Assembly (NCBI GenBank): GCA_017610005.1
Contig: JAFCCU010000012.1
Span: forward strand, 1-41,559
Reading direction: 5' to 3'
DNA from: Candidatus Woesearchaeota archaeon
GTDB lineage: Archaea > Nanobdellota > Nanobdellia > Woesearchaeales > B29-G15
Length of the DNA: 41,559 nucleotides
Numbering within the stretch: position 1 is the first letter of the stretch; each line of letters begins with the position of its first letter. Below, piece by piece: positions 1 through 41,559 of the stretch. The notes beneath the pieces were generated by a model. That model had not been told where the DNA came from and ran no database searches. It saw only the letters and a program-made list of their open reading frames with translations. A program made the translations under genes and the position numbers.

Positions 1-1629
1 GTTGACTCTAACTTTCCACCAATACCCAGTTGAGACATTTAGATAAGGGGAATTTGTGTAGTTAAGAAATTGTGTACTTAAGTTGTATTCGGGTGATGAA
101 AAATCTGAATTATTGTCAACTACTAAATTGTAATCAACATCATCATTGTCATAATCTAATGTTTCAGACCAGTTAAAAGTCACGGTCCTGTTAGTTGTTA
201 AGGTATCATTTAATGGCCAGAGAAGGTCTGGTGGATCAGGCAGGGTATTTTGAACAGTAATTGAATCAGTATAAGTTATACCATTTTCATACCTATCAAT
301 TGGAGTAACTTCGCAAAGCCAAACATCGTTAATTGTAGTTTCATTTTCAGCAATGCTTGTATAGTTATAGTTTTCAATTGTTTCGTTGTAAAGTAAAAAT
401 ATCTGTTGGGTACCAAGGGAAACATTAAAGATTCTTATATTATCAATTAGTCCAGTAAAGTTTAGGGTATGCCCATCTTTACTTCCAATTAATAATTCAT
501 TATTGTTAGTTGATATTGCTCCAGTTGTATCAAAGTTAGTAACTTCTGTTCCATTAATGTACAATTTTAAAACAGTACCATTATAGGTTACTGCAACATG
601 ATTCCAGACATCTGCACTTAGGGCATAAGAAACATTATCTAATGAGCCAGAATTAACTTTTCCATGCAATGAGTCACTCCAATTAACTTCATAAACTCCT
701 TCTTTTGATAGTATTGTGCCAGAACTTGTATCATCTGCTTTTATCCAAAGATCAATTGTTATTTCAGTATTAATATCTAATGTGCCTGAATCACTGATGT
801 TAATATTGGCAGAACCATTAAAATAATATGAATTTCCGCTAATTCCTGTGTTATTAAAAATTGCAGCGAGTGTGCCGTTATTTCCACTTCCAGAATAGTC
901 TTTTACTTCTCTATTATTGATTGAACTATTATAATCAAAGGGCATATTTAAAACATTAAGATAACTACCTTCTTTTTTCCAATTATGAACATAGGTAATA
1001 TTATCTGATTCCGAATCAGTTCCATCCGCAGGTTCGCAAGTAAAGTTCTCACTTGAAGTTGGTTGCGCAGGAGTTATTACAGGGTTACCATGGCCTGGTT
1101 CATTGTTTTCAGTAAAATTCCAAATTGTTGAATTTGGGGAAAAATCAGTTCCATCATATGCTCCAATTTTCCAGTAATAGTTGTTTCCGTCAGTTGTAGT
1201 CCAAGTGTAATACTCATCATAATCATTATAGATCAATGTGTCTGGGCTAGTTGTAGTGTCTCCCCAAATTGAAAATTTAATTTGGTCATGGTCTAGATCA
1301 GCTGATGAGAAGTTAAGAGTGACTGAGTTGCCAATGGTTCTTGTGTTATTTCTTGGAGCAATATGTTGAGGTGTTGTTGGAGCTACATTTGAATTAAAAA
1401 ATCCTCCATAGAAAAATCCTAAGTATGAATTATATAATGTAGTATTTGTTTTCCCTACCACTGCTTCTCCTACCACTGAGTAAACATTGTAAAGGCTAGT
1501 ATCACTTTTTCCACCACCACCCGCTACAATTACATTGACATTGTAATCACTTGAGTTAGAACCAATGGATAAGACAAATGAACTTAAAAGTAGAGTAATC
1601 ACTATAAACACCACCACTCTTCTTTCCAT
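1..1629 (-). CDS. Secreted LamG-domain surface protein, 3' end beyond window
   Basis: The reading frame runs open from an ATG at 1629 to the left edge, giving 543 residues with no stop. Residues 1-20 form a signal peptide (MERRVVVFIVITLLLSSFVL). A Gly-rich segment with VAGGGG follows, as seen in secreted proteins of small archaea. Then come an immunoglobulin/fibronectin-like region and, roughly residues 225-420, a LamG/concanavalin-A-like module with the typical WNHVAVTYNG, LYINGTEV and LIDNIRIFN strands. A second Ig-like domain begins before the edge. Asn-X-Ser/Thr sequons are very frequent, so the protein is probably exported and N-glycosylated. It is a plausible acceptor for the glycan machinery to the right, but that link is inference. 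The specific ligand cannot be told. It has its own TATA-like promoter and is not in an operon with the Fic gene. Confidence 0.8.
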   Translation of the reverse strand, partial: MERRVVVFIVITLLLSSFVLSIGSNSSDYNVNVIVAGGGGKSDTSLYNVYSVVGEAVVGKTNTTLYNSYLGFFYGGFFNSNVAPTTPQHIAPRNNTRTIGNSVTLNFSSADLDHDQIKFSIWGDTTTSPDTLIYNDYDEYYTWTTTDGNNYYWKIGAYDGTDFSPNSTIWNFTENNEPGHGNPVITPAQPTSSENFTCEPADGTDSESDNITYVHNWKKEGSYLNVLNMPFDYNSSINNREVKDYSGSGNNGTLAAIFNNTGISGNSYYFNGSANINISDSGTLDINTEITIDLWIKADDTSSGTILSKEGVYEVNWSDSLHGKVNSGSLDNVSYALSADVWNHVAVTYNGTVLKLYINGTEVTNFDTTGAISTNNNELLIGSKDGHTLNFTGLIDNIRIFNVSLGTQQIFLLYNETIENYNYTSIAENETTINDVWLCEVTPIDRYENGITYTDSITVQNTLPDPPDLLWPLNDTLTTNRTVTFNWSETLDYDNDDVDYNLVVDNNSDFSSPEYNLSTQFLNYTNSPYLNVSTGYWWKVRVN

Positions 1630-1651
1630 TAATTAATTATTCTTTTGTGAA

Positions 1652-1661
1652 TTATATAAAA
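1652..1661 (-). promoter_or_regulatory. TATA box of the LamG protein gene
   Basis: On the minus strand the sequence TTTTATATAA is centred about 27 nt before the ATG at 1629. This is the spacing expected for a leaderless archaeal transcript. Confidence 0.5.
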
Positions 1662-1716
1662 TTATCGGAGGATGAGGGTTTAGTTGTTCATTACACTCAA
1701 GAAAGTTTATCATTAA

Positions 1717-2898
1717 TCATTGACTTAGTTTATTATCATCTCTTCTTTTAGCTCCTTTTGTTGAGAAAACATATTCTTCAAGTAGACCTAAGGGGATATC
1801 TAGGATGGGAATATCATTCATAAGCAGGAAATGGAAAGTAAGTAACCTTGTTGTTCTGCTGTTTCCATCAAAGAATGGGTGGATGTGTTGGAATTCATTA
1901 TGCAAATAGGCTGCAAATTCAAGTAGCTCTTTTAAGGGTCTCTTCACATTTACAAAGTCATTGTACTGCTTTACAAGTTTGCTCAATAGCAGACTCAAGT
2001 CCTTGAAATTGGCAACTTTATAATTTGGGTTTCCCTTAATATGCACATCACCCTCTCGGAGTATTCCAGCAATCTCTTTTTTATGTCCCATTGCCAGAAA
2101 ATGATAATTAAGAATATTCTCCTTAGTAATCTTAGCTTTCTCATTGACATTTTGCATCATTTTTACAAATGCATTCTGATAGTTTTCAACTTCATGAATG
2201 GCCTCTACACTTAATCCACCCGGGGCAATCTTATCACGAAGTAATCTAAATGTTTGAGATAGTGTGATTGGATTGCCTTCAAGGCTTAAGCTATGTTGAA
2301 TAAATTTAATTTTATATGTTTCAGTTAATTTTTGATATTTCCTCATGTTTACTCTTCTGAGTTTTCTAAATTTTGTAAGTTCAATTTGGATTATATCAAC
2401 ATATACTTCTTCTTTTTTTGTTACAAGAACCTTGTGCCCAAAGTATGCAATAAGATCACCTAAAAATGAATTATACGGGACAATTGCCTTGAATGGTTTT
2501 CTTGAAAGTACAAGTAAAAATCCACTTTTTTCCAGAACACCTGAAACTTTTGAAACTGTTTTGGCATTAAGACCTAAATCTTTCATACCAAAAGGTTTTT
2601 TTAGAAATGCTTGACTTAAATACTTAGCAACAGATTCTTCAAATAGTTCATTATAATTCACATCGTTTTTTATGCAATATTGTAACATCTCAAAAAGGTG
2701 TTGATGTTTTTCATTCATCGTGGTTTGATACCCATAGTCATTCTTTACAATAAGTTTCATTCTCACAAGAGTGTCCAGTATTTTCCTAATGCGTTGGTAT
2801 TCTGTCTTATTTTGTTTGAAAATTTTTATTATATCAATGGCCCCCATAGGCCCCCCATAGTTATACAATTCTACGAACACATCATACTTTTTTACCAT
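1717..2898 (-). CDS. Fic family protein with N-terminal winged helix
   Basis: Fic proteins transfer AMP or another phosphoryl-containing group to a target hydroxyl. The signature is visible at residues 340-351 as HPFFDGNSRTTR: catalytic His340, acidic Asp344 and Arg351 are present, but the third GNG glycine is Ser347. Residues 203-209 read SLSLEGN, which fits the (S/T)xxxE(G/N) inhibitory helix placed N-terminal to the core (class II architecture). The first ~150 residues are helical and look like one or two winged-helix units, so DNA binding and autoregulation are plausible. Length (393) is normal for the wHTH-Fic type. It stands alone between the LamG gene and the tRNA and reads away from the tRNA. 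A TATA-like element near 2924-2934 lies about 30 nt before the start. The target is unknown. Confidence 0.88.
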   Translation of the reverse strand: MVKKYDVFVELYNYGGPMGAIDIIKIFKQNKTEYQRIRKILDTLVRMKLIVKNDYGYQTTMNEKHQHLFEMLQYCIKNDVNYNELFEESVAKYLSQAFLKKPFGMKDLGLNAKTVSKVSGVLEKSGFLLVLSRKPFKAIVPYNSFLGDLIAYFGHKVLVTKKEEVYVDIIQIELTKFRKLRRVNMRKYQKLTETYKIKFIQHSLSLEGNPITLSQTFRLLRDKIAPGGLSVEAIHEVENYQNAFVKMMQNVNEKAKITKENILNYHFLAMGHKKEIAGILREGDVHIKGNPNYKVANFKDLSLLLSKLVKQYNDFVNVKRPLKELLEFAAYLHNEFQHIHPFFDGNSRTTRLLTFHFLLMNDIPILDIPLGLLEEYVFSTKGAKRRDDNKLSQ

Positions 2899-2930
2899 GA
2901 TGATTACTTAATGTACTCTCATTAATAAAG

Positions 2931-2951
2931 TTTTCTATTTGGGATAGAAAA
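2931..2951. promoter_or_regulatory. Inverted repeat upstream of the fic gene
   Basis: TTTTCTAT and ATAGAAAA flank a TTGGG spacer, making a perfect 8-bp inverted repeat. A further ATAGAAAA begins at 2954. It lies just upstream of the probable TATA element of the Fic gene, so it could be an operator for the winged-helix part of that protein. In such AT-rich DNA it may also be chance. Confidence 0.3.
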
Positions 2952-3113
2952 TATAGAAAACTTGTACTTTTTGTACCAATTGACACGAGATTATAACAAA
3001 TATGCTTAAATTAAGGAATGTAAACTCTAGACTGTTAAGGTTTGATTGAATGTGTTTTCATACTAAGAATATGATCGCTCCAAACCCAAAACTTTAGGAA
3101 AGTTTTGATACAA
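2952..3113. other. Intergenic stretch with a degenerate copy of the tRNA-end repeat
   Basis: No gene is visible. Positions 3062-3081 match 3248-3267 at 19 of 20 bases; the matching bases include the last part of the tRNA-Asn acceptor sequence. Positions 3088-3106 form a perfect hairpin, AAAACTTT and AAAGTTTT around an AGG loop. On the minus strand this lies downstream of the tRNA and could help end its transcript. Confidence 0.45.
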
Positions 3114-3265
3114 AAAGCGGGATTAAGCTAGCGCTTAACCCACTCAAGATAGCATACCCTGAATACTCCAGACTAAGAATATGAGCGCTAAAGCGGGATT
3201 AAGCTAGCGCTTAACCCACTCAAGATAGCATACCCTGAATACTCCAGACTAAGAATATGAGCGCT
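3114..3265. repeat. Two perfect 76-bp tandem repeats abutting the tRNA-Asn 3' end
   Basis: Copies 3114-3189 and 3190-3265 are identical. Each contains a hairpin, GGG-A-TTAAGC and GCTTAACCC around a TAGC loop (3119-3141 in the first copy). Each ends in GCGCT, which in the second copy is the discriminator end of the tRNA (overlap 3262-3265). A 20-nt partial third copy lies at 3062-3081. The unit is too long and has no spacers, so it is not a CRISPR array. It may be a duplicated tRNA 3'-flank, an integration scar or a repeated processing/termination hairpin. Confidence 0.85.
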
Positions 3266-3364
3266 CCGGCCAGGATTTGAACCTGGGACCTGTTGGTTAC
3301 CTTCAATCCCTGTTTAAAGGGTTTTGTTAACAGCCAACCGCTCCAACCACTAAGCTACCGGAGC
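3262..3364 (-). tRNA. tRNA-Asn (GUU) with a 30-nt intron
   Basis: On the minus strand the acceptor arms are GCTCCGG and CCGGAGC with discriminator G. The D arm is GCTT/GAGC, the anticodon stem GTTGG/CCAAC, and the T arm CCAGG-TTCAAAT-CCTGG. The anticodon loop CTGTTA is interrupted after A37. Anticodon GTT is at 3331-3329 and the intron at 3327-3298, with an internal CCCT/AGGG hairpin. Position 37/38 is the canonical site for archaeal bulge-helix-bulge introns removed by the splicing endonuclease. The CCA end is not encoded. A TATA-like box lies upstream at 3391-3400. Confidence 0.93.
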
Positions 3365-3390
3365 TCAATTATCTATGAATTTTTGCCTCA

Positions 3391-3400
3391 TTTATAAGCA
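3391..3400 (-). promoter_or_regulatory. TATA box of tRNA-Asn
   Basis: The minus strand reads TGCTTATAAA, centred about 31 nt before the first tRNA base. This fits a promoter starting a few bases upstream of the mature 5' end. Confidence 0.5.
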
Positions 3401-3521
3401 TTTCTGTAATCCCTTTGCGTTTTAGCATTAAATAGATTTAAGCGACTAGCTTAATTTTGATTATGTGGCCCTCAACAGTTGTGAAGCACATTTTCTTTAA
3501 GGTTTAATTTTGCTAGATATT

Positions 3522-3803
3522 TCAATAATTTATTTTGAATAACTTTTCTTCAATTTTATCAAATAACAACATTGATTCTATAAGATTTCTCAGTGCTTCA
3601 TAATAATCACGGAATACAAATGTCCATGCATCACTTTCCTTTTTAATGCTCTTTTCTTTGTCCTTGATGAAAATTAAACCTTGTTCTGCAACATTTTTTA
3701 ATGATTTTATAAGCTCCGCATCAATTTTATTCTTCTCTTTGAATTTTCCTGTAGCTAAGCATTTGTTATAAGTGCTATCTAAATCATCAATATCTATTCT
3801 CAT
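3522..3803 (-). CDS. HEPN-like partner of nucleotidyltransferase, probably C-terminally truncated
   Basis: This 93-residue protein starts immediately after the stop of the nucleotidyltransferase gene with no spacer, so the two are co-transcribed. The segment FRDYYEALRNLIESMLLFDK (about residues 69-88) resembles the helix of archaeal HEPN proteins that precedes the catalytic part. In related HEPN toxins this helix is followed by a His-containing loop and an Arg/His RNase motif. Here the frame ends eight residues later with EEKLFKINY, and no R-X4-6-H motif remains. The minus-strand DNA beyond the stop has no obvious continuation in any frame. It may be a decayed toxin that has lost RNase activity, or a short variant that only binds the antitoxin. 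The family assignment is from memory of the fold pattern and is moderate. Confidence 0.6.
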   Translation of the reverse strand: MRIDIDDLDSTYNKCLATGKFKEKNKIDAELIKSLKNVAEQGLIFIKDKEKSIKKESDAWTFVFRDYYEALRNLIESMLLFDKIEEKLFKINY

Positions 3804-4355
3804 TTAGCTTACTTCCACAAACTCTTGTATGTTTCCTTTAATTATAAAACCATTTATAATATTATTGATAAGCCCTGTTTTTATTGCATTAATCTCTTTT
3901 TTATTTTCAAATACATGTAGTTCTATATCTTTTTTAAGCCCCATTTCATATTTTTTCTTTTTTATTCCATTTGCATCTCCAAAAATAAAAATATCAATAT
4001 CAGAACCTTTGTACCAATCTCCCCGGGCGATACTACCAAAAATTATTATTGTTTTTGCTTTTTGTAAACTTAACAAATGGGCTATAAGACCGCTTTCGTG
4101 AAGTTTATTGAGCATAAAAATCCTTTTCTTTGATCGATACACCAGATTATTGCTTCCAGCCGTAAAATACGGAAACTTTCCTTTTTCCTTTTTCCTTTTT
4201 ATTAATCCTTCTTCCAAGTACTTTCTTAACCATTTGTTTATTGCTGCCCTTGTCATATCTGTTTGCCCCACAAATTCCTTAAAATGCCATTGTTTTAAGG
4301 GACTAGTTTCTAAGATTAGGCTTAATAATTGATATTCTTTGCTCGGACTTGCCAT
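3804..4355 (-). CDS. Winged-helix minimal nucleotidyltransferase (MNT antitoxin-like)
   Basis: Residues 1-75 form a winged-helix DNA-binding domain. A minimal nucleotidyltransferase domain follows with GSIARGD at 107-113 and SDID at 118-121, the metal-binding pol-beta superfamily motif; a third acidic residue is probably in DIELHV. In MNT/HEPN systems such proteins act as antitoxins, in some cases by adding AMP to the HEPN RNase. The gene is first in a two-gene unit with the HEPN-like ORF, 0 nt apart. The TATA-like box overlaps the edge of a perfect palindrome just upstream of the ATG, so the N-terminal domain probably represses its own operon. The domain call is firm; the enzymatic role here is inferred. 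Confidence 0.82.
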   Translation of the reverse strand: MASPSKEYQLLSLILETSPLKQWHFKEFVGQTDMTRAAINKWLRKYLEEGLIKRKKEKGKFPYFTAGSNNLVYRSKKRIFMLNKLHESGLIAHLLSLQKAKTIIIFGSIARGDWYKGSDIDIFIFGDANGIKKKKYEMGLKKDIELHVFENKKEINAIKTGLINNIINGFIIKGNIQEFVEVS

Positions 4356-4359
4356 ACTA

Positions 4360-4382
4360 ATAGTATATCTCAGATATACTAT
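4360..4382. promoter_or_regulatory. 23-bp perfect palindromic operator of the MNT/HEPN unit
   Basis: The two arms ATAGTATATCT and AGATATACTAT are exact reverse complements around a central C. The site starts 5 nt before the ATG at 4355 and reaches the minus-strand TATA-like box (GTTATATA, 4380-4387). A dimeric regulator bound here would block transcription start. The winged helix of the downstream antitoxin is the obvious candidate. Confidence 0.72.
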
Positions 4383-4421
4383 ATAACTCTTTCGCTTAAT
4401 TGGACGGCTCCTAAAGAAAAA

Positions 4422-4429
4422 TTAATATA
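4422..4429 (+). promoter_or_regulatory. Promoter of the DUF5989/SGNH/asparagine synthetase operon
   Basis: TTAATATA is preceded by an A-rich BRE-like run (AAAGAAAAA). Its centre is about 27 nt before the ATG at 4453, which suggests a leaderless transcript. Confidence 0.5.
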
Positions 4430-4452
4430 CTCTCTACTATCCAATCTTCATT

Positions 4453-4620
4453 ATGAATCCAATAACCCAATTTTTCAAAGAACTTTTTCAATTTTTAAAA
4501 GAGAACAAATGGTGGTGGATAATTCCGCTGATAATATTTGCAATCTTAATTGGTTTAATTATTTTTTTTAGTTTGAATGCAAAACCAATCCCTGTGTTTG
4601 TGTATAACATACCTGGGTGA
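4453..4620 (+). CDS. DUF5989-like small membrane protein
   Basis: This is a 55-residue protein. Residues 1-18 are amphipathic (MNPITQFFKELFQFLKEN), then comes a KWWW interface segment and one membrane helix (about 22-42), ending in a short hydrophobic tail with PVFVY. The pattern of a FLKE..KWW..P start, one helix and a short tail matches what I know of DUF5989, a small protein often found beside SGNH or carbamoyltransferase genes of exopolysaccharide clusters. Its stop overlaps the GTG of the SGNH gene as GTGA, so translation is probably coupled. The function is unknown; it may help the SGNH protein assemble in the membrane. Confidence 0.72.
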   Translation: MNPITQFFKELFQFLKENKWWWIIPLIIFAILIGLIIFFSLNAKPIPVFVYNIPG

Positions 4621-5501
4621 ATAAAATTAAGAAGTTGGCATTACTTGGACTTAGCATATTAATTATAATTTTATTAATTTCTGTTGGTATTAAATATAAT
4701 GATTGGCGATTTGGATATAGGGCAATTTCAAAGTTAAATGAAATTGAGCTAGACTACAACCCATTAGATCCAATTCCCCCTTATTTTACTGGTACTCATG
4801 GGGGAGTTGAAAAACACTATAACAGTCAGGGGTTAATAGGCGCCAGAGAATTTACTCGCGAAAATGAAACAAGGATTGCAATTTTGGGAGATTCATTTCT
4901 TTGGGGCCCATACTTAAATGAGTCTTCATTAACTAGCTATAAACTTCAACAATTGTTGGGCTTAGAAGTTATAGATTTAAGTTACCCTGCTTATAATACT
5001 GAAATGGAGGTAGGCAGGTTAAAATTAAAAGGGTTAGATTATAATCCAAATATTGTTCTCATTTTTTACCTTAGTAATGATATTAAAAATGGCTACTTTG
5101 ATATCGTGTTTCACCAAGAGGTAAATAAGGCGTTTGGATATTGGGAGCTAGATAACCAAGATGAAATTTTAAAAAAAGTAATTGGAGTTTATGATAAGGT
5201 ATTAGATTTTGAAACAGGATTTTATGATAATGTAGAAAAACCACTTAAGGAGTTAGCCAAGCTATCTAATGCTAATAAATTTGAAGTTGTCCTTTTGGCA
5301 TTTCCTTCTCCGCATGAGCATATAGTTAATTTAAAACGAATTGCAGATGAGCTTTCCTGGAGATTTGTAGATCTAGAGAAGAGAGGTTATAGGGATAGTG
5401 AAGAATGGTCATTGTGGGATGGGCACCCCTCAGAATATGCAAATAGTAAACTTGCAAAATTCCTTGCAGATTATTTAATGTCTGAGCAACTTGTGGAGTA
5501 G
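4617..5501 (+). CDS. Membrane-anchored SGNH/GDSL hydrolase or acyltransferase
   Basis: The protein has 294 residues. A single N-terminal membrane helix (about 7-24) is followed by an extracytoplasmic domain. Block I is GDSF with nucleophile Ser93, block III is SND (Asn154), and the catalytic Asp-His pair is DGH at 268-270. SGNH enzymes hydrolyse or transfer acyl groups, and anchored ones in glycan clusters commonly act on O-acetyl groups of polysaccharides. The GTG start overlaps the stop of the small DUF5989-like gene. The asparagine synthetase-like gene follows 32 nt later. Five other SGNH genes lie in this window. The actual acyl substrate cannot be read from the sequence. Confidence 0.85.
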   Translation: MNKIKKLALLGLSILIIILLISVGIKYNDWRFGYRAISKLNEIELDYNPLDPIPPYFTGTHGGVEKHYNSQGLIGAREFTRENETRIAILGDSFLWGPYLNESSLTSYKLQQLLGLEVIDLSYPAYNTEMEVGRLKLKGLDYNPNIVLIFYLSNDIKNGYFDIVFHQEVNKAFGYWELDNQDEILKKVIGVYDKVLDFETGFYDNVEKPLKELAKLSNANKFEVVLLAFPSPHEHIVNLKRIADELSWRFVDLEKRGYRDSEEWSLWDGHPSEYANSKLAKFLADYLMSEQLVE

Positions 5502-5533
5502 GTTTTAAATATCTTTAAGGTAATCTTCTTTTG

Positions 5534-7303
5534 ATGTGTGGGATATATGGGTTTATTGGTTTGATTGATAAAGAAAGATTAGCTAGCATGGGCAAATTTA
5601 TGACTCACAGGGGTCCTGATCAAATCGGCCATTATTTTTCTGAAAATGCATCTTTAGGCATGAACCGATTGAAAATTATTGATCCAACAGACATTGAACT
5701 TCCTTTAAAAAATGAAACCTCTTCTTTGATTTTAACATTTAACGGAGAGATATATAATTACCCTGAACTAAAAAAAGACTTAGTAAAAAAAGGGCATATT
5801 TTTACAACTGAAACTGATTTTGAAGTGATTTTGCATTTATATGAGGAGTATGGTGAAAAACTTCTTTTAAGATTAAATGGGATGTTTGCATTTGCATTAT
5901 ATGACAAAAAGCAAGAAAAATTAATAATTGCAAGGGACAGGCTTGGCATAAAACCTTTATTTTATTCTCAAATTGGAAGCAAACTTTTCTTCAGTTCTGA
6001 AGTAAAACCCTTAATTACAAAAGCTCAAGTGAATACTGCTTCTATGGCAAGATTTCTAGGATTTAGATATAACTTTGGAAGAGATACTTTATTTCAGGGA
6101 ATATCTAAGCTTGAAGCCGGCTCTTACGCAACTTTTCAAAAAGGAGGATTAGATATCATTAGATATTGGGGGATAAATTCCCAGGAAATTAAAAATCCTA
6201 AAGAAGAGCTTGATAAATTAATGCATGACTCTATTAAATTAAGACTGCAAAGTGATGTTAATTGGGGGGTTTTTTTATCTGGTGGAATTGATTCAAGTGC
6301 AATAGCGTATTATGTTAAGCAAAATGTTGAAAATTTAACTACCTTTAGCATGGATTGTGAAGAGAATAAAAATGCTGGACTTGTTGCAGATTTTCTTGGA
6401 ACAAAACATTTTTCATTCAGGTATGATAAGACAAGTATTTCTCTACTCCCCGAAATTATTTCTAGATTTGGAGAACCACTTGCTGATCCAATTGCAATTC
6501 CTACATTCCTTCTTGCAAAAGAAGCTAAAAAACATGTTACAATGGTTTTATCTGGCGAAGGCGCAGATGAGGTCTTTGGAGGGTATGAGCAATATAAAAT
6601 TATGAAAAATGCGCTGGCAATCAATAAGCACTTGCCAGACCCAGTGAAACTTTTAGGTGCTCAAGGTTTAAGAATCCTGCCTGAAAATGCAAAAGAGTTT
6701 TTCTTAAGTCTTGAATCTCCTGAAGAGGCGTATAAAATATTGGTTAGTCAATTTTCAAAAAAACAACTTAAGAAATTAGGGATTAGTCTTCCAGAAATAA
6801 AACCATTATTTGTAGGCAAGAGTACTGATATGCAATACTTTGATCTAACAAGGTTTTTGCCAGAAGATAATTTATTTAGGTTGGATCATATGCTAATGGC
6901 AAATAAAATGGAAGGGCGAGTTCCTTTTCTTGATCATAGGATAGTTGAATTTGGATTCTCTTTGCCTGCCCAAGAAAGGCAAGATAAAAAGATTTTAAGA
7001 GACTTAATGGTTGGAAGACTGCCTAAGCAAATAACACAAGCTAAGAAAAAAAGATGGATCTTTCCAACCAATGACTGGTTTCCTTTTGATGCTTTTAAGA
7101 GAATTTTTGAGGATAAGGATTTATTACAATTTTTTAATATCGAAGAATTAAAGAAAATAACAAATTATAAGAAAAGTATTAAGTATCAATTATTAAAACT
7201 TAATACTTTAACAAGATTATACTACTCAAGGCAACTTTGGAATTTACTTTGCTTTGGAATTTGGTATAAGCAGTTTATTAAGAATGAAGAGGTAGCATTT
7301 TGA
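5534..7303 (+). CDS. asnB: Glutamine-hydrolysing asparagine synthetase-like amidotransferase
   Basis: The start is placed at ATG 5534 rather than the in-frame TTG at 5531, because this leaves Cys2 as the class II glutaminase nucleophile after Met removal. The N-terminal amidotransferase domain shows MCGIYGF, HRGPD (25-29), FNGEIYNY (69-76) and ARDRLGIKP (133-141). The C-terminal synthetase domain shows the ATP-pyrophosphatase loop SGGIDSS (249-255) and SGEGADEVFGGY. The length of 589 is typical. It could make asparagine from aspartate. In glycan clusters homologues are also thought to amidate sugar acids, which fits the SGNH and glycosyltransferase neighbours. Its TGA overlaps the TTG start of the next gene (TTGA). 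Confidence 0.9.
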   Translation: MCGIYGFIGLIDKERLASMGKFMTHRGPDQIGHYFSENASLGMNRLKIIDPTDIELPLKNETSSLILTFNGEIYNYPELKKDLVKKGHIFTTETDFEVILHLYEEYGEKLLLRLNGMFAFALYDKKQEKLIIARDRLGIKPLFYSQIGSKLFFSSEVKPLITKAQVNTASMARFLGFRYNFGRDTLFQGISKLEAGSYATFQKGGLDIIRYWGINSQEIKNPKEELDKLMHDSIKLRLQSDVNWGVFLSGGIDSSAIAYYVKQNVENLTTFSMDCEENKNAGLVADFLGTKHFSFRYDKTSISLLPEIISRFGEPLADPIAIPTFLLAKEAKKHVTMVLSGEGADEVFGGYEQYKIMKNALAINKHLPDPVKLLGAQGLRILPENAKEFFLSLESPEEAYKILVSQFSKKQLKKLGISLPEIKPLFVGKSTDMQYFDLTRFLPEDNLFRLDHMLMANKMEGRVPFLDHRIVEFGFSLPAQERQDKKILRDLMVGRLPKQITQAKKKRWIFPTNDWFPFDAFKRIFEDKDLLQFFNIEELKKITNYKKSIKYQLLKLNTLTRLYYSRQLWNLLCFGIWYKQFIKNEEVAF

Positions 7304-8223
7304 AATTTTCAGTTGTAATCCCCACATATAATGAAGAAGGAAATATTGTAGCGTTGTATAATGAACTTACAGCTGTTATGAAAAAGATTGGTTCGTATGA
7401 ATTAATATTTGTTAACGATGGGTCACGGGATAAAACCTTAGAGAAATTAGAAAAGTTACATGCAATTGATAAGCATGTAATAATTATTGATCATGCAAGA
7501 AACTTCGGTCAAACCGCAGCATTTTATTCTGGGTTTCAAAATTTATCTGGGGAAATTGTAATAACCCTTGATGCAGATATGCAAAATAATCCTAGAGACC
7601 TTCCCAGATTACTTAAGAAACTAGATAAAGGCTATGATGTAGTGTGTGGTTGGAGAAAACATAGAAAAGATCCTTTTTGGATGAAGTTTGTGTCTAAAAT
7701 AGCCTCTTTTGCAAGAAAGATTCTAACAAATGAGAAAGTTCATGATCCCGGATGCAGTTTAAGGGTTTACAAGAGTTCTGCTGTAAAAGATTTATTTATC
7801 TACGGCGAAATGCACAGGTATATTACAACAATTTTAAAGATGAAAGGATTTAGGGTTGGAGAACTTGTTGTTGATCACAGGGAGAGATATTCTGGCAAAA
7901 CTAAGTATACTCCGTCTAAGGTGTTTAGGGGACTGGTTGATTTATTAAATTATAAATTCTGGTATACTTACTCAAAAAAACCATTACAGTTCTTTGTAAA
8001 ATATGGTTCAATTTTATTTTTCATTGGTATCGCATTAATAATTTATAACTTTGCAAGATATGGTTTAAAATTAACCATTGGCCCAACATTATTTTTATCA
8101 GCCTTATTTATAATCTCAGCTGTTCAATTTATTTCATTGGGCCTCTTAGCAGAGATGCAAGTGAAGACCTATTACCAAGAAAACCCAAAAGAACTTGCAA
8201 CAATTAATAAAATCTACAAGTAA
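7300..8223 (+). CDS. GT2 polyprenyl-phosphate sugar transferase (DPM1/GtrB-like)
   Basis: This 307-residue GT2 enzyme begins MKFSVVIPTYNEE. It carries FVNDGSRDKT (37-46), the metal/nucleotide motif DADMQNNP (91-98) and a conserved ARNFGQTAAF segment, all typical of dolichol/polyprenyl-phosphate mannose or glucose synthases. Two C-terminal membrane helices (about 228-250 and 262-285) match the GtrB/PglN-type layout. It would transfer a sugar from a nucleotide to a lipid phosphate on the cytoplasmic face. The product is the donor type used by GT39/GT-C membrane transferases, of which seven are in this window. Its TTG start overlaps the upstream stop. It is the last gene before the structured intergenic element. 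Confidence 0.88.
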   Translation: MKFSVVIPTYNEEGNIVALYNELTAVMKKIGSYELIFVNDGSRDKTLEKLEKLHAIDKHVIIIDHARNFGQTAAFYSGFQNLSGEIVITLDADMQNNPRDLPRLLKKLDKGYDVVCGWRKHRKDPFWMKFVSKIASFARKILTNEKVHDPGCSLRVYKSSAVKDLFIYGEMHRYITTILKMKGFRVGELVVDHRERYSGKTKYTPSKVFRGLVDLLNYKFWYTYSKKPLQFFVKYGSILFFIGIALIIYNFARYGLKLTIGPTLFLSALFIISAVQFISLGLLAEMQVKTYYQENPKELATINKIYK

Positions 8224-8238
8224 CTGCACGAAATTGAC

Positions 8239-8343
8239 AAGTAAAAGTTAATTTCATAGAAATCAGAAATTTCTAGGACACCGAAAATTGGGAATTTTCG
8301 CGTGTTTCCCGTATGCTGATGGGGAAAAAATTATCTTTTACTT
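8239..8343. other. Cloverleaf-like structured element (possible ncRNA, cis-regulatory RNA or small mobile repeat)
   Basis: An outer helix pairs 8239-8254 with 8328-8343, 16 pairs with one mismatch. Inside are three consecutive hairpins: 8257-8275 (7 bp, CAGAA loop), 8282-8300 (CGAAAATT/AATTTTCG, GGG loop) and 8305-8327 (TTTCCC/GGGAAA, 11-nt loop). No coding frame on the plus strand spans it. It lies 15 nt after the glycosyltransferase stop and 113 nt before the radical SAM start. The strand is unknown, and the element does not match an RNA family I recognise. AT-rich DNA folds easily, so chance remains possible. Confidence 0.4.
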
Positions 8344-8421
8344 TGTGAGGTGTTAAAAAAAAGGGAATAAAATTTTTAAATAGTCTCTGTTGAGGTCGAG
8401 ACGAGGAAATTGCTTCCAAAA

Positions 8422-8431
8422 ATATTAAATA
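8422..8431 (+). promoter_or_regulatory. Probable promoter of the radical SAM gene at 8456
   Basis: ATATTAAATA is centred about 30 nt before the ATG. A second candidate TATA (TTTTTAAATA, near 8373-8382) would give a longer leader containing a weak GTCTC/GAGAC stem at 8383-8402. Confidence 0.4.
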
Positions 8432-8455
8432 ACCACTAGGGTATTCAATAAATAG

Positions 8456-9439
8456 ATGATAAAAAGACAATTGCAAAACATTTTTTGGCTAAGGTCTACA
8501 ACTCTTAAAAATTTTCTTTTTCATTTGCCAAAATTTGCATATTCTTATTTAACCAACAATGCTGTTAATCCAATTAATATTACAATTGAACCCACGATGC
8601 GCTGTAATCTATCTTGTCCTGATTGTTTTGCAGAAGTGAAAGAAAACGAAGAGTTAACAACAAAACAATGGAAAATTTTTTTAAGAAAAGTTAAGAAGCA
8701 CACACATTCGTTTTATATTGCAGGTGGAGAGCCGTTTTTAAGGCCAGACCTCTTGGAAATTTTAAGTGTTTTAAAAGGACAAAATTTTGGATTTACAACA
8801 AATGGAACTTTGTTAAATGAAGAGAGAATCAAAGCACTTGTTAAGTTAAATCCTAGCTACATTGTCTTTTCTCTAGATGGAACAAGAGAGATTCATGATA
8901 AAATAAGGGGCAAAGGAAGTTACGATAAACTTGTGAAAAACATTTCATTAATGGTTAAACATAATAACTCCACAAGAGTTTTTATTAACACTACAATTCG
9001 CCCAGAAAATTACAAAATTCTAAAAAATATCCCAAGCATTGCAAAAGGTTTTGGTGTTGATGGAATGTCCCTACAACATTTTATTGCACATGGGAAGTTG
9101 CCTTTTAATGCGCTTTATCTAAAAGAAGGGATTATGGATTGGAAGACCGAATGTAAGCGCTTGAAGTTAAAACATTTCATCAAACCAGGTTTGAATTGGA
9201 AAGAGTTTTCTGAGTGGTATTCTTCGGGTTACATTCCAAAGCGTTGCGTATTCCCCTGGAATGCTGTCCGGATTAACCCAAGCGGAGGAGTTTACTTTTG
9301 CTACCCCTTTACAAAGCCTTTTGGGAACATCTTAGAAGAACCCTTATTCAAGATTCTAAACAACAAGAAAGCAAGAGGATTTAGGGCAATGATAAAGAAA
9401 GGATGCCAAGAGGGGTGTAATAGGTGTTGCAAGGGGTGA
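8456..9439 (+). CDS. Radical SAM/SPASM enzyme
   Basis: The protein has 327 residues. The [4Fe-4S]-SAM site is C50-x3-C54-x2-C57 (MRCNLSCPDC), and the SAM-binding GGEP is at 90-93. The C-terminal third is a SPASM/twitch domain (from about 262) with RINPSGGVYFC and a Cys-rich end (CQEGCNRCC) that would hold an auxiliary cluster. Residues 1-40 are a basic, aromatic extension of unknown role. SPASM enzymes modify peptides, proteins or, less often, sugars. The neighbours here are only glycan genes. It overlaps the next gene through GTGA, so the two are translated together. The motif set (true GGEP) differs from the WLGEP subfamily further right. Confidence 0.88.
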   Translation: MIKRQLQNIFWLRSTTLKNFLFHLPKFAYSYLTNNAVNPINITIEPTMRCNLSCPDCFAEVKENEELTTKQWKIFLRKVKKHTHSFYIAGGEPFLRPDLLEILSVLKGQNFGFTTNGTLLNEERIKALVKLNPSYIVFSLDGTREIHDKIRGKGSYDKLVKNISLMVKHNNSTRVFINTTIRPENYKILKNIPSIAKGFGVDGMSLQHFIAHGKLPFNALYLKEGIMDWKTECKRLKLKHFIKPGLNWKEFSEWYSSGYIPKRCVFPWNAVRINPSGGVYFCYPFTKPFGNILEEPLFKILNNKKARGFRAMIKKGCQEGCNRCCKG

Positions 9440-10854
9440 AAGAGAAATGGAAGGATTTTTTATTAATTGGGTTATTGATTATATTACTTTTTGCAATAAG
9501 GGCAAACCTTGGATTGAACAATGATTTATTCTTTAATGATTTTACAAAGACTGGAGGGATAAGTGTAGCCATAAGAGATTTTGGATTAAGACCTGCATTG
9601 GGTTTGGTTCACATGCCACATGGTTCGATGTTAATAAATTCAATTATTTTTCAAAACTTTCTTTACTTGGATAATTGGTTGTTAATTTACAAGCTTATTC
9701 CTATCTTTGTTCAGAGCCTTATATTACTATTTTCATATGTCCTTTTTAAGAGGTTAATCAATCGGCAAGTGGCCTTCTTTTTTGGACTTTTAATTGTACT
9801 GGGCCCCAAACTTTTTTATAGATCTGCAATAATGTATTCTTCTCAACAGGAAGCTTTTTTATTCTCTTTGGTTTTAGTTTATCTTGCATTTATTTTTATG
9901 GAAAGAAAGTTGCAGCCATTATTTTTCTTGATTATGGGCTTCTCCCTTTTTATTGAACCCACCATTGTAATTCTTATATTTACAATATTCCTTTTTTATT
10001 TTGCCAAGGTTAAACTTAAGCAATTAATTATTAATATAGTGGCATTTGCCACAGGATTATTACCATTTATTTTGGTAACTGGAGGGAGATACGTATCTAA
10101 TGGATTAGGTATGTTCCCCAGTTTTTTCTCATTTTGTATTTCTAGAATTGGTCTTGCAGCAATAAGAATATCTAATTTGTTTGATTTTGGAATCGGATTT
10201 CAATGGCTTTTTATTTTGGGATTTTTAATTTCTTTTTGTTTAGTTGTGCTAAATGGGATGGATCTTCCTTCATCATTTATGCTGTTATATGGAATAATTT
10301 TCTTTTTCTTATATGCAGTTGCAAGCCCATTAGACTCAATTGGTTCTCAAATAGAGGCTTTTCAACAAAGGAATGTGATCTACTTATTTTTACCAATCTT
10401 TTATTTCGTGGCAAGGGCAACAAGTGTAATTAAATTTAGGGCAATAGCAGTGGGGGTTCTATTAATCTTTTTAGGTTCAGGGGTCTATCTCGCATTTAAT
10501 TACCCAGTAGATATAAATCAAAAATACAATGAGGCAATGCCCCCATTTATTGAGCATTTAGAATCAGAGGGACTAGGGGTAGTGTATTCAAGTTATAATC
10601 TCAAATGGTCCGGGTATCTATTTTCAAAAGGAAAAATTATATTTTCTTGTGGGATAAAAGGCATCATGCCTTGCCCTTCACATTCTGATTTCTTTGAACG
10701 ATTTGTTGCAAAGGCATATGTTATTGGGCCCTTTAGAAATATCCAAGTTGCCGAAAAGTTTGTATCTCAAAATCAAGACTTTAGTTTCCGCAACATAACT
10801 TATGATAATTTTGAAATTGTTGGTGCGGGAAACTTGTTTGTTGTTTTTAGTTGA
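9436..10854 (+). CDS. GT-C/GT39-like multi-spanning glycosyltransferase
   Basis: The GTG at 9436 is chosen because it overlaps the upstream stop as GTGA, as at 4617-4620; an in-frame GTG at 9424 is possible. The 472-residue protein has about ten membrane helices and a C-terminal extracytoplasmic domain of about 110 residues. The first outside loop carries FFNDFTKTGGISVAIRDFG, an acidic pattern where GT39 enzymes have catalytic Asp/Glu. The C-terminal domain contains LKWSGYLFSKGK and paired Cys residues (FSCG, MPCP). Both features recur in the paralogue at 20209-21852. It likely transfers a sugar from a lipid-phosphate donor, but family membership rests on topology and weak motifs. Confidence 0.65.
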   Translation: MKEKWKDFLLIGLLIILLFAIRANLGLNNDLFFNDFTKTGGISVAIRDFGLRPALGLVHMPHGSMLINSIIFQNFLYLDNWLLIYKLIPIFVQSLILLFSYVLFKRLINRQVAFFFGLLIVLGPKLFYRSAIMYSSQQEAFLFSLVLVYLAFIFMERKLQPLFFLIMGFSLFIEPTIVILIFTIFLFYFAKVKLKQLIINIVAFATGLLPFILVTGGRYVSNGLGMFPSFFSFCISRIGLAAIRISNLFDFGIGFQWLFILGFLISFCLVVLNGMDLPSSFMLLYGIIFFFLYAVASPLDSIGSQIEAFQQRNVIYLFLPIFYFVARATSVIKFRAIAVGVLLIFLGSGVYLAFNYPVDINQKYNEAMPPFIEHLESEGLGVVYSSYNLKWSGYLFSKGKIIFSCGIKGIMPCPSHSDFFERFVAKAYVIGPFRNIQVAEKFVSQNQDFSFRNITYDNFEIVGAGNLFVVFS

Positions 10855-10861
10855 GGGGTAG

Positions 10862-10871
10862 TTTTATTAAC
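10862..10871 (+). promoter_or_regulatory. TATA-like element before the B12 radical SAM gene
   Basis: TTTTATTAAC is centred about 26 nt before the GTG at 10892, consistent with a leaderless transcript. This is the only gap in the local plus-strand run. Confidence 0.35.
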
Positions 10872-10891
10872 CTAATTCTTTTCTCCCAAAT

Positions 10892-12280
10892 GTGGCAAAA
10901 ATTATGTTAATTAATCCATCTATGATGGAATTGTACTCTAAATCAATTGTTTCTACTTCTGTCCCAAAATATTACCCCTTAAATTTATTACTCATTGCAG
11001 CACCGTTAATAAAAGAAGGCCATATTGTTAAAATGCTTGATTTACAAGGAGAGACTAGCATCAATAATCTTGTGAGAAAAGTAGTTATTTCTTTTAAACC
11101 TGACTTTGCGGGAATTACATTTACAACCCCCTTATGCACTCAAGCATTTAAAATTTCAAAGGTAATTAATGGTATTGATCAAAAAATTAAGATAGTTGCA
11201 GGAGGAGTTCATGCAACCCTCGCTCCAAAAGAAGTGCTTGAACAGTCAAAGATAGATATTGTTGTGATTGGTGAAGGGGATTTTACTTTTGCAGATATTG
11301 TAAATGAGAGTAATCTGTCTGATGTGCCAGGTATTGCATTTAAGAAGGGAGAGGGCATTGAAGTAACTAGACCAAGGCAATTGGTTAAAGAGCTTGATAA
11401 AATTCCTTTTCCAGAAATGAAACTTGTAAACCTAAAAGACTATTGGGTTCCTACAACTTACACAAGAAGAAATCCTGTCGCAACAATTGAAACCAGCAGG
11501 GGATGCCCTTATGGTTGTACTTATTGTAATAAATCATTATTTGGAAATACATTTAGAGGTAAATCTCCAAAAAGAGTTGTAGGAGAATTTCTACGATTGG
11601 AAAAACTTGGTTTTAAAGAGATTCACATTGCAGATGATGGATTTACAACGGACATGAAAAGGGCTGAGGAGATTTGTAAGCTATTAATTAAAAGAAAATC
11701 AAGAATTCTAATTAATTGTACTAATGGTATAAGGGCAGATCGAGTTTCATTAAAATTATTAAAGTTAATGAAAAAAGCTGGATTTTATAGGGTTTCTTTT
11801 GGGGTTGAATCTGGTTCAGATGAAGTGCTAGATCGGATTAAAAAAGGGTTAAAAAAAGCTGATATTCTCAGGGCATTTAAAATATGCAAAAAAGTTGGAA
11901 TTGAGACAACTGGTTTTTTTATGCTAGGCTTGCCGGGAGAGACAAAAGCAGATGTGATGGAGACAATTAAATTTGCGATTAAATTAAATCCGGATATAGC
12001 AAAATTTTCTATTGTTATGCCTATCCCTGGGACTCCACTGTTTGATGAGTTGGAGTCTAATGGTCAGATTCTTACAAAAAACTGGAGCGATTATGGGTTT
12101 TATAGAAATGTGCCCACGTTTCAACATGAAAATTTAAGTTGGGAGGAATTGAAAAATCTTGAAGCATTAGCTTACAAAAGGTTTTATTTAAGAATAGGTT
12201 GGTTTTTTAAAGGGTTTAGGATGGCGCATTTGCGATCAATTTCTTTTAGTTTATTAAGAAATCTTTTAAGGAAGTTGTAA
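10892..12280 (+). CDS. B12-binding-domain radical SAM enzyme (class B type)
   Basis: The protein has 462 residues with a GTG start. Residues 1-140 form a Rossmann-like cobalamin-binding domain (LINPS, AGGVHATLAP, VVIGEGDFTF). The radical SAM core follows with C205-x3-C209-x2-C212 (SRGCPYGCTYC) and FGVESGSDEVL, typical of the BchE/HpnJ-like class. These enzymes methylate unreactive carbons or carry out ring or sugar rearrangements, often on lipids, tetrapyrroles or antibiotic sugars. I see no clear DxHxxG base-off motif, as is common in this class. Its 3' end overlaps the 3' end of the opposing gene by 35 nt. The substrate is unknown; the context suggests a glycan or lipid carrier. Confidence 0.85.
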   Translation: MAKIMLINPSMMELYSKSIVSTSVPKYYPLNLLLIAAPLIKEGHIVKMLDLQGETSINNLVRKVVISFKPDFAGITFTTPLCTQAFKISKVINGIDQKIKIVAGGVHATLAPKEVLEQSKIDIVVIGEGDFTFADIVNESNLSDVPGIAFKKGEGIEVTRPRQLVKELDKIPFPEMKLVNLKDYWVPTTYTRRNPVATIETSRGCPYGCTYCNKSLFGNTFRGKSPKRVVGEFLRLEKLGFKEIHIADDGFTTDMKRAEEICKLLIKRKSRILINCTNGIRADRVSLKLLKLMKKAGFYRVSFGVESGSDEVLDRIKKGLKKADILRAFKICKKVGIETTGFFMLGLPGETKADVMETIKFAIKLNPDIAKFSIVMPIPGTPLFDELESNGQILTKNWSDYGFYRNVPTFQHENLSWEELKNLEALAYKRFYLRIGWFFKGFRMAHLRSISFSLLRNLLRKL

Positions 12281-14657
12281 AGAACTCAAGGAGCTCATAC
12301 TGTTGATTTTCGTATCCGTAGTTAAATTCCTTTTTTGCATGGATGACTGAAGAAAGGTTAGCAATTTGGGGTTCAAAATATGCAAGGCGAGGGATATCTT
12401 GGCAGTGGAAATCTTCACTTTGGAATTCTTCCCCCCACGCAAGAAGAAAAACACCCATATCTTTTGCCAAGGTCTTGAAATCTTGGGACACCCATGCGGA
12501 TAGTGCTACAGTAGTGCTTCCACCAGAATGGCCCATTAATCCAATCCTTTGATTATCAACAATTTCAAGAGAGCGGATATATTTTTCAACTAAAAGTGTT
12601 TCATAAACTCTAAGGCCCATTAAGGATAATCCACTTTCTGCAAGTTCAGTGCTAATATTAATCTCTGGCGCTGCGCCATCCATTGCTCTAAAAAATGGAG
12701 CAATTACTACAAACCCATTTTTTGCAAGAAAGTACCTATGGGCAAATGAAAAAGTAAGATTTGAATAAGATGCAATATGCCCATGAAGCGCAATAATTGA
12801 GGGTAATGGAAACTGTTTTTTCTTTGGGATTAATAGAGAAACATGAAATTTGCCCACGTATGGATCTGTGAACACAAGCATTTTTTCAGTAATCTCTTTA
12901 GATTCATTAATCATTACTGTTGTAACTTTTAATTCTCTTTCATTTAGGCCATCAATGAGAAAATCAATATCAAGTCCTTCAATAATTGTGGTTCTTATAT
13001 CTTGACTAATTAATCCTTCGGGACTTTTGTTCAGATATGCTTTTGTTTGAATGATCTGGGCTTCAAGTTCTTCCCAAGATATGGGGGTTTTTCCATGGTT
13101 GTCAATGAATTTTTCATAATCAGACAAGGCAAAGAATTCTTCTTTATATGAGAGATTGATATCTTCAATAATATGCGATTTCTCAGCTTTTTTTGCAATA
13201 TCTGGAAGTGTTTGATTATGGGAAATAAAATAGTATTTTACAATATTTTCACATTCAATTTGCCTTTGTTTGTTGTGCAATTTTAAACATAGAGAAAACG
13301 GTTGAGATGATGGTTGGTTGTAAGAATTCCATTTAGAATAAAATATTTGACCTAAGCTTGAAAAATATATATCTTCTCTATTAAGAGATAAGTCCTTATA
13401 ATAATCAAGAGAACCCTTGTAGCAATCTGGTGTGAACTTGCCTCCCCCTATGTCATTTTTTACAAGTCTGTTAATTGATATTCCTCCAAGAATTACTACC
13501 ATTAGAATTAATGTAATTGCCATAATTTTGCCAATTAATATTTTACTTTTAATTAAAAGATTAGCGACATAAGCAATTAGGATAAAAAAGAACGGATATA
13601 AAAATAAGTAATAATATTGATTTGAGACTCCAGGGAAGAAATAAATTAATCTTTGGAAATCTCCAAATCTTGAGGCAGAGTATACCAAAAAGAATAGTGT
13701 AATTAGACTGATTGGAAATACAAGTTCAATCTTTTTTATTAATAAATCTTTTAATTTAATTTTTGAAAACATAAATAATAAAATTATTATTCCTCCAAAA
13801 AGTCCTAATAAAAAAATCCCATAATACATATTGTCAATAACTCTATTTAGGGATAAAAATGAAAGTCGGAATTCTCTGAAAAACACATCAATCCCTTTGG
13901 AAATGAATCGGTTTAATAGATTGCTTGGTTGCATACTTGATATAAGATGGGCTCCCGATGATTGATTATAAATTATATTGTAAACCCAAATAGGTAAACT
14001 TCCAAGCATAAACCCAATGATTAAGGTTGCATACTTTTTGATGTGTTGAATTAATCTTAATTTACTAAATAGAAAGAACAATATAAACAATGCTATTGGC
14101 AGTCCCATTAAATAATTATTCAGATAGCCTAGGCCGCAAAATACTCCAAGAACCATTACCCACTTAAGCCCCTTATCTTCTTTAATTATCCTAAAAAAGA
14201 AATAAGTTGCAAGTAGTGTATACATCATTAATGGAAGAAAATCAACAATTCCCACAATTAAGTTTCTTCGAATAAACATCTCTGGTGCGAAGATAAAAAA
14301 AAGTGGCGCCGTATAATTCACAAAAGGAGAATAGAAGCGTCTTGTTAATAAAAGAAAACCCATAAATGAAACTAATGAGAAAAAAAGAGCAACAAGTTTC
14401 ATGCCCCAATTTTTAAGAGTTGCTTCTTTATAAAAAATTGAAGTTAAGTATGAATCAATAACCCCTCCCAGTTGGTAATGGGCGTAAGGCATTTCATGCC
14501 ACTCTAGGGTTGAACCAAGAGCAATTTCATTTGCAATAGTTCCAATATAACATTCTTCCACGCCCCCATTCACAGATTCATTACTTGAGAAAACAAGAAC
14601 TCTTGTTAGTGTAAAAAGTAATATAAGAAGTAAACACACTTTTAAATTTAATCTCAT
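12246..14657 (-). CDS. GT-C membrane transferase fused to an alpha/beta hydrolase
   Basis: This is an 803-residue fusion. Residues 1-400 form a multi-helix GT-C/GT39-like membrane part, clearly paralogous to the upstream gene: EECYIGTIANEIA and YQLGGVIDSYL match EECYVGTMANEIA and YQLGGVVDAYL. A soluble region follows with FSLCLKLH. From about 618 there is an alpha/beta hydrolase domain (ALHGH oxyanion strand, nucleophile elbow GHSGGS with Ser711). The Asp of the triad is not obvious, and the residue before EFN near the C-terminus, where related esterases have His, is Lys; His773 is close by. The domain should lie outside the membrane. Its start overlaps the upstream stop by 4 nt. It probably transfers a sugar and cleaves an ester, both by inference. 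Confidence 0.75.
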   Translation of the reverse strand: MRLNLKVCLLLILLFTLTRVLVFSSNESVNGGVEECYIGTIANEIALGSTLEWHEMPYAHYQLGGVIDSYLTSIFYKEATLKNWGMKLVALFFSLVSFMGFLLLTRRFYSPFVNYTAPLFFIFAPEMFIRRNLIVGIVDFLPLMMYTLLATYFFFRIIKEDKGLKWVMVLGVFCGLGYLNNYLMGLPIALFILFFLFSKLRLIQHIKKYATLIIGFMLGSLPIWVYNIIYNQSSGAHLISSMQPSNLLNRFISKGIDVFFREFRLSFLSLNRVIDNMYYGIFLLGLFGGIIILLFMFSKIKLKDLLIKKIELVFPISLITLFFLVYSASRFGDFQRLIYFFPGVSNQYYYLFLYPFFFILIAYVANLLIKSKILIGKIMAITLILMVVILGGISINRLVKNDIGGGKFTPDCYKGSLDYYKDLSLNREDIYFSSLGQIFYSKWNSYNQPSSQPFSLCLKLHNKQRQIECENIVKYYFISHNQTLPDIAKKAEKSHIIEDINLSYKEEFFALSDYEKFIDNHGKTPISWEELEAQIIQTKAYLNKSPEGLISQDIRTTIIEGLDIDFLIDGLNERELKVTTVMINESKEITEKMLVFTDPYVGKFHVSLLIPKKKQFPLPSIIALHGHIASYSNLTFSFAHRYFLAKNGFVVIAPFFRAMDGAAPEINISTELAESGLSLMGLRVYETLLVEKYIRSLEIVDNQRIGLMGHSGGSTTVALSAWVSQDFKTLAKDMGVFLLAWGEEFQSEDFHCQDIPRLAYFEPQIANLSSVIHAKKEFNYGYENQQYELLEFFTTSLKDFLIN

Positions 14658-16102
14658 TTTCCTTTGTACTCTGGAATAGTTTGGTTGTTCTTGTTAAAAT
14701 AATATTCCACAATCTGATAACATTCTTCCTGCCGTTGAACGCTGTGAAGTTTAGCGCAAAGGGAAAACGGAAGTGTCGAATCTAATCTCCCACTATTTGA
14801 ATTCCATCTAAAATGGAAAATTTGTCCAGGACTTGAGAAATAATTGGATTCACCTTTTTGTCCTCCAAGATCCATTATTCCATTATAGCAGTAAGGCGCG
14901 TATTTAACTCGAAACAAGCTAAGCGGGTATATTTTTTGATTTAAAGAAATTCCCCCACTGGTTAACAATCCCACAAGGATTATTGTTCCAATAATCCTTA
15001 ACACTCCCTTTTTAAAAAGAAGTTTTTGTATTGCTACTGCTACTAAAATAAAGAAAAATGGATACATGATTAGGTAATAAAAAGGATTTGATTCCTGCCC
15101 TGCGGCAAGCTCTCTGAAAACATCTCCAAATGAAGAAATTGAATATGCTAAAAAAAAGAGGATAATTATTCCTATTGGGAAACTATGTTTGATTTCAAGC
15201 CCATTAAATCCTTCTTTTTTAACTTTCTGTATTATGCTGGCCACACAAATAATAAATGAAATACTAAACAACGCAAAGTATGTGTAGTTAAGAATGGGAT
15301 ATGACTTGAATGAAAGAATAAACTCTTTGAATGTTATGGTAATTATTTTTTTGATAAAATGGGTAATGGAGATTTTAGAAAAGCTTCCAAAGAGGTGATT
15401 TAATTCTGAAATATTGTAAAAAATTCTAAATATCCCTAAGGGAATTGATCCAGTAAGAAATCCTAAAACAAATATTCCTGCTCTTTTAAACATCTTTTTA
15501 CTGATTTTAAATTCAATAATGAGAAATCCAAAAACAAGGGGTAATGAAAGCGCCACACCATGGTTATTTAAGAATCCAAAACCATAAACTAATCCAAGTA
15601 ACCCCCACCAAATTGGCCCTTTATTTTTTTCTTTTATTATTAATAATATGTAAAAAGCAATAATTGTGTACATAATTGAACTTAAAAAATCTCCAGTTCC
15701 ATTGATAACATTCATCCAAAGGAACATCCCTGGAGCAAGAATGAAAATTGAAGAGGCAGTATAATTTACAAATTTAGAGTAAAACCTTCTTGTTAGAAGG
15801 TAGAAGAATATAAATGCAATTGTTGAATAGATAATTGGAATTATTTTTAATTCATACCCATTAATTAAACCAAGATTGTAAAATATTGAACTTAAGTATG
15901 CATCTACAACGCCCCCCAGTTGATATTCTGCAAACGGCATTTCATACCAAGAAAGGCCCGTGCCATGTGCAATTTCATTTGCCATTGTTCCCACATAGCA
16001 CTCTTCTGCACCCCAATTATTATTGGTACTAGTAACAATAAACACTCGAGTTATGATGAAAAGGATAACAAGTAGAATGAATATATAATCCCCCTTTTTC
16101 AT
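14654..16102 (-). CDS. GT-C/GT39-like membrane glycosyltransferase
   Basis: This 482-residue polytopic protein begins with a hydrophobic segment and has an acidic outside loop (NNWGAEECYVGTMANEIAHG), then about ten helices. The C-terminal soluble tail contains FHFRWNSN and LPFSLCAKLH. The downstream gene contains the same tail pattern before its extra hydrolase domain, so the pair arose by duplication and one copy gained or lost the hydrolase. The ATG of that gene overlaps this stop (ATGA). The SGNH gene lies 64 nt upstream on the same strand, making an SGNH-GT-GT unit. The donor and acceptor are unknown. Confidence 0.68.
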   Translation of the reverse strand: MKKGDYIFILLVILFIITRVFIVTSTNNNWGAEECYVGTMANEIAHGTGLSWYEMPFAEYQLGGVVDAYLSSIFYNLGLINGYELKIIPIIYSTIAFIFFYLLTRRFYSKFVNYTASSIFILAPGMFLWMNVINGTGDFLSSIMYTIIAFYILLIIKEKNKGPIWWGLLGLVYGFGFLNNHGVALSLPLVFGFLIIEFKISKKMFKRAGIFVLGFLTGSIPLGIFRIFYNISELNHLFGSFSKISITHFIKKIITITFKEFILSFKSYPILNYTYFALFSISFIICVASIIQKVKKEGFNGLEIKHSFPIGIIILFFLAYSISSFGDVFRELAAGQESNPFYYLIMYPFFFILVAVAIQKLLFKKGVLRIIGTIILVGLLTSGGISLNQKIYPLSLFRVKYAPYCYNGIMDLGGQKGESNYFSSPGQIFHFRWNSNSGRLDSTLPFSLCAKLHSVQRQEECYQIVEYYFNKNNQTIPEYKGK

Positions 16103-16166
16103 ATCACTTATTTGTTGGCAATTCTTTAAGTAATTTTCGGGGAAAAATCTCTTTTATGTAACTGTT

Positions 16167-17225
16167 TTAATTTGCGATCTTTTCAATTTTAGGGAGAAGT
16201 TCTTGCCCAAGAAATTCTGCAGTGAGTTTATTGGCATAAACTGATGGGTGCCAGTCTTTTGGGTGGATTATCCAAGGAGAGTTATATTTGAACCCTATCT
16301 CTTCTGGAAGATAAAAAAACTCAAAACCCAAGTTTGTAACATTTCCCTTGATAATTTGAAGATATGTTTTTTCAGGAATTTGTTCGACTAAAGGGTAGGA
16401 AAAAACCAATACATTAAAATTCTGAATTTTAGATATCTCTTTTAATTCTTTAAGTGGTTTTATAATAGACTCTTGGATAGTTTTGTTAAAGGGCAAGTAT
16501 TTAGATACGGGGATTCCTAATCTAATCTCCCAGGCTTTTGTTTCTGAAATGTTATTTTCAATTAATTTTTTTACAAGGTATCTATCCAGATGGAATATTG
16601 CTTTTGCATCTTCATAGTCATTGGAAACAATTCCAATTAAAACAATATTTGGTTCATATTTGATCCCCTTTTCTATTAGACGGTTTAATTCAAGTTTAGT
16701 ATTATACCCATTCACTCCTAGATTTAATACTTCAATATTTTTTAAGGGAAATTTCTCTTTAAGAAAATTTTCTAGCAAACTGCTAATTGTTTCATTATTA
16801 TTTACGCTTGCCCCTGCTACATATGAATCTCCAATTACTATTATTCTTAAGGTAGAATCAGGTTTAGGAATTTCATAGTTTATTGTACTTCTAATACCAT
16901 CTTCATTGATTGTTTCATAGGTTGTAGGATGTTTAATTATAAACCCCCCATACATTGTGGTTGAATTTAACCTCCATCCATTAGGTGAGTGTACAAATTC
17001 AGAGAATCCAGAAGAATCTAATTTTCTAAGGAGTTCCCAATTTATAATAAATTTATTGCATAATACTTGAAAGGTTTCATTGATCATATTACCTTCAGAA
17101 TATTCAACATTTGAAGAGAATGTTTGCCATTCTTGATACGAATTATGAAGGGAAATTAAAAGAGGAACTATTATTATTGTGAGGAGTGATAACCAGAAAA
17201 ACAAAAAAATAATCTTTTTAATCAT
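16167..17225 (-). CDS. Membrane-anchored SGNH hydrolase
   Basis: The protein has 352 residues. One N-terminal membrane anchor (about 4-24) leads into an extracytoplasmic domain with VIGDSYVAG (nucleophile Ser134), block II NLGVNGYNT, block III SND (Asn202) and a DWHPS motif with Asp324 and His326. All catalytic residues of the SGNH fold are present. A stretch of about 100 residues precedes the domain and has no motif I recognise. It is first in a minus-strand unit with two GT-C proteins and is divergent from another GT-C gene. The repeated pairing suggests it edits acyl groups on the same glycan. Confidence 0.85.
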   Translation of the reverse strand: MIKKIIFLFFWLSLLTIIIVPLLISLHNSYQEWQTFSSNVEYSEGNMINETFQVLCNKFIINWELLRKLDSSGFSEFVHSPNGWRLNSTTMYGGFIIKHPTTYETINEDGIRSTINYEIPKPDSTLRIIVIGDSYVAGASVNNNETISSLLENFLKEKFPLKNIEVLNLGVNGYNTKLELNRLIEKGIKYEPNIVLIGIVSNDYEDAKAIFHLDRYLVKKLIENNISETKAWEIRLGIPVSKYLPFNKTIQESIIKPLKELKEISKIQNFNVLVFSYPLVEQIPEKTYLQIIKGNVTNLGFEFFYLPEEIGFKYNSPWIIHPKDWHPSVYANKLTAEFLGQELLPKIEKIAN

Positions 17226-17275
17226 GAAATAGTTAATAATTTATCACTTAAGTAATTTACTGATTTTATCAAAAG

Positions 17276-17283
17276 TATTATAA
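17276..17283 (+). promoter_or_regulatory. TATA box of the GT-C/SGNH pair at 17307
   Basis: TATTATAA is centred about 28 nt before the ATG at 17307, inside an 81-nt divergent intergenic region that also serves the minus-strand SGNH gene. Confidence 0.45.
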
Positions 17284-17306
17284 GTTTGAGTTCTTAATCT
17301 TTAGCA

Positions 17307-19031
17307 ATGAAAAAGTTACATTTGCTGATGGTGCTTGCAGTTGTCATTTTATCCCTCCAATTTATATGGCTTCAAAAAAACACGGCCCCAATTGACATTG
17401 AAGGAATGGATTATATCCATTATACAATGCAGGCAAGCCACGCATTTGGGGGCAATTCGATTGGCCTTTTTTTAGTTTCGGGGGCGAGAGCACCACTGCC
17501 CGCTTATTTAGGCTCTCTTTTTATTATTTTTAAGAATTTAGATACTTTAATTTTTTTAAGTTCATTTGTTTACCTTGTGATCTTAACTGCATCAGTTTAT
17601 GGGATATCCAAAATTGCTTATAATGAAAAAGTGGCATTCATTGCTTCAACACTTTTGCTTGTTTCAAATGGAATTTTTTTCATATTCCACGCTTTTTTCC
17701 CGGACTTTTCTTTAGCGGCATTTATTGCCCTTTCAATATATTTGCTCTTAAAATCAGATGGGTTTAGAAATAGGAAATATTCTACTTTGGCAGGTATTTG
17801 TGCAGGTTTTGGTTGGTTAACTAAATGGCAGTTTGTCCTTTATTTAATCCCCATTATTGGTTATATCTTCTTTCAAAACAAAAAGTTATTTGAGCCATTA
17901 AAGGAAGAAAAGCAGTTTTTCAAATACTTAATAATCTCCCTTGGCGCTTTATTGATTACTGTTTTTTCCTTTTCTAGTTTTAACAGGTCCCCATTTGCTG
18001 CGCCCTTATCTGTGTTAGCGTTTGCAGTAGTTTATATCATATTAAGGTTAATCTTAAAAGAAAAATCTTCATTATCTAATATGTTTGATTTTGGCGTAAG
18101 CCAATTTGTTATTGCAGGAGTTTGGTATTTGTTTCAAAATAATAGAATCATTGAAGCAATATTTTATTTTACTAAAAGTTCCCATTCGGTACTCTTTAGA
18201 GTAGGTTCACTGTTTAGTTTGGTTAATCTTAGTTATTACTTAAGAAAGCTTATTTTTGAACATTTATCAATATACATTTTAAGCATTTCTATTTTGGCAA
18301 TTATTTTCGTAATTGTGAGAATATTTACTAAAAGAGGCATTAAAAAATGGAATAAATATGATTCTTTATTTTTAATTACATTTGCATTTATTTATCTTAT
18401 TTTTACATATGTGGAGAACAAAGATCCAAGGCACATATTCCCGATAATTGCAGTTGTTTTTCCACTTCTTGGAAGTCTTTTGTATTCTGCATTTAGTAAA
18501 AAGTTGCTTAATGTCTTTCTTACGGTGATTGTTGCAATTTCCATTTTAAATATTGCTTCAATGGTTTTTCCAATATCTCCGATTTTCCACCAAGTAAATT
18601 TTGCGTTTGAAAGCCCCCATTGGTGGATTAAAGAGAACCCCTTAGAAGCAGAATATTTCTCAAGTGAAGTTCTTCTGGTTATCAACACTAGTCGTAAGAA
18701 TAATATTTGTCTTTTAGAATATAAAGAAGGCCTCACTAAAAGCGATTTCCAGTGGACAGAATTTAAGGAGGGGGTGCAACCCCAGAAATATCATGTCTAT
18801 AATCTGGTTGAAGATGATGTATTCCTCACATTAATAAAATGCGATTATCTAGTTACTAAGCCTAATGACCCGGGCTGGCCAGAAGGAACTATTAAATTGA
18901 GAGAGTTTTATGGGGAATTAGAAAAAAATCAAAGTTTAAAGTTGAAATTTGATTCAATGTTTAAGCCGATTGCTGAAATTAAGAATAGGATAAAAACTGG
19001 TGATTTTGTAAAAGTTTATGGGGCGATTTGA
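17307..19031 (+). CDS. GT39-like membrane glycosyltransferase
   Basis: The protein has 574 residues and about 11-12 predicted membrane helices. The first outside loop after helix 1 carries APIDIEGMDYIHY, with acidic residues at the position where PMT/ArnT-like GT39 enzymes keep their catalytic Asp/Glu. Residues 80-330 resemble the glycosyltransferase RgtA/B/C/D-type core (AYNEKVAFIAS, AGICAGFGWLTKWQ). The C-terminal ~140 residues are soluble. It should use a polyprenyl-phosphate sugar. It is followed, with a 14-nt overlap, by an SGNH gene, so the two are co-translated. This is one of three GT-C/SGNH units in the window. Confidence 0.75.
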   Translation: MKKLHLLMVLAVVILSLQFIWLQKNTAPIDIEGMDYIHYTMQASHAFGGNSIGLFLVSGARAPLPAYLGSLFIIFKNLDTLIFLSSFVYLVILTASVYGISKIAYNEKVAFIASTLLLVSNGIFFIFHAFFPDFSLAAFIALSIYLLLKSDGFRNRKYSTLAGICAGFGWLTKWQFVLYLIPIIGYIFFQNKKLFEPLKEEKQFFKYLIISLGALLITVFSFSSFNRSPFAAPLSVLAFAVVYIILRLILKEKSSLSNMFDFGVSQFVIAGVWYLFQNNRIIEAIFYFTKSSHSVLFRVGSLFSLVNLSYYLRKLIFEHLSIYILSISILAIIFVIVRIFTKRGIKKWNKYDSLFLITFAFIYLIFTYVENKDPRHIFPIIAVVFPLLGSLLYSAFSKKLLNVFLTVIVAISILNIASMVFPISPIFHQVNFAFESPHWWIKENPLEAEYFSSEVLLVINTSRKNNICLLEYKEGLTKSDFQWTEFKEGVQPQKYHVYNLVEDDVFLTLIKCDYLVTKPNDPGWPEGTIKLREFYGELEKNQSLKLKFDSMFKPIAEIKNRIKTGDFVKVYGAI

Positions 19032-20058
19032 AATTATGAGACATTACTTTAAACTGATTTTATTTGTATTATACTCATTAATTTTTGTCGGAATCTTATT
19101 AGTTTCTGACATTCATTTATTGGGGAGATTATCAAAAACTTCAGATATTGATTCAGTAAAAGTAAATTTCTCTGGAGACCTAGACTGTGGGTTTTTAGTG
19201 GTAAGAAATAATCTTTTAACAATAAATTGGAAAGATTTTGAGGATGAACCCCCTTTAAGTAATTCATTTGAAAATTTAGTGGTTCATCCGTTAAAAAATA
19301 AAGTTAATTATTCACACCTCTTTAACCGAACAGTTGTAGCTACAATTAACTCTGAAGGATTCAGGGGGGAGAAAGTAGATTTGATTAAAGGGGAAAATAT
19401 TACTCGAATTTTAGTTTTAGGAGATTCTTGTACCTTTGGTTATGGGTTACTTGATAATGAAACTTCCCCTCATTTACTTGAAAAAAAATTGAATTCAGGG
19501 GGCAATTTTGAAGTATTAAATTTTGGTGTAAGTGATTATGACACTGATTTAGAAATTGAAAGATTGATTTACCACGGTTTAAAATGGAATCCAGATATTG
19601 TAATCTTGGCTTATGTAAGTAATGATATAGAAGATACAAAAAAAGCAAGGGAAATCCAAAATACAGTTTTAAGATGCATTCAAGAGTCTGAGCTAGAAAC
19701 AAACCCCCAGATGAAAGATTTTCAATTAAAATATGTTGGGTCTATGTATCATGAGAGATACATTTATGGGCTGCCTTTTGAGGAAGTATGGGGCCGAATT
19801 GAAAAACCATTAAGAAGATTGAATGGGTTAGCAAGTGAAAATGATTTTGAGGTCATTATAGTTGCATTTCCCTCTCCCTGGAACCATATATCTCAGCTGA
19901 GAAAAACATGCAAGGATTATGGGGGGGAGTTTATTAATCTGTTAGATCATGGGGGATTTGGGGATGAAGATGATTGGAAATTATCCGATAGGATTCATCC
20001 TAATCTTGAGGCAAATAAAAGAATTGCCGAGTTATTGGCTGAGGCTGTTTTAGTTTAG
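19018..20058 (+). CDS. Membrane-anchored SGNH hydrolase
   Basis: The protein has up to 346 residues. ATG 19018 lies inside the upstream gene (14-nt overlap); ATG 19036 would give a shorter, equally good N-terminus before the membrane anchor. The catalytic domain shows VLGDSCTFGYG (nucleophile near residue 137), block II NFGVSDYDT, block III SND, and RIHP near the end, where the Asp just before RIHP and the His would complete the triad. A glycine-rich NSEGFRG segment before block I recurs in SGNH proteins of polysaccharide clusters. It pairs with the GT39-like gene upstream and is followed by a palindromic hairpin and a new promoter. Confidence 0.83.
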   Translation: MGRFEIMRHYFKLILFVLYSLIFVGILLVSDIHLLGRLSKTSDIDSVKVNFSGDLDCGFLVVRNNLLTINWKDFEDEPPLSNSFENLVVHPLKNKVNYSHLFNRTVVATINSEGFRGEKVDLIKGENITRILVLGDSCTFGYGLLDNETSPHLLEKKLNSGGNFEVLNFGVSDYDTDLEIERLIYHGLKWNPDIVILAYVSNDIEDTKKAREIQNTVLRCIQESELETNPQMKDFQLKYVGSMYHERYIYGLPFEEVWGRIEKPLRRLNGLASENDFEVIIVAFPSPWNHISQLRKTCKDYGGEFINLLDHGGFGDEDDWKLSDRIHPNLEANKRIAELLAEAVLV

Positions 20059-20127
20059 TTTTGTTGGGTTTAATGAAATATTTAATTTTAATTAAAATGA
20101 ATTCATTAACAATAATTTTGTGAGGGG

Positions 20128-20141
20128 GGAGTTTAAACTCC
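20128..20141 (+). terminator. Palindromic hairpin after the SGNH gene
   Basis: GGAGTTTAAACTCC is a perfect 14-bp palindrome preceded by a G run. A T-rich stretch (ATTTTTATTTT) follows about ten bases later. It lies 70 nt after the SGNH stop and before the next TATA, so it could mark the end of that transcript. Archaeal terminators are mainly T-rich tracts, so the role of the hairpin is uncertain. Confidence 0.4.
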
Positions 20142-20177
20142 TATTCGGAGATTTTTATTTTAAGAATGGAAAGGATT

Positions 20178-20187
20178 AAAAATATAA
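20178..20187 (+). promoter_or_regulatory. TATA box of the GT-C gene at 20209
   Basis: AAAATATAAT is centred about 26 nt before the ATG at 20209, which suggests leaderless transcription. Confidence 0.45.
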
Positions 20188-20208
20188 TGTCTAAGCTCTA
20201 TTGAATAG

Positions 20209-21852
20209 ATGAAATATTTTATGAAGACTATAACAAGGCCTTGGTTTATTTTATTATTGTTAATTTCTCTTTTTATTTTCCTAAAATTACCGCTGGCAAT
20301 TACTAATGATTATTATATGAATGACCAAGTTAGGATGGGAGGAGTTTCTATTGCGATTAGAGACTTTGGAATCTCTCAAGGTTTAATGCTAACTGTAGAA
20401 CATCATGGATCATTGCTATTAGAATCAATAATCTTTCTTCCTTTTGTTTTTTTAAATAATTGGTTATTTTTGTATAAATTAGTTCCGTTATTTATCCAAC
20501 TGTGGATTGTTGTTATTTCCTTCCTTTTTTTTAAAAATGAGGAGAATGTGCATTTCGGAGCTATTTTTTCATTATTCATCATATTGGGCCCAAGGCTCCT
20601 TAAAAGGACCATATTAATGTATGGGTCACAACAAGAGGGTTTATTATTTTCAATAATCCTAGTTTATTTATTATTTTCTTATCTTAAGTTTCCTTCTTCT
20701 TTAAAGTTATTTTTTTTGTTCTTTTTGAGTGGATTTAATTATTTTTTAGAACCTTCTTTACTAATTTTATCATCAATTGTTTTAATTTATATTATTTATA
20801 AAAAAAAACTATTCAAAAAGCCATTACAATCTTTACTTTATTCTCTATACTTTTTGATAGGATTAACTCCAGTATTTTATTTAAAACATATTCTAAGTGA
20901 CCAACCGTCAATTAACTTCTTTTTTTCGTCATTATCCTATTTAATTTTTTTAATCAGAAATCCTGGGGAACTATTGGTTCAATTACAAACTGTTTTCCAA
21001 AAAATACCTTATCTTTTTGATTATGGCCACGGAAATATTTGGATAATATTGGCATTTACCCTACTTGTTGGCACATTCTTTTATTTAGGAGTATTTTACA
21101 TGAAGTCTAAGAAACAAGGAAGGGAGGAATCTCTGCTAGGTTTTTTATTATTTTATTCAATAATTTTTACCTTGAGTTATACTGTGGCCAGTAAATTTGA
21201 TGTGTTTGGCGTATTAAGTGATCCATTTAGCCATAGGAATTTAATATACCTTTATCTCCCATTTTTCTATTTCATAACTAAAATTTTCTTTTTAATAATT
21301 AAAAAGAAAGGGGTACTTATGAAGACAATGGGAGTTAGTATTCTTTGTTTATTTTTATTTTTAGGAGTTCATTTAAACTTTCAGAACTTGGGGGGTTACA
21401 GTGGACTGGATAATTCCTATTATGAAGTTGCGAGAGATTTTACGGCTAAAATTAATGATTTGGGCATCAATACAATTTATGCTGACCCCCATACCAAATG
21501 GTCTGGCTATTTTTTATCTAATGGAAAAACTCTTTTTGCTTGCGGTTATGATTTATTCAGCAAGTGCCCCTTAAACGGGATATCTCCAATTTTTGAGCAG
21601 ACTGCGGCAAACCAAGAAAAATATGGATTTCTATTTAGATTCTCTTCCCAGTTAATACGAGAAGAAATGGATTACGGTGAAAGGAAATTTCTGGAGATAT
21701 TAGATAATAATTCGATATTTTCAACAAACATAAAGTATTCAAAAGGAGATCACAATTTTCACTTTTATTATAATTTTAGTGAAGATATTCGCAAGTTGGG
21801 GGTTTTAAGTACCCAAGATCCTGTGTTGACTAGTTTAGTCACGACTAAATAG
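20209..21852 (+). CDS. GT-C membrane glycosyltransferase, paralogue of 9436-10854
   Basis: The protein has 547 residues and is highly hydrophobic, with about ten helices and a soluble C-terminal domain. It shares several landmarks with the protein encoded at 9436-10854: MGGVSIAIRDFG against TGGISVAIRDFG after helix 1, YGSQQEGLLFS against YSSQQEAFLFS, and TKWSGYFLSNGK with paired Cys (FACG, KCP) against LKWSGYLFSKGK. The two therefore form a subfamily with an outside domain held by a likely disulfide. A C-terminal extension of about 80 residues is unique to this copy. It has its own promoter and ends in TAG. Confidence 0.68.
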   Translation: MKYFMKTITRPWFILLLLISLFIFLKLPLAITNDYYMNDQVRMGGVSIAIRDFGISQGLMLTVEHHGSLLLESIIFLPFVFLNNWLFLYKLVPLFIQLWIVVISFLFFKNEENVHFGAIFSLFIILGPRLLKRTILMYGSQQEGLLFSIILVYLLFSYLKFPSSLKLFFLFFLSGFNYFLEPSLLILSSIVLIYIIYKKKLFKKPLQSLLYSLYFLIGLTPVFYLKHILSDQPSINFFFSSLSYLIFLIRNPGELLVQLQTVFQKIPYLFDYGHGNIWIILAFTLLVGTFFYLGVFYMKSKKQGREESLLGFLLFYSIIFTLSYTVASKFDVFGVLSDPFSHRNLIYLYLPFFYFITKIFFLIIKKKGVLMKTMGVSILCLFLFLGVHLNFQNLGGYSGLDNSYYEVARDFTAKINDLGINTIYADPHTKWSGYFLSNGKTLFACGYDLFSKCPLNGISPIFEQTAANQEKYGFLFRFSSQLIREEMDYGERKFLEILDNNSIFSTNIKYSKGDHNFHFYYNFSEDIRKLGVLSTQDPVLTSLVTTK

Positions 21853-21858
21853 TAATTA

Positions 21859-21876
21859 AAAAACCGAAAGGTTTTT
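21859..21876 (+). terminator. GAAA-tetraloop hairpin with T run, overlapping the next TATA
   Basis: AAAAACC and GGTTTTT pair around GAAA, giving 7 bp closed by a GNRA tetraloop and a T run. It starts 7 nt after the GT-C stop and looks like an intrinsic terminator. Its 3' arm overlaps the TATA-like box TTTTTAAATA (21872-21881), which lies about 28 nt before the GTG at 21906. Confidence 0.4.
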
Positions 21877-21905
21877 AAATAATAAAATATCTTTTTTATC
21901 AATAG

Positions 21906-23849
21906 GTGATCAATATCAGTCTTGTAAACAAAGTCCAAGATTTACACCAGAAATGGAATCGGCACAGAGATATTAAGAAACTAGCAGATTTGATTGCAAA
22001 TGGGGGGAGGGAGATTGAACCCAATTGGAAACATATTAGAAGATCATTACCTTTTTTCTTAGGAATGGGGGCATTTTCAGTGCCTCTTTTTGGACAAAGT
22101 TTAGAAACCCCCCAAGCTCAAGAAACTGCAATAATTTATGAGACCGAGTTAGCAGAAGAACTAATTAGGGATTACCAAGTTGCCCTCCCTAGTGCACATA
22201 GTGATGCTGTTTTAGAGGGAACAATTACCAGATACATTGCAAATGAGACAATCCCTTTTTCTGTAAGATATGAAGTCAATTTTGAAAATTATCCAGACTT
22301 GGATTTGAAGTGGGGTACTGGAAGCCAGACTTTAAACGGACTCAATCCCGAATTCTATCTTCTTTCAAATGCATCAACCTTCGATGTAAGTTTAGTAATT
22401 AATGACAAACAAGGGAATACTTATTTTTGGGGGGACATAGATATTGACATTCCCCTGCATAATGAACTTCCGATAATTTTGGATGCAACTAGATTTGTTC
22501 CAGTAGAACAAATCAAGAGTGTTAGTTGGTCTGCAGAGAATGGAGATCCAGCAGATGAAGTGACATTTCCAATTGCAAATAAAAACTCTCCAGTAACTAC
22601 TTTAACAAGTACTTGGCCAAATGTGTTAGATATTGGTTGTAGGATCGAGAAAAATGATGGGACCATTGTGGAGGAAGGTATTGAGGCATTGATTTACTTT
22701 AAAAATGGGACACCTTTTGAGAATAGAAGTGTGAATACTGCAGCTGCTAGATTTATCCAAGTTAGTGAACTGGAAGATAGCATGGATAAAGAGTTTCCTC
22801 TTTTAAGATCTATTGGCGTGAATACAATCACTGTTCAAGTAATTTGGTATTTTGGGCACCCGGATGATGGAGGGAATTGGACAATAGAACCCCTATGGGC
22901 TAATGGTTGGCCCCCTGATCCTCGCGGAGATACAATTCGCATGGATGTTTTTAGGAAATATGTTGAGCGGGCAAAAGAAGAAGGATTTCAAGTTTATGTA
23001 GAGATGAGGGCCTGGCCTTATCAAAATGATCGAGATATTGAATGGGATCACACCACCTTTGATCCAGTTTCAAAGATTTCATACTCCTTTAGGGCAACGG
23101 AGGAGTGGTGGATCGGAAAAGGAGAGGGCCTCAATAATATGTTCTTATTTTACTTAGATGATTTGATTACTTTAGGCGTAGATGGCGTATTCTTGGGGGC
23201 AGAAACTGGTGCATTAGAACAATCAGGAGGTATAGAAACCCAAGAGTTTTATAATTTGATTATTGATCAATATAGGCGTGAAGGTTTCAATGGAGTCATT
23301 TCCTATGCAAATTCTTTCTTTGGTGCAGGAGAATTTGTACCATCTCTCTTAATCCCTGGAGCATCAGGCATCCCTTATGAAAATATGGATGCTGTTTCTT
23401 CCACTTATTACCCTACTTTGGCTAATAAGTTAAACGCATCAACACTAGAGATGCAGATGGAAGTAAGAGAAGATATAAAAATTTTTTTTAAACCTAGGTC
23501 GGAGGCATATAAATTGCCCACAATAATTGAAGATTGTTGGTGCCCCGCGTATACAACGTGCGCAATGAATCCAGTTGAAATTGGAAATGAGCGAAATATA
23601 GAAGATCAAAGGAGGTATTTTAATGCAATCTTAAGAGAATTTTCTGCTGAGAATATTAATAGTGAAAACCCTTGGATATCAACTATGACTATGGCAGAGT
23701 ATAAAATAATGGAAGATATATATATGAAAGATTTTTCTCAAGATGGAATTGTTGATAGCCCTTGGCTTAATAAATCTGCAGGCAATACTCATCTTCAATA
23801 CACGATAAAGGTTTTTTTTTCAGACAAACCTGCGCCATCTTTTAATTAG
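21906..23849 (+). CDS. Secreted GH113/GH5-like TIM-barrel glycoside hydrolase
   Basis: The protein has 647 residues with a GTG start. Residues 45-70 hold an RRSLPFFLG twin-arginine-like motif, a short hydrophobic stretch and a possible cleavage region, after an unusually long 44-residue basic leader. Residues 75-235 look like a beta-sandwich, carbohydrate-binding-type domain. From about 285 a TIM barrel begins: VNTITVQVIWYF, FQVYVEMRAWP, and VDGVFLGAETGAL with Glu433 in the acid/base position. A second candidate Glu is in TIIEDCWCP. This resembles GH113/GH5-clan beta-mannanase-like enzymes, but the family is not certain. It probably trims or remodels the surface glycan. It meets the opposing GT39 gene with an 8-nt overlap. 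Confidence 0.65.
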   Translation: MINISLVNKVQDLHQKWNRHRDIKKLADLIANGGREIEPNWKHIRRSLPFFLGMGAFSVPLFGQSLETPQAQETAIIYETELAEELIRDYQVALPSAHSDAVLEGTITRYIANETIPFSVRYEVNFENYPDLDLKWGTGSQTLNGLNPEFYLLSNASTFDVSLVINDKQGNTYFWGDIDIDIPLHNELPIILDATRFVPVEQIKSVSWSAENGDPADEVTFPIANKNSPVTTLTSTWPNVLDIGCRIEKNDGTIVEEGIEALIYFKNGTPFENRSVNTAAARFIQVSELEDSMDKEFPLLRSIGVNTITVQVIWYFGHPDDGGNWTIEPLWANGWPPDPRGDTIRMDVFRKYVERAKEEGFQVYVEMRAWPYQNDRDIEWDHTTFDPVSKISYSFRATEEWWIGKGEGLNNMFLFYLDDLITLGVDGVFLGAETGALEQSGGIETQEFYNLIIDQYRREGFNGVISYANSFFGAGEFVPSLLIPGASGIPYENMDAVSSTYYPTLANKLNASTLEMQMEVREDIKIFFKPRSEAYKLPTIIEDCWCPAYTTCAMNPVEIGNERNIEDQRRYFNAILREFSAENINSENPWISTMTMAEYKIMEDIYMKDFSQDGIVDSPWLNKSAGNTHLQYTIKVFFSDKPAPSFN

Positions 23850-25341
23850 GATTGGTGTAATATATTAATTCATTACCCCAATTAGAAAATTGGGGCAAGA
23901 TTGCTTTAGTTTGAAACTTAGAATCTAAGATTTCTTCAAGTTCTTCATTATATCCTATCCAAGATTCGTGTATTTTCAAGTACCAGCATTGCGTAATGTT
24001 TAACAAGATATTCTTGGTTTTTTCACCCTCTTTCCAATACAATGGAATTACATTTCCCCCTGGATAATAATATTGGATTACTGGGGCCGGATAAGAATGA
24101 GACATAATTATCAATTCTCGATCCGAATTTAACTCAAGATACCTTGATATCTCTCTTAACCCCTCCTGATTTAGATCTGAATTAGTATAAATATTAAAGG
24201 AAGCAATAGATACACAGCAGAAGATACAAATAATAATTAAAGGAAAAATTTTAAGGATTGGTTTACTGTTATCCCAAAAGGAGATTAAAATAAACGAGAA
24301 AATAATCACTAAGGCAGGGACAATAAAAATGAAACATTTTTCTCTAAATACATTCGGGAACATGGCTGTGACAAAGAAAGGAATAAATGTCCAACTCCCC
24401 AATAGAATAAACTTAAGATATTCTTTTTTTAGTAATAATGAAATCCCTGCAATTAAAAAAATTATCAAAGAAAATAAAATTAAATTATTGTAAAACTTTC
24501 CTCCAAATAGTTCTCCTATAATCTTTGAGAATTGAGAAACAAGGTTGTTTGAAAAGCTAATCCAGCTAAGGGGAGAGTTAGATGTTAGTTGCCTTTTTAG
24601 GGTAAATCGGAGAAATGTCTTTCCATAAAGGAGAAATACAATTAGCATAACTCCTTGCGCAATCAACCATTTTTTTATTGAGAATCTTTTTAGGATCCAA
24701 AATCCAAAAATTGTAACATTTTGAATAAAGAAAACTAAAATCCCATAATTGTTAACAAAGATTAGCAAGCAGCTTGAAATGGCATAAAGAATTATACTGC
24801 CTATCTTATTATATTTTAATAGCTTTATTGAATAAAATATGGACATTAAGAAAAATGTTGCAGTGATATGATAATTTACTGCTTGTCGTGCCCAGAAAAT
24901 ACTATAAGGAATAATTGAAAAGAAAAATGCTGCAAGTAACCCTACTTTTTCATTAAAAAGAAGTTTCCCAAGCAAGTAAGTATATACAATTGCAACCAGA
25001 CTTAAGAGAACAGTTAGCAACCTAAGAAAGATTTCAGAGGTATTTCCCCCAAGATTGACCCAAGAGGCCACAAATAGATAATAAACTGGCGGATAGCTTC
25101 CAGTTCCCGCAGCATGTTTGATTATTGTACTAACTAACTCTGCAGCTTTGTATGGTTCATTTACAAATTTATCTTCATACATATTAGAAGAAGTCCAAGC
25201 AAGAGTCGAAAGTTCATCAAAAGTTAGTCCTGGGTCATTAAGCTTGTAAGTTCTTAGAACTAAAGCTAGAATAAGTATTATTAAAAGTATAAAGGCTACT
25301 CTTCCTCTTTTCAACTTATTTGGAATATGAATTAATCGCAT
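23842..25341 (-). CDS. GT39/ArnT-like glycosyltransferase
   Basis: This 499-residue protein is the clearest GT39 member here. After helix 1 it has RTYKLNDPGLTFDELST, where Asp42-Glu43 match the catalytic DE of PMT/ArnT-like enzymes. The loop GTGSYPPVYYLFVASW corresponds to the conserved P-P-x-Y/H motif of the family, and LLGKLLFNEKVGLLAAFFF is typical of helix 3-4. About 11 helices and a 100-residue soluble C-terminus complete it. It should transfer a sugar from dolichol- or polyprenyl-phosphate on the outer face. It is divergent from the lipoprotein gene (54-nt gap) and convergent with the glycosidase. Confidence 0.85.
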   Translation of the reverse strand: MRLIHIPNKLKRGRVAFILLIILILALVLRTYKLNDPGLTFDELSTLAWTSSNMYEDKFVNEPYKAAELVSTIIKHAAGTGSYPPVYYLFVASWVNLGGNTSEIFLRLLTVLLSLVAIVYTYLLGKLLFNEKVGLLAAFFFSIIPYSIFWARQAVNYHITATFFLMSIFYSIKLLKYNKIGSIILYAISSCLLIFVNNYGILVFFIQNVTIFGFWILKRFSIKKWLIAQGVMLIVFLLYGKTFLRFTLKRQLTSNSPLSWISFSNNLVSQFSKIIGELFGGKFYNNLILFSLIIFLIAGISLLLKKEYLKFILLGSWTFIPFFVTAMFPNVFREKCFIFIVPALVIIFSFILISFWDNSKPILKIFPLIIICIFCCVSIASFNIYTNSDLNQEGLREISRYLELNSDRELIIMSHSYPAPVIQYYYPGGNVIPLYWKEGEKTKNILLNITQCWYLKIHESWIGYNEELEEILDSKFQTKAILPQFSNWGNELIYYTNPN

Positions 25342-25364
25342 TTAAAAATTTATCTCAAGGAAAA

Positions 25365-25374
25365 CTTTTTAAAC
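25365..25374 (+). promoter_or_regulatory. TATA box of the lipoprotein gene
   Basis: CTTTTTAAAC is centred about 27 nt before the ATG at 25396, in the short divergent gap shared with the GT39 gene. Confidence 0.45.
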
Positions 25375-25395
25375 ATTAAAGTTAAAAATATTTTA

Positions 25396-26046
25396 ATGAA
25401 AAAAAGGATTGCTTGTTTAATGTTTATTCTTCTAGTATTTTTACTTGGTTGTAGCAAAAATTCTATTAACCTAGCAGACGAGGCAAACAAAGAACAAATC
25501 TTAAAAACAGGTTTAATTGAAGACTTTTCAAATTTTAACCAAGAGTTAGAATTACGTTCACAAGTTTATGGGCCAGGGAATGTAGAAGAGAAGATAGTTG
25601 CCATTCAAGGCAATTCTAATTTTAGCAGCGCTCTTCAAATAAAATTTACTCCATTAGATTATTTGGCGGGAGTTTTCCCTCCCTTTTTAAGTTTAGGTTT
25701 TAATAAATTTAAGGGAGATTGGTCTGACTACAAGTACTTAAACTTTTATTTTAAAGCAAGTGCTCCAGACTTTTCTATCGTATATCAGTTATTAGATTGT
25801 TCTAAATTGGGCCAAGGGAAGTGGTCCCATGCAGTCCTTGTTGACGGCCATAATTTAACTAAGTTTAATCTTATGAAAATTCCATTAACCCCCGAAGACT
25901 TTAACTTTTCTCCACAAGAAGGTGAGACTGTGGAAAATAAGAGAATCTCTTTTATGGAAGTTTGTGGTTCAGAATTGTTAATTAAAGTAAATGCAAAAAA
26001 TGTAACTGAAAATTTTGAGTTTGGCAAATTTTTCTTAATTAGATAA
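25396..26046 (+). CDS. Lipoprotein with carbohydrate-binding-like beta-sandwich
   Basis: The protein has 216 residues. The N-terminus is a lipoprotein signal: basic MKKR, a hydrophobic core and lipobox LLGC with Cys19. The mature part has LIEDFSNFN followed by beta-rich sequence with WSDYKYLNFYFKAS and a final GKFFLIR strand. This is the pattern of CBM11/CIA30-like sandwiches (an opening EDF, a planar-strand YLNFYFKA and a closing strand). It would sit on the outer face of the membrane and could hold a glycan. No catalytic residues are apparent. It immediately precedes the radical SAM run but has its own promoter. The fold call is by pattern only. Confidence 0.6.
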   Translation: MKKRIACLMFILLVFLLGCSKNSINLADEANKEQILKTGLIEDFSNFNQELELRSQVYGPGNVEEKIVAIQGNSNFSSALQIKFTPLDYLAGVFPPFLSLGFNKFKGDWSDYKYLNFYFKASAPDFSIVYQLLDCSKLGQGKWSHAVLVDGHNLTKFNLMKIPLTPEDFNFSPQEGETVENKRISFMEVCGSELLIKVNAKNVTENFEFGKFFLIR

Positions 26047-26064
26047 TCAACAAGTTTAAGAAAG

Positions 26065-26076
26065 ATTTATATTAAA
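26065..26076 (+). promoter_or_regulatory. Promoter of the radical SAM run
   Basis: ATTTATATTAAA is centred about 28 nt before the in-frame TTG at 26098 and 37 nt before ATG 26107. Most genes downstream overlap or lie within a few bases, so one transcript may extend far to the right; a 100-nt gap before 30431 contains another possible TATA near 30390. Confidence 0.4.
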
Positions 26077-26106
26077 CATTAAAATAAAACTTTTTAGTTG
26101 ATTTTT

Positions 26107-26883
26107 ATGGGGCCCCCAAATAGAATTTATGAAGTTGAAATTGATTTAGTTAGAACTTGTAATCTACAATGCAAAATGTGTAACTTCTGGAAGAATAGTG
26201 TTAATCCAGAAAGAAGTTCAACTGAAGAACTTAAAAAAGCAATTTTAAATCTTCATAATTGGTTTCAAAGAGATTTTAAGATTGCATTTGCTGGAGGAGA
26301 ACCTTTTATGCGGAAGGATGCAGTTGAACTTATCGAGTATTCTTCTAACTTGGGAATAACCACCACTGTAATTACAAATGGGACTTTGATGACGGAAAAG
26401 ATGATTGATGAGATTGTGGAAAGTGGGCTTGTAGGATTAACAATTTCTATTGATAGTTTAGATCCAAAAAAGCATGATTATATCAGAGGGGTTAAAGGAA
26501 CTTTTGAAAAAGCATTTGGAACTTTTAATAAAATAATTGAAAAGAAAAAAGGGGAATTGCCTTACTTAAGTATTGCATCAATTGTGTCAAACTATAATCA
26601 TCTAGATGTAATAAAAATTTTAAAATGGTTGAAAGAAAATAAGGCAGGATTTCTAGTAATCCAATGTTTAAGCTATAATTTTTTCCCACATACTGAAGGA
26701 TGGTTTGACAAAAAACTTTGGCCAAGTTCTAAGGAGGAAGCATTAGAAATTTGTGATTCTCTTAGAACATTAATTAACATGAAAGAAGAAGGATATCCGT
26801 TAATAAATGATGCTGGGCAAATAAATGAAATGATTAACTATTTTAATGAACTTGATTGGAAGGGATTGATACAAAATGGATGA
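26107..26883 (+). CDS. Radical SAM core enzyme without its SPASM domain
   Basis: The protein has 258 residues from ATG 26107; the in-frame TTG at 26098 would add three. It has C18-x3-C22-x2-C25 (RTCNLQCKMC), GGEP at 63-66 and TISIDSLDPKKHD, all of a standard radical SAM barrel. It ends where related enzymes pass into a SPASM domain. A 71-residue SPASM-only frame starts inside its stop codon (ATGGATGA, 8-nt overlap). The two together would make one ordinary radical SAM/SPASM protein, so this is either a true split gene or a one-base frameshift. It carries GGEP, unlike the neighbouring WxGEP group. Confidence 0.85.
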   Translation: MGPPNRIYEVEIDLVRTCNLQCKMCNFWKNSVNPERSSTEELKKAILNLHNWFQRDFKIAFAGGEPFMRKDAVELIEYSSNLGITTTVITNGTLMTEKMIDEIVESGLVGLTISIDSLDPKKHDYIRGVKGTFEKAFGTFNKIIEKKKGELPYLSIASIVSNYNHLDVIKILKWLKENKAGFLVIQCLSYNFFPHTEGWFDKKLWPSSKEEALEICDSLRTLINMKEEGYPLINDAGQINEMINYFNELDWKGLIQNG

Positions 26884-27091
26884 ATCCTGTAAAGTTGCTT
26901 TTAGCTGCCTTGTTATAAATGAATCAGGGGATATGAGGATCTGTAGAGATATGGAACCAATTGGAAATATTAAGAACACAACTCCTGAAGAAGCATGGAA
27001 CTCCAAGGCCGCTACAGAAGTTAGAAAAAAGATTTTTGTATGTCAAAAGCCCTGCAAAATATTAAATTGCAATTATATAGACCATGAGTAA
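26876..27091 (+). CDS. Stand-alone SPASM domain (partner of the preceding radical SAM core)
   Basis: The protein has 71 residues. The segment VAFSCLVINESGDMRICRD, then GNIKNTTPEEAW and a final CQKPCKILNC form a complete SPASM auxiliary-cluster domain without a radical SAM barrel. The start ATG overlaps the upstream TGA and the end overlaps the next ATG by 8 nt, so translation is coupled on both sides. If expressed separately it would have to dock on the core in trans. A frameshift origin is equally possible. The coding frame is well supported by the motif. Confidence 0.8.
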   Translation: MDESCKVAFSCLVINESGDMRICRDMEPIGNIKNTTPEEAWNSKAATEVRKKIFVCQKPCKILNCNYIDHE

Positions 27092-27857
27092 AGATTCATT
27101 AGGTATCAGTTTTGAAATGTGTAATTTTTGTAATCTAAACTGCAAAATGTGTGGAATTCATCTCCAGAATAGAAAAGATTGTAAAAGTGGATTTCTTAGT
27201 TTTGAGAACTGGAAAAAAGGGGTATTGTCTCTTTCTAAAATAAAAGGTCGTTACATCGATTTAGTACCTCATTGGATAGGGGAACCCTTACTTAATCTAG
27301 ATTTTGGAAAAATGATGCTATTTGCATTTAACAATAATGAAAATAATAAACTTTTTCACCATTTTCAATTTAGCACAAACGGTCTTTTAATCAATAAACA
27401 TCTTGATGCTATAAAAGAATGCGTTTCAATGAAAAATCAAAGTGAAAATACTTTCTATTTCATTAATATATCTTTAGACGCATATTCAGATTTAACATTC
27501 TCCAAAATAAAAGGAAAAAATGGGCTTGAAGTTGTAAAAGAAAATATTAAATTATTACTTGACATTCAACAAAATTTTGGATATCCTAAGCTCCATCTCT
27601 CTTTCATCATTATGGAGGAGAATAAGCATGAGGCCGGATTATTCAAGGAATTTTGGGTTAATGAATTTACAAAAAGAAACCTCCCTCATGCCGTTAGCTG
27701 CAGATTTATATGTGAAGACTTAAATGTGATCTACTTTAGGCGGTTAAGCAATCCCTCCGACCAAATAAGTGCGAATAAGCTTCACCAAGAAATAGTGTCT
27801 TCTATAGGTGTTCAAGATAATTTGTATAACAAATACCCTGGCGGTGGTGAGTTCTAA
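27084..27857 (+). CDS. Radical SAM core of the WxGEP subfamily, SPASM split off
   Basis: The protein has 257 residues with C16-x3-C20-x2-C23 (FCNLNCKMC). In place of GGEP it has W-I-G-E-P at 64-68. Further marks of the subfamily are LHLSFIIMEENKHEA and FKEFWVNEF. It stops at GGGEF, at the linker before the SPASM domain, and the SPASM frame begins 11 nt later. Intact relatives are at 30431-31561, which carry core and SPASM in one chain. It is therefore a second split radical SAM/SPASM pair directly after the first. It may be a functional two-part enzyme or a decaying copy. Confidence 0.83.
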   Translation: MSKDSLGISFEMCNFCNLNCKMCGIHLQNRKDCKSGFLSFENWKKGVLSLSKIKGRYIDLVPHWIGEPLLNLDFGKMMLFAFNNNENNKLFHHFQFSTNGLLINKHLDAIKECVSMKNQSENTFYFINISLDAYSDLTFSKIKGKNGLEVVKENIKLLLDIQQNFGYPKLHLSFIIMEENKHEAGLFKEFWVNEFTKRNLPHAVSCRFICEDLNVIYFRRLSNPSDQISANKLHQEIVSSIGVQDNLYNKYPGGGEF

Positions 27858-27868
27858 TTTCAAAAAGA

Positions 27869-28144
27869 ATGCCTTGCAAGGGATTATGGAATTATTTGCT
27901 TGTTGACGTTGAAGGCAATATCACAACATGTTGCTTAGATTCTGATTTAAAGAACAAGATAGGGAATTTAAGTGAGATGGATTTGTTTGAGGCATTGAAT
28001 TCTGAAAAACTAAAAAGGTGGAGACAAGCACAATTAGAAGGGAGGTTTGAGGATAGCGGCCCACACTGCATGGAATGCAATTACCTTGCAGCCGAACAAA
28101 TGACTGAAGATGAGGTGTCTGAGATAACTAAAGATGATGAATAA
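27869..28144 (+). CDS. Stand-alone SPASM domain (partner of 27084-27857)
   Basis: The protein has 91 residues. MPCKGLWNYLLVDVEGNITTC, shown here only as its key marks C3, G18 and C23, is followed by KIGNLSEMDLFEAL and a CxxC near residue 72-75 (CMEC). This is the usual SPASM pattern of the subfamily. The open frame extends a few codons upstream of the ATG before hitting TGA, as expected if a frameshift separated it from the core. Its end overlaps the next gene by 11 nt. It probably carries an auxiliary iron-sulfur cluster. Confidence 0.78.
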   Translation: MPCKGLWNYLLVDVEGNITTCCLDSDLKNKIGNLSEMDLFEALNSEKLKRWRQAQLEGRFEDSGPHCMECNYLAAEQMTEDEVSEITKDDE

Positions 28145-29255
28145 AAAATTTATAGATTATTACCGGAACTTGGATAATAAAATGATTGGTTTTGATTTGT
28201 CCAATAAGTGCTGTTTCAAGTGCGTTTATTGCTCTTTTCAGAATAAACTCAACAAGGATAGAGAGAATGATTTTTTAAATCTAGATTTGTTTAAAAAAAT
28301 TATTAATGAACAGATAGAAAATAAAATTAAATATAGGGTCATTTTTTTAGCAGTGGGAGGGGAATCATTGATGCACCCATATTTCAACGAGATTATTAGC
28401 TTTCTTTTTAAGAATAATGAAGGTGAAAGATTATTTGATATAATAAGCTTGAATACAAATGTTGCTTTTTTAAGCCCCGAAAGTACAGATACCATTCATA
28501 ATTTAATATTAAATTATCCAGGTAAATTCATGATTACTTTATCTATTAATGCTTATTCTTCAAGGGCTTTTAAGTTAGTGAAGGGGCAAGATTTATTAAA
28601 AATAACTAATGAAAATACTAAATATTTATTGAGGGATAAGAAGAATAAAAATGTAACTGATGAGATTGTATTATTGCAATATCTTGTTCATGAACTTTCA
28701 AAGGAAGAATCTAAAAAGTTCTTAGATTTCTGGGAATCTTTTTTACAAGATGAAGGGATAAATTATATTGTTGAATACGAGCTCCCATTTAAGAAAGAGT
28801 CTGATGTTGCAATAATTTTTAAGAGAGTTTATTGGGATAATCAAGAAAAGTATGATAAAATGCATCAAGATGTAGTTAAAGAACTTGGCTTACTTCCTCT
28901 CGAAGAAAAAAAGAAAGACTTAGAAAAATTTTCTCCAAGATTTCATAGCGTTAAAAGAGAACCTTGCGCTTCTCTTTGGTTATCCCCCATTGTGAGGGTA
29001 GATGGAATACTTAGCCCTTGTTTGCAAGACGATCGCGATCTCCAGATGCTTGGAAATTTGAAAAATGATTCTTTCTTTGATCTTTGGTTCTCAGAAAGTG
29101 CACATAATTTGAGAAAGAAACACATTGCAGGGGATTTTGAGAATATATCCATTTGCAAGGATTGTGATTTCTTTATTGGACCAAAAATTTCAAAAGAGGA
29201 TATTTCTGGTTATTTAAGAATTTTTGATGAAATTAATGGAGAAGATGATGAATAG
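28134..29255 (+). CDS. Radical SAM/SPASM enzyme with variant GGES motif
   Basis: This 373-residue single-chain enzyme has C26-x3-C30-x2-C33 (KCCFKCVYC). The SAM-binding motif is G-G-E-S (75-78): Pro is replaced by Ser. The SPASM part starts near residue 275 with PCASLWLSPIVRVDGILSPC, GNLKNDSFFDLW and CKDCDFF. The middle region has LLQYLVHELSKEES, a diverged form of the LQFIxMEEN mark of the neighbouring subfamily. Two ATG codons (28134, 28137) overlap the upstream stop. It shows that the intact core-SPASM arrangement persists between split copies. Confidence 0.86.
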   Translation: MMNKKFIDYYRNLDNKMIGFDLSNKCCFKCVYCSFQNKLNKDRENDFLNLDLFKKIINEQIENKIKYRVIFLAVGGESLMHPYFNEIISFLFKNNEGERLFDIISLNTNVAFLSPESTDTIHNLILNYPGKFMITLSINAYSSRAFKLVKGQDLLKITNENTKYLLRDKKNKNVTDEIVLLQYLVHELSKEESKKFLDFWESFLQDEGINYIVEYELPFKKESDVAIIFKRVYWDNQEKYDKMHQDVVKELGLLPLEEKKKDLEKFSPRFHSVKREPCASLWLSPIVRVDGILSPCLQDDRDLQMLGNLKNDSFFDLWFSESAHNLRKKHIAGDFENISICKDCDFFIGPKISKEDISGYLRIFDEINGEDDE

Positions 29256-30330
29256 TTTAATTGACCAAAATGTTAGTTTGATAAGGGATTGGTTTAATGG
29301 GGTTAGGAGATACCCGAGATATTTGGAGATTTATCCCACAAATAAATGCAATCTTAAATGTATTTTTTGTGGGACTGTTGATTATACTAAGAGAAATGAA
29401 CTTTCGGATAATCAATGGTTTTCAATATTAAAAGAAGCTAATAAGGGGGGAGTTGAGGATATATATCTCTTAGGTGGTGGTGAGCCCTTGTTAAGGAAAA
29501 ATTTATTTGAGTTGATACTCAATAACTTTAAAAAAAAAGCTTTTTTTTCAATAACCACGAATGGTACATTGTTCACTCAAAATCTTATTGAGGGATTCAT
29601 AAAATTTCAATGGGATGAAATAGTAATTAGCATTGATGGATATAAGGATATTCATGATACTCACAGGGGTAAACAAGGGACCTTTGAAAAAGTAGAGAAA
29701 GCATTAGGCATCTTCAAAAAACTAAAGGTTAATAATAATTCTAAATTGCCTTTAATTAAAATTCATACCGTTCTTACAAATTTAAACTTTGATAAATTAC
29801 TACCTTTAATTGAGTTTGCAGAAAAATATGATATTTCTTATTTAGAGTTAGATTCACTAAGCACACTTTTCTGCGAAGATCCTTTATTTAAAAGTTTAGA
29901 AGTAAGTTCAGCGAGTTTTAATCTTTTTCAGGACTTACTTAATGATAAATATCTCCCTAAACTTAAATCTTGGGGGATAGAAAACAATTATTCTGATTTT
30001 GTTTCTCCGACTATTGTAAGGGGAGGATTTAGTGAAAATATTAATGTTGAGGATAACTTATCTGAGAAAGTTATTGGGCCACATTGTTACTTTCCTTGGT
30101 TGCGACTAGTTATAAATCCTTATGGAGAATTAAGGGTGTGTTGTGTGGGGACAGATGAAAAAAATCCAGGGACATTTTCTGAATCATTAAAACATACTTG
30201 GTTTAATTCTCATGAATTGGAAAAATTAAGAAAGACTATGAAGGAAGGTGTCATGCGAAGTTATTGTAAATACTGCCCCCCTGGATTAAAGGCAGAGAAT
30301 TTAAGAATCGCGAGTGTTCTAAATAAATGA
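29245..30330 (+). CDS. Radical SAM/SPASM enzyme
   Basis: Two adjacent ATG codons at 29245 and 29248 overlap the upstream stop; the in-frame TTG at 29224 is less likely. The protein has about 361 residues. Cys35-x3-Cys39-x2-Cys42 (NKCNLKCIFC) and GGGEP (near 77-81) mark the core. The SPASM part is HCYFPWLRLVINPYGELRVC, then a Cys-Cys pair and a closing CKYCPPG. It belongs with the GGEP type at 8456-9439 rather than with WxGEP. The layout WLRLVINPYGELRVCC is like SPASM enzymes that modify sugars or peptides. A 100-nt gap follows it. Confidence 0.87.
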   Translation: MMNSLIDQNVSLIRDWFNGVRRYPRYLEIYPTNKCNLKCIFCGTVDYTKRNELSDNQWFSILKEANKGGVEDIYLLGGGEPLLRKNLFELILNNFKKKAFFSITTNGTLFTQNLIEGFIKFQWDEIVISIDGYKDIHDTHRGKQGTFEKVEKALGIFKKLKVNNNSKLPLIKIHTVLTNLNFDKLLPLIEFAEKYDISYLELDSLSTLFCEDPLFKSLEVSSASFNLFQDLLNDKYLPKLKSWGIENNYSDFVSPTIVRGGFSENINVEDNLSEKVIGPHCYFPWLRLVINPYGELRVCCVGTDEKNPGTFSESLKHTWFNSHELEKLRKTMKEGVMRSYCKYCPPGLKAENLRIASVLNK

Positions 30331-30430
30331 TTTTGTTTTTATTAAAAATAAAAATTGCTATAGATATTATCTAAATATTTTGAGGAAACATTAATAAATA
30401 ATCCATGCTTGAATTATTTGAGGAGAGATA

Positions 30431-31561
30431 TTGGAACCGATAAATTTTCATGGTAATTATCTAGTTATGGAATTAACTAATAATTGTAACTGCAATTGCT
30501 CTCATTGTATTCGTGACAAGGGAATTAAATATCTCGAGAAAAAAGGAAATATTGAAAAACGAATTGTAATTAATCTAATAGATGATTTAGTTAATAACGC
30601 AATAAAATTTTATGATTTTAATATGTTCTGGTTAGGCGAACCATTAATGCATCCAGATTTCTTAGAAATTTACTCCTATGTATTAAATGCAAATAAAAAG
30701 AATAAACTTTTTGGAAGTGTTAATATACACACAAATGCCCACTTCCTCTCTCAAGAGATTATTAATCTTTTAAATGAGTTTCATGACGTTCCTCAAACTT
30801 GGCACTTAACAATTGATGCTACATCTCCAATTACCTACCAAAAGATCAGCGGAACTCACGGATTTGAGAAAGTAGTTGAAAATTGTAAACAATTGCTTTC
30901 GCAAAAGGAAGGTAAATTTCCAAGAATTGTTTTTCAATTCATAGTTGAAGAGGAAAATTACTATGAAGCTGAACCGTTCATTAATTTTTGGTCAAAAGAA
31001 TTTGAAAAATATAAATTGAGTTTTTCAAAGGTGGGATACTTTGTGCCAGGATATGTTGATAATTTTATATTTTTAAGACAATGTGATGCGGTAACTGGGG
31101 GGGAAGAAAGGCAAAAGAAACTTAATACCCTCTACAAAAATACATTATTAGAAAATGGAATTCAAGACCACAATTATGAAGGAAAAGAAGCTGTTTTTAT
31201 TCCAGAAGGATATGTCCACATTCCTTACAAAAAGAGAAAGAAATTGGGAGAAGTAGATTTTAGTAAAAATTCAATTTGCTCAGGTTTCTGGAAGACACCC
31301 ACCATCTCTTGGACTGGAGAAGTAACAGTTTGTCAACGAGATAGTGGGATGGAACTTAAGGCAGGTGATCTTAAGAAAGAGAAATTCTCAGAAATTTGGT
31401 GGGAATCTAAACAAATGAAGAAGAACAGAAATGCAATGATTGAACAAGATTTGGAGAAAATCCCAATATGTAATGGTTGTTTAATTCCAAAATCTTCGAA
31501 TTATAGTTCAATTTCAGAAAATGAACTTGAATATTATTTTTTAAAAAATGAAGAGCATTAA
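30431..31561 (+). CDS. Intact radical SAM/SPASM enzyme of the WxGEP subfamily
   Basis: The protein has 376 residues with a TTG start preceded by GAGGAG (30419-30424), one of the few Shine-Dalgarno-like sites in this window. Core: Cys19-x3-Cys23-x2-Cys26 and W-L-G-E-P at 67-71, with VFQFIVEEENYYEA and FINFWSKEF. A VPGYVDNF segment and an FIPEGY linker lead to the SPASM domain: SICSGFWKTPTISWTGEVTVC, of which the key marks are two Cys, W and G, then GDLKKEKFSEIWW and CNGC. It is the reference for where the split copies have been cut. Its end overlaps an SGNH gene by 14 nt. Confidence 0.87.
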   Translation: MEPINFHGNYLVMELTNNCNCNCSHCIRDKGIKYLEKKGNIEKRIVINLIDDLVNNAIKFYDFNMFWLGEPLMHPDFLEIYSYVLNANKKNKLFGSVNIHTNAHFLSQEIINLLNEFHDVPQTWHLTIDATSPITYQKISGTHGFEKVVENCKQLLSQKEGKFPRIVFQFIVEEENYYEAEPFINFWSKEFEKYKLSFSKVGYFVPGYVDNFIFLRQCDAVTGGEERQKKLNTLYKNTLLENGIQDHNYEGKEAVFIPEGYVHIPYKKRKKLGEVDFSKNSICSGFWKTPTISWTGEVTVCQRDSGMELKAGDLKKEKFSEIWWESKQMKKNRNAMIEQDLEKIPICNGCLIPKSSNYSSISENELEYYFLKNEEH

Positions 31562-32483
31562 TAATTTTAAAATGTTAGTTTTAGCTTTATTACTTTTTTT
31601 ATCTTTTGGTGCAGCAATCTTCTTCTCTTTTAACTTTGAAAATATTTTTGGAAAAACTTCTTTAGATTATAATATTTTCAATATCATTTTGGGAAGAAAC
31701 CTTAGTGGTCCTATTGTTGTAGATGGCTGCAATGTTTTTATTGATTATGATTTATTTCAAGAGATTGAAGTTTCAAATGGGGTAAGGAGATTTTTTAATA
31801 TTTCAAAACCTCCACTTATTTATAGGGAAAAAAGAGATAATCAGAATATTGTGGTTTTAGGAGATTCTTTTACATTTGCAGCAGGAGTTCTTGAAAATGC
31901 AAGTTGGCCTTTCTTTTTAAATGAAATTATAAATTCTAATGTTATAAATTTAGCTATACCTGGAATAAATACTAATATCTCTATAGAAAGATTTGCTAAA
32001 CTTGGAGTTGATTACCACCCCCAAATTGTTATTTACCAATATTCATTTAATGATTTTCAAGAGTCATATCTCCTTTTTTCAGCAATTGAGGCAGTGATTG
32101 ATAAGATTAACATTACACATGAGGATTCAGAATACCTTTTTAATTCTAAATTTCAAAACTTTTATGAAGATGAGATCTACCCATTAAATTGGAGGGGAAT
32201 CTTTAATAAATCCGTGTTGGCCCCCCTTATTAAATTGCATAATTTGAGCAAAAATCATAATTTCGAGGTTTTGATTCTTACTGTGCCAGGGAATGAAAGA
32301 GAATTAGATGAAGTTAAGAGATTATGTGATAATTTTAATTGGCCAATCATTGAGGTTGGGAAAGATATTGAATTTGAGTGGAAACCACCATTTACATTAG
32401 ATGATGGTCATTTTTCAGTGCAAACACATAAAAAAGTTGCAGAATTATTAAAATTAAAACTTGAAAATGCAAAACTATCTTAA
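31548..32483 (+). CDS. Membrane-anchored SGNH hydrolase, copy A
   Basis: The protein has 311 residues: one N-terminal membrane anchor (about 8-27), then VVLGDSFTF with nucleophile Ser107, block II NLAIPGINT, block III FNDF, and DDGHFS near the end with the catalytic Asp and His. The start overlaps the radical SAM gene upstream, so both are translated from one message. Its last 34 codons are nearly identical in DNA to those of the next SGNH gene, although the rest of the two proteins has diverged, which points to recent gene conversion or a template switch. Confidence 0.85.
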   Translation: MKSINNFKMLVLALLLFLSFGAAIFFSFNFENIFGKTSLDYNIFNIILGRNLSGPIVVDGCNVFIDYDLFQEIEVSNGVRRFFNISKPPLIYREKRDNQNIVVLGDSFTFAAGVLENASWPFFLNEIINSNVINLAIPGINTNISIERFAKLGVDYHPQIVIYQYSFNDFQESYLLFSAIEAVIDKINITHEDSEYLFNSKFQNFYEDEIYPLNWRGIFNKSVLAPLIKLHNLSKNHNFEVLILTVPGNERELDEVKRLCDNFNWPIIEVGKDIEFEWKPPFTLDDGHFSVQTHKKVAELLKLKLENAKLS

Positions 32484-32489
32484 TTATAG
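32388..32489 (+). repeat. 102-bp direct repeat, copy 1 (SGNH 3' end)
   Basis: It matches 33395-33496 with only two base differences (32403 and 32482), an offset of 1007 nt. It covers the last codons of the SGNH gene, the stop and the first codons of a radical SAM frame. Beyond 32489 the two copies drop to roughly 60% identity. Confidence 0.92.
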
Positions 32490-32520
32490 ATTGTAATATA
32501 CCTTTATTGAAATAACAAAC
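32467..32520 (+). pseudogene. Relic of the 5' end of a radical SAM gene
   Basis: From ATG 32467 the frame reads MQNYLNYRL, stop, YTFIEITN. The intact gene after copy B of the SGNH begins MQNYLDYRLQYTLVEITN. The two are collinear, so a radical SAM gene once followed SGNH copy A. Only its first 18 codons remain, with a TAA at codon 10, before the sequence passes into the next SGNH promoter region. Confidence 0.75.
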
Positions 32521-32551
32521 TCCAAAAGAAGAATATGAATACTATTTAAAA

Positions 32552-33490
32552 ATGAATAATATGAAAAAATATTTGGTTATCCTAATCTTCCTACTTTTTA
32601 TTCTTTTATTTGCTTTTTTTCAGACAAGTTATAATAGTTGGAAATTTGGAAGACAGATACCACCTTTAGAAAATTCAAAATTTTTAATCAAAGCAGTTTT
32701 TAATCAAAAAAATCCAATAACTTTTTATAATAATTTGATTGCAGTCAATCCTAATCTCCTTTATATGATCCCTACTTCAGAGTACCGGAAAGAACTTTAT
32801 GATTTTAAAAGGGATCCAATATCTTATCCCTTTAATGAGGGAAATATGTCTTTGTTAATACTAGGGGATTCATATAGCTGGGGTTTAGGTGTAAAACAAA
32901 ATGAAACATGGCCCTCTATATTATCAAAGACAGTGTCATACAAGGTTTTCAATTTTGCAATTAGTGGGATTAACACAAAAATTGAAGTTGGTAAATTAGA
33001 AAAAAGAGGAATTGAGTATAACCCCAATTTGGTTATTCTTCAATATTGTTTCAATGATTTTGAGGATACTTATGAACAATATAATTTAGCAGATAATATT
33101 AGTTTTGAATTTGAAAAAAGGGGACTAGACTATTCTTTATCAAGTATACATAAGGCTGCATCCAGTTTCTATGAAAAGTTTGTATTCAAAAAAAACCCGG
33201 AAAAAGAATTTGAAGAAGAAGTACTAACTCCCTTAGAGAAGTTATATAATCTAAGTCAAACGAATAATTTTACTGTTTGGGTTCTTATGCTACCCTCTCC
33301 TCCGTTTCAAACACATTTGTTAAATGAAAGGTTTAATAAATATGGGTGGAGAATATTTGATATACATGAATTGTTAGATTTTGAATATGATCCGCCATTT
33401 ACATTAGATAATGGTCATTTTTCAGTGCAAACACATAAAAAAGTTGCAGAATTATTAAAATTAAAACTTGAAAATGCAAAACTATCTTGA
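32552..33490 (+). CDS. Membrane-anchored SGNH hydrolase, copy B
   Basis: The protein has 312 residues. The N-terminal anchor covers about residues 6-25; ATG 32561 is an alternative start. The catalytic marks are LILGDSYSWG (Ser107), NFAISGINT, FNDF and DNGHFS. The C-terminal 34 residues are identical to copy A except for one Asp/Asn change, and the matching DNA is almost unchanged, while the rest shares only family-level resemblance. Its last codons overlap the start of the next radical SAM gene by 17 nt, and the same overlap is fossilised after copy A. Confidence 0.85.
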   Translation: MNNMKKYLVILIFLLFILLFAFFQTSYNSWKFGRQIPPLENSKFLIKAVFNQKNPITFYNNLIAVNPNLLYMIPTSEYRKELYDFKRDPISYPFNEGNMSLLILGDSYSWGLGVKQNETWPSILSKTVSYKVFNFAISGINTKIEVGKLEKRGIEYNPNLVILQYCFNDFEDTYEQYNLADNISFEFEKRGLDYSLSSIHKAASSFYEKFVFKKNPEKEFEEEVLTPLEKLYNLSQTNNFTVWVLMLPSPPFQTHLLNERFNKYGWRIFDIHELLDFEYDPPFTLDNGHFSVQTHKKVAELLKLKLENAKLS

Positions 33491-33496
33491 TTATAG
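33395..33496 (+). repeat. 102-bp direct repeat, copy 2 (SGNH 3' end)
   Basis: This is the partner of 32388-32489. It ends a few codons into the intact radical SAM gene that starts at 33474. Confidence 0.92.
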
Positions 33497-34256
33497 GTTA
33501 CAGTACACATTAGTGGAGATTACAAATTATTGTAATCTTAAGTGCCCCATGTGCCCCCAAGCATTTGATGGTGGGATGTGTGAAAAGGGATTTATGGACT
33601 TTAAAACTTTTAAAAATATCGTAGATAATTTTCCGAGAAAACAAAAACCAAATGCCTTAAAACTCTTCTGGCTAGGAGAACCTATGCTGCATCCAGATTT
33701 CAATAAATTCTTAAAATATGCATCTGAAAAACTTAATAATCCAAGAGGGTATGAGTACATCACTTTTGACAGCAATGCAACACTTTTAACTAAAGAGATT
33801 ACAGATACAATCTTAGATGCTGGTGACTTAATTCCTTTATTCACATTATCTTTGGATGCAATCAAAGAAGAAACTTATAAGAAGATTAGAATTGGAGGAA
33901 ATTTTAATAAAACTATGGAGAATGTAAAATACTTCTTCAAACGAAGACATGAGCGGGGCTTATTGTATCCAGCAGTAATGCTTCAATTCATTGTAATGGA
34001 TAAAAACCATACTGAAATTTTAGAATTTATTGAATTTTGGAAAGATTTTCTTAAAAAACATTTTGTGCCAGGATTGAGGCACCATAAAGATATCATTTGG
34101 ATAAAAAGAATGGACACTCCTGACCCAAAAGAACAACAGAATTTAAACGAGTTTTATGCTACAAAATTAAAAGAGTACAATATAAAAAGTCAAGACCTTG
34201 GTTGGTGCAGAATTGGGGCAGAGATAAGCAATGATTTGAGGGATATGGATGGTTGA
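33474..34256 (+). CDS. Radical SAM core of the WxGEP subfamily lacking SPASM
   Basis: The start is ATG 33474 (TTG 33468 is possible), within the SGNH 3' end. The protein has 260 residues. Cys20-x3-Cys24-x2-Cys27 (YCNLKCPMC), W-L-G-E-P at 66-70, VMLQFIVMDKNHTE and FIEFWKDF place it in the subfamily. It ends with LRDMDG at the usual core-SPASM linker. The next frame is not SPASM but a B12-type radical SAM gene that overlaps by 8 nt. The first SPASM domain downstream is the N-terminus of the composite gene at 35687, which is the likely missing half. Confidence 0.84.
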   Translation: MQNYLDYRLQYTLVEITNYCNLKCPMCPQAFDGGMCEKGFMDFKTFKNIVDNFPRKQKPNALKLFWLGEPMLHPDFNKFLKYASEKLNNPRGYEYITFDSNATLLTKEITDTILDAGDLIPLFTLSLDAIKEETYKKIRIGGNFNKTMENVKYFFKRRHERGLLYPAVMLQFIVMDKNHTEILEFIEFWKDFLKKHFVPGLRHHKDIIWIKRMDTPDPKEQQNLNEFYATKLKEYNIKSQDLGWCRIGAEISNDLRDMDG

Positions 34257-35697
34257 TTATAAAAAAGTTGTATTGGTGAATCCTCCGGTTTGGAATGCAA
34301 GATCTCCTCCCTTGAATATTGCTTACCTCTCTGCATATGCCAAACTTCATGGATATAATGTTAAGTGTTTTGATTTTAATATCGAATTCCTTAATAAAGT
34401 TCCAAGTGAGTACAAGAAATTTTGGAAGGGAGAATTTATGGAGTTCTGGAATGACGATTTGCTTTGGAAAACCCAATTAAAACCTAAAATTGGCAAATAC
34501 CTCATTAAACAAATGGTATCGAAGATAATTGGGCAAAAACCCGGAGTGGTTGGTTTTTCGATAAACTATTCTTCGCCATTATTGATAGAAGTATCCGAAT
34601 TGATCAAAAAAGAAGATCCAAATATTATCATTGTGGTGGGCGGAAATTTAAGTGAAATATTCCTCTCAGGGGAACAGCTATTAAAATCAGGTAATATTGA
34701 TTTTTCAGTAATGGGAGAAGGGGAGTTGACTTTTATTGAAATTCTTAAACGGTTAGATAACGGTAAAATATTAGATGACATTGAAGGGACCTCAGTTTTT
34801 AGAGAAGGGAAGATCTTAGAAAATAAAAGAAGGCCTAGATTCTCTCAAATTGATAATATTCCCTTTCCAGACTTTTCAGATTTTGATCTGGGGTTATATC
34901 TTGAAAGAGATTTATTAACTAGTGCCGTTTGGCTTCCAATTCTTTTTAGCAGGGGATGCATATATGAATGTGACTTCTGTTTACAAAAATGGATTTGGGG
35001 GAAGTCATTTACTACAAGATCTGCTGAAAATGTGGTTGAGGAAATTGAACTTTTTATCCAAGAGTATGGAATAAACAAATTTCAATTTTCAGACTTGGAA
35101 ATAAATGGAAATTTAAGGATTCTCGAATCCTTTTGTGATTTGATAATTGAAAAGAAAATTGATATAAGTTGGGGTGGAACTGCGATCATAAGGAAGGATA
35201 TGGAGTTAAGATTATTAAAGAAAATGAGGCAAGCAGGATGCGATTGGTTAGATTTTGGATTAGAATCTGGTTCAAAAAGTGTGATCCTTTCTATGGGAAA
35301 GAATTTTTCTCCAGGAGAGGCAGTTGAACAGTTTAGGGAGGTACATGAAGCGAATATTGTAGTAACCCTATCTTTAATAGTAGGATATCCCTGGGAATCT
35401 GAGATTGACTTTAATGAAACAATAAGTTTACTTAAAAGGTCATTTAAATATATGAGTATCCCTCCTTCAGTTTCTTCATGTACAGTTTTCCCAAGAACCC
35501 CCCTTCATAAAAAACTTATTCAATCAGGGGTCCCCGAGGAAGATGCTCTTTGGGTAAAATGGAAAAATGGAAATAATGATTTTAATGAAAGAAAAAGGAG
35601 AATTAAATTACTAGACCAATTTGTAAAAGAAAATTTTGATAAAAAAGGGATATCAATTCCAGATGATGAAATCTACCACTTTAAAAATGCAAAATAG
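34249..35697 (+). CDS. B12-binding-domain radical SAM enzyme
   Basis: The protein has 482 residues. The N-terminal cobalamin-type Rossmann domain shows VVLVNPPVW, VVGFSINYSSP, VVGGNLSEIF and SVMGEGELTF. The core has Cys237-x3-Cys241-x2-Cys244 (SRGCIYECDFC) and DFGLESGSKSVI. The class performs radical methylation or rearrangements. It is the second such enzyme in the window, only distantly similar to 10892-12280. It sits between a SPASM-less radical SAM core and a gene that begins with a SPASM domain, overlapping both (8 and 11 nt). This suggests an insertion at the core-SPASM junction or a deliberately interleaved operon. Confidence 0.85.
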   Translation: MVDYKKVVLVNPPVWNARSPPLNIAYLSAYAKLHGYNVKCFDFNIEFLNKVPSEYKKFWKGEFMEFWNDDLLWKTQLKPKIGKYLIKQMVSKIIGQKPGVVGFSINYSSPLLIEVSELIKKEDPNIIIVVGGNLSEIFLSGEQLLKSGNIDFSVMGEGELTFIEILKRLDNGKILDDIEGTSVFREGKILENKRRPRFSQIDNIPFPDFSDFDLGLYLERDLLTSAVWLPILFSRGCIYECDFCLQKWIWGKSFTTRSAENVVEEIELFIQEYGINKFQFSDLEINGNLRILESFCDLIIEKKIDISWGGTAIIRKDMELRLLKKMRQAGCDWLDFGLESGSKSVILSMGKNFSPGEAVEQFREVHEANIVVTLSLIVGYPWESEIDFNETISLLKRSFKYMSIPPSVSSCTVFPRTPLHKKLIQSGVPEEDALWVKWKNGNNDFNERKRRIKLLDQFVKENFDKKGISIPDDEIYHFKNAK

Positions 35698-38041
35698 AAA
35701 CCCTTGTCCTGCACTCTTCATGACTCCAGTTATCCAATGGAATGGAGATGTTACTGTGTGTTGCTATGATCCCATGATGGAATTAAGGGTAGGCAATATC
35801 AATGAAAAACCACTAGAGGATATTTGGTATTCGGAGGAGATGCATAAGCGAAGGATTATGCAGATAATGGGGGACTTTTCTTACCCTTCAAAGTGTTTAG
35901 CTTGTAAAAATGTTGACGGGATTCAAATTACTGATAAAGAAATTGTAGAGTATCTAAAAAATGTTGGGAGAGAAGACTTGATTTCATTGTACATGTTTAA
36001 ACAAGGAAAAAATCACTCAACTAAAGATACCATTTATGTAAACCCAGAAAAATTTTCTAAGCAGAGTTGGGAGAAGAATTTCTATTATTACCTAGGTAAA
36101 GATGGATTTGAAAAAGGATATCACTTTTTAGAAGGGAAAGGCAAAGGCTTTTTTTCATTTGATATAAATTCTAACTTTGCTCTTGAAAAAGTTAAATCAA
36201 TTAAAGTGAGCGCTAATCTAGCAACTTTAAATAATCTCCCAAATGCTAACAGTAACATCTCTCTTATAATAAATGGATCAGAGATTGGCAAGAATAATAT
36301 CTCTCCCTTGATGGGGGGAAAAGGATCAGTCTATACTTGGGTAATAACCAATAAAAAATTAATTGACTCATTAAAAGAAGATTTTACAATCACATTCTCT
36401 TCAGAAGATATTGGACTTTGCATTTTAACTCGTCCGAGTAATTCGTTAAACAGGTATTATCCAATCAAACTAGAATTTTCAAAAAAAAGAATGGAAGTTA
36501 AATTTGATGCAGGGGCTAATTTAACAAATAATGAATGGGACAAAGAGTTTAGCAAATACTCTGGGAAAGATGGAAGTTCATTTATTTATGGATATGATTC
36601 AGGTTTTTTTGAATATTCTTTTCACTCTAAATTACCTAAAAAATCTAAAATTATCATATCTGCAAATCTAGCAACATTTGGCTGGCAAGATAATAAGATG
36701 GTTAGAAGAAAGGGGAAGGTTGCTGTTAAATTTGATGGGATTAACTTAGGAGAAAGAATGGTTTATCCTTTAGAAGAAGGAGTTGGAAGAACTTACTCCT
36801 GGGTTTTAGAAGACACCAAAGGCATTAACTGTGAGGGGGATCACACAATAAGGTTTGAACCAATTGCATCAACCGGTTTAGCAATTTTGGAAAAACAGAG
36901 TGAAAAAAAACATCTTCCAATAACTATCAGATTAGTTAATGATTGTGAATTAAATGGAGATATTAAACAAATTGCTAAAAGCTTAATTAACCAACCACTA
37001 GAAAAACCAATCTGCAACGGATTTTGGAAGACGCCAACTGTTAATTGGAATGGAGATGTTACTGTCTGCTGTAAGGACTCTGATATGCAATTAAAATTAG
37101 GAAATTTACTTGAAAAAGGATTTAACGAACTTTGGTGGGACAATATTTATGCTAACGTAACTAGGTTAAATCACATCAAAGGCGATTTATCAACAATCCC
37201 CCTTTGCAGCACATGTAAATTTAAAGAGGATATGGAGCAAATGCCTTCTACAGATATCGAAGAATACCTTCGATATATCTTAGGGGGAGGTAATCTCCCC
37301 AAGTACCAAGATTCTTTTCTTACAATCGAACTTACAAATAAGTGCAATATGAAATGTATTATGTGCCCCCAAGCAGAAGGAAACTTATGGAGATCAAGCA
37401 GGGGAGAAGATGAGTTTGGATTTATGAAACTTAAAGATTTTAAAATAATTATTGACAAGTTGCTTGCAGAAAAGCAATCATTTAGAGATATTGTATTATT
37501 CTGGTTTGGAGAACCTCTTTTAAACCCAGATTTTAAAGAGATGGTAACTTACTTAGAATCTAAGAGGGATAAAAAATTATTTGATCGCATATTAATTCAT
37601 ACAAATGGATCATTGCTTACTAAAGAGCTTAGTGATTTCTTAATTAAGTTAAAAGGAGATTTTTTCTTTCACTTCTCAATTGATGCAGCCACAAAAGAAA
37701 CATATGAAAAAATAAGGGTTGGTGGAGACTGGAACGAAGTCCTGGCAAATATCCAATATTTCCTTCAAAAAAAGAAGGGTAAAAAGAATATTTCTGCAGT
37801 GCTCCAATTTATTGTTATGGAAGAGAATAAAAATGAACTTGGGAAGTTTAAAGAAGATTGGTCAAATTTTTTTAGGGAGAATAATATGAAATTTTCTGTT
37901 GCAACAATGGGTAATTTTGATCCTAAATACTATAATTTTATATTTTTTAGAAAGCTAGCTAACCAAAGTTTTGTATCTGGAAAAGGTTTTTTAAAAGTTC
38001 CAGAAGGGTTTTATCAAGAGCAGTTAGATAAGATTAATTGA
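35687..38041 (+). CDS. Composite protein: SPASM, two beta-sandwich repeats, SPASM, radical SAM core
   Basis: ATG 35687 is chosen because it overlaps the upstream TAG; earlier in-frame starts lie inside the previous gene. The protein has 784 residues. Residues 1-100: SPASM (PCPALFMTPV, GDVTVCC, CLAC). About 116-275 and 276-415: two related beta-sandwich units sharing SANLAT, GKDG, a G-x-G-x-x-Y-x-W strand and a final IxxEF-type strand; they look like galactose-binding or CBM-like jelly rolls. About 430-525: second SPASM (ICNGFWKTPTVNWNGDVTVC). About 540-784: radical SAM core with Cys553-x3-Cys557-x2-Cys560 and W-F-G-E-P (606-610). SPASM before the core is the reverse of the usual order. The core ends at VPEGFYQEQL, where its own SPASM would begin. 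Confidence 0.8.
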   Translation: MQNRNPCPALFMTPVIQWNGDVTVCCYDPMMELRVGNINEKPLEDIWYSEEMHKRRIMQIMGDFSYPSKCLACKNVDGIQITDKEIVEYLKNVGREDLISLYMFKQGKNHSTKDTIYVNPEKFSKQSWEKNFYYYLGKDGFEKGYHFLEGKGKGFFSFDINSNFALEKVKSIKVSANLATLNNLPNANSNISLIINGSEIGKNNISPLMGGKGSVYTWVITNKKLIDSLKEDFTITFSSEDIGLCILTRPSNSLNRYYPIKLEFSKKRMEVKFDAGANLTNNEWDKEFSKYSGKDGSSFIYGYDSGFFEYSFHSKLPKKSKIIISANLATFGWQDNKMVRRKGKVAVKFDGINLGERMVYPLEEGVGRTYSWVLEDTKGINCEGDHTIRFEPIASTGLAILEKQSEKKHLPITIRLVNDCELNGDIKQIAKSLINQPLEKPICNGFWKTPTVNWNGDVTVCCKDSDMQLKLGNLLEKGFNELWWDNIYANVTRLNHIKGDLSTIPLCSTCKFKEDMEQMPSTDIEEYLRYILGGGNLPKYQDSFLTIELTNKCNMKCIMCPQAEGNLWRSSRGEDEFGFMKLKDFKIIIDKLLAEKQSFRDIVLFWFGEPLLNPDFKEMVTYLESKRDKKLFDRILIHTNGSLLTKELSDFLIKLKGDFFFHFSIDAATKETYEKIRVGGDWNEVLANIQYFLQKKKGKKNISAVLQFIVMEENKNELGKFKEDWSNFFRENNMKFSVATMGNFDPKYYNFIFFRKLANQSFVSGKGFLKVPEGFYQEQLDKIN

Positions 38042-38414
38042 CTTGCACACATATTCTTTGAACTATCTTTTTATCAGTTGAAAAAATATCAAACATTTCT
38101 ATGGCAGATGATGAAACTTCAATTTCTCCGTTTATAAATAGGTTAGTGCAGTCAGTCGAGTTAATTGTAAAGACTTTTCCATTAACCGTTACTGAATAAT
38201 TGAAGTTACTCCAGTCAAAGATTTTTTTAATAGGGTTTATTACAATTGGTAAATTGTTTGATCCACTAATCTTAAACTTTTTTTCTTTTGTGACAAATGG
38301 AAGTTGTTTTGATTGATTTTGAAATTTAATAATCTCGCGAGAGGTATTTAATTGAATTATTCGTGTTGAATTTATTCTTTCTGGGGAGAATCCATAAAGG
38401 ACGAAACTAATGTT
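38034..38414 (-). pseudogene. In-frame continuation of the GT-C gene beyond a TAG
   Basis: After the TAG at 38417-38415 the same frame stays open for 126 codons to a TAA at 38036-38034. It reads like an exported domain (NISFVLYGFSPERINSTR at the start, VTVNGKVFTINSTDCTN in the middle), with several Asn-X-Ser/Thr sequons and no early start codon of its own. With it the protein would have 565 residues plus the TAG position, close to its GT-C relatives. It is probably the former C-terminus, cut by a nonsense mutation. Confidence 0.72.
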
Positions 38415-39734
38415 CTATCTGGGAAATGAGTTATTGTTCTCTTTAAGCCAGAGCATTTGTACATATTTATCTCCAGTGAGCTCATGAATTTGGGAATTTT
38501 TAAGATCATTTAAAAATGAATAAGTTGGTTTGTATAATATGCTGTTATCATCTGAGTGGTAATAAGAGGTGTTAGTGGCATTAGAAAATACAAATACAGA
38601 TATACTTGTAATAAGATTAATAACTATAAATAGCAAAAGCATTATTTTTACCCACTTCTTAATTGCAGGGAATTTAATTTCTTGAAGGCCTTTTACTAGG
38701 ATAAAGAAATACACTGGAAGAGCGACAGCATAATACCTGGAGGGTGCAGCGCCAATAATTAAGAAAAATATCAAGGGTAACAAGTACCACAAGAGTATAT
38801 AACGATACTTTTTGGGCAATAGAAAAGCACCCAGTATAAATAAGGATGATTGAATTGTTGCTACCCCTGAAATAATCAAGAGGAGAATTCTAGCTCCCGA
38901 CTTATAAATAAATGAGGATATTCCATAGGCCATGGGCGTGAATGCATTAAGATACATATGGATTATTTTAAATGAGGAAATATTGTTGCTGACATGGTCC
39001 CCCAGGAATCTTATCTCATTTAACCAATTATGGGGATTAAAAAGGCCCATGAAATTAGCTTCAATCCCTAGTAAGGCAATCATGGCTAGCAAAATCGCTA
39101 TTGCCTCAGGTTTTAATTGCTTTAATTTTAAGACTGTTTGTAAGAAATATATTGGGAGTAATAACACTGAGATGGGATAAATATTCATCATCATAAATAT
39201 GCTAATTGAATAAATAAAGAAATCCTTTGTGCTAGGATTTATCTTATTCATTTTCAAAGAATAAAAAAAGAAGAGGGCAAGGAAAGGTAGTATTGAAAAT
39301 GGTCTGTGGGCCTGTTTTGTTGTAATCAGTAGAAAAGGAGAGCTAGCAAGTAAAAAGAAAAAGATTTGCGCATTTTTATTAGAAAATTCTTTTATTGTGG
39401 AAAGTCCAAAAATAAATATTGCAGTAGAAATTAAAATTATAGTTATAATTTGGATACCTTGAAATTCAATTTTCTCCTTCCCAAAAATGTAAATGTAATT
39501 TTGAAAAGATGGAAACTTAACAAAACAATCTGAAGATTTTTTCACACAAGAAAAGGAATTTAGTGAAATTGAGTTTAGTGGATCTTTAAATTGAAACTGA
39601 AGTGTGGCAGTGGTAATCGGGGCAAACTCAGAAGAAGCAAGCATTACTATGAAAAAGAGAAATGAAATAATTATTATTGATTTATTTTTCCCAAAACCAT
39701 TTAGTTTGTTCCGATGGAAAGTTTCTTTTTTCAT
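38415..39734 (-). CDS. GT-C/GT39-like membrane protein, probably truncated by TAG
   Basis: The protein has 439 residues and about ten membrane helices after a basic N-terminus. A 60-residue outside loop after helix 1 (SSEFAPITT, CVKKSSDCF) holds a possible disulfide, and QAHRPFSILP lies between helices, a place where GT39-like proteins keep a substrate-binding motif. It ends in NNNSFPR-TAG, shortly after the last helix, while the other GT-C proteins here continue with a soluble domain. The frame continues for 126 codons after the TAG. The start overlaps the SGNH gene stop (ATGA). Truncation may abolish or merely shorten the function. Confidence 0.62.
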   Translation of the reverse strand: MKKETFHRNKLNGFGKNKSIIIISFLFFIVMLASSEFAPITTATLQFQFKDPLNSISLNSFSCVKKSSDCFVKFPSFQNYIYIFGKEKIEFQGIQIITIILISTAIFIFGLSTIKEFSNKNAQIFFFLLASSPFLLITTKQAHRPFSILPFLALFFFYSLKMNKINPSTKDFFIYSISIFMMMNIYPISVLLLPIYFLQTVLKLKQLKPEAIAILLAMIALLGIEANFMGLFNPHNWLNEIRFLGDHVSNNISSFKIIHMYLNAFTPMAYGISSFIYKSGARILLLIISGVATIQSSLFILGAFLLPKKYRYILLWYLLPLIFFLIIGAAPSRYYAVALPVYFFILVKGLQEIKFPAIKKWVKIMLLLFIVINLITSISVFVFSNATNTSYYHSDDNSILYKPTYSFLNDLKNSQIHELTGDKYVQMLWLKENNNSFPR

Positions 39735-40837
39735 ATTATAAGATCACTAACCAAATAATCAACAAGCTCTTTTGCGTACCATTCATACACATAAGAAGGG
39801 GGGTGGATATCAGAATATTCTTCAGAAAGATTTAATTTATATGTGCACAGCGAGAAGCATTGGGCACCCCAATAAGTGTTATTTCCACTACAACATTCTT
39901 TCCAATGCCCCATTGAATCAAATATTAATATTGGAATCTTTTTATATTCTTTTACAAAGTTAGTAAAGTCTCTATAATTGATGTACTGCCCGTAATCTTG
40001 ACTTTTTTCATGAATTGAAGAACCAAACACATTTGTTGGTGAATCACCCACTGAACCATAATGGGGTTCTCCTTTTTCAAGCGCCCCCACATATTCTCTT
40101 CTAAAAAAAACTATTACCATAAACCCATAGACTCTTGATTTGCCAATTAGAAGATTATGTGCCTTGGATAAAGAACTTTTTTCAAAAGGAGATGGAACGT
40201 TTTCTTTAAATAGTTCTTTGTTTTTATTGAACAGTTGGATTAAACCTTTGACATTTCCTTCTTCTTGCAAGGAAAAAGCTCGTTTCCCTTCATTTCTGTG
40301 CTGAATTATTAAAAGATCTGGATTATAAGCTTCAATAATTTCTTTTGCATAGGCTACTTTTTGAGAGAGTACATACCCGCAAAGTCCGGCATTCCAAACT
40401 TCAAATTTCCCTGGATATTTTTCATCAAGCATTCGTTGCATAATCGCAGGATATGTATCATTATCACTGACTGCTGCCCCATATGTATTAGATCCACCTA
40501 ATACAACTATTCTATAGATGCCTTCAGACTTTTTTTGATTTCTCTCTTGACTCCTAAATCCCATACTATTAATTGTGACTTTTCTTTCTTGATATTTGGT
40601 TTCAGAAGGGTGGACGTAACCTATTGTTTCAAAGAAATTAGGTCTAAGTGAATAGAGCCGGTTGGCATTTTCTGATGTAACATAAGCATTAGTATCAAAA
40701 ACCTGGTAATAAAGCATTGGTTCTAATAATCTAATATCAATAGACGTGATTCTAACAAACACTTCAAATAAAAAAATAAAAAGAATAATTCCTAGCAAGA
40801 TTAAACTTAATTTTGCAATAAGTGAAATCTTAGGCAT
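39731..40837 (-). CDS. Membrane-anchored SGNH hydrolase (GGS variant)
   Basis: The protein has 368 residues with one N-terminal anchor (about 9-30). Block I reads VLGGSNTYGA, so Gly replaces the usual Asp of GDS; nucleophile Ser116 is kept. NSMGFRS precedes it, as in AlgX/SGNH proteins of glycan clusters, and SDIHPPS near the C-terminus supplies Asp and His. Block III is unusual (QHRNEGKR). A Cys-rich insertion (CCSGNN, CFSLC) is unique to this copy. It is first in a two-gene unit with the GT-C gene and is divergent from the last radical SAM gene. Confidence 0.8.
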   Translation of the reverse strand: MPKISLIAKLSLILLGIILFIFLFEVFVRITSIDIRLLEPMLYYQVFDTNAYVTSENANRLYSLRPNFFETIGYVHPSETKYQERKVTINSMGFRSQERNQKKSEGIYRIVVLGGSNTYGAAVSDNDTYPAIMQRMLDEKYPGKFEVWNAGLCGYVLSQKVAYAKEIIEAYNPDLLIIQHRNEGKRAFSLQEEGNVKGLIQLFNKNKELFKENVPSPFEKSSLSKAHNLLIGKSRVYGFMVIVFFRREYVGALEKGEPHYGSVGDSPTNVFGSSIHEKSQDYGQYINYRDFTNFVKEYKKIPILIFDSMGHWKECCSGNNTYWGAQCFSLCTYKLNLSEEYSDIHPPSYVYEWYAKELVDYLVSDLII

Positions 40838-40860
40838 TGTAGGAATAGAGAGTGAATATT

Positions 40861-40868
40861 ATTTAAAC
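40861..40868 (-). promoter_or_regulatory. TATA box of the SGNH/GT-C unit
   Basis: The minus strand reads GTTTAAAT, centred about 27 nt before the ATG at 40837. It lies in a 73-nt divergent gap. Confidence 0.45.
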
Positions 40869-40880
40869 CTTACCCAAACT

Positions 40881-40889
40881 TTTTTATTG
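40881..40889 (+). promoter_or_regulatory. TATA-like element of the last radical SAM gene
   Basis: TTTTTATTG is centred about 27 nt before the ATG at 40911. It is a weak match, supported mainly by spacing. Confidence 0.3.
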
Positions 40890-40910
40890 TAATTTAGTTT
40901 TTCTATCATA

Positions 40911-41559
40911 ATGGTTTATCCAATTAAGATGGACACTATGCTAATTGAACTCGCTGACTTTTGTAATCTTCAGTGTATCATGTGTGATATGAGTGAGGCA
41001 GGAAGAATAAGACATGGTCATCAAAATCCAGAAGAAAGCGTTCACAAAACCAATCACCTCACCCTCCCCTTCTCCTCTTTCAAGAAAATAATCGACAGTG
41101 TCAACAATTCTGGTATGAAGATGGGCATATTATCCTTATTTTGGCTTGGAGAACCAATGCTAAATCCAGAGATTGATTTAATGATTGATTATTTAAATAA
41201 AAATAAGAAAAATATTGATGGATGGCTTTTACATACAAATGCAAATATTCTAAGAGAAAACACTTTAAAAGTATTGTTTGAATCAAAAGGAGACAACATC
41301 CTCCACTTTTCAATTGATGCAGCAAGTAAAGAAGTGTATGATACGGTAAGACCAGGAGGGGATTATAACAAAGTTGTTTCAAATATTCAAAAAGCCTTAG
41401 ATTTAATCTCTAAAGGCTCCCCAAGAATTATCCTCCAATTCATTCTTATGGAAGAAAATAAACAAGACGCAATGTTATTTGCAGATTTTTGGAGCCAAGA
41501 ATTTAAAAAACGAAATTTAGATTTTGCTATTGCAAGAAATTACACGCAACACAAAAATA
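40911..41559 (+). CDS. Radical SAM enzyme of the WxGEP subfamily, 3' end beyond window
   Basis: The frame is open from ATG 40911 to the right edge, 216 codons. It has Cys18-x3-Cys22-x2-Cys25 (FCNLQCIMC), W-L-G-E-P from residue 78, HFSIDAASKEVYD, and IILQFILMEENKQDA with FADFWSQEF, all marks of the subfamily. Compared with the full member at 30431-31561 it lacks roughly the last third, so a SPASM domain may lie outside the window. It is the fifth member of this subfamily and is separated from the others by a minus-strand SGNH/GT-C pair. An insertion of about ten residues rich in His follows the Cys motif. Confidence 0.85.
   Translation, partial: MVYPIKMDTMLIELADFCNLQCIMCDMSEAGRIRHGHQNPEESVHKTNHLTLPFSSFKKIIDSVNNSGMKMGILSLFWLGEPMLNPEIDLMIDYLNKNKKNIDGWLLHTNANILRENTLKVLFESKGDNILHFSIDAASKEVYDTVRPGGDYNKVVSNIQKALDLISKGSPRIILQFILMEENKQDAMLFADFWSQEFKKRNLDFAIARNYTQHKN

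Follow-up and report, generated by a model that had tools for sequence, protein, structure and literature searches.

A putative hypervariable surface-glycan locus with fissioned radical SAM/SPASM enzymes in a Woesearchaeota genome

Introduction

Radical SAM (rSAM) enzymes with a SPASM domain usually act on peptides. In CteB, SkfB, PqqE and PapB, an rSAM core and an auxiliary-cluster domain form one intact chain with the SPASM or twitch domain at the C-terminus; an RRE is present as well in SkfB and CteB. BtrN, an aminocyclitol dehydrogenase, and BlsE/cytosylglucuronate decarboxylase are single-chain enzymes of antibiotic pathways that act on sugar-like substrates. In the NCBIfam family NF033640 (N_Twi_rSAM) the SPASM/twitch domain stands ahead of the rSAM core, again within one polypeptide. 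The role of the SPASM auxiliary cluster has been described as largely enigmatic (PMC10470005). Our literature search, in which subscription journals were little covered, returned no report of a gene that encodes a SPASM domain alone and no paper linking Woesearchaeota to rSAM glycan chemistry; it also returned no paper giving rSAM enzymes a role in archaeal N-glycosylation. Here we analyze a 41,559-nucleotide stretch (the window) that makes up contig C50 in a Woesearchaeota metagenome-assembled genome (MAG) of 1.58 Mb; in this window several SPASM domains are separated from their probable catalytic cores.

Results

Genes are named by their start positions and lie on the plus strand unless stated. 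Eleven rSAM cores (8456, 10892, 26098, 27084, 28134, 29224, 30431, 33468, 34249, 35636 and 40911) score above the PF04055 cut-off and all eleven retain CxxxCxxC; only 10892 and 34249 have B12-binding domains. This confirms the preliminary description, which had counted eleven cores, two of them B12-type. It had placed the island at 26107-41559, and nine of the eleven cores are indeed carried by 26098-41558, but the genes it listed extend over about 4617-41558. Genome-wide there are 60 PF04055 cores in 1.58 Mb. The number of rSAM genes exceeds chance: in a first-look comparison of 288 Woesearchaeales genomes this genome, with 66 candidates, was joint top of the order, where the median is 13. 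The density, for which the preliminary description knew of no described archaeal counterpart, is nevertheless not unmatched: first-look counts of at least 45 occur in 14 of the 288 sampled genomes. A viperin (pVip) defence function was rejected for 26098, which scores 80 bits against NF038283 (cut-off 180) and 92 bits against PADLOC pVip, a generic rSAM resemblance. No sign of a viral origin and no phage relatives were found.

A second contig, C10, carries the same island in a divergent form, bordered by flanks that are 93-94% identical. The left common flank includes an intact rSAM-SPASM gene (8456..9439; PF04055, PF13186), and positions 9072-9435 match C10:1-364 at 93% nucleotide identity. 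The right common flank includes a WxGEP rSAM core truncated by the contig end (40911..41558; PF04055) and is 94% identical to the end of C10, the final 114 bases being identical. Judging from sequence, we call this a putative hypervariable surface-glycan locus.

The sugar and membrane genes were largely as first described. An AsnB-like glutamine amidotransferase (5531..7303; PF00733 E 2.9e-67, PF13537) precedes a DPM1/GtrB-like GT2 polyprenyl-phosphate-sugar synthase with two C-terminal transmembrane (TM) segments (7300..8223; PF00535 E 1.1e-34). All six proposed SGNH enzymes match Pfam GDSL families, 16167..17225 (minus strand), 19018..20058 and 32552..33490 above the cut-off and 4617..5501 (PF13472 E 2.3e-6; GDSF and DGHP motifs), 31548..32483 and 39731..40837 (minus strand; PF13472 E 6.8e-5) slightly under it. 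Each has a single N-terminal hydrophobic segment predicted to span the membrane, and GDS[FYC] is present in five of the six, the exception being 39731; the 3' 105 bp of 31548 are common to 32552. Four of the seven proposed GT-C proteins pass the PMT_2 cut-off: 14654..16102 and 23842..25341 (both minus strand), 17307..19031 (PMT_2/PMT), and 12246..14657 (minus strand), which is fused to a C-terminal AXE1-like alpha/beta-hydrolase (PF05448 E 2.1e-4, just under cut-off). The remaining three are polytopic proteins without a Pfam match that are less firmly placed as GT-C-like, by TM hydropathy: 9424..10854 and 20209..21852, with nine predicted TM segments each and mutual homology (phmmer E 1.5e-64), and 38415..39734 (minus strand), with seven TM segments and an in-frame TAG stop before an extension of at least 123 residues. 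The soluble protein 21906..23849 has no significant Pfam match, which leaves the earlier name of glycosidase unconfirmed and its family unproven. A small lipoprotein-like gene (25396..26046) has a tblastx homologue in C10 at 18714-19064. No Wzx/Wzy-type polymerase or flippase was found in the window.

Three proteins of the rSAM block are intact by Pfam: the WxGEP rSAM-SPASM proteins 28134..29255 and 30431..31561, the latter having a homologue of 41% identity in a different family (G217), and the rSAM-SPASM protein 29224..30330. Split enzyme 1 consists of an rSAM core without SPASM (26098..26883; PF04055 E 3.6e-25) and a SPASM-only gene (26876..27091; PF13186 E 4e-8), which overlap by 8 nt, ATGGATGA; the C10 counterpart has the same overlap, ATGGGTGA. 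Split enzyme 2 consists of a WxGEP core without SPASM (27084..27857; PF04055) and a SPASM-only gene (27869..28144; PF13186 E 4.9e-11), with an orthologous split pair in G217:C48. In split enzyme 3 a B12-binding rSAM gene (34249..35697; PF02310, PF04055), whose homologue sits elsewhere in C10, lies between a WxGEP core without SPASM (33468..34256; PF04055, 61% identity to the C10 core) and the putative second half, the front of 35687..38041. The latter protein, 35636, is ordered SPASM1, two CBM-like beta domains, SPASM2 and a C-terminal WxGEP core (PF13186 twice, PF04055); its preferred start is ATG 35687 rather than TTG 35636, giving an 11-nt overlap with 34249. Outside ordinary core-SPASM proteins, SPASM thus occurs alone at 26876 and 27869 and in two copies N-terminal to the core of 35636, making four units at three places. 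All four pass the PF13186 cut-off and have CX9-15GX4C with a downstream Cys, with CX2C in 27869 and 35636 and another Cys spacing in 26876. The three separately placed SPASM units of the preliminary description are therefore present, but we reinterpret them as halves of fissioned enzymes.

Both halves of 27084/27869 are sister in trees to one intact enzyme, L004:9570. In another locus a core-only gene (L003:6983) and a SPASM-only gene (L003:10655) have other genes between them, and each is sister to the matching half of one intact enzyme. The trees of the two halves agree (Mantel r 0.83, 0/5000; non-redundant r 0.73, 19/5040 permutations), in a test based on about seven independent pairs, picked by position. 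Since the halves usually overlap they are probably translationally coupled, and we consider it most likely that they re-associate in trans. In the tandem array of L030, which better fits a SPASM acting in cis from the N-terminus, trans pairing as a general rule is unsupported. SPASM-core-SPASM proteins also occur. Two successions would place the SPASM half of one enzyme on the next enzyme's core: 33468 followed by 35636, and a 1548-aa core protein followed by a SPASM-core-SPASM protein in a block conserved between C24 and C89.

The alternative that survives best is that SPASM-first proteins such as 35636 are N-terminal-twitch rSAM enzymes of the NF033640 kind, whose SPASM and core act in cis and merely stand in a permuted order. 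Residues 458-768 of 35636, its SPASM2-core part, match NF033640 positions 3-318 at 119.5 bits, short of the cut-off of 170, and other SPASM-first proteins score 46-113 bits, also under cut-off. The L030 tandem agrees with this reading, and the permuted order is sterically plausible because the twitch domain of SkfB packs beside the start of the core (PMC6231123). However, a permutation in cis leaves both the SPASM-only genes and the SPASM-core-SPASM proteins unexplained, and in the tree SPASM1 of 35636 falls close to SPASMs that belong to relatives of core 33468, rather than to those of its own core. We regard the cis reading as unlikely, although it keeps an appreciable chance, and provisionally assign SPASM1 to core 33468.

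The second beta domain of 35636 returned CBM6, CBM35 and CBM36 in Foldseek (best E 8.5e-5, prob 1.00) from a model of modest quality (pLDDT 68.9), and Cry-toxin and phage-fibre domains were returned too, the jelly-roll fold not being exclusive to sugar binding. As modeled, the domain resembles carbohydrate-binding modules. PDB sequence searches gave no match for it or for the N-terminal domain of L005:2668. An AlphaFold model of 801 aa, of poor quality (mean pLDDT 59.5), was left out of the decision on SPASM docking.

Relatives of the WxGEP proteins lie among glycan genes elsewhere. In 20 genomes outside the genus, their 117 neighbors included 8 GT2, 8 GT1, 8 epimerase, 7 GDP-mannose dehydratase-like, 5 Polysacc_synt_2, 5 CTP_transf_3 and 4 UDP-GlcNAc 2-epimerase members (families overlap), compared with at most one of each among 124 control proteins from 20 regions on arbitrary, sometimes short, contigs of the same genomes. 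A Wzm/Wzt exporter, a GT4 and a carbamoyltransferase adjoin the G217 relatives, and sister contigs carry an rSAM-GT2-rSAM fusion. This association in unrelated genomes goes together with the clustering, in the window, of the GT2 gene, the four PMT_2 GT-C genes and the esterase-like genes; an AglB/STT3 gene lies outside the window on C49. Along with the CBM-like domain, these data support the earlier proposal of a system that builds and radically modifies an exported glycan, and suggest that the rSAM enzymes may modify that glycan.

Alternatively, the rSAM/SPASM enzymes could act on peptides or proteins, either as RiPP maturases or on a surface protein such as pilin, with the sugar genes as bystanders. 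Peptides are the usual substrates of SPASM enzymes, peptide maturases are among the nearest NCBIfam models (34249 scores 133 bits against the RiPP C-methyltransferase model TIGR03975, cut-off 282), and a related rSAM/GT block on C24 adjoins genes resembling type IV pilus assembly genes. Yet among the models listed no curated maturase cut-off was reached, and RRE, peptidase and ABC exporter domains were absent from the proteins scanned. Gaps within the rSAM block are 11-100 nt, plus one of 373 nt between convergent genes, so no precursor gene is evident there, though a short precursor of unfamiliar kind may be encoded elsewhere. The relatives in the 20 other genomes adjoin glycan genes, rather than showing the peptide precursors without glycan genes that the preliminary description had named as contrary evidence, and the rSAM-GT2-rSAM fusion likewise speaks against a peptide reading. 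With maturase cut-offs missed, glycan neighborhoods and tight gaps, the RiPP version is unsupported, and we judge action on peptides or proteins as a whole to be improbable.

It is very unlikely that the product of the battery is an unusual lipid or small metabolite, made by hopanoid- or ladderane-like B12-rSAM chemistry and decorated by the glycan genes. The B12-binding rSAM protein 10892..12280 (PF02310, PF04055) is nearest to the HpnJ/BchE and ladderane B12-rSAM models (208, 200 and 144 bits, all under cut-offs), but B12-rSAM families with quite different substrates give similar scores, no lipid-synthesis genes were recognised in the window, and the neighborhood signal is one of sugar-nucleotide enzymes.

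The split itself is conserved. Gene 26098 and C10:19121 share 56% amino acid identity (pN 0.275, pS 0.70) and 26876 and its C10 counterpart 63% (pN 0.246, pS 0.81), pairs so near synonymous saturation that they show selection only roughly. Core-only and SPASM-only genes were found again in a second species as well as in a different family, and the best-conserved SPASM-only pair (C4/C104) is 80% identical although its synonymous sites are saturated (pN 0.125, pS about 1). The overlaps between split genes are also conserved, as ATGA in C4, C104 and C5 and as ATGGRTGA in C50 and C10. A frameshift artefact is rejected on the strength of this conservation in other species and families, and the broader idea that SPASM-only genes are debris from frameshift errors or pseudogene decay, to which the MAG origin, the in-frame stop in one GT-C gene and the 27084/27869 junction (one off frame, restorable by a single indel) lend something, is most improbable given independent genomes with the same split, retained cluster cysteines and the rule of intact core-SPASM frames in other families.

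Discussion

Overall, we consider a hypervariable surface-glycan locus with fissioned rSAM/SPASM enzymes to be the probable explanation, and we call this variant of rSAM/SPASM chemistry new. In the cytoplasm the GT2 enzyme would make lipid-phosphate sugars, and the rSAM battery (SPASM/twitch oxidoreductase, deoxygenase or epimerase types and B12-dependent C-methylase types) would edit nucleotide- or lipid-linked sugars. Outside, the GT-C enzymes would assemble the glycan from lipid-phosphate sugars, and the membrane-anchored SGNH and AXE1-like esterases would trim or add acyl groups. Several rSAM/SPASM enzymes have been divided between two genes, one for the core and one for SPASM, with the break at the linker that joins them, and in 33468/35636 the SPASM half appears to have become the N-terminal part of another rSAM protein, one bearing two carbohydrate-binding-like domains.

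A more speculative extension, which we hold to be decidedly doubtful, is that such fusions form a daisy chain, in which the SPASM half of one split enzyme, fused to the core of the next, tethers successive rSAM enzymes through shared auxiliary-cluster domains, so that they would work one after another on a single lipid-linked glycan that the CBM-like modules hold. The logic of this radical assembly line would be comparable to that of docking domains in modular synthases.

Naturally split enzymes would allow core and SPASM to be produced separately, reconstituted and mixed, and mixing of halves would be a direct test of whether substrate, redox or partner choice is determined by SPASM. A further suggestion from the locus is that radically modified surface sugars vary in DPANN archaea much as O-antigens do in bacteria, with consequences for host contact and virus escape.

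Among described enzymes, NF033640 is the NCBIfam model that several SPASM-core proteins here match best, but its cut-off is not reached and its members are single chains, whereas here SPASM also stands alone or is tied by trees and position to an upstream core. In the PDB the WxGEP profile matches CteB best (5wgg); in contrast to the loci of peptide maturases, neither a precursor peptide in the rSAM block nor an RRE in the proteins scanned was found. The same profile has BtrN and BlsE among its nearest solved structures, although these are distant (E 1e-17 and 1e-6) and do not come from surface-glycan loci. Lipid-phosphate sugars are shared with archaeal Agl clusters and AglB/STT3 is present in the genome, but AglB is encoded elsewhere. 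With hypervariable loci of O-antigen or capsule type and replacement flexible genomic islands, this locus shares conserved flanks, a divergent interior, glycosyltransferases and sugar- and acyl-modifying enzymes; it differs from them in lacking a recognised Wzx/Wzy in the window and in being archaeal, based on GT-C enzymes and lipid-phosphate sugars, and dominated by rSAM enzymes.

Radical SAM genes in the window and the genome

The genome that holds the window as its contig C50 comprises 1,575,208 bases in 62 contigs (91.9% complete, 4.2% contamination). Two other genomes belong to the genus: Candidatus Woesearchaeota B29_G15, for which the scaffold name B29_Guay15 suggests a Guaymas Basin origin, and AlinenSediments bin-3794, whose name is the reason for calling it the lake species here. 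Eleven radical SAM (rSAM) cores, B12 domains and SGNH, GT-C, GT2 and AsnB-like genes are all present where the preliminary description placed them; the identity of its glycosidase is unproven. The whole genome has 60 matches to PF04055 and 37 to SPASM. In a first-look PF04055 count across 288 evenly sampled genomes of the order (median 13), this genome ties for the top with 66 and 14 of the 288 reach at least 45, so the expansion is extreme yet recurrent in the order.

A Fic-domain-like protein outside the island (1717-2898, minus strand) resembles SoFic/PDC-S04 defence candidates. A 103-nt tRNA (3262-3364, minus strand), detected by Rfam only and probably containing an intron, adjoins a perfect 76-bp tandem repeat (3114-3265). 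A short repeat in 7-bp register occurs on several contigs of this genome (L003 10984-11119 and 14039-14235; L006; L009), and on C24 it encodes QKSEVGS-like stretches.

Radical SAM cores and SPASM domains in separate genes

Several rSAM cores stop short of the SPASM domain (PF13186), and a SPASM-only gene comes next. In the window these core/SPASM pairs are 26098/26876 and 27084/27869; contig C4 has L004:3496/3224, C10 has L001:4789/4520 and 19121/19908, and the lake species has L027:7999/7718 and L028:4825/5580. On C24 there are three genes, core L003:6983, a linker-only gene at 9389 and SPASM 10655, with other rSAM genes in between; the lake species has this block too, minus one inserted gene. 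In the window, core 33468 is separated from its presumed SPASM half, at the start of 35636, by B12-rSAM gene 34249, while on C10 the counterparts of that core and SPASM are adjacent.

A one-base error could be suspected at the 27084/27869 split; the orthologues of this pair in G217, from another family, are likewise split. The core/SPASM junctions are tidy, with ATGA overlaps in C4, C104 and C5 and ATGGRTGA in C50 and C10. CxxxCxxC is kept in all cores and CX9-15GX4C in the SPASM units, and the SPASM-only genes of C4 and C104 share 80% protein identity with pN 0.125 and pS about 1. A survey of 288 order and 279 phylum genomes used a profile made from SPASM-only genes and was thus biased toward them; outside this genus and G217 it found related SPASMs almost all in frames of 280-400 aa, and the few short SPASM frames mostly near contig ends.

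On contig C89 of G002, a 1548-aa protein (L042 327-4973) combines a WxGEP-type core with internal repeats and, at its C-terminus, a CBM-like beta domain, with no Pfam match for its middle part; a SPASM-core-SPASM protein follows it.

Pairing of the halves

The SPASM half probably docks in trans on the core. Trees were built from 33 cores and 50 SPASM units. In them, core L003:6983 is sister to the core, and SPASM L003:10655, roughly 3 kb away, to the SPASM, of one intact enzyme (L004:3-1019, L027:906). Intact L004:9570 is the sister of 27084 in the core tree and of 27869 in the SPASM tree. SPASM1 of 35636 groups near the SPASMs of core-33468 relatives, away from relatives of its own core. Across the pairs, core distances correlate with SPASM distances (r 0.83, 0 of 5000 permutations; r 0.73, 19 of 5040, with one pair per orthologue group), the pairs being few and picked by position. 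In SkfB most of the core-twitch linker is disordered, with the twitch packed next to the core start (PMC6231123), so a cut or permutation at this linker would be structurally mild.

A second version of the island

Contig C10, of 26.7 kb, shares 93% identity with window positions 9072-9435 and 94% with 40932-41559; homologous genes compared between the two share 37-64% protein identity, and gene content differs. C50 and C10 end in an identical stretch of 114 bases, as long as the C4/C30 contig overlap, and both therefore probably run into one assembly-graph node. This relation is consistent with two strains whose islands were replaced; one cell carrying both copies is a possible alternative.

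Repeats of about 100 bp, derived from gene 3' ends, flank inserted genes, namely the second SGNH gene in the window (32385-32489 and 33392-33496) and two GT-C-like frames on C10 (269-364 and 1952-2043), an arrangement that suggests cassettes inserted at the ends of genes. The window's GT-C-like gene 38415-39734 has an in-frame TAG followed by an extension of at least 123 aa in the same frame (38042-38414), through nonsense mutation, error or readthrough.

Association with surface glycans

Twenty genomes outside the genus gave 117 neighbours of WxGEP-type enzymes, among which we counted GT1 (8), GT2 (8), NAD epimerase (8), GDP-mannose dehydratase (7), Polysacc_synt_2 (5), cytidylyltransferase (5), UDP-GlcNAc 2-epimerase (4) and DegT (3), families that overlap; each occurs at most once among 124 control-region proteins of the same genomes. 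In G217, a Wzm/Wzt-type exporter lies near one WxGEP-type gene, and a carbamoyltransferase and GT4 adjoin the split pair. A single C24 protein is rSAM-GT2-rSAM. Protein 35636 has two beta domains between SPASM1 and SPASM2; the model of the second (pLDDT 68.9) matches CBM6, CBM35 and CBM36 structures, and in the whole-protein model the same region matches them too, more weakly. Pelagimyophages carry rSAM gene cassettes in a hypervariable host-recognition region rich in glycosyltransferases (PMC7029224), a further hint that rSAM genes travel with surface-glycan islands.

We propose that, in order, GT2 would make a lipid-phosphate sugar, that activated or lipid-linked sugars would undergo radical editing in the cytoplasm (both rSAM proteins tested, 29224 and 35636, have no TM segments), that GT-C enzymes would assemble the glycan outside, and that anchored SGNH and AXE1-like enzymes would trim or change acyl groups. 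An AglB gene in the genome gives one route for the finished glycan onto proteins.

A conserved rSAM/GT block on C24 (L003 16775-20000) ends in rSAM-GT2-rSAM and GT28-like proteins and adjoins genes resembling type IV pilus/archaellum ATPase and membrane subunits, a neighbourhood also found on C89 of G002; the glycan may be attached to a pilin. B29_G15 has sulfatases (PF00884; L033 1540-3084, L046 1571-3118) beside WxGEP or SPASM-only genes. In another family, rSAM/SPASM genes lie within an apparent pseudaminic/legionaminic-acid type cluster (L039, contig C51 of G051).

Comparison with known systems

For the L030 tandem of SPASM-core genes, pairing in trans did not fit, and the tandem looks like the layout of NF033640, an N-terminal-twitch rSAM model, in cis. 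NF033640 is a named precedent for the SPASM-first order, although no protein here reaches its cut-off. In the literature searched we found no description of SPASM encoded as a separate gene. The enzyme class and the kind of locus are known; the variant of the enzyme class found here is new.
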